Positions 1 through 64,000 of a DNA stretch of 64,000 bases are shown in pieces. Source of the stretch: Pelagomonas calceolata (Eukaryota; Sar; Pelagophyceae; Pelagomonadales; Pelagomonadaceae); contig CAKKNE010000003.1 in NCBI GenBank assembly GCA_918797485.1, positions 248,001 to 312,000 of the forward strand, in the 5' to 3' direction. Under the pieces are notes generated by a model, which made no database searches, was not told the origin of the DNA, and saw only the letters and a program-made list of their open reading frames with translations. The position numbers and the translations under genes are program-made. Numbering within the stretch: position 1 is the first letter of the stretch; every line of letters starts with the position of its first letter.

Positions 1-1378
1 CGCCCTGCTCGACCATGATGGCGTGGTTTCCTACCGCGCACGACAGATTCGCCAGAGCGCAGCCCACATAATACTGGGACATGACGTCGGCCGAGTTCGA
101 CAAAGAAAATAAAGCGTGCAGCACGCCCTCCTCGATCATGACGGCGTGGTTTGCGACGGTCGCTGACAGATTGGCCAGTGCCAAGACGGCGTAGCGCCGC
201 CCCTCGAGCTGGCCCGTCGGGTTGTGGGCTAGAGCGACTAACGGCCTAATAGCACCGGCCTGCACCACCTTAATCTGCGAGGCGATCGTCGTGGCCAGAT
301 TCGCCAAACATAAAGCGGAGAAGCGTTGACAATTAATATCGTCGATCTCGAGGGCTTTGACCATCGGTAATAAGACACCTTCCTTGAGCAGAGTCTGCTG
401 GACGTCGGCGTTGGCGGCTAAATTAGCGATGGCTCGACTCGCTTCGCCTTTGGTGTTCGTGTCCTCTGAGAGAGCTAAGGCGACGAGCGGGGCCAAGCCT
501 CGCTCTTCTAGGAGTCTCCCGTGCAGTTCCGCGAGCTCCACCAAGTTCGCCACCGAGCAACACGCGTGCCGCTCCGTCTCGACGTCTCCCGACAAGAGCA
601 TGGCGATGATCGTGGAGATGCTTCGATCGCAGATCTCCATCTTGTTCTCTTCTACGGAAGACAAACAGTTCAATGCCGCCGACACCTCTCGCAGCACCTC
701 AATCTCGTCGGTTCGAGCCATCAACACAATAGGATCCAACACGCCCTCTTGCACGACGAGAGGTCTATAGTGGGGCGTGATACATAGACCTCGCAAGGCG
801 CTCATGGCCTGGCGCTGCGCGTTCAGGTCCTCACAACAAGCTAAAGCCACGAGTGCGGCAGCGCCGCCCTCGTCGACGATCTGCTGTCTATGATTGGCGT
901 TCGCCGCGAGATTTGATAATGCAAAGGCCGCGTACCTCCCTGATTCTATATCCTCCGTTTTCAAGAGGCACATGAGCGCGTTAATGCCTTCGCTCTTGAC
1001 GATTTCTTCGTGGTTCATCGGTTCCGCGGCTAAATTCCCAAGGGCCATGGCGCAATACTGCCGTCCTATCAGATCATTGCCTTCGGCCGCCGTATAGTCG
1101 ACTAGCGTCGTGAGACATCCCTCGGCGACGATCGCTAGGCGGTTGTACGACGCCGACGCGCAGTTCCCGATCGCCAGCGCCGCGAAGCGCTGGGCCTCGT
1201 TGTCCTGGGAACCGGCTAACAGGTTTACTAAAGATTTGATGCCGCCCTTTTTCACGATGCGCTCGTGTAACTCCGTATGCGTCGAGAGGTCGCACAACCC
1301 GAAGGCGACCTCCTTCTGCTCGCGCGGCCGTCGGACGCGGCGGCCCTTGGCGATGAGGGCCTCGAGGACCTTCGCCAT
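1..1378 (-). CDS. Armadillo-repeat protein (3' end cut by window edge)
   Basis: The reverse strand is open from the ATG at 1378 to the window edge, giving at least 459 residues. It begins MAKVLEALIAKGRR and is built of ~41-residue armadillo repeats; each carries an A-x-x-L-x-N-L-type core, for example CAMALGNLAAEPMN, FALSNLAANANHR and LALANLSATVANH. At least nine repeats are visible. Repeats of this kind form a superhelix that binds partner proteins; Vac8-like scaffolds and ciliary ARM proteins look like this, and I cannot tell which this is. There is no signal peptide or other domain in the visible part. It is divergent from the next gene. Identity as an ARM protein is firm; specific role unknown. 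Confidence 0.85.
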   Translation of the reverse strand, partial: MAKVLEALIAKGRRVRRPREQKEVAFGLCDLSTHTELHERIVKKGGIKSLVNLLAGSQDNEAQRFAALAIGNCASASYNRLAIVAEGCLTTLVDYTAAEGNDLIGRQYCAMALGNLAAEPMNHEEIVKSEGINALMCLLKTEDIESGRYAAFALSNLAANANHRQQIVDEGGAAALVALACCEDLNAQRQAMSALRGLCITPHYRPLVVQEGVLDPIVLMARTDEIEVLREVSAALNCLSSVEENKMEICDRSISTIIAMLLSGDVETERHACCSVANLVELAELHGRLLEERGLAPLVALALSEDTNTKGEASRAIANLAANADVQQTLLKEGVLLPMVKALEIDDINCQRFSALCLANLATTIASQIKVVQAGAIRPLVALAHNPTGQLEGRRYAVLALANLSATVANHAVMIEEGVLHALFSLSNSADVMSQYYVGCALANLSCAVGNHAIMVEQG

Positions 1379-1993
1379 GGCGGCGCCTGCGCTTTGGTCC
1401 TACTACCGGCGCTGCCTAGTTTATGAAGTCTGGCGGCGCCGCACGGCTGCCCGTTCGTTTTTGTTGTATTGTAGCGCTCCTCAGGCGTCGCGGCTGCTCC
1501 CCTTAGCTGCCGTCGACGGCTGTGAGGCCCGGGCCGCGGCCAACGCCTGGTCTTGGCCTGCCGAGTTTGGGGCAGCCACTAGCGGCTACTAGCGCTCACC
1601 CCGCCCTGTCAACTTGCTCGGGGGGCGGTCCTCGAGGCGGTGCGCGCTTGTGGGCAGCCATTGTTGCGGCAAATCGCGTGTAAACCCGTTTTGATGCCTG
1701 TTTTGTGCCGGCGCCCCGCCGCAATTAAAATTTTAAGGCGCTAGCACCGCAGAGAGACGCCAAATATAGTGCGCGAGGCAGCAAATATATAGCATCACTG
1801 CGAGGTGTGCAAAGGGGTGCAAAAAAGGCCGCTCGCGCGGACAGCAGACAGCCATTTTTGCATTGCTTTGCTTAGAGCCAGGCCGCCTAGCCACCAAGCC
1901 GCCGCGGGGCCTGCTTGACCGCACTGCTTGATCGCGCAAAACATATTTTTGCTTTATCATTGCACAAGCACGAGTGCGCGGTCTCATCTAGTC
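1379..1993. other. Divergent intergenic region
   Basis: About 615 bases between two divergent starts. It holds short CTAG-containing sequences (for example around 1579-1592) and an A/T-rich patch near 1722-1740, but no full copy of the palindromic element found elsewhere and no convincing gene. Confidence 0.5.
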
Positions 1994-2872
1994 ATGAAAC
2001 GCAAAGCGGGCAGAGTTGATCGCAACGATGTGAAAGCGAGGGCCGCAGCGATGCGCCAAAAGAAAGCTGCCGCGGAGGCTGCCAAGCAAAAGGCCGCGGC
2101 GGCGGAGGAGGCCAAGCGGCAGCGGTCCATGATGCCGCCGCCGCCGCCGATGGCGCCGAAACCGAAGCAGACGCGCACCGTGACGCTGCCGGCGGAGCCG
2201 GCGTCGCCCGCTCCTCCCGCAAAGCCGCCCGCGGGCCTGCCGCCGGGCTTCTTCGACAGCGCCGCGACATCCTCCGAAGCGCCGAAGTCGCTCGTGGCCT
2301 ACGGCAGCGACGACAGCGACAGCGACGACGCCGAGGAGGCGCCGGCCGCCGCGGCGGCGCCCGCGCCCGCGCCCGCGCCGGCCAAGGGCGAGCTGCCGGC
2401 CGGATTCTTCGACGACAAAAACGCCGACCTGAAGGCGCGGGGCGTGGACCCCGAAAAGGCCAAGGCCGAGAGCGAGGCCAAGGCCTGGGCCGAGTTCTCC
2501 GAGTTCGCGGGCGGCGTGGCCCGCGACGAGGCCCAGGACGAGGCAACCGAAGCCCAGGAGAATGACGATGAATCCAGGCGGCGCGCGCTGGACCAGGCCT
2601 GGTACGAGCGGCGGCTCGCGCCGCTGATGGCGCGCGCCGACGGCGCCAAAGCCCCGGTTGTGAACGATGCCGTGGCGCGCGTCGGCGACGCGGACGACGG
2701 CGGCGTGGACATCGCGGCGGCGCTGGCGGCGCGGGAGCGGAAGGACAAAGAAAAGGCGGCGGCCGCCGCCGCCATGCTGCCGATCGACGACGACCTCTCG
2801 GACGACGACCTCAACGAGGCGCTCTGGAACCAGCCCCGCTACACGGTGCCTGGGTTCCAGAAGGGCCAGTAG
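1994..2872 (+). CDS. GFFD-motif acidic coiled-coil protein, ZNF830-like without the zinc finger
   Basis: 292 residues from the ATG at 1994; an upstream in-frame extension has no ATG. The protein starts MKRKAGRVDRNDV, then has a Lys/Ala-rich helix, a Pro-rich linker, two LPxGFFD motifs (GLPPGFFDS and ELPAGFFDD), an acidic Ser/Asp stretch, and a helical C-terminal third ending in acidic and NQPRYTVPG residues. The paired LPxGFFD motifs and the order of parts resemble ZNF830/CCDC16, a pre-mRNA-processing and genome-maintenance protein, but the N-terminal C2H2 finger of that family is missing. The likeness is inferred from motifs only. Probably nuclear. Confidence 0.5.
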   Translation: MKRKAGRVDRNDVKARAAAMRQKKAAAEAAKQKAAAAEEAKRQRSMMPPPPPMAPKPKQTRTVTLPAEPASPAPPAKPPAGLPPGFFDSAATSSEAPKSLVAYGSDDSDSDDAEEAPAAAAAPAPAPAPAKGELPAGFFDDKNADLKARGVDPEKAKAESEAKAWAEFSEFAGGVARDEAQDEATEAQENDDESRRRALDQAWYERRLAPLMARADGAKAPVVNDAVARVGDADDGGVDIAAALAARERKDKEKAAAAAAMLPIDDDLSDDDLNEALWNQPRYTVPGFQKGQ

Positions 2873-3293
2873 TTTAACTTGGTTTTATTGTTACTTCGCG
2901 TCCGTCGGAGGGATGTCTATGGTCCTCAATGTCACGGGCCGCATTGGTATCAGCAGTAGGCTCATGTTTTAGGCCCAGGCAGAGAGTTGCAGACGCATGC
3001 TAGTGTCTTACAGACGTTAGCTCGGGGAGTTTCGGATGTTAAAAAAAAGCACCTAGATCTCACCAAGAACGTAAGCTCCCGCGCCTATACTTCGCGACGC
3101 AGTGCCGCCTGTGTGCGGTACGCGATTTCCGCGCAAACCGCGGGCGAAACGGCCGCGGATGTCCTAATCTTGCAGTTACAAAGCCGGCGCTCTTCACAGC
3201 CATACGCCGCGGGAGCGGATCGCGCGACGCCATCGACGATACGGGCGGCCGGCGCCCAACGCCCCACGTCTCTGCAGGCAAGAAACTCCACCA
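2873..3293. other. Intergenic leader of the heat shock factor gene
   Basis: 421 bases. Contains one copy of the recurring palindromic element (3000-3020) and, near 3220-3235, a stretch like the internal core of the introner elements (GACGCCATCGACG), followed by a possible 3' splice site at about 3279. This hints at a spliced 5' leader but neither end of such an intron can be fixed. Confidence 0.4.
3000..3020 (+). promoter_or_regulatory. Palindromic CTAG element, copy 1
   Basis: Left half CTAGTGTC, spacer like TTACAG, right half ACGTTAG. One base shorter than consensus, with one change in the right half. It lies about 270 bp before the heat shock factor start codon. Confidence 0.55.
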
Positions 3294-4433
3294 ATGCCCA
3301 CCCACTACGACGATTCCTCGGACTCGGACGGCGACGAGCCGGCGCCGACGCGCGCGTGCGGAGCCGGCGTCCGCGGCGCCGCCGCTCAAATCACACGCGC
3401 GTGAACGCAGGTACAAGCCGCGCCGCCGCAAGGTCATCCCCTTCCTCGAGAAGCTCGTGCAGCTCCTCCAGGAGGAGCCCGACGTGATCCGGCGCGCCGC
3501 CCGCGCGCGAAACCAATTTTCACGCCATCGACGCGAAACGTGAACGCGATCGCATACAGGTGGACGCGCGAGGGCAACCTCGTCATCCCCGACCCCGTCA
3601 AGCTCGAGCGCAAGCTCCCGCTCTACTTCCGGCACCAGCACTACTCGTCGTTCCAGCGCCAGCTGAACAACTTCGGCTTCAACAAGCAGCACAAGTCCGC
3701 GAGCCCGCTGAACTCGGTCTACGTGCGCATCAAGGGCGAGCAGCTCGCCGACGTCGACGTCGTCGAGCTCCTCCACCTCCGGCCCGTCCTCGAGCGGTCG
3801 ACGCTCCGCCGCGCCAAGCGCGCGCGCCGCGCCGCGCCGGCGCCCAAGGCGGCGACGCCGGCGAAGCGGCGCCGCGCGGCGCCCGTGACGCCGCCCGGCC
3901 GCGGCCCGGCGGCGCGGCCCGCCTTCCCAGACCGGGCGCCGGGCGCCTCGCCCGTGACGCCGCCGCGGCGCCGGCCCGTGCCCGTCGACCTGGGCCGGGC
4001 CGCGCCGGCGGCCTACGGGCGCCTGCCGCACGGCTTCACCTTCCGCGGCGCCGAGCCGACGACGCCGACGACGGTCAAGTCGCCGCTGAGCGGCGGCCTC
4101 GACGGCGTCGGCGACAAGCCCTCGCTGGCCGTCATCTTCTCGCGCAAGAACGACCCCATCGGCGCGCCGCACTTCGAGCCCTGCCTCGAGCCGCCGCCGC
4201 CGGGCGCGGGCCCGCGGACGTCGCGGCCCGCGTCGCCCGTCGACGACGACCTGCTCCTGTCGCCGCCGCCGCCGCTCTTCGCCGAGGACTGGGGCGCGCG
4301 CTGCTCGTCGCCGGAGCTCTGGGCGCACGTCGGCGACCTCGTCGAGGAGCCCGACGTCACGTACGCGGGCGGCTTCCCCGAGGACTACTCCGACGTCTTC
4401 GGCGCGCCGGCGGCGGCGCTCCCGGCCTTCTGA
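3294..4433 (+). CDS. Heat shock transcription factor (HSF), three exons
   Basis: Exons 3294-3355, 3411-3491 and 3560-4433 give 338 residues. The winged-helix HSF DNA-binding domain is split by both introns: KVIPFLEKLVQLLQEEPDVIR in exon 2 (stated here in parts: KVIPFLEKL, then QLLQEEPDVIR), then WTREGNLVIPDPVKLERKL and the hallmark FQRQLNNFGF in exon 3. The splice at 3491/3560 restores the conserved IR-WTREGN join and needs a GC donor. Intron 1 (3356-3410) is GT-AG and only 55 bp. After the domain come basic and Pro-rich segments and an acidic tail ending FGAPAAALPAF; no clear leucine-zipper trimerisation region is seen. HSFs bind nGAAn arrays and turn on chaperone genes; stramenopiles carry large HSF families. 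Family call is firm; exon 1 is less certain. Confidence 0.88.
3500..3559 (+). mobile_element. Degenerate introner element forming HSF intron 2
   Basis: The intron 3492-3559 (68 bp) uses a GC donor. Its inside has the family core CACGCCATCGACGCG and it ends ACAG like the other elements. The expected 8-bp duplication (bases after 3491 and after 3559) is no longer recognisable, so this is an old or degraded copy at best. Confidence 0.45.
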
Positions 4434-4597
4434 AGAAGGTCGCCGGGCAGCCCCCCACTCCTCCCCTTTTTGGTCTTGCGCACACGCGTTTTTGATCTGT
4501 CCACGTCCTCTCCTTCCCCACGTTCTTAACGTTCTCTTTTGTGACATCGCTAGGAGGGAGATGCCACTGACCGGCAACACATTTCAACAGTATTATC

Positions 4598-5434
4598 TTA
4601 CACGCTCCAGGGCGGGAGGACTGTGCCGAAGAGCTCGAAGTCCCGGATGTGCAGGCACCGCAGGGCCTCGATATCATGATCGCCATGCTCCGCAACTACG
4701 TCCAGCATTCGCAGCCGAAAGCGGGAGGACGCTACCGCAGTTCCATCAACATCGAAGCATTTCGCTGGTCCATCAAAGCCAAAGGGTATTTCCACCCATG
4801 GACTCGCACCGCACTCGTAGAGCACGTGCCACCGCTCGCCGTCGAACGCCTCGAACACCCAGTCCCCGAAATTACGCACACTGCACGAGCCGTGCGCGAG
4901 GCGGAAGCTGCTAAGTTGCAGCTGGAAGGGCAATTGAAACTCAACTAAAGTGCCTGAGAGCACGCAGCACTCGCCAATTGTAATCAAGTCCTCGTGCGAG
5001 TCCCGATCGACAACCTGGAACGGGAAGACCCTATCTTCACGTAGATGAACTACTGGGGCATCAAGGAGCCTTCGTTGAGGTATGATTCGGAGCCTCGAGG
5101 GCGGCATCGCCGCGTTGGTGATTTGTTCAAAATGAGGCGCCACCATGCAGGCATGGTAAGTAAAGCTAACTCTGCGCCATGGCTGCGTCCCAAGCGCCGT
5201 CGCTAGTGCGTGGACGACGCCGTGGTCGCTGCCGCGCAGCACATAGCTTTCCGAGCCGCGAAGGCGCGTCAACTCGTTCGACGTAGCCACGCCGCGCAGC
5301 GCTTTTGATGCGCCTCCCGCGATGCGGCGGCTGTCCGCTACAGAGAGGAAAGTCAGCACGCGTCGCAGCGCATCGTCGTCGAGCCCTCCCAGCGGCCCTT
5401 GCGCCGCGCGTCTCTGCGCGCGCGTGCGCGGCAT
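4598..5434 (-). CDS. F-box-like protein with discoidin-like C-terminal domain
   Basis: 278 residues. The N-terminal part (LDDDALRRVLTFLSVADSRRIAGGASKALRGVA) reads like an F-box, the Skp1-binding helix of SCF ubiquitin ligases. From about residue 95 onward comes a beta-rich domain with SFRLAHGSCSVRNFGDWVFEAF, an FRLRMLD strand and a closing LHIRDFELFGTV, which matches the pattern of F5/8-type (discoidin-like) domains of the HECTD1 kind in protists. A substrate receptor for ubiquitin ligation is a reasonable inference. Starts at the ATG at 5434, divergent from the glycosyltransferase. Confidence 0.6.
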   Translation of the reverse strand: MPRTRAQRRAAQGPLGGLDDDALRRVLTFLSVADSRRIAGGASKALRGVATSNELTRLRGSESYVLRGSDHGVVHALATALGTQPWRRVSFTYHACMVAPHFEQITNAAMPPSRLRIIPQRRLLDAPVVHLREDRVFPFQVVDRDSHEDLITIGECCVLSGTLVEFQLPFQLQLSSFRLAHGSCSVRNFGDWVFEAFDGERWHVLYECGASPWVEIPFGFDGPAKCFDVDGTAVASSRFRLRMLDVVAEHGDHDIEALRCLHIRDFELFGTVLPPWSV

Positions 5435-5538
5435 TTTTTCACCTCAGCTCCTCAGTTTTGAGCTATGTGGCTGCTGTGGGCCTTGAAAAGCACGCGTAAG
5501 GGTGGCTTTGGCTGCTATTTGCCAACTTTACCCGCTTG

Positions 5539-5560
5539 CTAGTGTGTTAGAGGACGCTAG
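5539..5560 (+). promoter_or_regulatory. Palindromic CTAG element, copy 2
   Basis: CTAGTGTG, spacer TTAGAG, GACGCTAG: two changes from consensus. Lies in the 272-bp divergent gap between the F-box and glycosyltransferase genes. Confidence 0.6.
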
Positions 5561-5706
5561 CAAGTTGCCTTGCCCCGGGCGCGTCGTCCGACGCCGCATG
5601 GGCAGCCCGTCTTCATCGACGGCGACTACGGAAGTACCACCCCACGCTGCCCGCCTCGCACGCGTGCGCATCTCAATTCTGCGCGGTGCACAACATTTGA
5701 CAAAGC

Positions 5707-7035
5707 ATGTCGAGCTTTAAGGACTTTGTGCGGCAGCGGCGCCAACTCGCAGCGGTCACGGAGACGGCCACGAATCCGCCACCAAGGATCCTGCTCGTCA
5801 CGACCGCCAATCTGTTTACTTACGATGGCAGCGGTAGAACCGTGGACATGACCAAGCGCCCGACCGGCGGATTAACATTAACACATGCGCTCACGCGCCA
5901 CGTCCACGGCTTGGGCGGCAGCATCGTCGCCGTGGACTTTGTGCACGACGACTACGGCGACGTCGCCGAGAGGCGCTGGGAGGGTATCCCGATCAAGTGC
6001 GTCCGGCGCGGCGCTGCCATGCGTCTGAGCGCAGACGTCGTCGTGACGACCTCGCTGGCATTGGACGTCGTGAACTGGGCGGCGGCGCACTGTTCCGGGG
6101 CATTTTGCGCGATGTGTCACGACTACTCCGGCGCGCCCTGGGGTCCCTTCGGCCACGTCGACGCGAAGCAGCAGGCGCCGCTCCGCGACGCCCTCGCGGG
6201 GTGGAATCTGTTGTGTGATTCGAAGCACGTCACGGCGTACCACGAACGCTTCGGGCCCGCGGATGTCAAGCCGCAACTCTGCTACGGCGCGTGCTACGGC
6301 TACTTCCGCGCGCCGCCGCTCTACCGGAACGCCGTCGCCGCGGAGTACGTCACCTTGATCTCGCCCTGCGCGCCGAAAGGCCTGAGCATCCTGGCGGCGA
6401 TCGCGCCGAGGATGCCTCACGTCAAGTTTCTGTGCGTTGCCACAGCTTGGACGAACGCGGTGGTCCAGCACATCCTGAAGCGGTTCCCGAATGTTATGGT
6501 TGAGGCGGGGGCGCCCGACGTCGACGTGTTCTATCGAAGAACTCGTGTGTTGCTCGTGCCGTCGATCTGGCCCGAGGCGTTTGGATTGGTGGCCACAGAG
6601 GCCGCCGCCCGAGGCATCCCCGTGCTCTCGACGGACTTTGGCGGCCTCGCGGAGGCGAACCCTGTGGAACGACTGCGACTTCCCACGCGCTGGTTCTATG
6701 ACCATGCCGCATTTAAGCTGCTGCGGTGCCACCTCGACGACGCGATGGAGCGGCCCCAGGCCGACCCGCCGGCGGACGTCCTCGCGGCGGCGTCGGACGA
6801 ACGGCGCGAGCGCGTCGCGAAGCACCTGTTCCATTGTGTATTGCACGTAGCTCCTTCCGACGTCGCGGATGCGTTCGTCGAGACGCTCACACGGCTTCTC
6901 GCGGACGACGCGTTTTACGCCGAAGCCGCGCGCGACTCGCGCGAGGGCGCGATGGCGTTCATCGAGCGGTACGACGGGACGTTTGTGGATGTTGTGAAGG
7001 GGGTTCTGTTGCGGCGGCCGCTCGCGTGTGAGTAG
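5707..7035 (+). CDS. Glycosyltransferase, family GT4 (GT-B fold)
   Basis: 442 residues. The N-terminal Rossmann half starts at ILLVTTANLF (about residue 28) and has the Gly-rich acceptor loop GGLTLTHAL. The C-terminal half has the GT4 nucleotide-sugar signature near residues 282-318: VPSIWPEAFGLVATEAAARG, including the E-x7-E pair, followed by PVLSTDFGGLAE. Retaining GT4 enzymes move a sugar from a nucleotide sugar to a lipid, glycan or small molecule; donor and acceptor cannot be read from sequence. No signal peptide, so likely cytosolic. Its stop is 14 bp from the end of the next gene on the other strand. Confidence 0.82.
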   Translation: MSSFKDFVRQRRQLAAVTETATNPPPRILLVTTANLFTYDGSGRTVDMTKRPTGGLTLTHALTRHVHGLGGSIVAVDFVHDDYGDVAERRWEGIPIKCVRRGAAMRLSADVVVTTSLALDVVNWAAAHCSGAFCAMCHDYSGAPWGPFGHVDAKQQAPLRDALAGWNLLCDSKHVTAYHERFGPADVKPQLCYGACYGYFRAPPLYRNAVAAEYVTLISPCAPKGLSILAAIAPRMPHVKFLCVATAWTNAVVQHILKRFPNVMVEAGAPDVDVFYRRTRVLLVPSIWPEAFGLVATEAAARGIPVLSTDFGGLAEANPVERLRLPTRWFYDHAAFKLLRCHLDDAMERPQADPPADVLAAASDERRERVAKHLFHCVLHVAPSDVADAFVETLTRLLADDAFYAEAARDSREGAMAFIERYDGTFVDVVKGVLLRRPLACE

Positions 7036-7049
7036 AAGTTACTATGTAT

Positions 7050-7694
7050 TTAGGGACTGCTAGACGGCGGGTCGCGGGCGCGGAGCGCGGCTCGCGCGTC
7101 TCGCAGGAAGCATTCAGCCGCTTCTGTGATCGGGTGCGTGCCACCAAACACGTGCCGCGCGAGCCGTACCGTGTCTTCGAGCGTCGACACTGCATCACGA
7201 AGATCGTCGAGGGTGGTAGCGTCGTCCCTGTAGAGCGCCCGCGCATAATTCCAACGCATCCTGAGCGTGGTTTCATGACGCTCACCAAGGACGCGTCGCG
7301 CCATGGGTGTGGTTTTGCGCAGCAGTGATCTGGCTTCTTTGAAGCGCTGTTGATCAAGGAGGGACACCGCGTAATTGTTGGTCGCCCGGAGGGTATTTCC
7401 ATGTTCTTCGCCATGGAGCTTCAAATATGCATTGTATACGTCTCGTTTCATCTGCAGGGCCTCTTCAACCCGTCCGAGCGTTCCATACGTGATCGCAAGA
7501 TTGCTCTGCAGGACTAGCAGTTCGACTTCTGACGCGCCAAGGCGCCGCTCCATGGAGAACTCGGCCTCCTTCACAGATAATGCGTCCGTGTGGTGCATTG
7601 TCTCGGCTAAGCCATTCCCAAGCGCCGACATCGCTAAGCGCCGAGCCCAGTCGGCCTCCGGCCGCCCCAAGTACGTCTTCCACCGCAGCTCCGC
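7050..7694 (-). pseudogene. Kinesin-light-chain-like TPR protein, 5'-truncated
   Basis: Reverse-strand reading from about 7694 to the stop at 7050 gives ~213 residues of regular TPR units: LGRVEEALQMKRDVYNAYLK, LRATNNYAVSLLDQQRFKEA, then TLEDTVRLARHVFGGTHPITEA. I associate this style of TPR protein (YLGRPEADWARR at the N-side, RRVLGERHETTLRMRWNYARALY in the middle) with a large family in Aureococcus. The reading frame stays open upstream to 8048, but that extension is the antisense of another gene fragment and contains no TPR. So the real protein appears to begin abruptly near 7694 without its own start. It may be a truncated copy or a rearranged gene; the repeats themselves are intact. Confidence 0.6.
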
Positions 7695-8003
7695 CGCCTC
7701 TGCGCCAAGGTCGCCTTCGACCTCATCCTGATCGACGGCAACGAGTACACGGGCTGGGGCGAGTTCGAGCGCGTCCGCGACGAGTGCAGGCCGCGCTACG
7801 TCGCACTCCACGACACCGGAACTCTCAAGACGGCCAAGGTCGAGGCCTACCTCGAGACGCACACGGACGAGTACCGCCTGCTCCTGCGCAAGGGCGAGAC
7901 GGACGCGTCGCCGGCGTGCGACTTGGTCGGCTGCCTCCCCGAGGGACTGTTCGCGCCGAACGAGGCGGGCTGGGCGATCTACCAGCGGTCCGACTACTCC
8001 TAG
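7695..8003 (+). pseudogene. C-terminal fragment of a methyltransferase-like protein
   Basis: About 100 residues in frame to the TAG at 8001-8003: KVAFDLILIDGNEYTGWGEF, then ERVRDECRPRYVALHDTG, TLKTAKVEAYL, a stretch DEYRLLLRKGETDASPACD, and the end NEAGWAIYQRSDYS. The DLILIDGNEYTGW segment and the later VALHDTGTLKT are typical of the C-terminal half of class I SAM-dependent methyltransferase-like proteins of algae. There is no start codon with a plausible N-terminal half: upstream sequence is the antisense of the TPR fragment. It looks like a broken-off 3' end. It is convergent with the RING gene (71 bp). Confidence 0.55.
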
Positions 8004-8073
8004 GTGTTGTTGTTGTGGAGCCTGCCCCGGCGATAAGTTTCTGTACACAAATAATACTTAACGGGACACACAG

Positions 8074-8850
8074 TCAGCTCGAGTTATTGATCTTGATGCG
8101 CTTCCTGACGGCCGTCCGACAGAGCGGGCATTTCGTGAGCGTGTTGGCGCAGGCAGCACAGGCGACAAGGTGGTTGCACGGACTAAAGAGGACCGACCGC
8201 GGCGCGTCGATTTCCATGCAAATCGCACACAGGACACGATCCTCTAAATCATCGCGCTCACGCTTGAGCCTCCGAATTTCCGTCTTTAAACTGCCGGCCC
8301 CGTCGCCTTGCGGAACAGGTTCGTCGTCGTCTTCCGCCGCGTCGGGCGGTGGCAGTGCGGCGGCGTCGTTAGCATCGTCCAGAGAGAGCGCCGCTTGTGT
8401 GATCGCGGCAGGTCCGAGCGCTGCTGGAACTAGCGGCACTTCTGGAGCCGCCGCAATTTCCGAAGCCGCCGGCACGAGACCCGGTGCCGGCACAGCCGGC
8501 GGAGTCGACATCAATCGGCAGATCGCCTCAATAGCGGCGCCCCTTCCGTGGGCCGCAATCAACCGCATCACGTGGGTGCCGTCGATATGGATGTCGTCGA
8601 CAACTTCGGCGCCGCCTTTGGTCATGGCGCTTCTGCGCATGCTACAGTGGTTCTTCCCCGGCACCCCTAGCCAATCGAGAACTTCCTTCAGTGAGAAGAT
8701 CGGCTTCGGGCCACCTTGCACGGGCCGGAGGACGCCTGCACAGCCAGCAAAGCTGAGGCCCTCCGTTTTTGATGATGCCACAGCAGCTGCAGGCGCCTGG
8801 GCCATCCGCGGCGCAGTGTAATCGGCAGAATTGTGCTCTGCGAATTGCAT
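8074..8850 (-). CDS. RING-finger protein (C3HC4), probable E3 ubiquitin ligase
   Basis: 258 residues. The last 55 residues hold a C3HC4 RING: LCAICMEIDAPRSVLFSPCNH, then LVACAACA and CPLCRTAV, close in form to the C-terminal RINGs of MUL1/IAP-type ligases. Just before it a charged helix (LKTEIRRLKRERDDLEDR) may dimerise. The N-terminal half contains FSLKEVLDWLGVPGKNHCS and a region around HVMRLIAAHGRGAAIEAICRL that I do not recognise, then an Ala/Pro-rich linker. No membrane segment. An E3 function follows from the RING; the substrate is unknown. Confidence 0.75.
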   Translation of the reverse strand: MQFAEHNSADYTAPRMAQAPAAAVASSKTEGLSFAGCAGVLRPVQGGPKPIFSLKEVLDWLGVPGKNHCSMRRSAMTKGGAEVVDDIHIDGTHVMRLIAAHGRGAAIEAICRLMSTPPAVPAPGLVPAASEIAAAPEVPLVPAALGPAAITQAALSLDDANDAAALPPPDAAEDDDEPVPQGDGAGSLKTEIRRLKRERDDLEDRVLCAICMEIDAPRSVLFSPCNHLVACAACANTLTKCPLCRTAVRKRIKINNSS

Positions 8851-8896
8851 TTACGGGCCTGGCCCAGCAAAAGGCTGCCAAAGCAAAAACGAGAAG

Positions 8897-8917
8897 CTAG
8901 CGGCTGTAAGGCACTAG
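8897..8917 (-). promoter_or_regulatory. Palindromic CTAG element, copy 3
   Basis: On the reverse strand: CTAGTGCC, spacer TTACAG, CCGCTAG. It sits in the 253-bp divergent gap, 47 bp upstream of the RING gene start. Confidence 0.55.
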
Positions 8918-9103
8918 CCAGCTAGCCGCCGCAGCTTTTAAGCCGCGCGCGCTGCTCTAGGCGAGCAAGCGGTGCTCTAACCGACGCTGAGAGAGCTCGC
9001 AGCAAAGCTGTCACAGCGCAGAAGCAGCGACGTTCGCTCTCAGCCCGCGCCACCCTCCGGTTGGCGACCAGTCCTTCAAACCAAAAAGAGGCTAAGCAGC
9101 CAG

Positions 9104-10732
9104 ATGTACGTCGACAAGGGCGTCCTCGTCGCCAGCGCGAGCGCGCGCCGCCGCGTCGTCGTCGTCGGCAGCAGCGGCGGCTCGACGGTGCAATTCCCGG
9201 CCCCGGTCGAGTTCCTCGAGGCCCTCTCGCAGCAGCTCGCGCGCATCAGCCAGGGCGCCGCGGTCGTCGCGGCGCAGTTCGTCTGCTGCGAGGTGGCCTT
9301 GGACGACGCGACGCCGCGGTCTCCGGCATCCTTGTGGATTGTGGATGCATCTGTAAGTCCCGAGCCCAAGTGCGTCTTGCGGGCCGAGTTGGTAGCGGTG
9401 AACCGGCGCGCCAGAGAACTGGACGCGGCTCTCGCAAGATCCGTACCAGGGTTCGACGCCGTCGTCGCGCTGTCCGCGGACGCGCGCGCCGGCGGCGCGA
9501 ACGGCGACGTGCTACGGGCCGCGGGCGCCTCAGGTCTACCCGTCGCCGGCACGGGCGGCTCCGGTCTCAGTGTGGCGGCGCAGCAGTACGGCTGCCGGCT
9601 GTGTGGCAACGCGGGCGGTTCGGTCGCGACGTCGAACCGAACCAAGGCGATCGGCATCGCCGCGTCGCTGGCCGGAGCCTGGCACGAGCACTACACGCCC
9701 GCTACGTTTGATGCCAAGACGGCTCCGCACCTGCGAACCGTGGTCAATGAACTACTACCAGCTTTAGTAGGTGTCGCGGTCGTCCGCCGCTTCGTATCCC
9801 TGGATACCGGTCTGGCCGCTCCGGCGGTCGGCGCCTTCTCGGCCATTCGCTACGCGGGCGGCGATTTGGGTCCCGTCGCGGCGCTCGCGGGCGGCATCCT
9901 GGGAGCGTTATGTGCTGGAAGTCCAGCGGCCGCTTTACTCGCTTCCATAGCGTACGCCTTCGCGGCGCCGCACGCGCTGGCGCTGTGCGCGCGGGGCCGG
10001 GCCCCGGCGACGGCGGCGAATTTTGTGGTCGCCGGTGGGCTCCCCGTCGTGCTCGGCGGGTTGTGGTGGTTACTTTTAGTAGGTCCCGTGGCGTGGCTCA
10101 CCTCATTAGGGAGACGGATCATCCGGCGATTACTGGGAAACGCGATCTTAAATGCGGCCGCCGCGGCCGGCGTGCAGTACGGCGCGCGGCGCGGCTGGTA
10201 CCATATTTATATCTTACCGCTGATCTGCCTTGAGCATGAGCGCGGCGAGCTCGCTTGTCTCGGCGCTCTAGACGCTTTGGCACTCGTTTGTGTGGGTTGC
10301 GGCGCGTGCGCGGCGCAACTAGCCCAGCCGCGGCCGCGGCCCACGAAGCGCGAGGCCGACGCGGACCAGGCGCTGGCGCTGCGCGGGTTGCTGGTGGGCG
10401 GGTGCTGCGGAGATTATGTCGAGGCCTGCCACCCGTTCCTGGCGCGGGATCCCATTCTCGACGGCGCGACGTATGCTGGAAGTGTGTTAGCTGCGTTAGT
10501 TTCCGCGGGCTCGGCGTCGTCGGCGTACCTGCCCGTGCCGCTTTCATTTTTAGCGGCGGAGCGGCCGGGCCGCTTCCTATTTGGGGTGTTTGTGGCGTTC
10601 GGCGTGCCCTTCGCCGCGGGCTGCGTGTCGAACATGAAGGCGGCGCGCGAGAATCCCGCTGGTGTTGTGCGGCGCGGGTCGGCGTCTGCGGCGGCGGGCG
10701 TCGCGGCGGGCGTGGAATCGAAGACGCACTAG
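9104..10732 (+). CDS. Multi-spanning membrane protein of unknown function
   Basis: 542 residues. The N-terminal ~200 residues look soluble and contain Gly-rich motifs (GLPVAGTGGSGLSVAAQQYG, then RLCGNAGGSVATSNRTKAIG), a pattern that suggests a nucleotide- or sugar-phosphate-binding fold. From about residue 215 there are roughly eight hydrophobic segments, for example LVGVAVVRRFV, PVAALAGGILGALCAGSPAA, VLGGLWWLLLVGPVAWL and FLFGVFVAFGVPFAAGCV. I do not recognise the family. Repeated Gly/Ser-rich, aligned motifs make it a real gene rather than a chance frame. Its stop is 17 bp from that of the Costars gene on the other strand. Confidence 0.7.
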   Translation: MYVDKGVLVASASARRRVVVVGSSGGSTVQFPAPVEFLEALSQQLARISQGAAVVAAQFVCCEVALDDATPRSPASLWIVDASVSPEPKCVLRAELVAVNRRARELDAALARSVPGFDAVVALSADARAGGANGDVLRAAGASGLPVAGTGGSGLSVAAQQYGCRLCGNAGGSVATSNRTKAIGIAASLAGAWHEHYTPATFDAKTAPHLRTVVNELLPALVGVAVVRRFVSLDTGLAAPAVGAFSAIRYAGGDLGPVAALAGGILGALCAGSPAAALLASIAYAFAAPHALALCARGRAPATAANFVVAGGLPVVLGGLWWLLLVGPVAWLTSLGRRIIRRLLGNAILNAAAAAGVQYGARRGWYHIYILPLICLEHERGELACLGALDALALVCVGCGACAAQLAQPRPRPTKREADADQALALRGLLVGGCCGDYVEACHPFLARDPILDGATYAGSVLAALVSAGSASSAYLPVPLSFLAAERPGRFLFGVFVAFGVPFAAGCVSNMKAARENPAGVVRRGSASAAAGVAAGVESKTH

Positions 10733-10749
10733 TTAGCTACACATATAAG

Positions 10750-11063
10750 TTACTCAACAACGTAGTCCGGATTAATGAGCGTGACTTCCTCGTCCTTGTG
10801 CATTGGGTACATGAGGAACATCTGCTTGTACGCTAATACTTTGTCCCGCTTGAGGAGCTTGAGCATGGCGGCGAGGGTGTCGCCTGCGCGCGTCGGCGGC
10901 GTCAGTGCGGCGGCGGCGTGGCGGACGCGGTCCCATTGCAGTGATGCTTCTCGCCCTCCTCGACGAGCGCGTTGTACGAGCACTTCAGGTCGGGCTGTTG
11001 CTTCATGAATTCGAGGATCCATCGCTTGTGCGCCAGCGACGCGGCTTTGGCTTCGTCCGCCAT
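10750..11063 (-). CDS. Costars-family (ABRACL-like) small protein, one intron
   Basis: Exons 11063-10940 and 10883-10750 give 85 residues, the usual length of this family. N-terminal exon: MADEAKAASLAHKRWILEFM and ALVEEGEKHHC; C-terminal exon: DTLAAMLKLLKRDKVLAYKQ, then MFLMYPMHKDEEVTLINPDY. The second part follows the Costars pattern (a LKxxKRxKVLxYxxxLLxxxHD-type core), a domain found in ABRA/STARS actin regulators and in stand-alone Costars proteins that influence the actin cytoskeleton. Without splicing the two halves are in different frames. The join T-GC at codon C/D requires a GC-AG intron (10884-10939, 56 bp). Confidence 0.68.
10884..10939 (-). mobile_element. GC-AG intron of the Costars gene, possible degraded introner element
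   Basis: 56-bp intron with GC donor and an end GACGCGCGCAG like other introner-type introns here. An internal GTCCGCCACGCCGCC may be a worn form of the family core. The duplication is not recognisable, so membership is only suggested. Confidence 0.35.
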
Positions 11064-11457
11064 TCGTTGTTGGGCAGCTGTGTGATCGCTACGCGCGGTG
11101 CAGCTTTGGCCGGTCTCTGTGGTTGAGCTGTATGAGAGGCTATGAGCCACAGTGATGCAATGCGCTGTCCTGAGATGATCGCTGGGCTGCAGGCGTCGAG
11201 TGCACAAGAGCTGCGCGCCGGAGACGGCTGAAAATGCCTGCTGCGGGTTCGCCGAGCTAGCGTCCTGTGACATACTAGCAAGCTCTCCCTGGTTTTTGAA
11301 ATTAGAGCTACGAGCTTAAATTGCAACCACGACGCGTTTGCTCCGTTTCGTTGGGCTCTCTGCGTTGGCGACCTCCGCCGCGCTGCAAAAACCGCATCGC
11401 GCGGCAGGTCTAAGACCGCCAAAACCGCATCGCCGCGGCAGCGCCACAAACACAGCC
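11064..11457. other. Divergent intergenic region
   Basis: 394 bases between the Costars and UMP synthase starts. Holds palindromic element copy 4; apart from a second region rich in CCGCATCGC repeats (11390-11440, probably part of the leader) nothing else is seen. Confidence 0.45.
11257..11278 (-). promoter_or_regulatory. Palindromic CTAG element, copy 4
   Basis: Reverse strand: CTAGTATG, spacer TCACAG, GACGCTAG followed by CTCGG as in other copies. About 180 bp before the UMP synthase ATG and 190 bp before that of the Costars gene. Confidence 0.6.
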
Positions 11458-13041
11458 ATGTCAGCGACGCCCGGCTTCTTCGAGGCCCTCGCGGCACAAT
11501 GCAAGGCCAAGGACTCCTACCTCTGCGTCGGCTTAGATCCGCGCACCGCAACCGCAGAAGAGGCCCACGACGTCTGCTGCCGCCTCATCGACGCGACGAA
11601 AACACACGCGTGCTGCTACAAGCCCAACGCGGCCTTCTTCGAGGCGCACGGAGCGGCGGGCTGGGCCGCGCTCAAGGGTGTTATAGAGAAGATCCACGCT
11701 GTTGGCTCTTTATGTCTATTGGATTGCAAACGCGGTGACGTCGGGTCGACCGCGCAAGCCTACGCCAAGGCTTGTTATGATGACTTGAAAGCGGACGCGG
11801 TCACATTGTCACCTTACTTGGGGTATGACGCCATCCAGCCCTTTGTGACGGGACAATATGCCGGCAAAGGCGCGTTCATCCTCTGCGCGACGTCCAACCC
11901 CTCGGCCGACGAGATGCAATCGGACGCGTTGCGGGACCGCGTCGCGTCCTTATCATCAAATGGCGGCGCCTGGGGCGTCAAGACGGCCGTGGCCTCGAGA
12001 CCTCTGGGTCTGGTCGTCGGCGCGACGCGGCCGGCGGCCGTATCAGCGGCGCGAACTCAAAATGGAGACGCCTGGCTGCTGACGCCGGGCGTCGGGGCCC
12101 AGGGCGCCGACGCTTCTACAGTTGTGCGCGCGGCCCTCTCTTCATCTTCCAGAGACGTGCGGCTCGTCGTGCCCGTGAGCCGAGCGATCATGAACGCCGA
12201 CGACCCGTCTGCCGCCGCGCAAAAGCTCTGCCAGGAGATCCGGGACGCCATCAGCAATGCGCCGCCGCCCCCCTCTCTCACGGATACGCTCGCGGACGCG
12301 TCGCGTCGACTATCGGACACGATGACCTCCACCTTCCCCAGAACGGCAGAACTACTGACGGGAGGCGCGCTGAAGCCGCACCAGGCCAAGTTCGTCGGCT
12401 GCGTGCTGAGGAGCGGCGCTTTGAAATTTGGCTCGTTCCAGCTGAAGTCCGGACGGCAATCCCCGTACTTCTTCAACGCCGGCCTCGTCTGCGACGGGAA
12501 CGATGCCGCCGAGTTCTTCGACGCGTATGCTGCTGCTATACAAAACTCTGGCCTCGAATTTGATGTGGTCTTCGGGCCGGCCTACAAAGGTATACCTTTA
12601 TGTGCCGGCGTCAGTGCCGCATTGGCGGCGCGCGGCGTCTCCAGTTCGTTCGCCTACAACCGCAAGGAGGCCAAGGACCACGGTGAAGGGGGCACATTAG
12701 TTGGAGCGGCCGTGAAAGGTCGGCGCGTGCTGCTGGTGGACGACGTCATCTCCGCTGGTACTGCGGTAAGGGAGGCGACGGGTATCCTGGCGAAGGCCGG
12801 AGCCATTCTGGTGGGTGTTTGTGTCGCCGTCGACCGGCAGGAAGTCACAGGTGGTTCAGCGCCGCCCGCGCCCGGGAGTGAAAGAGTGTCGGCCGTCGAG
12901 GGCGTGCGGCGGGAGCTCGGCGTGCCCGTCGTGCCCATCCTCACTTTGACGGACTTATTGGCGTATCTCGAGGCCAAGGGCGGCAGCGACGAGCACGCGG
13001 CGAACGTGCGCAAGTACCGCGAGACGTACGGGGCCTGCTAG
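11458..13041 (+). CDS. UMPS: UMP synthase, OMP decarboxylase-OPRT order
   Basis: 527 residues from the ATG at 11458. The N-terminal domain is orotidine-5'-phosphate decarboxylase: YLCVGLDPR near residue 21 and the catalytic LLDCKRGDVGST near residues 85-96 (Asp-x-Lys-x4-Asp). The C-terminal domain, from about residue 300, is orotate phosphoribosyltransferase with FGSFQLKSGRQSPYFFNAG and the PRPP-binding VLLVDDVISAGTAVREA at about 424-440. Together they catalyse the last two steps of de novo pyrimidine synthesis. Animal and plant UMP synthases have the opposite order (OPRT first); the decarboxylase-first fusion is known in stramenopiles and kinetoplastids. A possible non-ATG upstream extension is ignored. 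Confidence 0.93.
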   Translation: MSATPGFFEALAAQCKAKDSYLCVGLDPRTATAEEAHDVCCRLIDATKTHACCYKPNAAFFEAHGAAGWAALKGVIEKIHAVGSLCLLDCKRGDVGSTAQAYAKACYDDLKADAVTLSPYLGYDAIQPFVTGQYAGKGAFILCATSNPSADEMQSDALRDRVASLSSNGGAWGVKTAVASRPLGLVVGATRPAAVSAARTQNGDAWLLTPGVGAQGADASTVVRAALSSSSRDVRLVVPVSRAIMNADDPSAAAQKLCQEIRDAISNAPPPPSLTDTLADASRRLSDTMTSTFPRTAELLTGGALKPHQAKFVGCVLRSGALKFGSFQLKSGRQSPYFFNAGLVCDGNDAAEFFDAYAAAIQNSGLEFDVVFGPAYKGIPLCAGVSAALAARGVSSSFAYNRKEAKDHGEGGTLVGAAVKGRRVLLVDDVISAGTAVREATGILAKAGAILVGVCVAVDRQEVTGGSAPPAPGSERVSAVEGVRRELGVPVVPILTLTDLLAYLEAKGGSDEHAANVRKYRETYGAC

Positions 13042-13114
13042 ACTACTGGGTAACGTATATATTATGCTCGATAGGGGTAACACGTATCTATAACGGGGGA
13101 AGAAAGGACGCCTA

Positions 13115-14110
13115 CTACTCGCGCGCGTCGGCCTCGGCTTCTTCTTCGGCCTCGCGCGCCCAGGCCGCCTTCTGGTCGAGCGCGAGTTTGGTGAGGGCCC
13201 CCAGGAAGTCCTCGTTGACCTTCTGCTTTTCCATCTCCTCGTGGACGTTGACGCGCTTCTTCACTAGAGCTAGAGGTCCATTGGCGAAGTCGCCGTCCTC
13301 GCCCTCGAGACATAAACCGGGGGCCCAGGGCGGCAGGCGGTAGTGCCACGAGTAGAACATGGGGCCCTTGCCGCCCGGCAGGCCCGCGGACACGGCCTGC
13401 GGGTGGACGTCAATCCCCGAACCCCACCAGCGCGGCTGGACGCCCGTCGTGCCGTCGGGCACGCAGTAGGAGACGTAGCCTAGTGTTTGAAGCATGGCGT
13501 GGACCTCCGTCAAATCTAGGTTCTTGAGCAGGTGGATTTCGGATAAACCAGTGAAGATTCTCAGCGAGTCCTGCTCGCCGTGGAGCTCGCCGTAACACAA
13601 GCGGACGTAGGGCGGCGTCGGCGCCAGGTGCTTGTCCTCCCCCAACTTCCACCCGAAGTCCTCCGTCAATAAACATAACTTGGCGTCGTCCGTCGTAAAG
13701 GCGCCGAAGCGGCCGACGCGCGGCTTGTGCACCTCGCCGAAGCGCTTGCCCCACGTGGGGGACGCGCGGCGCACGTACTTGACGTAGTCCTTGAGCTGCA
13801 CGGCGCCCTTGACCTGGGGGCCCCGGCGCCGGCCCGTCGCGTCGACGGCGCCGTCGTTCTCGCCGTGGACCTGCGTGATTGGTTGTGATCATCGCGGGGC
13901 GACGACGCCGCGGCCGCCTCGAAATATGATTGCCGCGCGGCCCTCTGCTTCCCAATCCGGCACGGGAAGGCCGTCATGGTCGTAGGCGATGCCTAATGGC
14001 GCGTCGCCCGCCTTCTTGGGCACCCCATGCTCGTTGTACAACTGGATGGTCTCCTTCTTGGCGCTTGCGCTGCTGCTGTGGCCGCCGACGGTGACCGTCA
14101 TGGTAGCCAT
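13115..14110 (-). CDS. Unknown conserved-looking protein, two exons
   Basis: Exons 14110-13949 and 13870-13115 give 305 residues. Exon 1 starts MATMTVTVGGHSSSASAKKE and contains YNEHGVPKKAGDAPLGIAYD; exon 2 starts VHGENDGAVDATGRRRGPQV and goes on with KDYVKYVRRASPTWGKRFGE, PPYVRLCYGELHGEQDS, GYVSYCVPDGTTGVQPRWWG and a charged C-terminal helix. The two exons are in the same phase if the 78-bp intron with a GC donor is removed. No signal peptide or membrane segment. I do not recognise a domain; aromatic-rich and ordered composition argues for a real protein. Confidence 0.62.
13871..13940 (-). mobile_element. Introner element making the intron at 13871-13948
   Basis: Read on the gene strand, the element begins CCGCGCGGCAATCA and ends CCAATCACGCAG, matching the family ends CTGTGTGGAAATCA and its inverse after C/T drift. 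The 8 bp before it (GCAGAGGG) and after it (GTCCACGG) agree only in part. The intron begins with the GC of the first 8-mer and ends with the AG of the element, leaving the frame intact. Confidence 0.55.
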
Positions 14111-14571
14111 GGTCCGTGGGATTGGGCTGGTACTCGCGCGCGCAAAAAAAACGCAGCCCTTCGGTCCTCGTCGTCCAAACAGGCCGTGAAAGGAGTGGTA
14201 GTGGCCTTGTTGTGTTTGGCGGGAGACTGTCATCGTGCGCGCTAGCAACGACCAGTCCCAGGCGTCCAGCAGTGGGCTTCGACGGGTTCCCGACGCGTTT
14301 ATGCTTGGCCACCAAAAAATCAGATCAAAACGGGTTTCCCAGCCCAAGTGACTGGCTCGAAAAACGAGCGTAGGCAAGCCCACGCACCGCTGGGGCACGC
14401 CTGCGCATACGTTCTAAACGTGCGCGAGCGCTGCGGCCATTTGCCTGCGCTCACGGGAGATCGCAGCACGCGTAACAAGGAGGCACCTATATATTGCACA
14501 GCTTGCACAGCGCGCGTCAAGGAGGCATCTGTATTGCACAGACGACGGGAGGCATCCATAGCACAGCACAC
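14111..14571. other. Divergent intergenic region
   Basis: 461 bases. The 100 bases before the ankyrin start hold three spaced copies of GGAGGCA(C/T)C alternating with TTGCACAG-like words (14481-14570). No gene and no palindromic element seen. Confidence 0.4.
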
Positions 14572-15489
14572 ATGGCTCAGGCTTACATGAACGACCCGCT
14601 CGGGCTCGGCGTGATCGCCGGGGCGCGCCCGGAGCCGGGCTGGTTCGTGCGGCGCGAGCCGCAGCCGTGGCACGCGGCGCTCCCGAAGTGGATATGGGCG
14701 ACCAATCTCGAGCTGCCCTGGTTCGGGATCCACGACTGCTTCGCGCCCGAGGGCCGGCACTCGTCGGTCGCCTTCTGGGGCGACGGTCAATTCGGGGGAG
14801 CGACGCGCCTCTGGTTCCTCGCGCGCGAGTTCGAGAGCTGCGACGCGATCCGCTGGCTGCTGGCCCAAGGCGCGGACGTCGAGATCGGCAACCCGTTGAG
14901 GGGCTCGACGCCGCTACACGGCGCCGCCATCAACGGCAGCATTCCCGTCGCGGCGGTGCTGCTCGACGAGGGCGCGCGCGTCGACGCAGGCGACGTCATG
15001 CAGCGCACCGCGCTCCATTTCGCCGCGGCGTATGGGCACAAAGCCATGGTGCGCTTCCTGCTGGACCGCGGCCACCCGCTCGACACGCGGGATCACGCCG
15101 GCGCCAACGCGGAGGACGTCGCGCGGGTGAGCGCCGCGGCGGTGCGCAACGCCGAGGAAGCCGCCAACTTCCTCGCCGAGGTCCGCGCCGCGGGCGGCTG
15201 GCGGAAGTATACGCTGGCGCCCCGCGTCCGCCTCCTCGCGCTCCACAAGGCCCTCCCCGCCCTGCAAAAGGCGCGACACGCGACGGTCGCGTCGGTTCCG
15301 GTGCACGAGGCCCTCTTCGCTTCCGACGCGCTCCCCAAGGAACTCGTCTGGAAGGTCATCTCGTACTGGCGCAGCGACCGCGACCTTCCGGTGCCGGGCC
15401 CCGCCGCCCCCCTCGACACGTTCTGGGCCAACCAGCCCGACGCACTTCGGCTGACTGTGCCGTTCCCCGTTGGCGGCGCGGCATTCTAG
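14572..15489 (+). CDS. Ankyrin-repeat protein
   Basis: 305 residues from the ATG at 14572. Ankyrin repeats occupy about residues 95-200: CDAIRWLLAQGADVEIGNPL, GSTPLHGAAINGSIPVAAVL, RTALHFAAAYGHKAMVRFLL. The C-terminal 90 residues (LAPRVRLLALHKALPALQKA, then LFASDALPKELVWKVISYWR) form a helix-rich tail that I recall from many ankyrin proteins of Aureococcus, possibly an F-box-like or PRANC-like partner-binding end. The N-terminus (GARPEPGWFVRREPQPWHAA) is unfamiliar. Likely an adaptor; partner unknown. Confidence 0.75.
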   Translation: MAQAYMNDPLGLGVIAGARPEPGWFVRREPQPWHAALPKWIWATNLELPWFGIHDCFAPEGRHSSVAFWGDGQFGGATRLWFLAREFESCDAIRWLLAQGADVEIGNPLRGSTPLHGAAINGSIPVAAVLLDEGARVDAGDVMQRTALHFAAAYGHKAMVRFLLDRGHPLDTRDHAGANAEDVARVSAAAVRNAEEAANFLAEVRAAGGWRKYTLAPRVRLLALHKALPALQKARHATVASVPVHEALFASDALPKELVWKVISYWRSDRDLPVPGPAAPLDTFWANQPDALRLTVPFPVGGAAF

Positions 15490-15543
15490 TCTGTTGTGGA
15501 CTGTAGTAAGTATACACATCTTTAACCGCGAGGCGGGGAGGAA

Positions 15544-17148
15544 TTAAGCAGCAAGGTCTGCTTGCATGTGGATCGCCTCGACGAGCGCGCGCGCCTGCGC
15601 CGCGTCGGCCAATTCCAGCGTGACGACCTGCTGCTTCGGCGTCGCGAGGACCACGAAGGACGCGGGCAGGTCCCGGGCTCGGATACTGGCCTCGCGGTGG
15701 TGCGCCGCCGCGTTCGACGGCAGCGCCGCGTCCGCCGCGCCGACGTACGCCGCCAAGGGCTGGTGCGACGCGAGCGACAGCCGTTTTGGTGATCTTAATC
15801 GAAGCATCTGTCGTGATAACCTCCAGCGCGCCGTCGGCAGCAGCTCGAGGGACCGGTCGCGCAACCTGAGAGCCTTGCGCGTCCGTTTCCCTTTATGGTT
15901 GTGGTCGTGGCACACGTACTCCACGCCCGGGACGACGACCGCCGTCGGCACGCTCGTTTCATTCACCTCCACCTCGATGCTCCGCGGGCCCGCTCTCGGC
16001 GACTGCCGCGGCGACCGTAACGGTGACCCCACCACCCCCCGGTCGTGCTCCTCCAGCGAAACGGGTGGTCTCAACTCCCTACAAGCCGCCCGTCCCCCCA
16101 ACTGCTCCGGCAGGAAGTCTGGTCTCACTTCTTCGGTAAGCGACTGGGCGGCGCCGGCCCCATGAATGTGGACTTTACGCTGCGTGTTCTTTGGTAGGAG
16201 TGGTCGCAGCATGGACCAGGCGTAGCTAGTTGCGCCGCTGGCGTTCACAAAATGAGTGGTATCTTGCAACCACGGATAATTCTTCTGCACGAGAGGTATC
16301 AATTGTCTCACCATGTTGAAACCTCCAGGTAACAGAGCGTGGGACAGCGTCAAGCCCTTCATGTCGAAGATCGTGCACAATCGCGCGACTTCGCCCCAGC
16401 CCTCGCGCAACGGCGTGGCCTTGCCTGGATCGGCCAACCACTGCGCATGCGCGGCTCTTAGTACAGCCCGCTCCCGCCCCAGAGCAATCCTCTCCAGCAC
16501 CATGGACTTGTGCTCCAACGCATACGTCTGCCAGCCGATGTATTTTTCCGCGGTAATATCCTTCAGGCGATGCGCCGGCCAGAAGCCGTACTGCTCCACA
16601 CACAAAGCGTTACCCTTGACGTCAAATAATTGTTCGGCACAAGGTAAGACCGCACACCTCGCCTTGAAGAACGCACCGGACGGCCACGTTTCTGGTCTGT
16701 CTTTGCCGGCCATGATCTCATCTCGAATGAGGTCGATTTTCTCGGCCTCGCGCCACCGCAGATATTCTTTGACGGCCTTGACGCCCTTCTTCTCGCTCTT
16801 GTGCTGCCGCAAGAATCGTATGAGTCGCCGATCCCCGTACGCCTCGGGATAGTTCGGCGCCCTTGCTAACTGCACGGCGCACTCGCGCCGAACGCGACTC
16901 AAAAACGCTCTTTCAGACGCGACCCAGCGCGGCGGCGGCGGCGCGGCGCGCAGCCACTCACCAAACGCGGGGTCGCTCAGCTCGTCCGTCTCCACGATCT
17001 CGGGCAGCGGCGCCGGTGGCGCGCGCTCGGGGCCCAGCCAGGGGGTTAGAGCAGTGGCATCTATGACGGGAGTGGCCACGCCCGGCGAGAGCGTGGCCTT
17101 GACGGGCGTGCTCGGCGTCGAGGGGGGGCTCGCGTTGGCGAAAAGCAT
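15544..17148 (-). CDS. SEC14-like CRAL-TRIO protein
   Basis: 534 residues from ATG 17148 (MLFANASPPSTPSTP). Order of parts: disordered N-terminus; CRAL-TRIO-N helices (RRLIRFLRQHKSEKKGVKAV, KEYLRWREAEKIDLIRDEI); the CRAL-TRIO lipid-binding lobe with LCTIFDMKGLTLSHALLPGG and PLVQKNYPWLQDTTHFVNAS, up to RPLLPKNTQRKVHIHG; then a linker and a C-terminal region (RALRLRDRSLELLPTARWRL... ending ARALVEAIHMQADLAA) that reads like a PH-type fold. SEC14 proteins exchange phosphatidylinositol and other lipids between membranes and tie lipid metabolism to trafficking. A much longer open frame upstream runs antisense through the kinase gene and is not credible. Confidence 0.85.
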   Translation of the reverse strand: MLFANASPPSTPSTPVKATLSPGVATPVIDATALTPWLGPERAPPAPLPEIVETDELSDPAFGEWLRAAPPPPRWVASERAFLSRVRRECAVQLARAPNYPEAYGDRRLIRFLRQHKSEKKGVKAVKEYLRWREAEKIDLIRDEIMAGKDRPETWPSGAFFKARCAVLPCAEQLFDVKGNALCVEQYGFWPAHRLKDITAEKYIGWQTYALEHKSMVLERIALGRERAVLRAAHAQWLADPGKATPLREGWGEVARLCTIFDMKGLTLSHALLPGGFNMVRQLIPLVQKNYPWLQDTTHFVNASGATSYAWSMLRPLLPKNTQRKVHIHGAGAAQSLTEEVRPDFLPEQLGGRAACRELRPPVSLEEHDRGVVGSPLRSPRQSPRAGPRSIEVEVNETSVPTAVVVPGVEYVCHDHNHKGKRTRKALRLRDRSLELLPTARWRLSRQMLRLRSPKRLSLASHQPLAAYVGAADAALPSNAAAHHREASIRARDLPASFVVLATPKQQVVTLELADAAQARALVEAIHMQADLAA

Positions 17149-17497
17149 GGCTGCCCCTGGTGTTTTGGGCCGATTCCCCACCAGTGACACCGGTGATGTC
17201 GCTGCGCCTGAATTTCCTACGACGGCAACCCCCAGGCCTGTGTGCGAAATCAGAGCTCTGAGGCGGGCTCCGGGGACGCCTCGCGGCGTCTGACGCGAGT
17301 TTGCGGCTCGCTTGGACCACGCACCTCGGCCGTCAAAAATGCGACAGAGCTTAGCGAAAAAATTGGCCTCTCCTGAGCCTTTATTCAAACACTGACGAGC
17401 AGGGTGAACACCACCGAGCCGCCGGGCAGCCCCTCGGCGGCGCGTTTCTGTGAGGCGCCGCCCCTGACAGCCTCGATTCACTGGGTGGCAGTAGCAG
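17149..17497. other. Divergent intergenic region with an introner-like intron end in the leader
   Basis: 349 bases. Read toward the CRAL-TRIO gene, the sequence at 17238-17255 is CTCTGATTTCGCACACAG, the 3' end of the introner family, followed by GCCTGGGG. The other end cannot be placed, so a spliced 5' leader is likely but its extent is open. Confidence 0.45.
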
Positions 17498-19381
17498 ATG
17501 GCCGAGCCGGCGCCCGCCGGGAGCCCCGGCCAGGCGCGGCCCCGGAGCCCCTCCAAGGTTCGGAGGTTGGCCGAGAACTGGCACAGCGCGCCCATCATCG
17601 AGGACAACGAACGGCCGCACCCGCTCCTAAACGAGGACCACCTGGCGGCCGTGGCGAAGCAGCCGGAGCCGCCGAAGCCCGTTACTGATGATGACGACTC
17701 GACGCACCCGCTGCTCGACGCGTCGCGCGATACGCTGGTGACGGAGGTGTCGAATGAGACGCAGCAGGACGAGGCCGCGCGCCGGCCCGAGATCGTCGTG
17801 GTCAGCGCGCCGCCGGACATCGTGAATATTAGCATAAGCGGCGAGTCCCTGCGCGCGGACACGCCCGAGCCGGACGAGGCCGAGCCGCCGCCGCCGCCGC
17901 CGCCGCCTCCTTTGGTCTTCGAGTCGCCGGAGCGGCCCGTGCCGCCGGCCGTCGCGCCCGTCGCGCCGCCTCCTAGGGTCCCGCGCGCGATGAGCGAGCA
18001 GCGCGACCGGTCCTCGGACTTCGAGCCGCTGCGTTTTTTGGGGAAAGGGACGTTCGGCGCCGTGGTCTTAGTGAGGAGGCGGTCTAGGCTGGACGCGCCG
18101 GGCGAAGGGAGGAGGTACGCCATGAAAGTGCTGCTCAAAAGGAAGCTCGGCGAGAAGAGTCGGAGGGAGATGGCCATGGTCGAGCGCGAGATCCTGCGGA
18201 CCGTGCGGCACCCGTTTTTGGTGTCGTTGGCTTGTTCCTTCCAGTCCAAAACGAGATTGTATTTGGTGACTCCGTATTTCTGTGGAGGGGATTTAGATGC
18301 CCGCTTGAAAGAAAGGAAGACATTAGTTGCCGGCGAAGCGCGAGCACACATCGCGCGACTCTCGCTCGCCGTGGACTTCCTCCATCGATCCGGCGTGATT
18401 CATAGAGATATCAAGGGCGCCAATGTTTTATTAGATGCGGGCGGCCGCGCGCACCTGGCAGATTTCGGCCTGGCCGCCTACTGCGACGACGCTTCTAGAG
18501 GTAGGAAGCTCTCCTTCGCCGGCACGCTGGACTACATGGCTCCTGAATTATTCTTGAAATCCGTGCGGACGTACGATGGTTCTGTAGACTACTGGTCGCT
18601 TGGTGTTTTAGCGTATCAATGCCTCGTTGGCGTGACACCGTTTCATGGGAAGACCGCTCGAGAATTGTTTACAAATATCTTGAAGAGCGAGCCGGACATG
18701 GAACCTGTGCTAGAAGATGCAAGAGACGGCGTGCGAGCTCTACTGGCAAAGAACCCGCAAGAGCGAGACAGACTGCATAGCATGAGAAGGCGGCCCTTCT
18801 TCGGCGAGGCGATCCAGGTCTGGCGCCGCGTGGCCGACGCCGACGACCCCCTGGCCCAGTCGACGATTCCTGATCCGAGTACGCCCGAGGCGGCCATTCC
18901 CGATAAGGACTTCGACCGATATTTCTCGCACGACGGCGAGCGGCAGCCAGATCTGCGGGCGGACTTATTTGCGGGCTATGCGTACCGAGCACCCGATCAA
19001 AGAGGAGATGCGACGTCGCCGATGATCCTGCGACCGCCGCCGCGGCGGAAGCACCCCTTACTAGACCAGGCGTCGATGACCTCGGATGGCTCGTCCATGG
19101 TGAGCGTGACCGTGTCGCGCGACTCGCGCGACTCTCTGAGCCTGTCCGCTTCTGGTTCCGGTGTTTCCAGTCGCAGCGGCTCGAACTCGCTGTCGTCGTC
19201 CGCCTCGGACCGGTCAGTGAAAAGGGGCCACCGGCGAACGACCAGTAGAGCCATGGGCTCGATCATCGCCATGTCGCGAACCCTCTCTCAAACCTCTCTC
19301 AAAATAAAAAACGCCGCGAAGGCCGCGAAGAAGACGATGAGCGTCCGCCGCAGCCGGGACAAGTCGCCGGCGCCGCTGTGA
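17498..19381 (+). CDS. Ser/Thr protein kinase, AGC-like
   Basis: 627 residues. A disordered N-terminal region rich in Pro and acidic residues precedes the kinase domain (about residues 175-430): Gly loop LGKGTFGAVVLV, VAIK-type Lys in RRYAMKVLLKR, EREILRTVRHPFLVSL, catalytic loop VIHRDIKGANVLLD, DFGLAAY, and GTLDYMAPELF with YWSLGVLAYQCLVGVTPF. All residues needed for catalysis are present. The pattern (HPFLVSL, DYMAPE, C-terminal acidic FDRYFSHD) fits AGC kinases such as S6K/NDR/PKA relatives. The Ser-rich C-terminal tail (VSRDSRDSLSLSASGSG) ends in a basic stretch. Two spans of Ser-Asp/Arg repeats look like phosphorylation sites. Specific pathway unknown. Confidence 0.88.
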   Translation: MAEPAPAGSPGQARPRSPSKVRRLAENWHSAPIIEDNERPHPLLNEDHLAAVAKQPEPPKPVTDDDDSTHPLLDASRDTLVTEVSNETQQDEAARRPEIVVVSAPPDIVNISISGESLRADTPEPDEAEPPPPPPPPPLVFESPERPVPPAVAPVAPPPRVPRAMSEQRDRSSDFEPLRFLGKGTFGAVVLVRRRSRLDAPGEGRRYAMKVLLKRKLGEKSRREMAMVEREILRTVRHPFLVSLACSFQSKTRLYLVTPYFCGGDLDARLKERKTLVAGEARAHIARLSLAVDFLHRSGVIHRDIKGANVLLDAGGRAHLADFGLAAYCDDASRGRKLSFAGTLDYMAPELFLKSVRTYDGSVDYWSLGVLAYQCLVGVTPFHGKTARELFTNILKSEPDMEPVLEDARDGVRALLAKNPQERDRLHSMRRRPFFGEAIQVWRRVADADDPLAQSTIPDPSTPEAAIPDKDFDRYFSHDGERQPDLRADLFAGYAYRAPDQRGDATSPMILRPPPRRKHPLLDQASMTSDGSSMVSVTVSRDSRDSLSLSASGSGVSSRSGSNSLSSSASDRSVKRGHRRTTSRAMGSIIAMSRTLSQTSLKIKNAAKAAKKTMSVRRSRDKSPAPL

Positions 19382-19441
19382 TACCGCCCCGACTACTATG
19401 GTCGGGGTGGGGATGAATAAAGACCCCCCTTGTGTTGAATT

Positions 19442-20764
19442 TTAGAGCTTCCGTATTACTGAATCGCGCCCGTGCGCAGCGCCGGCAGCAGACATCATCG
19501 ACGCCATCGACGGCGCGACCTTCTTCTTGTCCACCCTAGAACCCACTCTCATACCACTCTTCGAGTGGATCTCGTGCTTCTCCATGTTTTTTCTGAATGC
19601 GGCATACTTCTTCATGTTGATGAGTCTACTATAAGTCGCGGAGTCGTTGCGGATGTTCGGGCCGTCGCCGGGCTTGCGAGCCGGTCGGTAGGTCACCAAC
19701 GTCTCTCTACGTTCAATGTCCCCGGGCGTATCTTTGAGGACGCCGCCCCAGGCCGCGTTGTCCGCGTTCGCGGCCTCCTCTGCGAGCTTGTCGGCCTTCA
19801 TTTTGGCGAGCTTCGCCTTCTTCTCCTGCTTGAGGATGGTCATCTGGCGCTGGGACCGTTGCGCTTTCGTGGAGGTCACCGCTTTCCCGCCTTCGAACCT
19901 TACGGTCGCGATCTGGCCGCCGAGCGACTGTTTTTTGCGGTAATTTATCTTTCTTCCCGCTAAATCCGCGTCAATACCTGACAACAAATCCGCATGCCTT
20001 TTTTCCTCGTCAATCACTTCCCGTTTCCTTAGCTCGTCCCCGAGGTAGCACAGGTGGCCGCCGGGCTGGTACGCCTTGTCCATCTTACGGAACTCGTTTA
20101 ACAAAACGTCTTCGTTGTCCGCTCTCGTTCTACCAGTCCGTGTCTCGGCGTGCTCGCGCCAGAACTTGGTTCCCAGGACCGTCTCATGTAGAGCTCTCTG
20201 TAACTCAAAAGCCGGCGCGACCAACAACGGCGCCTCTCGACACCTCTTGACGAATTGGTCCCGGGAGATGAATCCCGTGGGCGCGACGCCATGTTTTTCG
20301 ACTAAAGCTTGCACGGTAGGTGTCAGCGGTCGGCAGTAGACGAAGGATATTAAATCCTTGAATTCTAAGGCTTCTAGCGTCCCACTATCGTCCTCGTCGA
20401 ACAGGTGGAAGATGAACCACAATAGAGTATCACGATCATAGGTACAGTAGTTGTACAACGCCGCGCAGAACTCTACTAGATCAAGGGACATATTACCTGG
20501 CGGTTGATCATCCATAATGGTCATCGCTCTCCTCGCGAACTGCGTGTCCCTGCACGAGTAGTGGTGGAAGAACTCCCTCGCGCTGATTGTTCCCGAACGA
20601 TCAACATCAATTTTCCGGAATTCTTGCACGATGCGCATGATATCAATCGGTCGCAAATTCGTGATCATGATCAGGTGATTGAGCTTGATGAACTCCTCCT
20701 CGCTCAACTTAAGATACTGGGGGTTTAACCTTCTTTTTGCTAGCGTGGCGTTGACGCAGCCCAT
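19442..20764 (-). CDS. EF-hand protein, probably N-myristoylated
   Basis: 440 residues. It starts MGCVNATLAKRR, a good N-myristoylation plus palmitoylation signal. EF hands: FRKIDVDRSGTISAREFFHH is a full loop (D-x-D-x-S-G-x-I-x-x-x-E), and FHLFDEDDSGTLEALEFKDL is a second (D-x-D-x-S-G-x-L-x-x-x-E); a weaker one lies between. The N-terminal arrangement is like calcineurin B. The C-terminal half is a basic helix-rich region (QRQMTILKQEKKAKLAKMKA) with no domain I know. A membrane-tethered calcium sensor is the best reading. Stop codons of this gene and the kinase are 60 bp apart. Confidence 0.8.
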   Translation of the reverse strand: MGCVNATLAKRRLNPQYLKLSEEEFIKLNHLIMITNLRPIDIMRIVQEFRKIDVDRSGTISAREFFHHYSCRDTQFARRAMTIMDDQPPGNMSLDLVEFCAALYNYCTYDRDTLLWFIFHLFDEDDSGTLEALEFKDLISFVYCRPLTPTVQALVEKHGVAPTGFISRDQFVKRCREAPLLVAPAFELQRALHETVLGTKFWREHAETRTGRTRADNEDVLLNEFRKMDKAYQPGGHLCYLGDELRKREVIDEEKRHADLLSGIDADLAGRKINYRKKQSLGGQIATVRFEGGKAVTSTKAQRSQRQMTILKQEKKAKLAKMKADKLAEEAANADNAAWGGVLKDTPGDIERRETLVTYRPARKPGDGPNIRNDSATYSRLINMKKYAAFRKNMEKHEIHSKSGMRVGSRVDKKKVAPSMASMMSAAGAAHGRDSVIRKL

Positions 20765-21264
20765 CCTTTCGCGGCGTCGGCGTGCTGTTGTGCTAGCAGC
20801 CCACCATTGGTACTGCTATCGTCTTCTGGGCACAGCCATGGGGACGCTTCGACTCACGTCGCACAGAGGGTCACGGGGTGCCTGTGTCGGGCGCCTTGCC
20901 GTTCAATCGCTCGAGATAGCGCGCACGGCTCCAGCCAAAGCTCTGTGTCTGCGGGCCCCGCACGAAGCCAAGCTTCCGCTTTCGCGCACCTGTACGTTGG
21001 AGCCGTCGTATCGTGGCCTTGTGATGCACTATTGTACATCAGGTCCGGCGATGATGGTCTGGAGCCAAGCTTTTTCAGCCAGGCTGTCATTGGTCCTCAG
21101 CTGAGCGCACAGCTACGGGCGCCAGAGATCACACGACGATTTTTCGTGATCTATATCGGTGACCTACACTAATAAGAAGCGCTTCTGAACGCACAGCTGC
21201 GCGAAACCCAGCCAAACACTTGGGCCTCCTGCACTGCTGTCAGACCAATCGTACGCGCGACGGG
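20765..21264. other. Divergent intergenic region
   Basis: 500 bases between the EF-hand gene start and the next start. Short open frames occur but lack any protein-like pattern. No palindromic element or splice-like element is seen. Confidence 0.45.
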
Positions 21265-21900
21265 ATGGCATCCCTCTTAAAGTCCGTGAGCGGCTTCCTG
21301 GACACGGTCATCCGCCGCGGCGCGCCCGCCGCCCAGCAGGCCGCGCCGGCGGCGGCCCGCGCGGCGGCGCCGGCGGCCCGACCAGAAATCCCTGGACTGC
21401 CGCCACGCCCACAAAAGATCCGCGCGCCGACGGCGGATGGACGAGCACCATCATCACCAGATGACATCGATCCCGCATTACTGAAGGAGCTCTACAAGGT
21501 CGGCCCCGCGCTCAAGAAACAAGAAGTAGCAAAGCCGACGGCGCCGGCCACGGGCGAGGACGCGCGGCGGCGCCGGCGCTTCAACGAGTTGAGGAGAGAC
21601 GAGGAGGCGCCGGCTGGAAGAATAGCGGAGGCCGACGTCGCGAATTTCTTGGATTGGCGCGCGGCCGGCATGGCCCAGGCGACGCCCGACGTCGCGGGCC
21701 TCGCGCGCGCGCTCGCCTGCGACGATGGGACGGCGGCGGCGCTGCTGCGGACCTACGGTGTGCCCCAGATTCGACAAGCGGGCGACCTCAAGGTCGGGCT
21801 CTGGGCGCCCGGCGACGCCCTCGACCTGGACGACGAGGAGGTGTCCTCGGCTTCAGTTGATGACGAGCCGCTCCCGGGGCGGCGGCGACGTAAGAAATGA
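21265..21900 (+). CDS. Small protein, possibly NDUFAF4-like complex I assembly factor
   Basis: 211 residues from the ATG at 21265 (MASLLKSVSGFLDTVIRRG). The start is an amphipathic basic helix suited to mitochondrial import. The middle is Ala/Pro-rich. The C-terminal part reads GRIAEADVANFLDWRAAGMA, LARALACDDGTAAALLRTYG, VPQI: a helix that begins 'x-I-x-x-x-x-V/A' followed by a short motif in which a residue pair precedes LLxxY, the same order as the end of NDUFAF4 (helix, then a 'LLKYF' motif). This is a motif-level guess; it could equally be an unrelated lineage-specific protein. A PQ-rich basic end (RRRRKK) closes it. Confidence 0.4.
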   Translation: MASLLKSVSGFLDTVIRRGAPAAQQAAPAAARAAAPAARPEIPGLPPRPQKIRAPTADGRAPSSPDDIDPALLKELYKVGPALKKQEVAKPTAPATGEDARRRRRFNELRRDEEAPAGRIAEADVANFLDWRAAGMAQATPDVAGLARALACDDGTAAALLRTYGVPQIRQAGDLKVGLWAPGDALDLDDEEVSSASVDDEPLPGRRRRKK

Positions 21901-21932
21901 GTGCCTTAGTACACGGGGAGGGAGGAAGAGAG

Positions 21933-24325
21933 TCAGTAGTACGTGAGCTTCATGGGGTCGGCCTCGAGCATCGAGAAGCGCGCGCCGTCCGGCATGATGA
22001 TTTCGTTGGCGCCCCACGCGCCCGGGCCCTGGGCATACGAGAGCGCGATCGCCTGTGTGTTTTTTTGCGGTGAGAGGGACCCGCAGACGTCGCGTCGATG
22101 GCGTGGACTTTCCGCGCGGGCGATCGCGTGGCCCAGCGCCGCGTCGGCGTCGCGGTCGCGGTGCGGCGACCGCACGCAGCGGCGGCGCGGCCGCGGCCGC
22201 GGCACAGACGTCGCCGGCGCGTCGCCGGCGGCGTGGCCGTCCGGGAGGGCGTCCCAGTTCGGCTCGGGCGCGCCTTGAGAAGCCGGCCGCGCGCGCTTGG
22301 CGCGGCCGCGGTTCGTCGGGCCGCGGCCCTTGAGGGCGTTGCCGCCGCAGCCCGGGCAGGTGACGCAGCGGGTGTGGATCTTGAGCCCGCAGTTCGAGCA
22401 CGCCTTCGTGCGGGCCGCCGCGCGGCCGCGGCTCGGCGCCGGCGCGCGGCCGCCCGGCGCCGCGGGCCGCGCGGCTCGGCCGGCCGGCCTCGGCGCGCGG
22501 TCGGGCGGCGCCTCTCCGATGCGCGGCGCGCCCGGCGGCAGGACGCCGGCCGGCCGGCAGGCGAGGCACCCGCCGGCGGCGTGGCGGCACCGCGCGCAGC
22601 CGAACGCCGGCGCCGGCGCCGGCGCCCTGCGCGGGCGTCGCGTCAGTGGCGCATGCGTCCGATTTTCGCGCTATCGAGCCGCGTCGAACGACCGAGGGGC
22701 CACCCGGGGCCCGGCGCCGGCGCGACCGCCCGCGCGACGCGTCCGCATCCAAGAGGACGCCAAGGCCGCGGCGGCCCCGCGCGTGACGCGCGAGGCCGCG
22801 GCGGCCCTGCGCGTGACGCGCGAAAAGGAGAAGGCGCGCAAGAACACGCCGCGAAAAGAAAGGACGCCGGGAACGCACGGGGCGGCCGCGGCGAAGGACG
22901 CGTCGAGCAGCGCGCTCTGGAGCGCGACGACGCCGTCGTAGCGGAGCTCGCCGGCCTGGACGCGGCCGCGGAACCTGCGTGTACCGCAGCGATGGCGTGG
23001 AAGCGCTCCGATCAGGGACGCGGGAAAAAGAACGCGACGAGGAACGACCGCCGCGCGTCGTCGCGCGCCGCGTCGACGAGCGCGTCGAGCGCCGCGAGCT
23101 GGTCCGCCGGCGCGGCCGCCGCCGCCGCGCGCGCGTCGCGCTCCCGCTGGCGCGCGGCGCGCCGCTCGGCCTTGCGCGCCCGCCGCGCCGCGCGCTCGTC
23201 CTTGCGCGCCTTGCGCGCGGCCCGGCGGTCGTGCTCCGCCCACGTCGTCGCGGGCCGCGCGTCGTCGTCGTCGTCGTCGCCCGCCGGCGGCGCCAGTATT
23301 TCGGCGTCGTCGTCCGGCGGCGGCGCGAACGCCTCGTCCGGCGGCGCGAAGGCCTCGGCGGCGGGCGCCGGCGGGGGCGCCACGGACAGGTGCGTCTCGT
23401 CCGAGTCGTAGTCCCAGCGCGGCCGGCTCAGCTCGTCCGTGATCGTCGACGCGTCGCGCCGGAGGCCGAACTCGACGACGATGGGCGCGGGCCGCCGCGG
23501 CGGCGGCGGCGGCTCGAGGATGACGGCGCCGGCGTCCGCGCGCGGCCGCGGCCGCACGGTCGCCGCGGCGGCCTCGGTGCGCGGCTCGAGCGACCACGTC
23601 CCGTCCCGCGCGACGACGACGCGCCACGCGCTCCGGTCGAAGCGCAGGGGGTTGTCCTGGCGCCAGAGCCGCGTGAAGGCGCCGCAGAGCTCCGGGTCCT
23701 CCGACGCGTCCTCCGGAACCGCCTCCGCCGGCGGCGCGTCGCGCGTCGCCCGCGCCGGGACCGCGGGCCGCTGCGTCGGCGCGGGCGCGGCGGTCTGGCG
23801 GTTCGGGTTCCGCAGGCACTTGGCCTCGTGGCGCCGGCAGCCCTGGTCGTTCGTGTAGCAGGCGCCGCAGCGGTACGCGCAGCCGCGGAGCGTCTTCTCG
23901 CACCGCGGGCACCGCCACAACAGGCGCGGCGGCGCGGTGTCGCGCGACTGCGCGCCGCGCGGCGCGAACATCTGGGTGCCCGTCGCCTCGTCGACGACGC
24001 GCCGCGCGAGGATGCGGCACGCGTAGCAGACGGGCGTCGGCTGCTCGTCGTCGACGACGGGCGCCGTGTCGCCCTGGGAGGCCTCCGGCGGCCTCCGGGG
24101 CTCCGGCCGCGGCGGCGGCGCCGCGGGCGGCGGCTGCGACATCGTGACCGTGCGCGCCGTCATGGTCCGGCTCGAGACGTTGTGCGGCCCGTCCGCGGGG
24201 TACTCGTCCTGCGAGTTCTCGTAGAAGGCCGAGCTCGGCGGGAGGAGCGGGAACATGGTGTGGAGGTCCTGGCTACATTGCTGCGACGCTTGCGACGCGG
24301 GGCCGAACCAGGAGTTGTCCGTCAT
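21933..24325 (-). CDS. Cys-rich zinc-binding protein with introner introns
   Basis: Starts MTDNSWFGPASQASQQ at 24325. Exon 1 (24325-23046) codes CYACRILARR, WRCPRCEKTLRGCAYRCGAC and YTNDQGCRRHEAKCLRN, a set of paired cysteines suited to bind zinc, then a Pro/Asp-rich middle and a long charged helix. Exon 2 starts at 22974 (GRVQAGELRYDGVVALQSAL). The last exons contain FGCARCRHAAGGCLACR and KACSNCGLKIHTRCVTCPGC, two more zinc knuckles, and finish AWGANEIIMPDGARFSMLEA with stop at 21933. Introns 22975-23045 and 22053-22127 are introner copies; a third intron lies between about 22900 and 22626 and its donor is unresolved. Probably a nuclear regulator; no named family recognised. Confidence 0.6.
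22053..22119 (-). mobile_element. Introner element with perfect 8-bp duplication (GCGATCGC)
   Basis: 67-bp element, read on the gene strand from CCGCGCGGAAAGTCC to AAACACACAG, with the core CCACGCCATCGACGCGACG. It is flanked by GCGATCGC on both sides (22045-22052 and 22120-22127). Removing one duplication copy plus the element (22053-22127, 75 bp) joins LGH to AIALSYAQGPG in phase 0. The donor is the GC of the first duplication. Because 75 is divisible by three, the frame also stays open without splicing. Confidence 0.75.
22761..22820 (+). repeat. Tandem pair of 30-bp units
   Basis: Two near-identical 30-bp units of the form GAGGCCGCGGCGGCC...GCGCGTGACGCGC stand side by side in the part of the zinc-protein gene where the splicing pattern is unclear. 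Confidence 0.6.
22975..23037 (-). mobile_element. Introner element with 7/8 target duplication
   Basis: 63-bp element on the gene strand, ending CTTCCACGCCATCGCTGCGG then TACACGCAG. The 8-mers beside it are GTTCCTCG (23038-23045) and GTTCCGCG (22967-22974). Splicing from the GT of the first 8-mer to the terminal AG (22975-23045) joins the two coding exons in phase 2. Confidence 0.65.
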
Positions 24326-24850
24326 CTTTTTTTTCTTGCCGGCGGCTTACTGGTCCCGCGCGGCGCTTTTCAGTCGCCTCGGGGGCCGGCGCGCCGCGTC
24401 GCGCGCTTGCTTTTTTATCCCAAAGCTTAGGCCTGTCGAGGCCGCGCCGGCGTTTGCGCGAACCGCGCGAGGCGGGGCCCGCGTCCCTGAGGTTCCGCCG
24501 GTCTGTTGCGTCGCTCCCCTTGTCTATGTGTGGCTCAGACCGCTGTGAGGGTGCTTTTTGGGCTCTCAAAGTCGGCCGCAGACTAACGTGAAAAGCCGGG
24601 CTCTCACCGCTCGAACAATGACCCACGACGTCGCTGCGTACTCTCAGAGATCTTTCTGGGACGATGTCGACCGCCGCCGATAAAACCCGCACCTCCAGCT
24701 ATCGAATCGAGGCCCGCAAACGCCAAGGCTGCCCGAGGACGCGGAGGAAGCGACACGATTGGCCAAGGCTTGCTGAGCTGAAGTCCCGTCCGCCCGGTCC
24801 TACTCGTTCGCGCACTCGGAAGTGCTGCACCGACAGAGCTGCCCACTGCT
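24326..24850. other. Divergent intergenic region
   Basis: 525 bases between the zinc-protein start and the next start. Nothing recognisable beyond short T-rich runs next to 24330 and 24410. Confidence 0.4.
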
Positions 24851-25768
24851 ATGGCCGATCTGCCGCCCCCGCCAGACCCCGCGGCCGTCCAGGCGATGAT
24901 GGACGCGAAGACGCCCCATGAAGCGGCCATGGCGCGTGTGAAGATGAGCTCTCAAGAAATATGGGAGCTGTACCAACAAGCAGAAGAATTCAATAAACAA
25001 GACGCCGTCCTCGAGCTCGAAATGAAGAATGCGTGGCTCGAGTACGAAAAAACAAAAGCACCTCTGGAGGAAGCGAAGAAGCGCCTCACGACGCCCGGGG
25101 CCCTGAACCCCGACAACCCGCCGCCGCCCTTGGAACCCGAACTTATTGGATTGCCTCCATTGTCAGATCCGTGGTGGAAGCACAAGCGCGGCCCGCCGCC
25201 GCCGCCATCGGATGAAAGAGCCCCGGACATGCCGCCGCGCAAACTAAACGAGGGCGAGGCGCCGCCGCCGCCTCCATCAAATCCGTACGCGAAGTTCGAG
25301 AATTTAGCGGATTCGAGCGACGACGAAAAGCCTTCAAGGAAGAACCTCGAGGGGATTGTGTCGTCGGAGCTCAATCTCGAGCAGCTCAAGGCGTACAGTG
25401 ACATGAGCGAGGCCGAGTTCGAGAAGGTGCTCCAGTTGAAGGACGAGGAGATAGCGACTAAACAATCGAAGAACAGTGAACAGGAGCGGCGCATCGCCGA
25501 GGCTAATGAAACACTACAAAAGGTCGAGGCGAAGACGGCGGAGCTGTCGGCCGCGATGGCGCGCGACGCGCCCGTCGAGGAGCTCGCCGCGCTGCACCGC
25601 GAGCTCGATCAGCTGGTGTTGCAAACCTCAAGAAACCTGCCGGCGGACTTCCCGCCGCCTCCCGAAAGGGGCGAGCTGTCTGGAGACTCCGAAGACGAGG
25701 GTCTGGCCGGCGTCGACGCAGGCGTCGAGGAGGAGAAGGACGATCCATCGCCGCGGTCAGACGAGTAA
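24851..25768 (+). CDS. Proline-rich, coiled-coil protein of unknown function
   Basis: 305 residues. It starts MADLPPPPDPAAVQAMMDAK, followed by an acidic helix (EIWELYQQAEEFNKQDAVLE), a Pro-rich and Asp/Ser-rich middle with PWWKHKRGPPPPPSDERAPD, and a predicted coiled coil (ETLQKVEAKTAELSAAMARD) before an acidic tail. No enzymatic motif. The proline-run plus coiled-coil layout resembles scaffold or mRNA-processing proteins; nothing more specific can be said. Confidence 0.6.
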   Translation: MADLPPPPDPAAVQAMMDAKTPHEAAMARVKMSSQEIWELYQQAEEFNKQDAVLELEMKNAWLEYEKTKAPLEEAKKRLTTPGALNPDNPPPPLEPELIGLPPLSDPWWKHKRGPPPPPSDERAPDMPPRKLNEGEAPPPPPSNPYAKFENLADSSDDEKPSRKNLEGIVSSELNLEQLKAYSDMSEAEFEKVLQLKDEEIATKQSKNSEQERRIAEANETLQKVEAKTAELSAAMARDAPVEELAALHRELDQLVLQTSRNLPADFPPPPERGELSGDSEDEGLAGVDAGVEEEKDDPSPRSDE

Positions 25769-25846
25769 CCACCTTTCTTGTGAGTTCCTCCCTATCGTCG
25801 TTTGCGGTGTTGGAGGCTTTCAATAGCCTACGCCGTCTAAAATTTG

Positions 25847-25868
25847 CTAGCGGTCTGTAACACACTAG
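25847..25868 (-). promoter_or_regulatory. Palindromic CTAG element, copy 5
   Basis: Reverse strand: CTAGTGTG, spacer TTACAG, ACCGCTAG. It lies 160 bp before the metallophosphatase start, between two genes in the same direction. Confidence 0.6.
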
Positions 25869-26027
25869 GCATCCCTAGCAAAGCTGCATTGCAAGCTCGC
25901 AAACGCGCCAATCTCTGCACGTAGCTGGTTTATATACCGCAGGAGGCTGTCTTGCAACAGCGCCGACGCGTCCTGGACGCGCGGCACACTTTGAGACAGC
26001 TGTGGGACAGTACAGGCACTTGCAATA

Positions 26028-27077
26028 ATGGCTCGTAAGCTCTACGCCATCGCGCTGGCGACGTACTGCATAGCTCTAAACCCCACGACACGACAAGGAC
26101 AAAGACAGCGACGGCCGCAGTCGCCCTCGAATCACAAACGCGTCGTGGCCATCGGCGACGTCCACGGCGACCTCGACGCGCTGCGGACGTGTTTGAGGGT
26201 CGCCGGCGTCGTCGACACGTCTGATGCTTGGATTGGCGCGCCCGGGACGACGCTGGTCTCGACGGGCGACGTCTTGGATAGGGGCGACGAGGACTGGGAG
26301 TGCCTCGCCTACCTCCACACTTTGCAAGCCGCGGCGCGCCGGAAGCGGGGCGACGTCTGCCTCGTATTAGGGAACCACGAGGTGCTCAACGTGCTCGGCG
26401 AGATGCGCTTCGCGTCCACAAAATCGTGGCACGCCGCCGCGGAGGCGTGCGAGCCGCCGCGGCGGAATGTGGAAAGAGACGACGACTGGGCGCGGCGCGC
26501 GCGGATCCGAGCCTTCGCGCCGGGCGGCGCCGGCGCGGCGTACCTCGCGGACTTGTGTGGGGACGCGCCGGTCGGGCGGGTCTGCGGCGACACGCTCTAC
26601 TGCCACGGCGGGCTCCACGTCGTCGCGCTGACCGTCGGCGCGGCGGCGCGGCGCAAGCGGCTCGCGAAGCAGAACAAGCGGGCGCCGGCCGCGGACGCGC
26701 CCGCGCGCGAGCTCCTCGCGGCTTTAAACGCGGACGCGGCCGCGTGGCTCCGGGGCGCGGGGCCGCTGCCGGCGGCGCTCGGCGCGTCGGAGAGCTCGCC
26801 CGTCTGGTCGCGCGCCTACTCGCACCCGGCGGGCGCCGAGCCCGCGCAGAGCCGCTGCGGCGAGGCGGCGAAGGCGCTCGACGCGCTTGGATTAAGGCGC
26901 ATGGTCGTGGGCCACACGCCCCAGATCACGGCCGGCATCAACGCGTGCTGCGGCGGCCGCGTCTACCGCATCGACACGGGCCTGTCGTCCTTCTACGGCG
27001 GCATGAAGCAGTGCCTCGAGGTCGTGTCAAACGAGCGGCCGCGGGTGATCTCGTCGACGCCGGAGTACTTTTGGTAA
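26028..27077 (+). CDS. Calcineurin-like metallophosphatase (Shewanella-like phosphatase type)
   Basis: 349 residues. The N-terminus is a short hydrophobic stretch (MARKLYAIALATYCIALNPT) that could be a signal peptide. Metal-binding motifs of the PPP/metallophosphoesterase fold are all present: VVAIGDVHGD (about 40-49), STGDVLDRGDEDWE (about 79-92), LVLGNHEVLN (about 112), then YCHGG and VVGHTPQI (about 291). The motif set and insert lengths fit SLP phosphatases of bacteria, plants and algae. Dephosphorylates proteins or small phosphates using a binuclear metal centre; the physiological substrate is unknown. It ends VYRIDTGLSSFYGGMKQ, as in the family. Confidence 0.88.
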   Translation: MARKLYAIALATYCIALNPTTRQGQRQRRPQSPSNHKRVVAIGDVHGDLDALRTCLRVAGVVDTSDAWIGAPGTTLVSTGDVLDRGDEDWECLAYLHTLQAAARRKRGDVCLVLGNHEVLNVLGEMRFASTKSWHAAAEACEPPRRNVERDDDWARRARIRAFAPGGAGAAYLADLCGDAPVGRVCGDTLYCHGGLHVVALTVGAAARRKRLAKQNKRAPAADAPARELLAALNADAAAWLRGAGPLPAALGASESSPVWSRAYSHPAGAEPAQSRCGEAAKALDALGLRRMVVGHTPQITAGINACCGGRVYRIDTGLSSFYGGMKQCLEVVSNERPRVISSTPEYFW

Positions 27078-27175
27078 TCTATGTTTGTGTGATTTTTACG
27101 CGTGGGGGATGGGAGTGGCCGTGCTGGCGGCGCGCGCCTGTGGCCGCGCCGCGGAAAGGAGCACCGAGCCGTCGC

Positions 27176-28012
27176 TCACGACGCGACGCAGCCCGACGAC
27201 TTCTCGGGCACGGACTCCTCGGCGGACGGCTCCTTGGACGCGACCTCGCCCTCGAAGGAGCCCTCCGTCTCGGCCTTGGACGCGGGCTCGGACCCCTTCT
27301 TCGAGAGGCGGAGCCGCGTCGACGCGACCCAGACCTGCGCGAGGCTGATGACGAACTGGATGAAGATGAGCGCGGCCAAGGCGTTGGCCCGGGCGTTCGC
27401 GTCCTTGACATTCTTCTTCGTGTCGTCGTAGTGCGAGCCGAAGCGGTCCTGGGCTCTGATGGCGTTGAAGCCGTCGACCATGGCGAAGAACAGTAACGTC
27501 GCCGACGCCAGAGCTAGGTTGAGATTCATCGAGGCCGGGAAGTCGCAGAAGACGCTCACCGCGTAGAAGAACGTCGCGATGAAGGAAGCTAAGATGATGT
27601 CCGTGACGAGGGACGGGTCGCCGAAGGGGATGAAGTCCGAGCCCCCCTGCTGGTCGAAGACGTCCTGGAGGCGGCGCGAGGGCCACTCGGGCGGCACGTA
27701 GTCGCCCCAGTCCGGCACCTCGTAGTCGCCGCCGGGGACTTCGTAGTCGTCTTCCGGCGGGCGGTAGTCGCCGCCGTGGTCGCCGCCGCGGCTCGACCCC
27801 CAGCCGCCGGGCGGCCCTTCGCCCGGGCGCAGGCGGTCCTGCATCAGGAAGAGCGGGACGATGGGGCCGAAGAGGACGATCTGCGACGCCGCGAGGCCCT
27901 TCTGGATCGCCGCCTGTTCCTCCTTGGTCGGCATCTTTTTGCCGTGCGCGCCCTCCGGCACACCTATGCCCCCCTCCGAGTCGCCGTAGCAGCAAGAAAC
28001 ACAATGGCCCAT
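27176..28012 (-). CDS. Membrane protein with acylated N-terminus
   Basis: 278 residues starting MGHCVSCCYGDSEGGIG; Gly2 plus four early cysteines suggest myristoylation and palmitoylation. Hydrophobic stretches: QIVLFGPIVPLFLM, then DIILASFIATFFYAVSVFCD, NLALASATLLFFAMVDGF and AALIFIQFVISLAQVWVAST. A degenerate Asp/Tyr-rich repeat sits between (DDYEVPGGDYEVPDWGDYVP). The C-terminal 45 residues are acidic and Ser-rich. No family recognised. Convergent with the phosphatase gene (98 bp). Confidence 0.62.
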   Translation of the reverse strand: MGHCVSCCYGDSEGGIGVPEGAHGKKMPTKEEQAAIQKGLAASQIVLFGPIVPLFLMQDRLRPGEGPPGGWGSSRGGDHGGDYRPPEDDYEVPGGDYEVPDWGDYVPPEWPSRRLQDVFDQQGGSDFIPFGDPSLVTDIILASFIATFFYAVSVFCDFPASMNLNLALASATLLFFAMVDGFNAIRAQDRFGSHYDDTKKNVKDANARANALAALIFIQFVISLAQVWVASTRLRLSKKGSEPASKAETEGSFEGEVASKEPSAEESVPEKSSGCVAS

Positions 28013-28432
28013 GTTGACAGGATCTTGAGACTTGAGAGAGAGTAGTCAACGGTCACGGACGCTATACTAACCCGGCGCGCGCGACGGCGGATCAGAGAGA
28101 TCCTGACCTAGCTGGACGGAACTGTTCTCTTGTCGCGACTCGCTAGAACCTCGCGAGGCACGTGCGCGTTTTAACCGCTCTGAAGGTACTGCCGCGTCTC
28201 GCCGCGGGCGGATTGAGCGGCTGTGGAGCTTGTTTTTTGGCTTTTCAGCTAGGATTCCTAGGCTCTGGATGCCTAGTGGCTTACAGGACGCTAGCTCGGA
28301 GCTCGACTCCTCAGTTTTTCGCCCGCCGGACACAGGGAGAGAGGGTTGGTTGGCGAGGCGGGTGAGACTTTGGAGGGGGGTGGGCAGCGGCCCGCGGCGC
28401 CCGCGAAGGAAACACAACATCATCCACATTAC
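28013..28432. other. Intergenic region between tandem reverse-strand genes
   Basis: 420 bases; holds palindromic element copy 6 and no gene. Confidence 0.45.
28273..28294 (+). promoter_or_regulatory. Palindromic CTAG element, copy 6
   Basis: CTAGTGGC, spacer TTACAG, GACGCTAG: a single change from consensus. About 260 bp before the start of the acylated membrane protein (which reads leftward). Confidence 0.65.
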
Positions 28433-30748
28433 TCAGTGCGTCGCACATTTCTTCCACGCGCGATTATACGCCCGTTTCTTGATGGCCGCGGACCCGACGA
28501 ATCGCTTCAGGGCGGAGAATAATCCCTCCTGGAAATCGCGCGGCTTCCGGGCGAACATGTTGAACGCGTACAGATTGGAGGTATCGAAGCCAAGGCTCGG
28601 GCTCGTCGCGAGGCAGGCGACCCATGCCTTGTACACGAATGAGAGCTTGCCGTAATACGTCAGGTAGTCGGGGCGCGAGGCGTTGATCCACTCCTTAGCG
28701 CCGCAGGGCGGCGCCGAAACACTACAGCACTTGCAGCATTTCTTCGTGCCGTGGTGCTCGACGCGGCTGCGGACCCAGTCCAACGGGTCGCGCAGCGTCA
28801 AGATAATCCCGGCCGTCAGCTTGCCAGGGTGCGACAGCAAAAGCGGTACTACCTCGTACGGCAGCGGTGAATCAGAGAGATAATCATACGCATCGGTAAG
28901 TGCAAGCGCCGCGGCTGGGGTCGCCAGTTGGTCCGTGTGTATGTTGTGGCCGCCCCGGAGGGTCGAGCTCCGTTCCATGACCTGTGTGGAAATCAAAATT
29001 TTTACGGCACGCTCGGGCTGAATCGTCGCGTCGACCTCGACGCCATCGACGCGACGCCTGCTCGATGGCGTGGCGATGCCGGTTCATCACCGCTCGACGG
29101 AGCCAGCACGGCCGCGTCATCGCCGAGCACCCGATTCACCTCTGATTTCCACACAGTCCATGACGCATTCGAGGAAGCGCGTTCCGGTGGTCCCCTCGCC
29201 CAAATTGACGAGTAAGCCTTTGCTGCGCGTCGAGAGCGGCCACGCCGGGTCACACGTTTTACTCGTGTCTTTGGCAACGGCGTCGTAGCGTTCTTCGTAC
29301 ACGCGGACAATCTCGTCGAACCCGCCCAACTTGTCCAGAGACCCTGGCAGCAGCTGGGAAATGTGCATTGCCGCGCGCCGGAACGCGTCGACGGGACAGG
29401 CGTCCAGGATGCGGTCCGTCGCGTTTCGACGGCCGCGAAGCACCCTCCTCGACGGCGTAACGTGCGCCGCGATCCAGCCCGCGATGGCCTTCTCCTCGCG
29501 CGCCCGGCACGCGACGATGTCCGAGGGGTCGTCGTCGCGAGGCGCGCGCAGGTCGGCGTGGTGCGCGCCCGACGGCATGAAGCAGATCTCGACGGAGTCG
29601 CCGTGTGGCTCGCTCTCCGTGAAAGTGCCACCCGTCCAGGGGTCTAACCCACCAGCCGAGAAGAACACGTTCGTGACCTTGCTCGGAATGGCGTAGCCCC
29701 CGTAGCGCCGCGTGAGGTAAGTCGGGTCCGGCGCCACGCCGTAGAGCCGGCGGCAGAGCTCGGTCTGCGCCGTGAGATTGAAAGTATAGCGGCGCACGGG
29801 CGTCGCCGACGAGAATTGATGCAGGGTCTCCGTGCAGCTCTGGAAGCCCCAAGAGCCGGCGCCGGGCCCGTCGCCGGGTACGCCGCCCGGGCCCTCGGCC
29901 GGCACCTCGACGCACGTCCCGTTTCCGAGCGCCGCCATGACGATGGCCGCCGCGGCAGCCACGCGATCGGTCGCATTCATCAGCGTTCCGCATGCGGCAC
30001 GTATGGGCCACAACGGTGCGTAGTCCTGCTGCGGTAAGCCTTCCAGGGCGTATTGGAAGAGCGTAGCGTGGTCGGCGCCGAGGGCCGAGCCGTCGCAGAG
30101 GCGGAGCCGTTTTTTGAGGAACGGCGCCCGTCTGAGAGCTGTATTCGTCGCAGCGATGGCGTCGAGGCATCCCGGATACGAGGCATAGCTGTGCGCGACG
30201 CGATCCGCCCACGTGTTCTGTGTGATGTTGCGCGCCGCCCATCCGTCTCGGTCGTAGTAGCCAATCGGCGCGGACGCGGCGAGCGCGCCGACGAACACGT
30301 CCGGGTAGGTCAACCGCAAAAACGTGGCCAGCGTGCCGCCGTAGCTGCCCCCGAACACAACGACCGGCGACCCCGGGGGAACGATCTGCGTCACCAGGTT
30401 CGCGTAGTCGGCCAGGATGAGCTCCGTCTTGAGCCACTTGACGTCGTGCGCGGGCACGCTCTCGCCGTAGTAGCGCGCTTCCGCGAAGAGTACGACGGCG
30501 CCCCACCTAGCTCCTAGATAGTGTAGGAACCCAGCGCTCGCCCAGAAGTCGGTGATCGGGCCTTCGTTGCCCGCGTAGAAGAGGACCGCATTGTTGCCGT
30601 GGGTTTCGACGAGGTAGCGCTGTGCGAACGTGCGCGAGTCACTGGGCACGTGCGTCAGCGACTGCGTGAACCATTTCGTCTCGTAGCCGCTCACGGCGGT
30701 GCTGCACACGGAGAGCAGCCATGCTCTGCGAAGCATATGTGGCCGCAT
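28433..30748 (-). CDS. Serine carboxypeptidase S28 fused to a sulfotransferase-like domain
   Basis: Two exons (30748-29165, 28981-28433) code 710 residues. A signal peptide (LLSVCSTAVSGYETKW) leads to an S28/Pro-X carboxypeptidase domain: YYGESVPAH, nucleophile motif VVFGGSYGGTLATFL (Ser near 136), GGLDPWTGGTF (Asp near 368) and SGAHHADL (His near 396). From about residue 500 a second domain has the PAPS 5'-phosphosulfate loop GLLVNLGEGTTGTRF and the 3'-phosphate motif LTLRDPLDWVRSR. Exon 2 continues the sulfotransferase. The S28 half would cleave Pro-X bonds in the secretory or lysosomal route; the second half would transfer sulfate. I know of no such pairing; separate genes or a read-through model cannot be excluded, but exon 1 is one open frame. 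Confidence 0.78.
28982..29156 (-). mobile_element. Introner element, intact ends, perfect 8-bp duplication
   Basis: 175-bp element with a 14-bp perfect terminal inverted repeat, CTGTGTGGAAATCA at each end. It is flanked by GTCATGGA on the gene strand at both sides (29157-29164 and 28974-28981). The intron 28982-29164 starts with the GT of the first copy and ends with the AG of the element, so the exon is restored as FLEC-VMERSS. An internal inverted repeat around ACGCCATCGA is present. It appears whole. Confidence 0.9.
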
Positions 30749-31021
30749 CGATGATCACTGGTGATGCATTGCGTTCGTGCGACTAGCCGCTGGGCTGGAA
30801 AAGTGTTAGCAGCGCGAAACAGGGCCGGCGCGCAGCTGTGTGGCGCATACAGCTTTGCTTAGCCTTAGGTTCCTAGTGTCTTACAGTACGCTATCTCAGC
30901 AAGAGACTCAAGTTACAACAACTCGGCTCCTTACGTGCGACCAGCGGATTCAGGACGAGGGCAAATTGTGCGCATAAATCTTGGCCTGACGGAAGCCGAA
31001 TTTGTATCTAGATCACGGTGG
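30749..31021. other. Divergent intergenic region
   Basis: 273 bases with palindromic element copy 7 and a short purine-rich stretch before the next gene. Confidence 0.4.
30873..30894 (+). promoter_or_regulatory. Palindromic CTAG element, copy 7
   Basis: CTAGTGTC, spacer TTACAG, TACGCTAT: two changes, one in the last base. About 125 bp from each divergent start. Confidence 0.6.
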
Positions 31022-31219
31022 ATGGGTCGAGACAATCTAATAAAAAGACAGCACCAGGCGGCGCAAGGTAGCAAAAGGAGAGATCTAAAAAGAGCGCGCC
31101 CGACCCGCAACCAGGCTCCGTCAACGCTTCCCAACGTCGACGTCCACGGCATCCTCTTCGCGCTCGTCGCTATCGTATTTGTCGTCTACCCGTTAGCGCA
31201 GTGGGCCCTCGGTCTCTAA
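31022..31219 (+). CDS. Small tail-anchored protein, RAMP4/SERP-like in layout
   Basis: 65 residues from the ATG at 31022 (MGRDNLIKRQHQAAQGSKRR), basic for ~35 residues, then VDVHGILFALVAIVFVVYPL as the only membrane span next to the C-terminus. The length and layout (basic N-terminus, one C-terminal span) match RAMP4/SERP1, a Sec61-associated ER protein, but sequence likeness is weak. An upstream in-frame extension to 30935 exists. Its stop is only 7 bp before the next start codon on the same strand. Confidence 0.5.
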   Translation: MGRDNLIKRQHQAAQGSKRRDLKRARPTRNQAPSTLPNVDVHGILFALVAIVFVVYPLAQWALGL

Positions 31220-31226
31220 AAAAACG

Positions 31227-32180
31227 ATGTCGACGAATCCACCCGAGTTAAATAGAATTCGCAGCGTGCGTGTCCCACGGCGCATGTACGTGTCGAAATT
31301 CCAGCGCTACGGCGGCGCCGCCATCGTCGTCGTGCTCGCAGTCGCCGTCGGCGCAGGAATGCTTCCTGGATCCACGACGCGGCAAGAGTCTTTGGAAGAG
31401 AAGCGACGGCTTGAGCGTGAAACGTGGTGTGACGTCGGCGACGCGCGCCTCGACCGCGGGCTCCCGGGGCCCGGAGCGCCGCCTATAAAGTTTGACCGTT
31501 GTACGACCGTCGACCTGACAATGCGTTCGGAGCCGCTCGGCAACGAAGGCGCTCGGCTTCTGTCGCAAGCGCTCGTCGGGAAGCGATACGGCAAGGAACA
31601 CCGGCGCAACGTACGACGCCTTCTGCTGCAGCACCAGGACATATCCGACGGCGGCGCTCGAAGCATTGCGCGGATCCTCGCCGAGTGCGCGGACGGGCAT
31701 CTGACGTGCGCGTTTGACTTGCGGCGCCGCCTGTCGATCGACTTAACGAACAACCCGATCACTCATCGCGGCGTCGAGCAGATGCGTGCTGGCGTCGAGC
31801 GCGCGCGGAGCCGAGGCTTCGCCGTCGTGGTCTGGGTCGGCGGCAGAGTCGAAGGTGAAACGCGGCGCCGGGGACCACTTCTCAAACTTGGTGCGCTCGA
31901 GCTACAGCTCGGAAAGCCACCACCGCGCAAGACTCCGGCGTCGGAAGCCGAGATACGTATCCCTCCTACCTTCTTCCAAAGACTCTTGCCGCCCGACGCG
32001 CTGACCACCGTGCGGACGCGTGGAGCCTTGGTGGCCGTCGGATTCCTATGCGGCTACCTCGCGCGCCAGCTGCGGAGCCCCGTCCGCGTCCGGGTGAACC
32101 TCGAGTGGAACGAGGAGTCGAGGAGCGTGCGAGCCGTCCGCCGCTTCACGAAACTGCTCGGCGGAGGGATCGAGGCATAA
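31227..32180 (+). CDS. Membrane protein with leucine-rich-repeat-like region
   Basis: 317 residues. One membrane segment near the N-terminus (YGGAAIVVVLAVAVGAGMLP), one near the C-terminus (TRGALVAVGFLCGYLARQLR). Between them are repeated L-x-x-N/D-N-type strings: LTMRSEPLGNEGARLLSQAL, LLLQHQDISDGGARSIARIL, SIDLTNNPITHRGVEQMRAG, like the ribonuclease-inhibitor type of leucine-rich repeats. The start MSTNPPELNR lies 7 bp after the stop of the small upstream gene, an unusually close spacing. Function unknown. Confidence 0.6.
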   Translation: MSTNPPELNRIRSVRVPRRMYVSKFQRYGGAAIVVVLAVAVGAGMLPGSTTRQESLEEKRRLERETWCDVGDARLDRGLPGPGAPPIKFDRCTTVDLTMRSEPLGNEGARLLSQALVGKRYGKEHRRNVRRLLLQHQDISDGGARSIARILAECADGHLTCAFDLRRRLSIDLTNNPITHRGVEQMRAGVERARSRGFAVVVWVGGRVEGETRRRGPLLKLGALELQLGKPPPRKTPASEAEIRIPPTFFQRLLPPDALTTVRTRGALVAVGFLCGYLARQLRSPVRVRVNLEWNEESRSVRAVRRFTKLLGGGIEA

Positions 32181-32190
32181 AATGTTAAAG

Positions 32191-32211
32191 CTAGCGGCAT
32201 GTAGGCACTAG
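32191..32211 (-). promoter_or_regulatory. Palindromic CTAG element, copy 8
   Basis: Reverse strand: CTAGTGCC, spacer TACATG, CCGCTAG. It starts 10 bp after the upstream stop codon and 136 bp before the translocator start. Confidence 0.5.
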
Positions 32212-32346
32212 CCAAAAAACCACGCGCGCCAAAGCTGCCCGCGAAGCCTACAGCAGGCACCTTTGCTGGCAAAGGCACAGCCGCGTCTCTCCCAGGCTTC
32301 TCCGTGCCGAAACGCTGCTGCTTGCTGCCTAGAAGCACCGGCAACC

Positions 32347-33537
32347 ATGCGATGCTCTCTGGCTCTCCTCGCGAGCACGGCCGCCTGGCAGCTCCCGCGT
32401 CGACGCGTTCCTGTTCTCGGTCGTCCAGCGCTTTACAAATCCACGCACCCAGCCCTGTCGACGCAACCCAGCTGGCTCGTGCCAGCCAAGCCTGCCAGGG
32501 CGGCGCCGCTCCGCGCCGTTTCCATCGATGAGGAACAACAAACAATGGCGCGAGTGGCCCCCTTGCTCGGCTTTCTGGGTTTGTGGTACGCCTTCAACGC
32601 CGCCTTCAACGTGCAGAACAAAGTGATACTAAACAAGTTCCCGTACCCCTGGGCGGCGTCGTGGTTTCAATTGGCGAGCGGCATTCTGTTCTTCGTGCCG
32701 GCCTGGCTCACGAAACTAAGGAGCCCGCCGAACGTCGACACAAAATTAATATTACGCTTTTTACCGATCGCCGCCTTACACTGCGGCGGCCACGGCTTGC
32801 AGGTGTCGAGCATGGGTGCTGGAAGTGTTTTCTTCACGCACGTCATCAAGGCCACGGAGCCGGTCGTGGGCATGCTCGTATTGCTAGCGTTTACAGGGAA
32901 AATAGCCCCCTGGTGGGTCAACGCCTGCCTCGCGCCGATCGTGGGAGGCGTGGTGTATGCGGGTATCAAGCCCGGCACGGCCTTCGGCATGGGCGACTTG
33001 CTGGGGTATGCCTCCGTCGCCGCTTTAGCGTCGACGGTGGCCTTCTCCATTGCGAAATTACTAGCCAAGTCTCTGATGACGAAAGAAACGAAAAAGAAGC
33101 ACAACCTGACCCCGGCCAACAACTACGCCGTCCTCACCGTCTGCTCTACCCTCGTATTGTTGTTGCCTTCGGCTCTGGGCGAGGGACCCGCGGCTTTAGC
33201 CGCTATTAAGGCGATGCCGAACCCGGCCGCGTTCATGCGCCAGCTCGTGGGCTGCGGCTTTTTGTACTACGGCTACAACGAGATGGGCTTTCGGGTGCTT
33301 GACTTATTATCGCCGGTGTCGGCGGCCGTCGCCAACTCTCTCAAGAGAGTTGCTGTCTTGCTAGCGGCGGTGATCTTCCTGGGGGAGAAGGTGTCGTCCA
33401 GAAAAATCATTGGATCTTCGGTTGCCATGGCGGGCGTCTTGCTGTACTCGCTAGCGAAGACCAAGGCGGCGAAGCTGCCGCCGAAGCCCGTGAAGATCGT
33501 CGTCGACGCCGAGGAGCCCGGCACGTGGCAGCCATAG
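32347..33537 (+). CDS. Plastid sugar-phosphate/phosphate translocator (TPT family)
   Basis: 396 residues from the ATG at 32347. The N-terminus (MRCSLALLASTAAWQLPRRR) is a signal peptide with an aromatic residue at the probable cleavage point, as in the bipartite plastid targeting of stramenopiles, and a basic transit peptide follows. The rest is a ten-helix drug/metabolite-superfamily transporter: LYAFNAAFNVQNKVILNKFP, the conserved SVFFTHVIKATEPVVGMLVL (with the Lys used for substrate), GGVVYAGIKPG, and the C-terminal LLSPVSAAVANSLKRVAVLL with Lys-Arg. These exchange triose or other sugar phosphates for phosphate across plastid envelopes; exact substrate not readable. Confidence 0.9.
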   Translation: MRCSLALLASTAAWQLPRRRVPVLGRPALYKSTHPALSTQPSWLVPAKPARAAPLRAVSIDEEQQTMARVAPLLGFLGLWYAFNAAFNVQNKVILNKFPYPWAASWFQLASGILFFVPAWLTKLRSPPNVDTKLILRFLPIAALHCGGHGLQVSSMGAGSVFFTHVIKATEPVVGMLVLLAFTGKIAPWWVNACLAPIVGGVVYAGIKPGTAFGMGDLLGYASVAALASTVAFSIAKLLAKSLMTKETKKKHNLTPANNYAVLTVCSTLVLLLPSALGEGPAALAAIKAMPNPAAFMRQLVGCGFLYYGYNEMGFRVLDLLSPVSAAVANSLKRVAVLLAAVIFLGEKVSSRKIIGSSVAMAGVLLYSLAKTKAAKLPPKPVKIVVDAEEPGTWQP

Positions 33538-33562
33538 GTTATGCACAACCTAACTTATACAT

Positions 33563-34222
33563 CTAGAACATCGTCTTCGGGCGCTTTTGCTGCCAGGCGA
33601 GGACCTCGGGGAGCTTCCCGAAGGCCTCGACCGCCGCGGAGATCTTGGGGCACCCCGCGATGGCCTTGGTCGAGCTCTCGACGTCGTCGAAGAACTCCTT
33701 GACGAAGACGAAGGCGGCCGCGTCGGCGAGCGTGCACTTGCTGCCGCAGAGCCAGGGTCCCACGCACGTCTTCTCCACTTTCGCCATGAACTCCGGCATC
33801 TCCGTCGCGAAGTAGGCGGCCTTCGTTTCCGGGTTGGTCTTGGCCTTCATATACTTATCTTTGCAATCACGTAAGTGCTCGCAGATGCAGTCGATCTGGG
33901 CCTCTTCCACGGGCGTCGCACCCATCATGCCGACGCGCTTCGCCACGAAGCGCTCGATGGTTTTGGACTGGCCGAACACCTGGCCGTCAACTTCCAGCAG
34001 CGGCAGGCGGCCGAGGTTCGCGTCGAGTTTCCCGGCGGCTTTGGCGGCGTCGAACTCCGGCCGCTGCACGGTGCTGAAATCTCCGGGGGTGCCGAAGGTA
34101 AAACCGTAGCGGAAGTCCTCGTACGGCGTCTTAGTGACGGCCAGCATGTAGCGCGTCGTCTCCGCGACGCCGCGCGCGTCGAAATAGGAGAGCTTCATGC
34201 GAGAATTTTCCATGGCGGCCAT
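33563..34222 (-). CDS. Glutathione S-transferase, sigma/alpha-like
   Basis: 219 residues. The thioredoxin-like half is MKLSYFDARGVAETTRYMLA with the catalytic Tyr near residue 13, and LPLLEVDGQVFGQSKTIERF holds the cis-Pro and the glutathione-binding Gln-Ser. The all-helical half ends with the family N-capping region CTLADAAAFVFVKEFFDDVE. Conjugates glutathione to electrophiles or acts as a peroxidase. Cytosolic by lack of targeting signal. Its stop is 25 bp from that of the translocator gene. Confidence 0.88.
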   Translation of the reverse strand: MAAMENSRMKLSYFDARGVAETTRYMLAVTKTPYEDFRYGFTFGTPGDFSTVQRPEFDAAKAAGKLDANLGRLPLLEVDGQVFGQSKTIERFVAKRVGMMGATPVEEAQIDCICEHLRDCKDKYMKAKTNPETKAAYFATEMPEFMAKVEKTCVGPWLCGSKCTLADAAAFVFVKEFFDDVESSTKAIAGCPKISAAVEAFGKLPEVLAWQQKRPKTMF

Positions 34223-34624
34223 TGCCTGCGTCGTCTTAAATCACGAGTGCTGCCACCTGGCCTCTCTGAGTGCTCCGCTGCAACGGGCGCACGGCTGCAA
34301 TCGTTCTGCTTACTGGCGAGAATGGATTATGAGACGCTGGGAAACGTGCAAAAGCACTCGAAATAAGCACTGATGTGAGACTGCGGCGCATTGGCATCCA
34401 GCCTCTCGAGAGGCCCGCGCCGCCGAGGAGCGCGAAAAGCCACGAGGCGCGCCACCAGGTGTCAGAGAGGTATATGAAGAGTACTCCCTGGTCCTGCGTT
34501 TCTTGTTCGTTGCCGCTCACAGGCAGGGAGAGCGGCCTCTGCCTGCTGCAGCGCCTCCCAATTGATTGTGCAGCAGCTGCCGAACACGGACAGCGTGGGA
34601 GCCAAGCACGACAAACGCGGGAAA
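34223..34624. other. Divergent intergenic region
   Basis: 402 bases between the GST and the tandem-repeat gene. No palindromic element or gene is seen. Confidence 0.4.
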
Positions 34625-35488
34625 ATGGCCGAAGCGACGGCCCGGGCAGCCTCCATCAAACGCTACGGCGAGGCCCTGGGCGACCCGGCCCTTGCTGAGC
34701 AATGGGTGCAGACATCACCCGCAGGCGTGGACGACGTCGATGCGTGGATCGAGGCCGGCCGCCGCAGCGCGCCGGCCGTCGAGGCCGTCGCCGCGGCGCC
34801 GCCACGGCCTGCTCTCGACAAGGCGCCGCTGCCATCCGTGCTCGACAAGGCGGACGAGGAGCGGCTGGCAAAGGCTTACGCGGACAAACTCCTGGGCTGC
34901 GACGCGCACGACGCGCCGGCGTGGGTCCGCGCCGCCGCGGCCGCCGACGACGCGGGGGCCGCCGCCGCGTGCTGCGCGAGCGCCCTCCCCGCATCGGAGG
35001 GCAGCCTCGGAAAGGAGGACGTCGAGCGGCTATCCAAGGCTTACGCGGCCAAAATCCTGGGCTGCGACGCGCACGACGCGCCGGCGTGGGTCCGCGCGGC
35101 CGCGGCCGCCGACGACGCGGGGGCCGCCGCAGCGTGCTGCGCAAATGCCCTCCCCCCGAGCAGCCTCGACAAGGCGGACGTCGAGCGGCTATCCAAGGCC
35201 TACGCGAACAAAATCGCGTGTGAGGATCCCTACCCGTACGCTGCGCGGGGCGTCGAGCAGGATCGGGTCCCGTACGCGTACGCCGCCGACGACGACACCG
35301 AGGCCCGGCAACAGTGCAAGATACTGCTCTTGGACGCGTTCGACGACGACGCCGCGAAAGAGCGCCTGCGGGAGAAGGGGTTCGCGCTGGCGGACGACGA
35401 CGAGGTCGAGGCTCTGGAGCGGGAGCGCTGCCTGCGAGCGTTCAGCGAACATCGGTCGCCGGCAGCTGTCCCCGTGGAGGGTACGTAG
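34625..35488 (+). CDS. Protein with ~54-residue tandem repeats
   Basis: 287 residues from the ATG at 34625 (MAEATARAASIKRYGEALGD). Residues ~75-200 hold two and a half copies of a unit that reads LxKxDVERLSKAYAxKILGC, DAHDAPAWVRAAAAADDAGA, AAACCAxALP. At DNA level the units begin near 34841, 35006 and 35165 and are nearly identical, so the array is young. The C-terminal part is acidic (DDDTEARQQCKILLLDAFDD). The helical units look like a solenoid but I do not recognise them. Unknown function. Confidence 0.65.
   Translation: MAEATARAASIKRYGEALGDPALAEQWVQTSPAGVDDVDAWIEAGRRSAPAVEAVAAAPPRPALDKAPLPSVLDKADEERLAKAYADKLLGCDAHDAPAWVRAAAAADDAGAAAACCASALPASEGSLGKEDVERLSKAYAAKILGCDAHDAPAWVRAAAAADDAGAAAACCANALPPSSLDKADVERLSKAYANKIACEDPYPYAARGVEQDRVPYAYAADDDTEARQQCKILLLDAFDDDAAKERLREKGFALADDDEVEALERERCLRAFSEHRSPAAVPVEGT
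34841..35210 (+). repeat. Coding tandem repeat, 159-165 bp unit
   Basis: Two full copies and one partial copy of a unit starting CTCG(A/G)(C/A)AAGG(C/A)GGACG, spaced 165 and 159 bp. The difference of 6 bp keeps the frame. Confidence 0.75.
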
Positions 35489-35519
35489 TGTAAACATATA
35501 CTGTTAAATGAACAACATC

Positions 35520-36503
35520 TCACGCGATACAGTCCGGCCACGGCGGCAGGAACGGGTCCGCCGTCGCGTCCGCGGGCGCGGCCTTCGTCTCGCGGAACGA
35601 AAACTCCGCGACGACCGGCGTGTGGTCCGAATCGACGAAGTCCGGGTCCCACGCGTCGGCGACGCGGCGCGCCGCGACGAGGCGCGCGCCCGCCGCGTCG
35701 AAGCAGCCCGAGGACCTCTGGCCGCCTTCAGTACGATCCGTCGCAAATATATGATCGCACGACAGCGCGTCGCCCGTGTGCGCCCGGTGCGTCGTCCCGA
35801 GGAACGTCGTGCCGCCCGTTCCACTATCTAAAGCTTGCGTCGCCGCCGCGGCCGCGCAATTCGTCCAGCCGCGGGCCTCGAGGCCCCGGCACGCGGGCGC
35901 CGCCGCGTTCTCGTTGAAATCCCCGCACAGCACGGTCAACGACGCGTCGTCGCGGCGAGCTTGTCGCTCAGCAGCCGCGGCACAGGCCGACGCCTGCGCC
36001 TGGCGGGCGGCGGCATCGGCAAAGGGCAGGTGGCACGTCGCGACGACGACCGGCCGATCACCGCGTCGTTGCAGCGTCGCGACGAGGCCTGACCTCCCAT
36101 CGTCGAATACAGGCGCCGCCACGGCTTCCGACGCAACTAATGGGAGACGCGAGAAGATCGCGAGGCCGTCGCGGCGTTCGGATCCGTCGTGCGGGTGGAT
36201 GCCTCGACGCCGCGCGGTGCAGAGACGATGGGCCGGAAGCGCCTCCTCGAAGAGTTTCTGCCAGCGCGGCTCGAAGAACCATTCCTGAAAACATATTACG
36301 TCGGCGGCGCCCAACGCCTCGGCGACGAAGCTCGCCTGGCGTCGGCCGCGCGCGAGCCACAGCGCGTCGTCGTCTGCTTCTCGGTTGTTGCCGACGCTCT
36401 TGTGGACCGGGTTTAACACGTTATAGGTGGCGATTTGTAGGGTTGTTGGCTTCGCCGCGCTGGCGCACGCGATGAGCCATGCGTGCGCGAATCGCCGGCG
36501 CAT
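35520..36503 (-). CDS. Endonuclease/exonuclease/phosphatase-family hydrolase
   Basis: 327 residues. A hydrophobic start (MRRRFAHAWLIACASAAKPT) may be a signal peptide. All EEP motifs are seen in order: LQIATYNVLNPVHKS (Asn), ADVICFQEWFF (Glu), DGLAIFSRLPL, VVVATCHLPF (His), LCGDFNENAAA (Asp, Asn), CDHIFATD and the final DSDHTPVVAEF (Asp-His). This metal-dependent fold includes neutral sphingomyelinases, inositol 5-phosphatases, CCR4-type deadenylases and DNA-repair nucleases. The second-motif spacing is nearest to CCR4/angel-like or sphingomyelinase-like members; substrate not decided. Confidence 0.85.
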   Translation of the reverse strand: MRRRFAHAWLIACASAAKPTTLQIATYNVLNPVHKSVGNNREADDDALWLARGRRQASFVAEALGAADVICFQEWFFEPRWQKLFEEALPAHRLCTARRRGIHPHDGSERRDGLAIFSRLPLVASEAVAAPVFDDGRSGLVATLQRRGDRPVVVATCHLPFADAAARQAQASACAAAAERQARRDDASLTVLCGDFNENAAAPACRGLEARGWTNCAAAAATQALDSGTGGTTFLGTTHRAHTGDALSCDHIFATDRTEGGQRSSGCFDAAGARLVAARRVADAWDPDFVDSDHTPVVAEFSFRETKAAPADATADPFLPPWPDCIA

Positions 36504-36702
36504 CGTCGAATTCGACGCTGTCGAGCCGATGCAGCAGTCTAAGGTGCTTTACCAGCTTTGAATTTTGATGGGTGGGACGCGACGCTCGCCGCTGCAAGCA
36601 ATGGCATTTTACGTAAATCGATGAATATACTGTTGAAAACACGTGCGTGCGTGCGCTGCAGCCAGCGTTTAATCGAAGCAAAGGCAGCAAAACCAAAGCT
36701 GC

Positions 36703-36724
36703 CTAGCGTGTCGACACATACTAG
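36703..36724 (+). promoter_or_regulatory. Palindromic CTAG element, variant
   Basis: CTAG at both ends of a 22-bp unit, CTAGCGTG...CATACTAG, with a central GTCGAC. Related to the consensus at the ends only. Confidence 0.35.
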
Positions 36725-37274
36725 CCCTATTGTGGATGCGGACATGCAGCCGTTTGAGCACCGTTCAGTTCGCTACTGGTCCAAAGAGATCAATGGGACA
36801 CGTACTGGGGGCCAAAAATGGTATTGTTTTAATTGGCGGCGACGATGGCGCCATGGTCCATGCCGGCCACGCCGGTTTAATCCTGTCAATCCCTGCCAAA
36901 GAGGTCTCCCTGGGGTCGCCTAGGGTCGGTACTATACACGTGCAAACGCCTACGCCGCAAGCGCCGCCGCTTCAAGCATTTTTGGCCGATTTCTCTCAGC
37001 AGACCACTGCGTTTAGCCATCTTTAGGGCAGGTCTTGCTTCCAGGGCTCTCGGAGAGTACTAGGCTGCCGCATCGATGGCGTATGCGGTACAGACGACTA
37101 CCCACCACCAGACCTACCGCAAGAGGCCTCCAGGAGCCGATCTACCCCCGAAAAAAGTGTGCAATTTGGGCCCGATGGCGCCCCGTTCCCGTCAAAAACG
37201 TCAATTACCCGAGGGCCCCCAGTGGTCGCCGTAGCGGTCTCGTTGGACCCCATACTATCCCACCGATAGTCAAC

Positions 37275-37850
37275 TACAATTATATGGCATCTACATTATA
37301 AGAAGGGTACTTTTGGCTGCCCATGCTCGGGACGTGAACATCTGCATCTGGACCGCGCGCAAGTCGGTCGGTCATGAAACAAATGATCGTGACATGGTCC
37401 ATGGTGATGGTACACGGGCTGATGGCCGCAGATCCAAGTAATTCGCCAAAATTATTGAGATCATGGGCTCGCGAGTTGGCCGAGCCGCGCGGAGCATCGT
37501 GGGGTCTCGAGCAATTTGGTACACGTTCAGGCCGGTTATATGGCCCGTCCTAGAACCGAAGCGCCTAAAATGCAAATTTATTCTATAAACCACCGGTCTG
37601 GGGCCTTTCCGGTGCCCCGTCTACGCACCGTCGTCCGCGGAGAACGGGCAAGTCGATCGATTGTGAATAGAACAACGGCGTTATGGTCCACCTGGATGGT
37701 GGCGTCGCTGATACCCGCGGGTTCAGGTTATTTGTCCGTTTAGTATAAACGCGGGGTCCGCGGAGTTGCCTAATCGCGAGTAGCTTCCGGGTCCCTTAAT
37801 CTACCTAGTATTTGCTGAGGCGGCCTAGATGGACTCTACCACTAGGAAAC
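37275..37850. repeat. Degenerate direct repeat, ~290-bp period
   Basis: Two adjacent units of about 290 bp align by eye: CGCGCAAGTCGGTCGGTCATG (near 37354) with CGGGCAAGTCGATCGATTGTG (near 37645), ATGGTCCATGGTGATGG (37394) with ATGGTCCACCTGGATGG (37683), GGGCTCGCGAGTTGGCC with GGGGTCCGCGGAGTTGCC, and TCCTAGAACCGAAGCGCC with ACTAGGAAACGGAAGG. Identity looks like 60-70 percent. The repeats given here are shown in short pieces. No coding pattern. Confidence 0.55.
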
Positions 37851-38353
37851 GGAAGGAAACGAACATAAACTCGGGAGTTGTCTAGTAGAATTCTTTTCCC
37901 GTCCTCCGAGCGCGGGCCGTCGGCTCCGGTTCCGTCGAACTTGCATGAAAACTGGGCTGGAGTTGATATAATGTCTTAATTGGATAGTAGAAGGCGCCAC
38001 CAAACGCTGGTGTATTTTGACAACCCGTAAGTATCATCCGCAAATGTCGCGGGCGGTGCCTTCCGGGAGGCGCGAGGGTATGTTCCCGGACCGCTACTCT
38101 CAAATATTTGGGCGCGGCGAACGACTAGGATGTATTCTGAATTTTGGTTATTCTTTTGACGCTATCGACGCGTATCTTTGATAAGTGCTAGTAGGTATGT
38201 CGCTAGCTCTCGGTGCTTGCGCTTTTTTGCACGCCAGCGTGCGCTGGGGCCGTCGAAGGAGCAGTGTAGCGCCAGCATCCGTGTTAGGAATTCAGCGCGG
38301 TTCGTCGTGCCATCGATCACTTGTGGACTCCAGCTGCAACAGCACCGAGCAAC

Positions 38354-39529
38354 ATGGGCACCGCTGGCAGCGAGCGACGTAAACGCTGGCGGCACAAGGC
38401 CTGCCGCAGATTGCAAGCGCGAACAGCGCTGCGAAACGTCGCCGAGACGTTGAAGCAAGCGCGGCGCGACCCGTCCGACGAATCGCTGGAACGGCTGCGC
38501 GGTGCACTGCTGATGATCGAGCGTGCTGCCGCAGCGTCGCCTACGCTTGACGCCGCAGCGCAGAACTGTGCCAGGGCCTACGCCTTGGCGTTGTTCCAGC
38601 GCGGGCGCGCGCAAGAAGGCACGGTGATTCTGCGGCACCGCTTCCCGGACGCGCGCTACCGCCTCGCCGACGACGTGCTGCGGTACGGCACTGCGAAACC
38701 GGGCGCGACCAGGTTCGAGAAGGGCTCCGTCGGCGCGTTCGATGATGCACTGCCGGAGGCCCTCTTCCGCGCCGTGGCGCGCGCGCTCGCCCCAAAGGGT
38801 GCGTTCTGGCCCGCTCACGACTACGACGACGAGACGAGCGGCTTCTTCTCGTACGTGCACTCGCTGGACGAGGAGGGCGTCGTCGTCGAGGCGGCGCGGC
38901 GCTTTCGTGAACTCTTCGCCCGGGCCGTGCCGGCCATCGCGGAAGCGACGGGCATAGAATGGTGGACGCACCGCCGGCCGCACGGCGCCGGGCATCAGCT
39001 CCACTTCGACTCGGCGGACGAGGGCGCCGGAGCGGATGGGCCCGAGCATCCTCTATGTTCTGTCGTACTTTATCTGTCGGAGGCTCGCCTCGGCGGACCG
39101 ACACTCGTGACCACGCAATGTTCTGGTGATATAGAAATGCGCTGTCGAGATGCCGCCGCTTTGGTACCTGTGGCACCGAACCGCGCCGTCTGCTTCCGCG
39201 GCGATTTGTTGCATTGCGTGGTGCCGGGCCGTGGACCGGCGCCGGGCGGCGAGACGGCGCGGCGCGTCACGCTCATGATCTCGTTCTGGCGCCGGCCGCA
39301 CGCGCGACACGATCGAGAGGGTGCGCCCCGCGCGGCGATGCGCTTCCCGACCGACGACGAAGCGTGGACGGCGCCGTTCCGAGCCCGCGTCGACGGCGCC
39401 GACGACGCGAAGCCGACGCGCTCGGCGCCCGTGCCGGTGGCGCAGCTCTGGACCGCGGTCGACGCGGCGGCGGACGACGGCGAGACCGTTCCGCTGCCGC
39501 CGTACGAGGCTTGTTGGCAGGGATTTTAA
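38354..39529 (+). CDS. 2-oxoglutarate/Fe(II)-dependent oxygenase, prolyl-4-hydroxylase-like
   Basis: 391 residues from the ATG at 38354. The N-terminal ~110 residues are helical and basic. The double-stranded beta-helix core has the metal ligands H-x-D in GHQLHFDSADEG (about 213-224) and the distal His in FRGDLLHCVVPG (about 282-293), then the 2OG-binding Arg in ARRVTLMISFW. A conserved LCSVVLYLSEARLGGPTL segment lies between. Such enzymes hydroxylate proteins or small molecules with O2 and 2-oxoglutarate. No signal peptide, so cytosolic or nuclear. Substrate unknown. Confidence 0.82.
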   Translation: MGTAGSERRKRWRHKACRRLQARTALRNVAETLKQARRDPSDESLERLRGALLMIERAAAASPTLDAAAQNCARAYALALFQRGRAQEGTVILRHRFPDARYRLADDVLRYGTAKPGATRFEKGSVGAFDDALPEALFRAVARALAPKGAFWPAHDYDDETSGFFSYVHSLDEEGVVVEAARRFRELFARAVPAIAEATGIEWWTHRRPHGAGHQLHFDSADEGAGADGPEHPLCSVVLYLSEARLGGPTLVTTQCSGDIEMRCRDAAALVPVAPNRAVCFRGDLLHCVVPGRGPAPGGETARRVTLMISFWRRPHARHDREGAPRAAMRFPTDDEAWTAPFRARVDGADDAKPTRSAPVPVAQLWTAVDAAADDGETVPLPPYEACWQGF

Positions 39530-39565
39530 TTTGATATCTTGTTGTTAACACAAAACTTGACATGG

Positions 39566-40468
39566 TTAAAACTTGACGACCTGCTCGGCCGTATACCCCA
39601 TCTCGGCGAGGATTCCCTTGAGCTCCTGCGGCTCGTTGCGTGGCCCGCAGAGCGACTCGTACATGCCCGGCGGCCCGCACACGAAGATCACGACGTCGTC
39701 GGTGGGCGCCGGTAGGTGGGCCTCAATCAGCTCGCGGGTGATGAGGCCTCGCGCGCCGGGCCACGGCGAGTCGTCGGGCTCCTCGGAAAGCACATGTTTG
39801 CACGTAAAACGACCCTCGGAACTCGCGGCCCAGGCCTCCAACGTTTCCTGCGCCAAGATATCCTCCTTCACCTTGCTTGCGTACAGCATCGAGACGGCCG
39901 TCGTGTCGTCGACAGTGCCCAGTATCGCGTGGAGCGCCTGAATCATCGGCGCGATTCCTGTCCCACCAATGAGCATTCCAACCTTGGGAGCGAACGGGTA
40001 CTGCACCTTGACGTTGAACGGGATGTGTTTGAACTCGACACTGGAGCCAATTTGGAGTCCGTCGAGGTACTGCGACATCGCGCCTTGGGCGTAGATCTTT
40101 ACCAAGAGCTCGAACCGCCCAATCATGGCGTTCGTCGAGATTGGCGTGTACGGTCTCACCACAGCCGCCCCGTCGCGGTCGAATTTCGCGAGAATACAGG
40201 CGCACGTACTGAGCCCCAGCGGCTTGCTCGTGTCCGGAAGCTCAAAGGTTAGGATGGCGGTCGTCTCCTTGCAGCGCTCCTTCGCGACCAGTGTGGCGGC
40301 GGTCCATTCCTCTCCGAAAACGCATTGACCAGCAGGATATACTGCCGCGTGGGGCGGGCTCGATAGCGTCGTCGGCTCCGCGGGCGGTGCCGCGCTTGCG
40401 TCGGCTCCGTTCGCGACGGTAGTCACTTTCGCTCCGTTGGCTGTCAATTCCTTCATTGATGTGGCCAT
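39566..40468 (-). CDS. NADH-cytochrome b5 reductase-like flavoprotein
   Basis: 300 residues from ATG 40468 (MATSMKELTANGAK). The FAD-binding beta-barrel has VVRPYTPISTN (RxYTxx) and a later GAMSQYLDGLQIGSSVEFKH; the NADH-binding fold has MLIGGTGIAPMIQALHAIL, VSMLYASKVKEDILAQETL, and VIFVCGPPGMYESLCG near the end, all in family order. Closest pattern is cytochrome b5 reductase / nitrate-reductase FAD domain. Transfers electrons from NADH to cytochrome b5 or a similar acceptor. No membrane anchor is obvious at the N-terminus. Confidence 0.9.
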   Translation of the reverse strand: MATSMKELTANGAKVTTVANGADASAAPPAEPTTLSSPPHAAVYPAGQCVFGEEWTAATLVAKERCKETTAILTFELPDTSKPLGLSTCACILAKFDRDGAAVVRPYTPISTNAMIGRFELLVKIYAQGAMSQYLDGLQIGSSVEFKHIPFNVKVQYPFAPKVGMLIGGTGIAPMIQALHAILGTVDDTTAVSMLYASKVKEDILAQETLEAWAASSEGRFTCKHVLSEEPDDSPWPGARGLITRELIEAHLPAPTDDVVIFVCGPPGMYESLCGPRNEPQELKGILAEMGYTAEQVVKF

Positions 40469-40775
40469 CACTGCTGCCCCACTGCTGCCCCACACACTCG
40501 CACCGCCCTAGACTCGCTGCCCACGCCCGAACGCGTGTCCTCCGGGCGTCTGTGACCACAATTCAACGCCGCTTTGAGTCTGGCCGCTGCGAATTTGAGC
40601 ATAATCTTAGCATAGACATACTAGTATAGCTCTAGATCCGCGTGCTCTCCCTGGCGTTGGACGCGCAGTGTTGGATACAAGCTCGCCAGAGTACATTTTA
40701 ACACAGCAGCGAGGCGTTGGGGCTGCCCCAGCGCGCGACAGCTGTGAAAAAGAGGAGTGGGCAGCCTCAGACACC
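40469..40775. other. Divergent intergenic region
   Basis: 307 bases. Holds a short direct duplication of CACTGCTGCCCC (40469-40492) and a diverged palindromic variant at 40606-40624 (CTTAGCAT...CATACTAG). Confidence 0.35.
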
Positions 40776-42005
40776 ATGAGCTCGCGCGAGCGAAGCGCGT
40801 CCCTCGACTGCGATAACCTCGAGCACATGAAGCGGTTCTCGTCACAAGAGTTGGAAGCCTTGTCACTGCCGCCGCCGACAGCCGACGGCGGATTGCTCGA
40901 GGTCGACTTTCGCATGACGGTCTTCCACATTGGCGAGGTAAACACGCGAGAGCAGAACGCGAAGATAAAGATTGGCATGATATTCTACTGGACGGACCCG
41001 AGAATGGCTGGCTACACGTCTCCGATTCTGCCCGGCACGCTGTGGGGCCCCGAGCTCTTCTTCGGTAACTGCGTCGGTGGCGTGCACTGCAATTACGAGC
41101 AGTTCGTGGTCAGCGGTCCCGACGAGGGCCGCCTCAAGCGCATCATCAATTACGAATGCACCGTGCAGTGCAGCATGGATTTGCGGCGGTTCCCGTTCGA
41201 CTGGCAGGTCCTGTGCCCGACGCTCGTCACGATTTCGCATTGGCGTCAACTCAATCTCGCCCGCGGCGGCTCGATTCCTCATGGAATGACGTATAAATTG
41301 GTGCCGCTGCGGCGTAAGGACGAGGGCGTTTTCATGATGCTTTTCTTTTCTGGCAAGATATCCGAGTGGCTACTGCATAGCTATCGCCCGAAGATGATCG
41401 TGGCTAAGAATCCCGCCGGCTTCACAATCACCAAGGTAATGCTCAGTTTCAACATCGCGCGCAAGAGCGAGTTTTACTTAGCAAAAACAACCGCTCCCCT
41501 CGCGGTCCTGACGACGGCTGGTCATTTCGTTCATTTCCTACCGACAACGGAACTTGCCGATAGACTCAACGGCGCGTTCACCATGTTCCTTGCCGCGTTC
41601 GCGCTGCTCTATGTCGTGGGCGACCACGTCCCGCGCGTGGATTTTCTTACCACTATTGATAGAATGATCTTCATCACGCTGTTTTTGCTCCTCTGGCTGG
41701 GCATCGAGTCCGCGGCGGTTTATTACGGCGAGGAGCGATACGACCTTTCGTTGAAGGTCGTCCGCCAGATAGACACGGTCGCTGGACTTACGACCTTCAT
41801 CGGCTACCTGCTACTATTGGTCTTCATAATCATACCGGCGCGGTGGCGGCAAAAAGACGCCATGCGCGCGATCGAAGCCGAAATCGCGAATTCAGATGAA
41901 GGGGCTCTAGCAGGTGAGGTGCTCTCGCCCGTCGAGCCGCGGACGCCGTCCCGGAAGGTAGGCGCAACAAAAGTGATCAACGTCAAGAGTAAAAATGATA
42001 AGTAG
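40776..42005 (+). CDS. Pentameric (Cys-loop-type) ligand-gated ion channel
   Basis: 409 residues from ATG 40776. The extracellular half has IGMIFYWTDPRM and the signature loop CSMDLRRFPFDWQVLC, with FPFDxQ at its centre; the two cysteines are 14 residues apart, one more than the 13 of animal Cys-loop receptors. Four membrane helices follow: M1 APLAVLTTAGHFVHFLP, M2 ADRLNGAFTMFLAAFALLYV (pore, preceded by the usual Asp-Arg), M3 IDRMIFITLFLLLWLGIESA, a short loop, M4 FIGYLLLLVFIIIPARW. No clear signal peptide is seen, which is odd for this class. Ligand and ion selectivity are not predictable. The stop is 10 bp from that of the myosin gene. Confidence 0.83.
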   Translation: MSSRERSASLDCDNLEHMKRFSSQELEALSLPPPTADGGLLEVDFRMTVFHIGEVNTREQNAKIKIGMIFYWTDPRMAGYTSPILPGTLWGPELFFGNCVGGVHCNYEQFVVSGPDEGRLKRIINYECTVQCSMDLRRFPFDWQVLCPTLVTISHWRQLNLARGGSIPHGMTYKLVPLRRKDEGVFMMLFFSGKISEWLLHSYRPKMIVAKNPAGFTITKVMLSFNIARKSEFYLAKTTAPLAVLTTAGHFVHFLPTTELADRLNGAFTMFLAAFALLYVVGDHVPRVDFLTTIDRMIFITLFLLLWLGIESAAVYYGEERYDLSLKVVRQIDTVAGLTTFIGYLLLLVFIIIPARWRQKDAMRAIEAEIANSDEGALAGEVLSPVEPRTPSRKVGATKVINVKSKNDK

Positions 42006-42015
42006 GACACATTAC

Positions 42016-45000
42016 TCACACCTCCCCGACGCGGAACCCGATCGTGATGGGCCGCGTCGACGTGATCACGTCGACGGCCTCCCTCCTCGAACATTGGGTG
42101 ATGTCCCTCCCATCAGCCGTCGCCAGCACGTCGCCGACCGCGATTCTACCACTCAACTCTGCCGCCGGCGCGAGCGACGCGCCGACGTCCTTGAAGCGGA
42201 CGACTTTGAGCGGCATCGTCTTCGAGACAATCAAACCGAGCTGCGACGCCACGAAGGTCACCTCGTACTGTGACAGCGGCACGAGCAGCTCCACGCTCAA
42301 TAGAGGCGTCGTCCTATCATCCGCGGGTAAAGCGCCTCTGGCAGCATCAGGAGAAGAAGGCGGCGCGACGTTGACGTAGGCGTCGGGCCGCACGCGCACG
42401 AAGTGGCCTCGCTTCGGCCCGTCCGCCGCCCGTAACGCTACTAATAGTTGTTGCGCTCGCAACCGCTCCATCGACGCGTCCCTACCACCCGGAGAAGAGG
42501 GATCGGGCTCGCCGACCGGTTCGTTCCCGTCCTTCTGCCTCGCTACGAACTCGAATGATGTTGCTTCGGCGGCGGTCGGTGCTGAGGCGCACAGGCAGTA
42601 GCGCTGAAATAAACCACCAACATTCACGTAGCCGCCGGTTAATTCAGATCTCAACCGGAACGTCCCTTTCTGAGCCGTTTCCACGATGAACGCCATCGCC
42701 GTCCTATAACCGAAGTCGCCCCCGTTCGCCCCCGTCTGGCCGTTCGCCCGCGCGACCTGGGCGCTGACCTGGACGGGCGGCTCGCACCGCAAGTAGCACG
42801 CGTCCCTCCCATCCGCCGTTGATGAAGAGGGAGACTTGGGCTGTTGCGGTACAGGTTCCAGGGCACAACCTCTAGCACCGGTAGCGCACAAGTACTGGCC
42901 GCCCACTTTTAAATGTACTCTAGCGACGTCGTTCGGTGTGGAAGGTAGCGCACTCTCCAATGAACCGGCGGGCACGTCCTGCCAGAAGCGGTTGAGCGGC
43001 CGCGCGATGTGCGGCGCTCGTCGGTCCCTCCGACCTGAGGAAGGTGTCGGCGGTACCTCCTTTTCTGTAGTGGGCGTGTTCCCGAACCCGAGGGAACCAA
43101 CCAAAGCAGCAAACCGCGACTGCTTCTTCTTGTCTGGAGTTGTATCTGCGGCTCTAGGTGAGGACACGGTCTTCTTGGCGACGGGTTTAGGCGGTTCTGC
43201 GAAATGCTGCGCCCGGCTCGCGGCCAGCACGTCGGCCCGGATGGCCTTCTCCTGCTCTAGGTCGCTCACCTTCTTCTTGAGCGCAGCGTTCTCGCTTCGT
43301 AACTTTTCGTTTTCCTTCCTTAGGTCCGCGTTGGCGCTTCGTAGATCGACGAGGGCGTTCGCGACCAATGCACCTTCCTCTTCTTCGTTCTTAGATTGGG
43401 CGTCTCTGAGTTTAGCCTCCATGGCCGCGAGGCGGTTCTCGAGCTTGGCCTGCTCCCGGGCGTCGCTGGCCATCTTCGTGAACAATGAGGCGGCGGCGCG
43501 CCGCCTTTGCACTTTTTGTATAGTGACCGCGTTCGTCCTTAGTAATTCATAGGCCCGTCTTTCTTTCCGGCCGCGCCACGTCGCCGCGACGCGCGATGCA
43601 GCTCTATTACGCCTCAATGCCGCCACGCGCTTCCGCGCCATCAACGCGCGCCGCGCCGACTGCGCTAAGATGGATGCGGCTTTTGTTTTGAGGTAGAGAC
43701 GTCTAGCGATATACCTCCGGTGCCGCGCTTGCACTTTCTTAGCACCTTGCTTAGCACTCTTGTATCTACGTGTGTGGCGGATCTGGCGCCACCTCGCTTG
43801 CACGACAATGGCCCGTTCCCCCAGCGCGTCGGCCCGACGCCGTTCCAGAGCCTCTAACACACCAGCCTTGAAATACACTCGTGTACTACCAACGGCATAG
43901 GGCCCGTCGCGCTTCTGCGTGGCCGGCTCTTCGCCTATCAAAGCTTTACATAACTGTAGGGTCGATCCCGAAGTATCACATAGTAACCCGAACCGTCGAG
44001 GTACTTCGGCGTGAGGTAATTTGTTGGGATAGCCCGCCCGAGCCACCCTTATAGCCTCGATGACGCCCGCACATCTCAATTGATCGACGACCATCTCCAC
44101 ATCATAATGAGACGAACTTTTAATGGAATTGGGCTTGACGCACCTCACGTACTGTACTGTTGTTCTTTCAATCTCCTCCATCAGTAATGTTAACTGTGCT
44201 TTGAACTTCGTACACACCGTGTCCTTCACCAACTTACCCTTCTTCTTCGTCGTGACGACTGACGAAGAGAATAACTGGGAGAGCATCGTGAATGAACTAC
44301 TCCGAGCGACACCGGCCAGATCTTCCGGTAAGGCATCCGTATTTCTTTCTAACCAATGATGAGCGGTATAAGTAACATCCCCGGCGTAGTGTTTGATCGT
44401 GAACTGGTCCTTGTTCATCTTATGGGGTATGTACCTTGTAGACTCGGTACCATGCAGCGTCGTTAGTTTCGACACGAAGCCCTCATCACTCCCTCGAGGT
44501 CGCACGCACTCCTCGTTCAGCACGTCGATGATGCCCATCCTACCTTCTATCAAAGTTAATACGGCGGCATTGTCCGGGAAGGCCACATGCGTCCAGGGCA
44601 CCCCTTCTTCGTCATACTCCTGCTGCACGGTCTTGAACAAGTCCAAGGTAAACTTCTGCTGTAATTTCTCATTCGTGTAGTTAATACACAACTGCTCGAA
44701 GCGATTCACAGCAAACGACTCGAAGCCAAAGATGTCCAACAAACCGACGACCCGCATCGCCCGGTCCACATCCCCCGAAGACGTGGCCGTGTTAATTTTA
44801 CTAACAATGTAGTCGAAGGTCCGCACGTAGATCTCCTTCGCGAGGGCGTCTCTCGCGTCCCGCGCTTGCTGCTGCGTGAGCGGGACCTTGAAGGTCTCGT
44901 TGCGGGCTTTCACCGTTCGCTCCGTGAGTGCTTTGCCCAGGGCTTCCGTGTTTACGCCTAGGGCTTGGGATGCTTTCGTAGATGCGTTATCTTGGAGTAA

Positions 45001-46098
45001 GGAAGAGCCTTCTCCTTGTTCGGTGGACGTCGCTTCGACGTCGACGTCGCCGAGCAATAAAGTAACTTCTAGTAGATCAGCGATGGCGTCCCGTTCGTTA
45101 TCCTCCACTCCCACAAGTCTCAAAGCGTCCCAGGTCTTGGCGAAGCGATCCGGATCGGCCACGCCCTCTATGGACTTCGTGGCAAGGTCGCCTTTTGCAG
45201 TGAAGCGCTGCTGCGTCAAATCTAACCGAGAGTTTGTTCGACCTCTAGCAACCCCATAGAAGCAGTGGTAGGCCCGCTCGCCCGGCGCCTGGCCCGTGAT
45301 CCTGCTCTTTTCCAGTAAATAGGTCCGACACCTACTACCTACTAAAGGCGGGTCGCCGCCACCGACCCGAGCCGTCGCGTCGAACTCGAGCTGCGTGAAC
45401 TTGCCGAAGCGCGACGAATTGTCGTTTCTTACAGTTTTAGCGTTGCCGAAGGACTCCAACAGAGGCTGCGACTCCAAAACGCGCTTCACGACGACGCCGT
45501 CGGTCTGGCCGGCCACCGAAGCCAAATAGCCCATCATGATCTTGACCGTCTCCGTCTTGCCCGCGCCGGACTCGCCGCTCACTAATATACTTTGGTCGAC
45601 GCCCGCGGCCGCGCCGCCGACGGATCGAGCTGCTACGCCATCATACGCCATCGCGCTAATCGCATAAACGTGCGGCGGCAGCTCATTGCGCTTCTTCTTC
45701 GCGTACTGTAGTCTATTCTCCTCCGAGTACAAATCGAGCCATTTGTAGGGGTTCACGGCGATGCACATCGTCCCCGTATACGTATAGGGTAAAGCAGCAA
45801 AATACCTTCTTCGCAAGTTGTACAACACCGACGCCTCGTGCAAGTAGTCGAGGGACACCATATCATCAGCACCCGCGTCGGGCAGGTCGAGGTTCCTCAA
45901 GGGCAAGGATTCCACCGAAGCGAAGGGCTCCTTGAGCACAACTTCTTCTGTCGATGATGGCGTTTCGTCGTCTAATTTTGTTGTGGGGTCGGGCACGTAC
46001 TTGGCCACTCGTACGGTGTTGTCGTTACTGGAGAGGACGTCGGCGGGGACCCAGACGAGCTTGGCGTCTGGCAAGTATATTTTGCTCGTCGCCGCCAT
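42016..46098 (-). CDS. Unconventional myosin with beta-trefoil-like and PDZ-like tail
   Basis: 1360 residues, one exon. Motor domain (about 75-760): P-loop LVSGESGAGKTETVKIMM, switch I NDNSSRFGKFTQLEF, switch II VGLLDIFGFESFAVNRFEQL, and actin-binding region with KFKAQLTLLMEEIERTTVQY. Then five or six IQ motifs (VQARWRQIRHTRRYKSAKQG, VQARHRRYIARRLYLKTKAA), a coiled coil (ADLRKENEKLRSENAALKKK), a Ser/Pro linker, a beta-rich domain with VHLKVGGQYLCATGARGCAL and FRLRSELTGGYVNVGGLFQR that looks like a trefoil/fascin-type repeat, and a PDZ-like end (GLIVSKTMPLKVVRFKDVGA, GRIAVGDVLATADGRDIT). A cargo-linking motor; class not assigned. Codons are less GC-biased than in neighbours. Confidence 0.9.
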   Translation of the reverse strand: MAATSKIYLPDAKLVWVPADVLSSNDNTVRVAKYVPDPTTKLDDETPSSTEEVVLKEPFASVESLPLRNLDLPDAGADDMVSLDYLHEASVLYNLRRRYFAALPYTYTGTMCIAVNPYKWLDLYSEENRLQYAKKKRNELPPHVYAISAMAYDGVAARSVGGAAAGVDQSILVSGESGAGKTETVKIMMGYLASVAGQTDGVVVKRVLESQPLLESFGNAKTVRNDNSSRFGKFTQLEFDATARVGGGDPPLVGSRCRTYLLEKSRITGQAPGERAYHCFYGVARGRTNSRLDLTQQRFTAKGDLATKSIEGVADPDRFAKTWDALRLVGVEDNERDAIADLLEVTLLLGDVDVEATSTEQGEGSSLLQDNASTKASQALGVNTEALGKALTERTVKARNETFKVPLTQQQARDARDALAKEIYVRTFDYIVSKINTATSSGDVDRAMRVVGLLDIFGFESFAVNRFEQLCINYTNEKLQQKFTLDLFKTVQQEYDEEGVPWTHVAFPDNAAVLTLIEGRMGIIDVLNEECVRPRGSDEGFVSKLTTLHGTESTRYIPHKMNKDQFTIKHYAGDVTYTAHHWLERNTDALPEDLAGVARSSSFTMLSQLFSSSVVTTKKKGKLVKDTVCTKFKAQLTLLMEEIERTTVQYVRCVKPNSIKSSSHYDVEMVVDQLRCAGVIEAIRVARAGYPNKLPHAEVPRRFGLLCDTSGSTLQLCKALIGEEPATQKRDGPYAVGSTRVYFKAGVLEALERRRADALGERAIVVQARWRQIRHTRRYKSAKQGAKKVQARHRRYIARRLYLKTKAASILAQSARRALMARKRVAALRRNRAASRVAATWRGRKERRAYELLRTNAVTIQKVQRRRAAASLFTKMASDAREQAKLENRLAAMEAKLRDAQSKNEEEEGALVANALVDLRSANADLRKENEKLRSENAALKKKVSDLEQEKAIRADVLAASRAQHFAEPPKPVAKKTVSSPRAADTTPDKKKQSRFAALVGSLGFGNTPTTEKEVPPTPSSGRRDRRAPHIARPLNRFWQDVPAGSLESALPSTPNDVARVHLKVGGQYLCATGARGCALEPVPQQPKSPSSSTADGRDACYLRCEPPVQVSAQVARANGQTGANGGDFGYRTAMAFIVETAQKGTFRLRSELTGGYVNVGGLFQRYCLCASAPTAAEATSFEFVARQKDGNEPVGEPDPSSPGGRDASMERLRAQQLLVALRAADGPKRGHFVRVRPDAYVNVAPPSSPDAARGALPADDRTTPLLSVELLVPLSQYEVTFVASQLGLIVSKTMPLKVVRFKDVGASLAPAAELSGRIAVGDVLATADGRDITQCSRREAVDVITSTRPITIGFRVGEV

Positions 46099-46441
46099 GA
46101 GTTATGCGTTGCTCTTGCTTTGTTCTTGCGTTGTTCTTACGTTGGCGCTGCGCTGTAGTGGTGCGCTTGGCGTTGCGCTGTGGTGCGCTTTTGCTCGCGC
46201 GTCGCGCCGCCGCGAAGCAGCTTGTGGTGTCCCACTGCGGTTTCGGTACTGAGCGGGTGCGGACGCGCGTGCAGTGCAACTGCACTCCAATCTCTGCGCT
46301 GCAACGATGCGCTGGTACCCTTGCTGCGTCTCAGGTTTCTACGCTATCCGTTTTTTACTGAGGGTCAAAGACTTTCATAAAAAAATATAATCACTCTAGT
46401 GTTTAGACATACTAGGATTTTCGATTTCGTACAAACAAACA
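46099..46441. other. Upstream region of the myosin gene
   Basis: 343 bases between tandem reverse-strand genes; contains T/G-rich pyrimidine-purine runs (GTTGTTCTTACGTTGGCG) and a palindromic variant at 46396-46415. Confidence 0.4.
46396..46415 (+). promoter_or_regulatory. Palindromic CTAG element, variant
   Basis: CTAGTGTT, short spacer, CATACTAG over 20 bp, about 300 bp upstream of the myosin start. Confidence 0.4.
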
Positions 46442-47341
46442 TTATGAGACACACCCAGGACCGCTCCGAACCTTCGCCACGGCCAGCTCGCCCGCGCGCA
46501 CGGCGTGGCCCTGGAAGGAGTCCTCGGCGAGCGTCCCCGGCGTCGCCACCACTAAAAAGACCTTCGCGCAGAGGCAGCCGACGCGGAACAACAAATTGAA
46601 CGCGACGCACCCATTGTTGTATTTCTGGGACCGCAACACCAGCGAGTCGTCGGCGCCGTCCAGCTTTAATGGAGACCCCCTCATATCATGACAGCGCCGA
46701 CAGCACATGTGCAGCTCGGGGTCGTTGTCCTCCTCGGTCCTGGACACCGACAACGTGTCGTCCCAGTAGAACTCCGCCTCCTCGACGCTCCGCAGCCACC
46801 AGCGGAACTGCGCGACGTGCACTATGAGGCAGTCCGGCCCGAAGGTCCTGGAATCGTGGACATATAATCCAGCTCCTTCACCATGCTCGGCGAACGTCCT
46901 ATCAACCTCGGGCCAGCTGTAAGGGCAGGTCGACTCAAGAGGTATGGATACTCTGAAGTCCCACTCCTCGTAGGGTTCCGGTAGGATGATTGGCTTCTCT
47001 TTGAAATCCGCCGGCTCGAGGAACGTCGCCGCGAAGGCGGCGTCATTCGGTGCTTTGACAGGTACCGGGTCGCGTTGACCGGGCCGCCACCGCGGCGTGG
47101 CGGTCCGCGGCGCGGCCGCCGCCTGCCGCTGCGCGATTGCCGCGGCCTTTTCCCGGTCGGACGGCAGCTCTTCATTTAATGCTACGGCCGCGTCCCGGGC
47201 CGCCTTCTCGGCCTCGTCGCGCGACTCGCGGCGCTGCCGCGCTTTGATTCTCCTGTAAGCTTCCTTGGAGTTGGGCTTATCAGCATAGTCGTCGTCGTCG
47301 CTGGAGACCTCGAGGGCGTCCCATTTGGAGTAGTCGACCAT
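46442..47341 (-). CDS. Unknown protein with Cdc37-like first residues
   Basis: 299 residues from the ATG at 47341. It starts MVDYSKWDALEVSSDDDDYA, the same opening as the Hsp90 co-chaperone Cdc37 (MVDYSxWDxIEVSDDE), but the body does not follow Cdc37. A charged helix with KARQRRESRDEAEKAARD comes next, then an ordered part: EPYEEWDFRVSIPLESTCPY, DCLIVHVAQFRWWLRSVEE and CCRRCHDMRGSPLKLDGADD, ending AVAKVRSGPGCVS. The co-chaperone start may be a kept Hsp90-binding phospho-site or chance. Function unknown. Confidence 0.6.
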   Translation of the reverse strand: MVDYSKWDALEVSSDDDDYADKPNSKEAYRRIKARQRRESRDEAEKAARDAAVALNEELPSDREKAAAIAQRQAAAAPRTATPRWRPGQRDPVPVKAPNDAAFAATFLEPADFKEKPIILPEPYEEWDFRVSIPLESTCPYSWPEVDRTFAEHGEGAGLYVHDSRTFGPDCLIVHVAQFRWWLRSVEEAEFYWDDTLSVSRTEEDNDPELHMCCRRCHDMRGSPLKLDGADDSLVLRSQKYNNGCVAFNLLFRVGCLCAKVFLVVATPGTLAEDSFQGHAVRAGELAVAKVRSGPGCVS

Positions 47342-47532
47342 GGCTGCTGCTTGCGCAGTTCTTGCGCAGCACTGCCTGTCTTCCTGTAGGCTGTTTTTTC
47401 GTAGGTTGCGGAGCCGCAGCTTCGTTGCGGCGCGAGGAGCTCTGGCTGGAAGGCCCTGGGACTCCACCAGGCACCTTAATTTGCACGAATGTGGACAAGC
47501 GCGCCTGGTTTTGGCCTCGATTGCTGGCTTGC

Positions 47533-47552
47533 CTAGTGTCTTTCACCGCTAG
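47533..47552 (+). promoter_or_regulatory. Palindromic CTAG element, copy 9
   Basis: CTAGTGTC, spacer TTTCAC, CGCTAG, 20 bp long. Lies about 190 bp upstream of the reverse-strand start at 47341. Confidence 0.5.
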
Positions 47553-47636
47553 CGCGCATCGATGGCAGCCGTGAGTTCCCTCAGCTACAAGCATCCGGTA
47601 GCTGCAACATCTAGGATTTTCACTATTATTACTACG

Positions 47637-48047
47637 TCACAGGGCGATCTGCGGCGGTCGCGCGGTCGATCCCTTCGCGGCCGCCGCCTCTTTTTTCACG
47701 TGCGCGAGGTGCTTCCGGAGCGTCTCGACGTCGGACGCGGGCAGCCCGATCGGCGGGTCCTGGCCGCGCGCCTGATAGTGCGCCAATATTTTCCCGACGA
47801 GCTCGTCCTTCTGCCGGCGCTCGGCCATTTTCCGATCGCGTTCCGTGCCCCCCGCATTGTTCGCTCGTTGCATCGCGGCTTTCGCGGCGGCGTCTCTGGC
47901 GTCGACACCTTGCGTATTGCTGTCGGCGCCGCCGCCGCCCAGCGTGTGGCCGGCGCCCTGGAAGGCGCGCGGCCGCGACGGCCGTCGGCCCGGCGGCGGG
48001 CGTCGGTGCTCGTCTGCTGCATCCTCCTTGCCGCAGCAACCGCCCAT
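47637..48047 (-). CDS. Small N-myristoylated basic protein
   Basis: 136 residues from ATG 48047, beginning MGGCCGKEDAADEHRRPPPG: Gly2 with Cys4 and Cys5 is a classic myristoylation/palmitoylation signal. A Gly-rich basic linker leads to a helical end: TERDRKMAERRQKDELVGKI, LPASDVETLRKHLAHVKKEA. Layout resembles small membrane-docked adaptors such as SVIP, but there is no clear shared motif. Function unknown. Confidence 0.6.
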   Translation of the reverse strand: MGGCCGKEDAADEHRRPPPGRRPSRPRAFQGAGHTLGGGGADSNTQGVDARDAAAKAAMQRANNAGGTERDRKMAERRQKDELVGKILAHYQARGQDPPIGLPASDVETLRKHLAHVKKEAAAAKGSTARPPQIAL

Positions 48048-48300
48048 GGCTTTGGCCGGGGTGTTCGCACGTAGGCAAAACCCCCTCTCCACCAGTGCTT
48101 GCTGGGACTGCCGAAGGCGGGCGCGAGGCTCAGGCCTGGCTGGCAGTGCCTGAATGTCTTGGACGTTCGAAGCTGTCAATTTGATGCCTAGGGAGCCCTG
48201 GGCCAATTGGTCACTGCTCTGCCTCCGCTGGACAGCAGCGCTCTGCCTCCAAGGTGGTGCACGAACGCGGCGCACACTGATCAGACACACCTCGCCAGCG

Positions 48301-50051
48301 ATGCGTACGACCTCAGCAGCGATGCGAGCGACAGCTCTCTTGGCTTGCGCTGCCGCCTACGCGCCGCGGTGGCACAGACTGGGAGTGCCACCAAAGCCTC
48401 TCTCACGGAGCGTGCGCGGCCTCGCGGGACGATACGCATCGAGCAGGAGATCTGCGGCAGCCGAACCGCGCGACGCCGTAGAGCAGCCGGCGCCACAGCC
48501 CTCGCGCCTCGCGGCAGCTCTCAAGCCGGCGCGCGGACCCCTCGACAAGGACATCGCCGCCGTCGCGCTGCCGGCGATGCTCTCTTTAGCGGTCTTCCCC
48601 GTGGTCGGGATGGTCGACACGTTCTTCGTCGGGCGCATGGGCTCGGCGTTGTCGCTGGCCGGCCAGGGCGCGGCGAACGCGGCTTTCAACTTCTGCTTCT
48701 TCGTGCTGGCCGTCGTGCCGACGCTGACGGCGCCGCGCGTCGCGCGCGCGGCGGCGCGGGGCGACGACGAGGGCGTGCGGACGACGGCGCGCGAGTCGCT
48801 CTGGATCGCCGGCGCCGTGGGCTTGTGCGGGACGGTCGCGCTGGTGGGCTGGCCGCGCTACTTTTTGAAACTCGTGCTGCCGGCCAACGCGCCGGCGCTG
48901 GCGCCGGCCGCGCGGTACCTGCGATACCGGGCCCTCGGCTACCTGCCCGCACTCCTCTCCTCGACGTGCTTCGCGGCGTTCCGCGGGCTGCTCGACACCG
49001 CCACGCCGTTGCGCATTTCTCTATTTTACAACGCCCTGAACGCGGTGCTAGATCCGATCTTGATTTTTGGATGCGGGCTGGGCGTCGCGGGCGCGGCGCT
49101 CGCGACCGCTCTCGCGGAGTCGGTGGGCTGCCTCATGTACCTCTCGCAGCTGTCGAAGCGCATCGGTGGGCGGAAACTGCTTCCCACGTTCTGGAGGAGG
49201 CCGCCGGCGCGTGCCACAGTGAAGGCATTGGCGGCTGGAGCCGCCGCTATGCAGGTGAGACAAATAGCGTTGAACGCCGCCTTTGGTGCCGCAACTAGGT
49301 CGGCCCAAGCGATGGATGCCACGGGCGTCAAGGCCGCCGCCTACTCCATTTCGCAGCAGTTGTGGCTGTTGGCGGCTGTGTGGAAATCAACAAGTGAGTT
49401 AGGTTGCCGTAGAACCTCCACGCCATCGAGCAGACGCAGTTACGGACACAACGTCGCATCGATCCACACAGGTTGGCGGGCGTCGCACTGTTTGCCCTCC
49501 AGTCATCGGCGGCGGCCCTCGTGCCGGCGGCACTGGGCAAGGGGGACAAAAACGACGACGATACCGACGCGACGGACGCGGCACGGCGCGTCGCCGATCG
49601 TTGCATGGGATGGGGACTCTTCGCGGGCACGGCGCTCGGCCTCCTGCAGATCGCGTGCTTGCCCCTTGTCCGGTGCTTCTCGCCGCTGCCGGAGGTCCGT
49701 GCGGCCGCGCGGACGCCGGCGTTCCTATCAGCGTTGGCGCAACCTGTCAACGGCGTCGCTTTCGTCGCGGAGGGCGTCCTACTTGGATTGGGCGCCTTTC
49801 GTTTCTTGGCGGCGCAAACGGCGGTCGGCGCCGTCGCGATGATGGTCTTCCTGAGTCGAGCGAAGACGCTGAGCCAGGTTATCTACGCCATTTATTGGTT
49901 CAACGGGATCCAGGCCGTGCTGGCATTGCTTCACCATATACGCTTGTCACCGCTCGCGAGGCGTACGCCGGCATCGCCATCCGATTGCGCGGTCGTCTCA
50001 GTCGACGGCGGGCGGCCGGACTTGGTGTGCGTCGTCGACGACGAGGAGTGA
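48301..50051 (+). CDS. MATE-family transporter, plastid-targeted, one introner intron
   Basis: Exons 48301-49367 and 49472-50051 give 548 residues. The N-terminus MRTTSAAMRATALLACAAAY, then APRWHRLG, is a signal peptide ending in AAAYAP, an ASAFAP-like plastid signature, and a basic transit peptide. MATE repeats follow: PAMLSLAVFPVVGMVDTFFV (helix 1), GAANAAFNFCFFVLAVVPTL, then YLRYRALGYLPALLSSTCFA and the second half starting after TVKALAAG, with LNAAFGAATRSAQAMDATGV. Exon 2 continues LAGVALFALQSSAAALVPAA. The splice restores WL-LAGVALF exactly. MATE carriers export organic cations or metabolites with H+ or Na+; in plastids they move e.g. phenolics or hormones. Confidence 0.86.
49376..49471 (+). 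mobile_element. Introner element, 96 bp, perfect 8-bp duplication
   Basis: Begins CTGTGTGGAAATCAAC and ends CATCGATCCACACAG, with the core CCTCCACGCCATCGAG. Flanked by GTTGGCGG on both sides (49368-49375, 49472-49479). The intron 49368-49471 starts with the GT of the first copy and ends with the AG of the element. It is the shortest copy with undamaged duplications on this side of the window. Confidence 0.88.
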
Positions 50052-50132
50052 GTTCCGTCATCGAATCGTTATGTGTAAAAATGAATTGTCGTTAGGCGTG
50101 GGGCCAACTAGTCAGTGGGGGCGGGCGAGGTC

Positions 50133-51089
50133 TTATCGGGGACTGCCGTGGCCCAGGAGGTCGTCGACGTCCAGGGTCGGCGCACCGGGCGCACCAGCCA
50201 TGTTCTTCACCTTCCAGAGTGCTGCGAGGTCCTCCGACGTGATCAGCGAGTTGCGCTTGCCGTTCGACGCAGCGTTGGCCTTCCAGTAGAAGCTCCGGCG
50301 GATGGCCAGTAAAATTTGCGGGTCGACGAGCTCGCCCTTGAGCAGCGTCTCTACCACGTAATCGGCCTCGCTGATGTAGTCGCCCTCGCCCGCGTTCCTC
50401 TTGTTGTTGATTAGAGTTTCCAATTGCTCGAGCGAGGGCAGCGCGATCTTGCCGTGGCGCAGCTGCTGGCGTTTTCTTATTAGTAGACATTCGTCGACGG
50501 CGTTCGCGAAGACGACGACGACGCCCATCACTCCTAAAGCGGCCAGACATTTGTTGAGCGGCTCTTCGTCGAGGAAGCCGAAGTCTCCGAAACCCACCGT
50601 CGTCGCCGTGACGACGCCGAAATACACGGCTTCGGTGAAGCTCGACTCCTTGCGCACGAAGTGCAGCGCGACGAAGAGCGCCAGGAGCGTGACCATCGGG
50701 AGCATTGCCAGGAGGTAGCGGCGCCAATATTTTATCTTCGCGTTCACCTGCTCGGGCGTGTGCTTGTCGATCGGGAGCGCGTGCACGTCGACGAGCTCGA
50801 TACCAACCATTTTAAGGAGTTTGGCCTGGAAAGATTGGAGCTTGCCTTGCACGGCGCCGTAGTAGTCCGAAACTATGCTCCACACGAGCACTAGGCCGAC
50901 GATGGCGTAGACCGAGACGAAGGCTTGCGTCTTGGGCGTGGTGGGCGCGAGGTCCCCGTAGCCGACTGTCGAGACGGTCATGCACCAGAAGTAAAACGCG
51001 TCGGCGGCGTCCCAGCCCTCCTGGTTCATCATGAACTGGACGCCGCCGGCGAAGTAAGCCGCGAGGAGGCCCAGGGATAGGAGAGACAT
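50133..51089 (-). CDS. Two-pore-domain potassium channel
   Basis: 318 residues from the ATG at 51089 (MSLLSLGLLAAYFAGGVQFM). Two K+ selectivity filters: TVSTVGYGD at 38-46 and TATTVGFGD at 161-169. Hydrophobic helices flank each: one before the first filter, VSVYAIVGLVLVWSIVSDYY after it, LLAMLPMVTLLALFVALHFV before the second and LAALGVMGVVVVFANAVDEC after. The C-terminal ~110 residues are cytosolic; a loop DGYISEAD-like segment (GEGDYISEADYVV) may be a weak EF hand as in plant TPK channels. Sets the resting potential of a plasma or vacuolar membrane. Upstream in-frame codons (a SIPT repeat) lack an ATG. Confidence 0.9.
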   Translation of the reverse strand: MSLLSLGLLAAYFAGGVQFMMNQEGWDAADAFYFWCMTVSTVGYGDLAPTTPKTQAFVSVYAIVGLVLVWSIVSDYYGAVQGKLQSFQAKLLKMVGIELVDVHALPIDKHTPEQVNAKIKYWRRYLLAMLPMVTLLALFVALHFVRKESSFTEAVYFGVVTATTVGFGDFGFLDEEPLNKCLAALGVMGVVVVFANAVDECLLIRKRQQLRHGKIALPSLEQLETLINNKRNAGEGDYISEADYVVETLLKGELVDPQILLAIRRSFYWKANAASNGKRNSLITSEDLAALWKVKNMAGAPGAPTLDVDDLLGHGSPR

Positions 51090-51101
51090 TGCTGCCTTGC
51101 T

Positions 51102-51172
51102 GCTGGTTGGGATGCTGGTTGGGATGCTGGTTGGGATGCTGGCTGGGATGCTTACTGTTGGTTGGGATGCTT
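51102..51172. repeat. 12-bp minisatellite in the K+ channel leader
   Basis: About four and a half direct copies of GCTGGTTGGGAT followed by one displaced copy. The array ends 13 bp upstream of the K+ channel start codon and, read in frame, would encode Ser-Ile-Pro-Thr/Ala repeats. Confidence 0.8.
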
Positions 51173-51280
51173 TCTGGCGCCCTGAATTGAGAGGGCGCAA
51201 TCAGAAAACAGTCGCTAGCAGCCGAGAGTCCTTGGATGCCGCAATGTGCGCGATCTGGAAAGCTCGGCTTTGCTTGTTTT

Positions 51281-51302
51281 CTAGTGTCTTACTGGACGCT
51301 AG
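51281..51302 (+). promoter_or_regulatory. Palindromic CTAG element, copy 10
   Basis: CTAGTGTC, spacer TTACTG, GACGCTAG: a single change from consensus. Midway between the two divergent starts (about 190 bp from each). Confidence 0.65.
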
Positions 51303-51493
51303 CTAAACTCGAGCCGAGTCCGCAGGGAAGAGCCAGGGCGCGGCCAAGCCCGTTTCGTGGCACTCGCGATCGCAGTGTTGGGTCGCAAATGCGTCGGCGT
51401 GACTTCGGACCACGAAGTGTAGCGGATTTGTGATCAATTTCCTGTTGTCAAAAGCTAATTTCCTAACTTTGCCCAGGCGGTCGGGCTCTTACC

Positions 51494-53098
51494 ATGATAA
51501 TCATCATCACCACGATGTCGCTGGCGTCCGCCGCAAGACATGCATGCGACGAGGACGCCGCGCGAGCGCTCAAACGGCCCTGGGCGCCCGTCGTCTTTCA
51601 CGGGGAGCGCGAGACGAGGGAGTCGTTACCGGAAATCGACGCGCGCTTCACCCCGGACGGCGACGCCGACGAGGCCGCCGGCTTTCGCGCCGTCGAGGAG
51701 TTTAATGAAATGAAACCGATACCCGCGCTCAGAGATGCCTACGTGCCGGGCTCGCCGCACCGCGCGAGCGCATTGGCGCGGCGCGCAGCCACCGACGTGC
51801 CACTGCGTTTCGCGGTCTTCGGTAATTCGTTCACGATCGGCTCGAACTGTGGCGAGTCGACGACTCATCACCAGCGCGACTGCGCTTGGCCGGCTCGTTT
51901 CGCACGACGCCTGCGCGAGCTCCGACCCGGGAGACCGCCCGAAATCTGGCACTCGTACCAGAAGAACGGCGAGGCAAGCGTGGACGTTGCGCAGCAACTG
52001 CCAGCGATCGCGAAAGAGCTCGCACAGTCGCCGCCCGACGTTGTGATTCTCGACCTGTCCATCGGAGACGCGTTAAACGGCGAGTGGCACTGGTTCGAAG
52101 TGGTCGTCCGCGGCCTACTGACGATCTGGCCGGACGCCGTCGTGATTACGGTCGTTTCCGCGATTCCGGTAATTGTCCGGAGCGGATCCGAGGAGTGGCT
52201 CGAGATCGCGCGGCACTACAGCCTGTGCGTTGTAGACCTAGCCACCGCGGCGCGAACACAACGGCGGGCGGATCGGGTCGATCGCATCTGGCCGCAGGCG
52301 TTGCACTACGTTGACAGTGCGGGAAAGCCGCTGCTGCAACGCTCGAAGCGGTGGCGCGCCGTCGCCGCGAACGAAGGTGCATTCTTTGCGGGTGAGCCCC
52401 GCGTGAGAGTGACCAAGGGCGCCTCGTACCCGCAAAATCATCCGCCGTGGACGACGCATCAGCTACTGGCCGACGCTCTCGCGAGGGCATTCTTCCTGGA
52501 GATAGCGGCCGGGTGCAAATCATGCAGAGCCACACCGCAGAATTTGCACCCAATACCGAGCCAACGCGTCGACTGCGCGCCCAGCACGGCGCCGCCAATA
52601 CCGGCGACGACCGTCGGACCGGCGGAGGAGATCGCTTCTCGGCCGATATGCCTCCACGCGCGGACAGTCGTAGATCCTGGACAACCTTCGACCGACGTGG
52701 AATTGACGGGCGACTGGCGGCTCAACAAGGGCTCGACGCCGCGCGACGACCAGGGCCGACGCTCGGGCTGGCTGAGCGACAAGCCCGGCTCGCTCATACG
52801 CTTCCGCGTCGACGCCGCCGGCGCGCAACTTTCCATCACGTATCTCGCATCATTTGCCAATTTTGGGCCCTTCCGCGCCTGGGCCGGCGAACCGCATTCG
52901 CCGGGCGCGGTCTCCGTCGAGGTCGACGGCCGCCGCGACCGCTTCTCGCTTCCTCGCGTGGCGCGCTTCCCGTCGAAGTCGGAGCTCATGCGCGCGTTGC
53001 GCCGCTCCGGCGGCGACGTTTTCATCGAGAACGCTGGGGCGACTGATGGCCCGTCGCGCGTGAAGATCCTGGGCGTGGTGAGCGCGGACTGTCATTAG
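51494..53098 (+). CDS. SGNH/GDSL-like esterase with a second C-terminal domain
   Basis: 534 residues. No strong signal peptide (MIIIITTMSLASAARH). SGNH-like motifs: LRFAVFGNSFTIGSNCGEST near residue 106 (block I, where the usual GDS reads GNS), DVVILDLSIGDALNGEW (block III-like, with the expected Asn position), and PPWTTHQLLADALARAF near residue 317, where the final His falls after a Trp-Thr-Thr (the usual block V is DxxH). After a linker, a beta-rich C-terminal domain (SLIRFRVDAAGAQLSITYLA, RVKILGVVSADCH) follows; similar tails occur in algal carbohydrate-active SGNH proteins. Probable hydrolase or O-acetyl-transfer enzyme of the cell surface; activity uncertain because of the GNS motif. Confidence 0.65.
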   Translation: MIIIITTMSLASAARHACDEDAARALKRPWAPVVFHGERETRESLPEIDARFTPDGDADEAAGFRAVEEFNEMKPIPALRDAYVPGSPHRASALARRAATDVPLRFAVFGNSFTIGSNCGESTTHHQRDCAWPARFARRLRELRPGRPPEIWHSYQKNGEASVDVAQQLPAIAKELAQSPPDVVILDLSIGDALNGEWHWFEVVVRGLLTIWPDAVVITVVSAIPVIVRSGSEEWLEIARHYSLCVVDLATAARTQRRADRVDRIWPQALHYVDSAGKPLLQRSKRWRAVAANEGAFFAGEPRVRVTKGASYPQNHPPWTTHQLLADALARAFFLEIAAGCKSCRATPQNLHPIPSQRVDCAPSTAPPIPATTVGPAEEIASRPICLHARTVVDPGQPSTDVELTGDWRLNKGSTPRDDQGRRSGWLSDKPGSLIRFRVDAAGAQLSITYLASFANFGPFRAWAGEPHSPGAVSVEVDGRRDRFSLPRVARFPSKSELMRALRRSGGDVFIENAGATDGPSRVKILGVVSADCH

Positions 53099-53292
53099 TG
53101 CCGCTGCCGGAACCCCGCCTGCCTTCTCTGGGGGAGTAACTGACTTCATGGCACAAACGTCGCGCCGGCGACAGCATATTGTGGCGCCTAGAGTGGCGCC
53201 AAGGTGGTGGTGGGGTGGATCGGTCGCCCGCGGTGTTTTGGGAGTGGCATCAAGCGAACCGGCCAAGGGTAAGTACATTTAACTTGTGCTTA

Positions 53293-54897
53293 TCAACCCT
53301 CGTCCTCGGAGTACAACTCCTCCTCCTCCTCGGCGTCGTCGGAGTACTCGTCGCCCTCGGACGAGGCGGCGGGCTCCGGAGGAGACGAGGCGGCGGGCTC
53401 CGGCTGAGGCGCCGGGGCCGGCGGCTTCGACGCGAGGGAACCCCTAGACGAGAGCGGCGACCGGATGCGGTAGACCGCGGCCGACGTCGACGGCCGCCGC
53501 GCGGCCTCGGCCTCGGCACGTTTCATGGAAGCGGCGGTGCGCAGCCGCCTTCGTTCATTCCTCGAAGATGACAGGCGCTTCGCTACCGGCGACTGCCAGA
53601 CCTTCCAGTCAGGAGGTTTCGGTAGTTTGCGGATGCTCCGCGGCATATTGTCCGGCACCTCGACCGGCGACCGGAGCTTCGGGGGCGACGTCGCCGGTCG
53701 CAAGTGAACGTTGAACGTCCGCATCGACTCGTCGACGGTCGACGGCCGGTTCGGGCATTTCGGAGAGTACTCGCCCGGGCAGCCGCTCGCGCCCTTGAGC
53801 CGTCCCGCGACCTTCATCGCTTCATGAAGAGCGGGTCTTTCTTGTCTTCCAAATTGGCGCTGCCGTATTTTCGTCTTCCGGCCGACGGGCCGTTTTTTGA
53901 CAGGTGGCCAATGCTTCGTTTGCCGCGGCCACCACCTCCGTTCGAAATCATCTTCATAGTCATTATCGAGGTCTCTCTCGGCAGGTACGGACCCGTCCTT
54001 CCTCCTCCTCAGAGGTTTATTCTCCGTCAGTAATTTATGAAGGGCCTTGTTCTCGAAGACCGGTCTCGGGGTTTTTCTAGGTACGCCCTGCTTCGGGAGA
54101 CAGTCTCTGGGAATAGCGTTGCCGAAGGCCGGCCTTTGTTTGGCACCTGGTGTACCTGCCCTCCACCTCTCGCAATCCCTGGCGACCGTCGCCCTCTCAG
54201 AATCCTGGAAGTGGTCGTGGGATGCAACAGCATCCTTCAAGAATGAGACACGCTTGCCCTTGCCTATTTTACAACCGATCGTCGCGTTCGCGCCCGTCAG
54301 GTTCGTCCGCACCGCGAACTTTGCGGGATGATCGTACTTGCCAAATAACCGATCTTCTTGATCTTTGCGGAATCGTATAGAACGATCGCGGGCCCATCCT
54401 GACTTGCTTGAGGTCTGCCGTTCCGCTTTCTTCGGCAGAGCATAAGTGGGTTCCTTCGAGGACAGTTCTACTACCACAGAACCAACAGTCGCGTTGGGCC
54501 AGCACTTCTCGCCGAGGGCCCTCAGCGTCTTCTGTAGAGTTTTGGAATCGCGCGGCGGCTTCTTGTCCATGAAAGACGGGCGGGCCACGGGGAAGCCCCG
54601 CCCATCTTCGTACCGTTCCGGTCCGGGGTTCACGCCGCACCAGCTCGGGTGGCCGGGGTCGAAGGAACATCGCGCGCCGCCGCCGCCGATGCTTCTTAGG
54701 TAGGACGCGTAGTCCTCCCTCGTAGAATTGCCAAAAGTTGTTGCGGCCCGCGTGCCTCGCTGTCGGCGGTACGGGCCCGGCACGTCGTCGAACTGGCTCT
54801 CGATCGAGTAGTCTGCACTCGAGGGGTAGGCGTAGGGCAGCGTGAAGGTCGAGTCCGTGACGAGGCGGCCCGTGCTTTCTCGAGAGGGTGCTGCCAT
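53293..54897 (-). CDS. Low-complexity protein with PG-rich motifs, possibly ciliary
   Basis: 534 residues. The N-terminal third is disordered (DDVPGPYRRQRGTRAATTFG). Short PG motifs recur: DDVPGPYR, VNPGPERYEDG, GCPGEYSPKCPN, as in sperm-tail PG-rich (STPG) or ciliary microtubule-inner proteins. Basic, Arg-rich body (RSIRFRKDQEDRLFGKYDHP) and a Ser/Glu-rich acidic end. No catalytic domain. A structural axonemal protein is a guess based on the PG motifs; pelagophytes do have flagellated relatives. Confidence 0.5.
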   Translation of the reverse strand: MAAPSRESTGRLVTDSTFTLPYAYPSSADYSIESQFDDVPGPYRRQRGTRAATTFGNSTREDYASYLRSIGGGGARCSFDPGHPSWCGVNPGPERYEDGRGFPVARPSFMDKKPPRDSKTLQKTLRALGEKCWPNATVGSVVVELSSKEPTYALPKKAERQTSSKSGWARDRSIRFRKDQEDRLFGKYDHPAKFAVRTNLTGANATIGCKIGKGKRVSFLKDAVASHDHFQDSERATVARDCERWRAGTPGAKQRPAFGNAIPRDCLPKQGVPRKTPRPVFENKALHKLLTENKPLRRRKDGSVPAERDLDNDYEDDFERRWWPRQTKHWPPVKKRPVGRKTKIRQRQFGRQERPALHEAMKVAGRLKGASGCPGEYSPKCPNRPSTVDESMRTFNVHLRPATSPPKLRSPVEVPDNMPRSIRKLPKPPDWKVWQSPVAKRLSSSRNERRRLRTAASMKRAEAEAARRPSTSAAVYRIRSPLSSRGSLASKPPAPAPQPEPAASSPPEPAASSEGDEYSDDAEEEEELYSEDEG

Positions 54898-55401
54898 GGT
54901 CCTGCCTCTTCGCGCCGCCGGCGTCTCGCGGTCGCACTGCCTGCACGGTCGGTCCGGGCTGCCTAGTCGCTCTCAAGCTGGTCCGGGCAGCCGAAAGCTT
55001 GCCGTCCGCGGCGCGGTGCTCTCGTCTTTGTCGAGCGCTGCACAGGTGAGTCGGGCAACGAGGGCTAGTGGCCCTTGCCGCCCGGACGGCTCGCGAGCGG
55101 TCCTGTGGAGTACGTTTCACTATGAAATTCGCGATAGTTCCTTCTCAAAAACCCGCGACTCTAACTCACTCTTGGAGTGAGGCGGTGGCAAAGCGCCGCA
55201 TACGAGCGAGCGAGCAGCAAGTGGAGCTGTGAGCCGCGTCGCAGATACTGCGACTACGTCCTGCAAAAAGAAGAGGATCGCTGGGGCACCTCACGCCGAC
55301 CTAGAGTGCATCAAGCAGCAGTGCAGCACATCAAGTGATCGATAAGTGGTGCACAGAACGACAACGGCACGCCAGCCGACGCGCACCAAAGCATTTAAAA
55401 A
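54898..55401. other. Divergent intergenic region
   Basis: 504 bases; no palindromic element, gene or repeat that I recognise. Confidence 0.4.
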
Positions 55402-56349
55402 ATGCTGCACCTCATCCGCCGGGCGCCGCGCCGCGCCGTGCGAGGCTTTCGCGTGCACCGCGCGGAGCCCGGGTTCCTGGCCGCGACTGCTGCCTTCGGC
55501 CCACTTGCGGAAGAGACAAAACCGCTGACATATTATAGTGCATGGTTCTGCCCCTTCGCGCACCGCGCGACCCTGGCGCTCGCGCATCACGCGGACGTCG
55601 TGCCGTACGCCTGGGAGGAGGCTTTGGGCTGGGAGCAGCGGCCGCCGACGGGCGACGAGGATTTGGACGCGGACGACCGCGAGGACTTCTGGTACCACTA
55701 CAAGAGCCCTGGTTTACTGGAAGCGAATCCCTTGGGCATGGTCCCGACGCTCGTCGACGAAGACGGCCGCGTCGTCACGGAGTCGGCGGTCTGCGTGCAA
55801 TTTGTCGACGAGCTGGCGCGGGTCCGCGGCGGTAGTGCCCCACCGCTCGTGGACGCGGACCCGTTCGTCGCCGCGCGGAGCCGGTGCGCCGCGGACAAGG
55901 TGAATCGGACGGTGTGCTCCGGCTACTACCGCGTTTTGGTGCGGACAGAAGACGAGGAAAGGAAGGAGGGCTTCGCGCAGATCCTGGATGGATTGAATGC
56001 GTTCTTCGACGACGACGACGCGAGTGATTTGAACGGGCCGTTCTGGGGAGGGAGGGCGTCGCCAGGTTTACCTGATTTAGTACTGTTCCCCTACGCGTAC
56101 CGACTGTACGTCCTGGAGCACTACCGCGGGCCGGACTTCGCCGTGCCAGCGGACTTTGAAAGGTACCGGCGCTGGTACGACGCGATGGTCGCACTCGACG
56201 CCGTCGCGCGCACGCTCCCCGACAAAGATCGGTATTTGGCTCACGTCGCGAAATACGCGCACGGCAAGGCGCGTTCCAAGGTCGGCAACGCGGTGCGCAG
56301 AGGGGCGGCGGCGCACGACTACGACGACGACGTGGACGGGGACAAGTAA
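55402..56349 (+). CDS. Omega-class-like glutathione S-transferase
   Basis: 315 residues. A short basic N-terminus may target an organelle (MLHLIRRAPRRAVRGFRVHR). The thioredoxin-like half starts PLTYYSAWFCPFAHRATLAL, with the catalytic Cys of omega/dehydroascorbate-reductase-type GSTs (CPFA). Later NPLGMVPTLVDEDGRVVTES has the cis-Pro and ES glutathione contacts. The helical half includes LVLFPYAYRLYVLEHYRGPD. Such enzymes reduce dehydroascorbate or glutathione mixed disulfides rather than conjugating. A basic tail and Asp-rich end close the protein. Confidence 0.85.
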   Translation: MLHLIRRAPRRAVRGFRVHRAEPGFLAATAAFGPLAEETKPLTYYSAWFCPFAHRATLALAHHADVVPYAWEEALGWEQRPPTGDEDLDADDREDFWYHYKSPGLLEANPLGMVPTLVDEDGRVVTESAVCVQFVDELARVRGGSAPPLVDADPFVAARSRCAADKVNRTVCSGYYRVLVRTEDEERKEGFAQILDGLNAFFDDDDASDLNGPFWGGRASPGLPDLVLFPYAYRLYVLEHYRGPDFAVPADFERYRRWYDAMVALDAVARTLPDKDRYLAHVAKYAHGKARSKVGNAVRRGAAAHDYDDDVDGDK

Positions 56350-56394
56350 ATGTGAACTTGAAACTTTGACTTCGTCACTATCCTCTTACCCAGA

Positions 56395-56883
56395 CTACTT
56401 CATATCGGCTTGAAGAGTCTTCGCGATGTCCTTCTGCATGTCCTGCATGATGGCCTTCATCTTCACCAGGGCCTCGCCCTGCGCCTGCTTCGCCGCGTCG
56501 ACGACGCCCTGGGCGACCTTGTCGGCGCCCTCGCCGAGCGCCGCGTCCGTTACTTCTACCGAGGACGGCTGGCCCTGGCCGTCGTAGACGACCTTGACCT
56601 TGCCGCCGAGCGCCGAGCCCTCGACGCGGGTCTCCTGCATCTTCTGGGCCATCTTCTGGCGGAACTCCATGGCGAGCTTCATCTCCTCCTCCGTGATGTC
56701 CCCCAGGCCGGGCACGGACATGGTCTGGCCGCCCTGCCCCGGCGGCGGCGACGCGGGCGTGTCCTCCTCGGGCGGCGCGCCGCCGAACAAGTTTCGTTGT
56801 GTTGGTGCGCGCGCGACGCGCGTCGTCGCCGGTCGCAGCGCCATGGCGCTCGCCGCGAGTACTGCGAGCGCTAGCCGAGCCAT
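56395..56883 (-). CDS. ybaB: YbaB/EbfC-family nucleoid-associated protein, plastid-targeted
   Basis: 162 residues from ATG 56883. The start MARLALAVLAASAMALRPAT is a signal peptide ending ASAMALRP, followed by a basic transit region (RVARAPTQRNLFGG), suggesting the plastid. The mature part is a YbaB fold: KLAMEFRQKMAQKMQETRVE, then the beta hairpin GGKVKVVYDGQGQPSSVEVT and the helix VVDAAKQAQGEALVKMKAIM. YbaB proteins coat bacterial and plastid DNA as dimers. Convergent with the omega-GST gene (45 bp). Confidence 0.88.
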   Translation of the reverse strand: MARLALAVLAASAMALRPATTRVARAPTQRNLFGGAPPEEDTPASPPPGQGGQTMSVPGLGDITEEEMKLAMEFRQKMAQKMQETRVEGSALGGKVKVVYDGQGQPSSVEVTDAALGEGADKVAQGVVDAAKQAQGEALVKMKAIMQDMQKDIAKTLQADMK

Positions 56884-57360
56884 CCTCGAGGTGCTGCAGT
56901 GCGTGCTCTCCCTGAGCGGCAAGCCGAGGTCAGCGAGCCGTCTCGCTCTTTTGCAATGTGCAAAACTGCAGCGGTGCTAGCAAGTGAACACGCGTGTATC
57001 TCGAGCAGGGCGCCACTCAGCAGCGCTCTCAAAACTCGAGCCTCCACAGCCTCAAGGCTGAGATGCTAGTGCGTCAAAACACTAGCATCAAACCTCTTTC
57101 ACGGCGTGCAGCGCGTTGAATACGACTGAAGAACGAGTGTAACTCGTGCTCGCGGATGCTAGTCCTCGCACAAAAATTGCTGCAGGCCCTTTGCCATTGA
57201 GTGCTTTCCATCGCAGAGCTGCAACCCCAGTAACGCAGGGCTGGGTTTAAGCACGCGAGGGGACGCTCCAAGTGCTCGCAAAACCACACCTTGAAGCGCA
57301 GCGCTTGCCGTTACGTACCCACTGCTCCCCAAGTAGTCCAGTGCAGTGCAGTGCAGCAAG
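56884..57360. other. Divergent intergenic region
   Basis: 477 bases between the YbaB and trifunctional-enzyme starts. Contains a symmetric palindromic element (57064-57087) and a further CTAGC at 56976-56980. Confidence 0.45.
57064..57087 (+). promoter_or_regulatory. Palindromic CTAG element, symmetric variant
   Basis: TGCTAGTG, 8-base spacer, CACTAGCA: a perfect 8-bp inverted repeat. It lies 180 bp from the YbaB start and 273 bp from the trifunctional-enzyme start. Confidence 0.5.
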
Positions 57361-59592
57361 ATGCTGGCGACACGCCTCGGCCGCGCCCCGCGCGCGCTGG
57401 CGCGGCGCCACTTATCATCCAACGACCTCAAGTTTTTCGCGGGAGTGCCAGAAGTAACAAAAGAAGGCGTCGCGATTATCCGCCTCGACAACAAGAGCCA
57501 AAAGATGAACACGCTGAGCCCGGCCCTGCAGGACGAGGCCAAGATGCTGTGGAAGGAGCTGACGTCGAAGCACGACGTCAAGGCTGCAGTTTTCATCAGC
57601 AACAAGCCGGACAACTTCATCGCCGGGGCCGACATTGGGATGCTCGCCGCGAAGAAGAAGGCAGGGGAAGAGGACTCGTTGCGGGCCGTCTGCTTGTCAG
57701 GACACGCCATGTTCGACGAATTGAAGGGTTCAGGAGTGCCCTTCGTCGCGGCGATCCATGGTGCTTGCCTCGGCGGCGGTCTCGAGTGGGCGATGAAGTG
57801 CGATTCCAGAATCGCGTCGACGTCGCCGAAGACGAAGCTAGGCTTACCGGAAGTCAAGCTCGGATTATTACCGGGCTGGGGCGGCACGTACGCCTTACCC
57901 AAGCTCGTGGGCCTCACGGAAGCATTGCCGATGATCCTGCAGGGTAAAGAAGTGAGACCGGATAAAGCGAAGAAGATCGGGCTCGTTGATGCTGTTTGTG
58001 ATCCCGCCGCGCTCGAAGCTCTAGCGGTACAAACCGCAGTACAACTTTCGCAAGGTAAAAAAAAACAAAAGAAGAAGTCGTGGAAGCGCTGGGCCACCGA
58101 AGATATCAGTTTCGGGCGCGATTTCGTGTTCAAGAAGGCTAAGGAGACCGTCGACAAGACGACGCGTGGTAAGTATCCCGCGGCCTATGAAATCCTAAGT
58201 TGTGTGGAGAACGGCCTCGGGAAGCCGCCTTCGGACGCCTTCGCGTTCGAGGCCGACGCCTTCGTGAGGCTCGCGAAAACAAGTGAGTCGTCGGCGCTGA
58301 TCGGGCTGTTCGACGGCATCACGGCCGCGAAGAAGAACCCCTACCCCTCTACCACAAAACCGTCGTCTGTGGCGGTGCTCGGCGCGGGCCTCATGGGCGC
58401 GGGCATCGCGCAAGTTAGTGCCGAGAAGGGCTTGGCTGTAGCTTTGAAGGACGTCTCGCCCGAGGGTTTGGCCAAGGGTGTCGCGTACGTGGCCGGGAAT
58501 CTCGACAAGAAGGTGAAAAGGCGAAGGATGGACGCCTTCAAGCGGAACACCATTGTGAGTAGCATTACGGGCTACCACGACAGCGACGGGGGCAACGCCG
58601 AGGCGTTCGCCAAGAAAGCTTCTCAGTTGGACGTCGTCATCGAGGCGGTGTTCGAGAACCTGGAGCTCAAACATAAAGTGTTTGGTACTGTTTCAGGCTT
58701 AGTTCGGGACGACTGCGTCTTGGCGACGAATACCTCGGCGATACCTATCGAAAAAGTGGCTGCGGGTATTGATAAGCCGGAACGCGTCCTGGGCATGCAC
58801 TACTTCAGCCCCGTGCCGTCGATGCAGCTGCTGGAGATCATCCCCCACGCCGGGACGAACGAGGAGTCCATGTCGAAAGCGTTTGGGGTAGGCATCAAGC
58901 AAGGGAAAACATGCATCGAAGTCGCCGACGTGCCTGGGTTTTACGTGAACCGAGCCCTCGCGCCGATGATGGCCGAGGTGGCACCCTTGTTTGAGGATGG
59001 GGTCACGCCCAAACAGTTAGATGAAGCTATACTGGATCTAGGCATGCCCGTCGGGCCGATAACATTGTTAGATGAGGTCGGTGCTGATGTTGGTTTACAT
59101 GTCCAGCATACCATGTTGGCTGATGCTACCATGGGTTCGAGGATGGCGGGCGCCAAACCGGAAATGTTGCAACACTTGGTAGATCAGAACTGGAAGGGCC
59201 GCAAGGACGGGAAAGGCTTCTTCGTCTACAAGGGCAAAAAGAAGGAACCCCATCAAGAAGTCCTGGACTACGTGGAGAAGTCCATCAAACAGAGAGATGC
59301 TGAATTAACAAAGGAGCAGATCCAGGACCGCTACTTGAGTCGCTTTGTCAACGAAGCTTTGATCTGCCTCCAGGAGGGCATCCTCAAGTCGCCTGCCGAT
59401 GGCGACTTGGGCGCCGTCTTCGGCACGGGCTTCCTGCCCTTCACGGGCGGGCCCTTCCGCATGATCGACGCCGTCGGCGCGCAGCTCTACGCGGACAAGC
59501 TGTCGCGCCTGGCCGACGAGCACGGCGACCACTTCGCGCCGGCCCAGCTTTTGCTTGACCACGCGAAGGCCGGGACGAAGTTCCACCCCTAG
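57361..59592 (+). CDS. HADHA: Mitochondrial trifunctional enzyme alpha: enoyl-CoA hydratase / 3-hydroxyacyl-CoA dehydrogenase
   Basis: 743 residues from the ATG at 57361. An Arg-rich leader (MLATRLGRAPRALARRHLSS) fits a mitochondrial presequence. Hydratase half: FIAGADIGML, ACLGGGLEWAMKCDSRIAS, then LPEVKLGLLPGWGGTYALPK. Dehydrogenase half: NAD-binding VAVLGAGLMGAGIAQVSAEK at about 335-355, EAVFENLELKHKVF, TNTSAIPI and the catalytic HYFSPVPSMQLLEII at about 479. The C-terminal module continues GKGFFVYKGKKKEPHQEVLD to the end. Performs the hydration and dehydrogenation steps of fatty acid beta-oxidation as part of the trifunctional complex; the thiolase beta subunit would be elsewhere. Confidence 0.95.
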   Translation: MLATRLGRAPRALARRHLSSNDLKFFAGVPEVTKEGVAIIRLDNKSQKMNTLSPALQDEAKMLWKELTSKHDVKAAVFISNKPDNFIAGADIGMLAAKKKAGEEDSLRAVCLSGHAMFDELKGSGVPFVAAIHGACLGGGLEWAMKCDSRIASTSPKTKLGLPEVKLGLLPGWGGTYALPKLVGLTEALPMILQGKEVRPDKAKKIGLVDAVCDPAALEALAVQTAVQLSQGKKKQKKKSWKRWATEDISFGRDFVFKKAKETVDKTTRGKYPAAYEILSCVENGLGKPPSDAFAFEADAFVRLAKTSESSALIGLFDGITAAKKNPYPSTTKPSSVAVLGAGLMGAGIAQVSAEKGLAVALKDVSPEGLAKGVAYVAGNLDKKVKRRRMDAFKRNTIVSSITGYHDSDGGNAEAFAKKASQLDVVIEAVFENLELKHKVFGTVSGLVRDDCVLATNTSAIPIEKVAAGIDKPERVLGMHYFSPVPSMQLLEIIPHAGTNEESMSKAFGVGIKQGKTCIEVADVPGFYVNRALAPMMAEVAPLFEDGVTPKQLDEAILDLGMPVGPITLLDEVGADVGLHVQHTMLADATMGSRMAGAKPEMLQHLVDQNWKGRKDGKGFFVYKGKKKEPHQEVLDYVEKSIKQRDAELTKEQIQDRYLSRFVNEALICLQEGILKSPADGDLGAVFGTGFLPFTGGPFRMIDAVGAQLYADKLSRLADEHGDHFAPAQLLLDHAKAGTKFHP

Positions 59593-59707
59593 TCGGTCGT
59601 GTGTAAATTTATTTCCAAGTACGCGGCCTCGGAGACTACTACACTTCCTTACACTGTCGAACGACGCCCTTCGGGGCGCCGCGGGGACCTCTGGACGGAC
59701 GCACCGT

Positions 59708-60216
59708 CTAGTAGCGGCCATTGCGGTACGTCGGCGCGTCGCCGAGCGAGTCTAGCCGTAGCTTCGTCGCGACCGGCATGCCGACGATGATGCCGAGGAC
59801 CGAGATGACGTAAAACGGCGGCCACACGAAGAGCTGCGCGAACGGGCCAGACTCGTCGAGGAGCTCCTGGGCCTCGGCCAGCGTGTCGAACGACGTGAGC
59901 ACCGTCGGCAGCTCGCTGATGCCCTCGACCATCTTGACTGGGGTCGTTCGTGCGAGCTGTCGCGCCGGGGGCCTGCGCGGGGTGGCGCGGGTGACAGCTC
60001 ATATTTCCCAAGTCGACTTTCGCGTCGTCGGTCGACTCAGCGTTCTCGATGAACGCCTCGGCGCGCTGGGCCTCGGTCGCGCGCGATGGGCCGCAAAAAG
60101 ATGGCCAAATCATTGCAGCCAGCTTTGACAGCAATTATCTCAACGTACACAGCGTCTCGCGCGAAGCCCAAAGCGGATGTAAGGAGCCCAGCGATCAGAG
60201 CGATGACAGCGCGCAT
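59708..60216 (-). CDS. Small plastid membrane protein with signal plus transit peptide, one intron
   Basis: Exons 60216-60161 and 59972-59708 give 106 residues. Exon 1 is MRAVIALIAGLLTSALGF; splicing to exon 2 gives GFAPPARQLARTTPVKMVEG, so the signal peptide ends in ALG and FAPP follows: a textbook stramenopile plastid signature with Phe at +1. The mature part (~70 residues: ISELPTVLTSFDTLAEAQEL, then one helix LFVWPPFYVISVLGIIVGMP, ending APTYRNGRY) is a single-span thylakoid or envelope protein that I do not recognise. The intron 59973-60160 uses a GC donor. The frames only agree when it is removed, which supports the model. Confidence 0.72.
59973..60152 (-). mobile_element. Possible introner element in the plastid-protein intron
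   Basis: After the GC-donor octamer GCGAGACG (60153-60160), the gene-strand sequence starts CTGTGTACGTTGAGATAATT, matching the family start CTGTGTGGAAATC in part, and the intron ends CACCCCGCGCAG. The 8-bp copy after it (GCCCCCGG) differs at half its positions. An old copy is likely; the middle is unlike the others. Confidence 0.45.
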
Positions 60217-60475
60217 GGTTTGTTGGATGGGTGAGTAGCCGCGTAGCACTGACGACGTGAGGCAGAGCCCAGGGCAGATTTTCATGTGGCATCAGATCCC
60301 GTACAGTGGCTCGAAAGCTCCCGAAGAGGCCCGTACAGGTAGGTTGGGAGCCGATGGGCGGCCGTGGTGCCGCTGGACCGGCCGGCGCCGACCCGCGGGG
60401 CCGCGGCGCCCCGAGGAGGACCCCACCCCTCGACGCCTAGTCGACGCGACGCCCCATAAATATAGCAAATAATAC
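60217..60475. other. Intergenic region between tandem reverse-strand genes
   Basis: 259 bases; GC-rich, no element recognised. Confidence 0.35.
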
Positions 60476-61453
60476 TTAGGCCCACTTGCGCCGCTTCATG
60501 CGCCGCTCCTCCTCCTTCTGCTTGCGCTCGGTATGTCTAATCCACTTCTCGACGTCGTTCGTGTCGACCTCGAAGTCCTTCTTCTTGTGGAGGCGCTTGA
60601 CGACCTCTTTCGGCGATAATGCGGGGATGTGGACGATCTTATCTAACGATTCATCACCGTCGGTGATCTTGACCGCGTTCCTCTCTCGTTGGGGCACGTG
60701 TAATGCTCTTCTACAAAATGCTAGGAGTGCTTGGTTGCACCACCTATCCTCGATCGGTGCCCTTAATGCTACGAGCGCGGCATAGTCCTTGACATCTAAA
60801 ACCGCGTCTTCCTCCTGCGCTGGTTTTACTATCACACGTAGTAGGACACCGTCCCCAATAGGCTCGCAGATGGAGTCGCCTTCGGCCGCTTGGCATAACG
60901 CGTCGAAATCATCGTTCTTCGGCCCGACCGCGGGATCGTACAGTTTTGCGGGTTGGTCCTTGCCCGAAACTTCCGCGGGCTCCTCCCACTGCGACACGCC
61001 CGTCCTCTCGTTGTACCAGTACCGCACGCCACCGTTCGCGACGACGCGCCAGCCGTGCGCCGGCGTCGGTTCTACGGGTGCTACGGGGCCTCCTGCCGCT
61101 AACAAAGCCGCTTCTCTCCCCTTCTTCTCTTCCTCCACGCCATAGGCGACTTCACAGGGCAGCGGATCATCAAAAAACTCCGGCGGCGGCGACTTGGCGC
61201 CTTCATCCACATCATCTCCGGGCGGCGGTGGCTCGTCGTCGTTCTCGGCTCGCGCCGCCGCGGCTACTCTTGGTAGTACTAACGGCGGCGGCTCGGGCAT
61301 GGGTGCGGCTTGTTGTTGGGGGGGCATCATGGGCGGCGGGGCCATGCCGCCCATCGGCGGCGGGGCCATACCGCCCATCGGAGGGGGGGGCATGCCCATC
61401 TGTGGTGGGACGCCGGCCATCGGTGGTGGGACGCCCATGGGTGGCGCGTACAT
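60476..61453 (-). CDS. WW-domain, Pro/Met-rich protein
   Basis: 325 residues from the ATG at 61453. The N-terminal 55 residues are PPM/GMAPPPM repeats (MYAPPMGVPPPMAGVPPQMG). A WW domain lies at GWRVVANGGVRYWYNERTGV followed by SQWEEPAE, with both Trp and the Tyr pair. An acidic PPPEFFDD stretch precedes it. The C-terminal third has EVVKRLHKKKDFEVDTNDVE, then a basic end (RKQKEEERRMKRRKWA). Pro-rich plus WW plus basic helices is the usual build of splicing or transcription-coupled factors (FBP11/PRPF40-like in style); no FF domains are seen. Probably nuclear. Confidence 0.72.
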   Translation of the reverse strand: MYAPPMGVPPPMAGVPPQMGMPPPPMGGMAPPPMGGMAPPPMMPPQQQAAPMPEPPPLVLPRVAAAARAENDDEPPPPGDDVDEGAKSPPPEFFDDPLPCEVAYGVEEEKKGREAALLAAGGPVAPVEPTPAHGWRVVANGGVRYWYNERTGVSQWEEPAEVSGKDQPAKLYDPAVGPKNDDFDALCQAAEGDSICEPIGDGVLLRVIVKPAQEEDAVLDVKDYAALVALRAPIEDRWCNQALLAFCRRALHVPQRERNAVKITDGDESLDKIVHIPALSPKEVVKRLHKKKDFEVDTNDVEKWIRHTERKQKEEERRMKRRKWA

Positions 61454-61774
61454 GTTTGCAGCGTTCAGAGCTGTGCGAGGTCGTCTCCGCAGCTGTATGA
61501 TTACTACCGCCGTCTCGCCGTCGCGGCGCTCAGCGGCCAAAACTAGTGTGTCAACCCCGCTAGCCGTCCAAATTTGCGAGGTGCCTGAAAACGCCTACAG
61601 ACGGCGCTAGCAGGCGTGCACCGCTCACCTAATTTGTGTTTGTTTAACGCTACATGATCTGCGAGATCGCCTAGGCAGCTCGCGCGTCGTGAAACCTCGC
61701 ACCGCTTTGACACGCGGCCGAAACCCAGCAGCAGCCGAGAAGCATAGCTTGCGGACCGGCGCGGCTCACGCAGC
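61454..61774. other. Divergent intergenic region
   Basis: 321 bases with one palindromic element (61544-61564) and a second CTAGC at 61605-61611. Confidence 0.45.
61544..61564 (+). promoter_or_regulatory. Palindromic CTAG element, copy 11
   Basis: CTAGTGTG, spacer TCAAC, CCCGCTAG. Ninety bases from the WW gene start. Confidence 0.5.
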
Positions 61775-63976
61775 ATGCAATGTATCGGCAATGGCTGCAC
61801 CGGCTGCGGCAGCAACTCGTGCGCTGCCGGACAAGGATGGCAATTTGTTCCTCCAAACGCAGACGCCACGCCCCAGGTCGAGACGTTCAGGAAGGATGAC
61901 GGCTTGACGTATTTAAATAGTGGCGGGACGGAGTACGTGCAGAGGAAGTGTGACCACTGCAGCGTGTTCTTCTGGTCTCGAACTGACGGTCTAGCCATGG
62001 CCTGCTGCAACCTCGCGTCCTGCGTCCAGGCGGCCCTTGCGGGGCTCCGTCTCCCCGACGAGCCGGCGCCCGGAGGTATGATGGACGAGTCGGACGGCGA
62101 CGAGGCCGCGCCCGAGGTCGCGGAGGAAACCGCCCCGACCCCCGCGGCCGACGACTGGGGCCCGAAATGGAAAAGGAAGATGCGGGCCCAACTACCTACA
62201 CAGCATGAATTAAATGTCGAGGTGATGCGGGCCGCGGCAAATAGCCCCGCAAAAGGCATCCTTCGCATGCTCGCGTTTTACGCCGGACACCACCTGACGG
62301 TCGACCAGATCGCTAGAAGTGTACTCGTGCCGCCCGGGCACGTCGAGGAGCTACTGTATCATCTGTACTCCTACGGACACGTCGCCGAGCACTCCGCGGG
62401 CGGCGTCACGACTTACTCGGCGCGGTCCGACGCCCTGGAGCGTTACCTGACGTCGCGTGACGACGCCGATAGGGCGGCGACGCCAACACCGGCGTTGGCG
62501 CCTGCACCCGTCGCCGAGGCGCCACGCGAAGGCGCCCCGGCCGCTGGACCCGACCCTGCGGGCGACGCGCGGCTTGCGGGCGACGGCGACGCGACGCCCG
62601 CCGAGGACGCGCCTGCGCCGGCGCCGGCGCCTGCTCGCGACGAAGCGGCGCCCGCGGTTCTCACTCGCGACGAAGGTGGGCCTGCGCCTGCGCCGGCGCC
62701 GCGCGAAGGTTCGCCGACGCCTGCGGAAGAAGGAGCGCAGCAGCCGGCGCCGAAGCGGCGACGGCGTAGGACCTCTCCGTCGCCGCGTGCCGACGTCGGA
62801 CTCGATGGACCGGTGCCGGGTCCCGAGCAGCAACGGCGTGGACGCTCTCCCGCGCGGACGATGCCTCGCGACGACGCCGACGCGGCCGCGCCGGCGCCGG
62901 CGCCGGCGCCGCCAAGGCGTGGACGCTCTCCAACGCCGGGGACTACTCCTGCCGGCGCCGCGCCGGCGCCGGCGCCGGCGCCCCGGCCCCGTGCAGATTC
63001 CGCGCCGCCGCAGCTGGAGGACGCCGCGCCGCAGATGAAGAAGCGAGGAGCGCTTGATCATTTCAGGGCGCAGAACCGCGCGGCCGCGAAGAAGTTCGTC
63101 GAGGACGCGTCACCCGCCCTCGCCGGGAGTGACAAGAACAAGGTGACCGAATCAGCGTCCATGTTGACCTTCCGATTTGAATTAGAAGGACCTGCCGAGA
63201 GAACTCACTGATTGATCACACACAGGCCATCATGGCGAGGCTCGGCGAGATGTGGGACGCTTTGGACGGCGCGGCGAGGAAGCGCTATGGCGACGACGCC
63301 CCCATGGTTCCGGTCAGTGCAAAAATCAAATTATCGCGGCGCGTCTCCACCACTGCTGAATCATGGCCTCCACGCCATCGACGCTACGTCAGCACGACAT
63401 CGTGGCGTGTGGTCTCTCACCGCTCGATTCAGCCAGTACTCTCCTCATCGCCGAGAGAGGACTTGGTGAAGAAGTATCGTGCATCCGACGCATTGGTTGA
63501 TTTACGCACAGGTTCGGGTCGGGACCAAGAAGCCCCGGTCTGCCGCCCGAGCGCGCTCTGCGACGCCGACGCCGCCGCCTGATAGCGATGCCCCGACGGC
63601 GACGGTCGATGACGAGGTGGCGGACAAATGGGCCAGGGGCGAGCTGCAGGTCGAGCACATCGAGCCGTGCGCGCTCGTTTTCAAAAGCAAGGGGCCCTTC
63701 GTCGACGCCGACGGCAACTTTACTGAGGCCGCGCGCTACCTCAACCGCCTCGCGAATTTGCAGCTCATGGACGCCCACAAGAACAACGTGAAGGACGCCA
63801 ACTTCTCGGGCGTGACGCGGCGCGCCCTCGAGGAACGCGAGCGCCTGCTCGCGGGCTGCGACCTCTCCACGGAGGTTGGCTTCAAAAAACACCTCGACGC
63901 CCTCCGCGTCCACGTCATTACCGTCTCCGAAATCGGAGCGAAGGACGAAAAGTTCCGCGGTGAGAAGTACTTTTGA
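61775..63976 (+). CDS. HMG-box protein with N-terminal zinc/winged-helix-like region, two introns
   Basis: Exons 61775-63142, 63226-63306 and 63512-63976 give 637 residues. N-terminus: Cys-rich (MQCIGNGCTGCGSNSC), then a CxxC pair (RKCDHCSVFF), then a helical region (ILRMLAFYAGHHLTVDQIAR, PGHVEELLYHLYSYGHVAE) like a winged helix. The middle is Ala/Pro/Glu/Arg-rich and disordered. An HMG box spans exons 1 and 2: MKKRGALDHFRAQNRAAAKK, FVEDASPALAGSDKNK, then AIMARLGEMWDALDGAARKR, YGDD. Exon 3 is a basic then ordered C-terminus (LNRLANLQLMDAHKNNVKDA) reaching the stop at 63974-63976. HMG boxes bend DNA. Intron 1 (63143-63225) is ordinary; intron 2 is an introner copy. A chromatin or transcription factor is likely. 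Confidence 0.78.
63315..63511 (+). mobile_element. Introner element, 197 bp, 7/8 target duplication
   Basis: Starts CAGTGCAAAAATCAAA and ends TTGATTTACGCACAG. The 8-mers are GTTCCGGT (63307-63314) and GTTCGGGT (63512-63519). The centre matches the 175-bp copy at 28982-29156 read on the same strand: CACCGCTCGA...AGCCAG...TCATCGCCGAG, and also has CCACGCCATCGACGC. Intron 63307-63511 starts with the GT of the first 8-mer and joins APM to VRVGTKK in phase 0. Confidence 0.8.
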
Positions 63977-64000
63977 GTAAGGTCCTTTTCCTGTCATTCC
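63977..64000. other. Window end, non-coding
   Basis: Only 24 bases after the HMG-gene stop; nothing to report. Confidence 0.3.

Follow-up and report, generated by a model that had tools for sequence, protein, structure and literature searches.

The ZNF143 site is a long, information-rich motif of vertebrate promoters, frequent at divergent ones, and in yeast bipartite gapped sites occur for the factor Abf1. Both bear comparison with the short palindrome that recurs in the genome of Pelagomonas calceolata, although the algal sequence differs from the ZNF143 site, which is without inverted CTAG arms. Abf1, Reb1 and Rap1 are abundant, organise promoters and have sites at many places between the genes of a compact genome (available text of PMC9481977), a setting like the algal one; the sequence again differs, and whereas the yeast factors reportedly limit divergent noncoding transcription (same text), the position of the algal element suggests service to both genes. 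The CGCG element TCTCGCGAGA, known from CpG-island promoters of vertebrates, is likewise palindromic, serves in TATA-less divergent promoters and reportedly works both ways irrespective of orientation, but it is 10 bp long and ungapped, and an inserted base abolishes its activity (available text of PMC6192621). The algal element, whose promoter function is putative, has two boxes in 20-22 bp and tolerates arm spacings of 16-18 bp; its consensus in this comparison, GCTAGTGTSTTACA-N-CGCTAGCT, does not match TCTCGCGAGA. Introner elements (compare PMC9860276) are similar in coming as thousands of short copies, and introner-length introns have been reported in P. calceolata (available text of PMC9481584); those, however, are introns with a length peak at about 210 bp, whereas the algal element is 20-22 bp long, lies upstream and has no clear target duplications. 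By analogy, the algal element would work most like the CGCG element and the sites of yeast general regulatory factors, belonging to neither as tested; the likeliest view is that it represents a new form of bidirectional promoter element, long and bipartite.

We found no report of the element (letters CTAGTGTC) in titles and the opening parts of abstracts among the best 7-15 matches, a scope outside which lie supplements, preprints and most subscription papers. The available portions of PMC5917014, PMC10366177, PMC11267843, PMC6192621 and PMC9481977 contain no report of it, a word search of the available text of PMC12054182 gave no occurrence, and the word 'motif' is absent from the main text, as available, of PMC9481584 and PMC13284251. 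Rfam at its gathering score gave no match in the 64-kb stretch of DNA analysed here (the window, C3:248001-312000) or in seven loci, and the IMG/VR viral sequences held no copy of the strict, gapped class-I and class-II patterns described below.

Architecture and abundance of the element

The element is near-palindromic and 20-22 letters long. We described it by a model of two boxes separated by a gap of variable length, fitted on a 324-kb sample made up of the window, C1:1,000,001-1,200,000 and C4:2,000,001-2,060,000; the resulting consensus is TTGCTAGTGTSTTACA-N(2-5)-CGCTAGCT, with an information content of about 29 bits (left box TTGCTAGTGTSTTACA 19.8, right box CGCTAGCT 12.0, minus 2.4 for gap entropy). 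At a score cut of 9 the model finds 80 elements in the sample, 75 of them above 16. As a null, a closely similar model (84 members) was run on three copies of the sample generated by a third-order Markov process; their top scores were 15.9, 14.0, 9.7, 9.4, 9.3 and 9.0, so a few of the weakest element matches may be due to chance.

The earlier note had presented the core as a fixed palindrome with a set spacer. A fixed 8-6-8 22-mer with up to three mismatches does occur six times in the window and never in 100 shuffles, but it fails as a description: the site is bipartite and its gap length varies. When the centre is ignored, pairs of the arms CTAGYR...YRCTAG number 10, 15 and 34 in the sample at start spacings of 16, 17 and 18, where 0 to 0.2 are expected by chance; eight more occur at spacings 13-15 and two at 19-20. 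With arm spacings spread over 16, 17 and 18 bp, each of them common, the 22-mer was dropped for the gapped model. The length variation, mostly 1-2 bp, falls between the centre and the right arm. Two classes of centre share common arms, TSTTAC in class I and TRTGTC, often CTAGTRTGTCGATACGCTAG, in class II; 15 of the 80 elements are class-II-like. The suggestion that the palindrome is often followed by CTCGG holds up weakly, in that these letters follow 4 of the 80 elements and CT alone follows 42.

In the window, the ten copies previously regarded as good all lie at the places given for them. Four of the five variants also stand (36703, 46396, 57066 and 61543, with scores of 16-26), and the fifth, at 40606, is doubtful with a score of 6.9; the gapped model thus recovers 14 of the 15 sites. 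With the matches added by the model, the list is as follows.

3000..3020, plus strand: class-I, arm spacing 17, right arm varied (GTTAG); score 37.6
5539..5560, plus strand: class-I, divergent gap; score 39.2
8897..8917, minus strand: class-I, arm spacing 17; score 37.2
11257..11278, minus strand: class-II-like, divergent gap; score 39.5
25847..25868, minus strand: class-I, tandem gap; score 37.5
28273..28294, plus strand: class-I, tandem gap; score 35.9
30873..30894, plus strand: class-I, divergent gap, right arm varied (GCTAT); score 36.3
32191..32211, minus strand: class-I, tandem gap, 11 bp past the upstream stop codon; score 26.0
32884: weak match within a coding segment, added by the model; score 16
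36703..36724, minus strand: class-II-like, in a 2-kb divergent gap; score 20.0
38188..38206, plus strand: variant added by the model, on the opposite side of the 2-kb gap that holds 36703; score 17.7
40607..40624, minus strand: doubtful degenerate element; score 6.9, below the cut of 9
46396..46415, minus strand: class-II-like, tandem gap, arm spacing 16; score 22.1
47533..47552, plus strand: element in a tandem gap, arm spacing 16; score 28.5
51281..51302, plus strand: near-consensus class-I, divergent gap, the sole exact 8+8 match; score 43.2
57066..57085, plus strand: class-II-like, divergent gap, arm spacing 16; score 25.9
61543..61563, plus strand: class-II-like, divergent gap, arm spacing 17; score 16.1

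The element abounds throughout the P. calceolata genome, of which we scanned 32,445,274 bases in 8 contigs. A genome-wide search for the 22-mer with three mismatches yields 2,192 copies, and none of the reversed pattern. Strict class-I copies number 2,334 (reversed control 0), evenly divided between the strands (1,180 and 1,154); the left box alone occurs 2,723 times (control 1), so that 86% of left boxes carry the right box. The class-II pattern occurs 435 times (control 2), with a few copies also carrying TTAC. Arm pairs 16-18 bp apart with any centre total 4,355 against 114 in a control that differs in composition and serves as a rough guide only. Extrapolation from the 59 arm pairs and 80 elements of the sample, which is richer than the genome (about 43 pairs would be expected from the 4,355), gives roughly 6,000 elements in all.

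The published assembly comprises six nuclear contigs, one plastid and one mitochondrial (available text of PMC9481584). Motif places are twinned near both ends of contigs 1 and 5, as fits that assembly.

Position relative to predicted genes

Coding segments were predicted by a 7-state coding model trained on this DNA, without transcripts. Relative to these predicted genes, divergent gaps hold 51 of the 80 elements and tandem gaps 25; two more fall in convergent gaps and another two, both weak, in coding segments, although coding segments make up 79% of the sample (binomial p about 1e-49). The restriction to upstream regions claimed in the earlier note therefore applies to 76 of the 80, and its exceptions, two coding and two convergent, all score 25 or less: the 61 elements above that score divide into 43 divergent and 18 tandem. 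We looked for an equal density inside genes or in convergent gaps, which would have spoken against the claim, and did not find it; the DNA between divergent starts is richer in the element than coding or convergent DNA, as would be expected of a bidirectional promoter element.

Counted by gap, an element is present in 49 of the 76 divergent gaps of the sample, in 24 of the 88 tandem ones and in 2 of the 76 convergent ones. The 27 divergent and 64 tandem gaps without one indicate that the element is not required everywhere. Where it is present it is usually single, as had been noticed: of the 49 divergent gaps that have an element, 47 have exactly one. When elements are placed at random, 35.5 +- 2.5 divergent gaps are filled and 11.3 hold more than one; none of 10,000 trials reached 49. 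Elements are moreover central in divergent gaps, to a degree equalled in none of 5,000 random placings.

The distance from element to start codon has a median of 203 bp (quartiles 168 and 275). Some elements in tandem gaps come as close as 7-30 bp to the upstream stop codon and yet are mostly about 150-300 bp from the downstream start; since the start distance is kept even there, the position seems to be fixed by the start rather than by the gene border. Both directions do occur, with 14 tandem-gap elements in the same orientation as the gene and 11 in the opposite one; judged by position, this mixture and one reversed ortholog (see below) point to an element indifferent to its orientation. 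On the contig strands, the divergent-gap elements of the sample divide into 34 plus and 17 minus. Seven 3-kb loci outside the sample place their anchoring elements in five divergent and two tandem gaps. These come from a set of eight, of which L005 falls inside the sample; two further elements near locus ends were left unclassed, and because the loci were picked by the motif, only element position is informative in them.

The element sits in an AT-richer zone of roughly 200 bp, with an AT fraction of 0.40-0.49 within 100 bp of its centre (motif included) and about 0.34 beyond; 24 gaps without an element show a weaker AT rise at their middle. T is scarce beside the start codon and regains the background level, in a gradual climb, at about -150 to -200, a profile which hints that transcripts may start between the element and the gene. 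Codon score and GC3 showed no difference between genes with the element (119) and genes without it (107).

Counterparts in a relative

A scan of prokaryote genomes with the element pattern returned 14 stretches. Four of them (L035, L037, L039 and L047) come from a single MAG, which carries the label Spirochaeta sp. MED672. Long matching blocks of L039, L047 and L037 are 80-94% identical to the P. calceolata genome, so that these stretches most likely represent pelagophyte DNA binned in error, and L035 is assumed to be pelagophyte-like from its origin in the same MAG. L036 and L041, from Tara bins, are 90-96% identical to P. calceolata over part of their length; L040 is assumed to be pelagophyte-like by composition and the coding model, by which the other seven stretches look like chance matches. 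Six of the stretches (L035, L036, L037, L039, L040 and L047) hold 11 elements, none in coding segments, with two in divergent gaps, six in tandem gaps and three near locus ends.

These relatives were chosen by the motif, so the test is whether the element is present in P. calceolata too. Seven of the nine elements of the MED672 relative were compared with the orthologous P. calceolata place (L039:4285 and L035:7901 were left out):

L047:580: clear in the relative and P. calceolata; core 20/22
L047:2680: clear in the relative and P. calceolata; core 19/21
L037:1059: clear in the relative and P. calceolata; core 21/22
L039:2193: clear in the relative and P. calceolata; core 21/23
L039:5347: clear in both, in opposite orientation; core 20/22
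L039:7630: degenerate in the relative, clear in P. calceolata; 15/22
L039:456: class-II-like in the relative (score 18.5); in P. calceolata only CTAGTATGTCCATTGATCTAG, below the cut and identified by eye

Five of the seven have a clear counterpart and two are degenerate on one side. None is a clean empty site: P. calceolata has a model match at six and a sub-threshold CTAG pair at one. The 40-bp flanks of the five clear counterparts are 46-68% identical in forced global alignment, which is partly chance level. The element is retained between species while its surroundings diverge, and the loss of positional conservation that might have undermined the earlier proposal was looked for and did not appear. 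At L039:5347, BLAST aligns the element over 27 bp on the minus strand, whereas neighbouring coding blocks match on the plus strand; this neighbourhood has changed, with a short minus-strand coding segment predicted only in P. calceolata. In the near strains, the elements L036:2141 and L041:5575 match at 22/22 and 20/20 with flanks at 82-88%, too close to inform.

Candidate roles of the element

The element is probably an orientation-independent proximal promoter element that acts at the DNA level and is bound by one or more putative proteins. That it might be shared by divergent genes had been among the first suggestions, and this now has good indirect support from its mostly single occurrence per gap, central position, two orientations and retention in the relative. 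One or more sequence-specific algal proteins would bind the double-stranded, bipartite site, in which a pair of inverted GCTAGYG half-sites stand 16-18 bp apart and the TSTTAC (or TGTC) centre is tied to the left half. Because length varies on the right-arm side of the centre, the left half and centre would make up a single extended contact, with the right arm as a separate one; the binder is expected to have two flexible domains or to consist of two proteins, because a rigid dimer would badly tolerate 1-2 bp of gap variation. As a rule there would be one copy per intergenic promoter region, which in divergent gaps would serve both genes in either orientation and promote transcription both ways. 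Against this reading count the many gaps that have no element, the like codon score and GC3 of genes with and without it, the weaker AT rise in gaps that lack it, and the ability of the palindrome to fold as RNA.

By analogy with general regulatory factors, the element may quite possibly act by keeping the middle of the gap nucleosome-free. A nucleosome boundary or insulator, another of the first suggestions, stays a candidate that the results favour neither way; the element does sit in the AT-richer zone described above. More speculatively, and with some doubt on our part, a large share of pelagophyte promoters might be organised by a general regulatory factor peculiar to the lineage, which perhaps has two DNA-binding domains or descends from a transposase; it would clamp the long palindrome in the middle of each shared promoter, with the two centre classes as two binding modes or as two paralogues derived from one founding factor. 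A 29-bit site at thousands of promoters would give a first handle on promoter marking in these algae and make pull-down of the binding factor straightforward, and the element would be a natural test of long bipartite palindromes that serve two genes at once.

It is unlikely, but conceivable, that the element is an ordinary activator or repressor site of a large regulon (for light, cell cycle or nutrients, for example) with no general chromatin role, shared divergent promoters simply letting a single site control two genes. The minority of divergent gaps that lack it (27/76) would fit such a regulon, as would the two centre classes on common arms. Against it, roughly 6,000 copies in a genome of 16,667 genes (gene number from the available text of PMC9481584) are many for a regulon, and the ten window proteins searched that adjoin elements belong to unrelated families or to none, an anecdotal observation. 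A boundary, directionality or roadblock site between transcription units, or a replication-related site, is a good deal less probable: a position midway between divergent genes would suit it, as would the limiting of divergent noncoding transcription by the yeast factors (PMC9481977, as available), but an element nearly missing from convergent gaps, and one that in tandem gaps can lie so near the upstream stop and still keep its distance from the downstream start, argues against it.

The arms could also pair in RNA, with G-U wobble on the canonical strand, and the 61 elements do fold better on that strand (mean -9.25 kcal/mol, against -6.72 on the other strand and -4.30 when shuffled). A hairpin in leaders or other transcripts is nevertheless disfavoured as very improbable by the mixed orientation to the downstream gene and the reversed ortholog. 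Hardly credible, finally, is the idea that these are the remains of a tiny mobile palindrome, as once proposed, or of introner-like elements. Thousands of similar inverted-repeat copies would agree with it, as would the introner-like introns reported for P. calceolata, whose lengths peak near 210 bp (available text of PMC9481584), and target duplications of length 3 at offset 3 occur at 6 of 80 elements against 1.4 when shuffled. The other duplication tests (lengths 3, 4 and 6; five offsets) give 0-3 of 80, however, so that clear target duplications are lacking; elements are mostly single in their gaps and almost absent from coding segments, homology fades a few bases outside the motif, and the sites are kept in place in the relative.

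Promoter gaps and a gap with two elements

Other words are enriched in promoter gaps of the 324-kb sample (the window, C1:1,000,001-1,200,000 and C4:2,000,001-2,060,000 of Pelagomonas calceolata): ACGCCATC/GATGGCGT is found 47 times vs 3.7 expected, and GGCTGCCC/GGGCAGCC 54 times vs 6.0 expected, the latter at positions that include sites up to ~150 bp from start codons, besides other places. Within the window, one divergent gap carries two copies of the putative promoter element, each ~200-320 bp away from one flanking start; a transcribed unit may lie between them.

Window 36503-38512: divergent gap, 2 kb, two elements

Dispersed repeats and pelagophyte-like contigs in bacterial MAGs

A repeat family with a unit of ~157 bp is common to the P. 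calceolata genome and L039, a stretch of the MAG Spirochaeta sp. MED672.

L039:299-455: ~157-bp repeat copy
C6:2246149-2246304 (P. calceolata, within locus L050): ~157-bp repeat copy
C1:25749-25869 (P. calceolata, within locus L001): ~157-bp repeat copy
L047:1432-1545 and L047:2251-2400 (MED672): short dispersed repeat, distinct from the ~157-bp family

With a length cut of 120 bp, the P. calceolata genome has at least 40 copies of this family, 81-88% identical; that count is a minimum, with 40 scored among 232 candidates. The family had no match in Rfam at the gathering score. The repeat begins soon after a stop codon in L039 and L050, and in L001 and L039 a copy of the putative promoter element adjoins it. 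Matches to the L047 repeat are numerous in the same genome (50-150 bp each, both strands).

Judged by sequence, L037, L039 and L047 of MED672 are most likely pelagophyte-like nuclear contigs inside a bacterial MAG, as, in part, are L036 and L041 from Tara MAGs; L035 of MED672 is assumed to be pelagophyte-like too, by common MAG origin. The bacterial MAGs containing these contigs are used as species genomes.

Coding features of the window

Window 34836-35215: tandem repeat within an open reading frame, unit 150-165 bp, 2-3 copies (families D7 and D17)
Window 11458-13041: fused pyrimidine enzyme, OMP decarboxylase followed by phosphoribosyltransferase

The animal fused pyrimidine enzyme has the reverse domain order to that encoded here.
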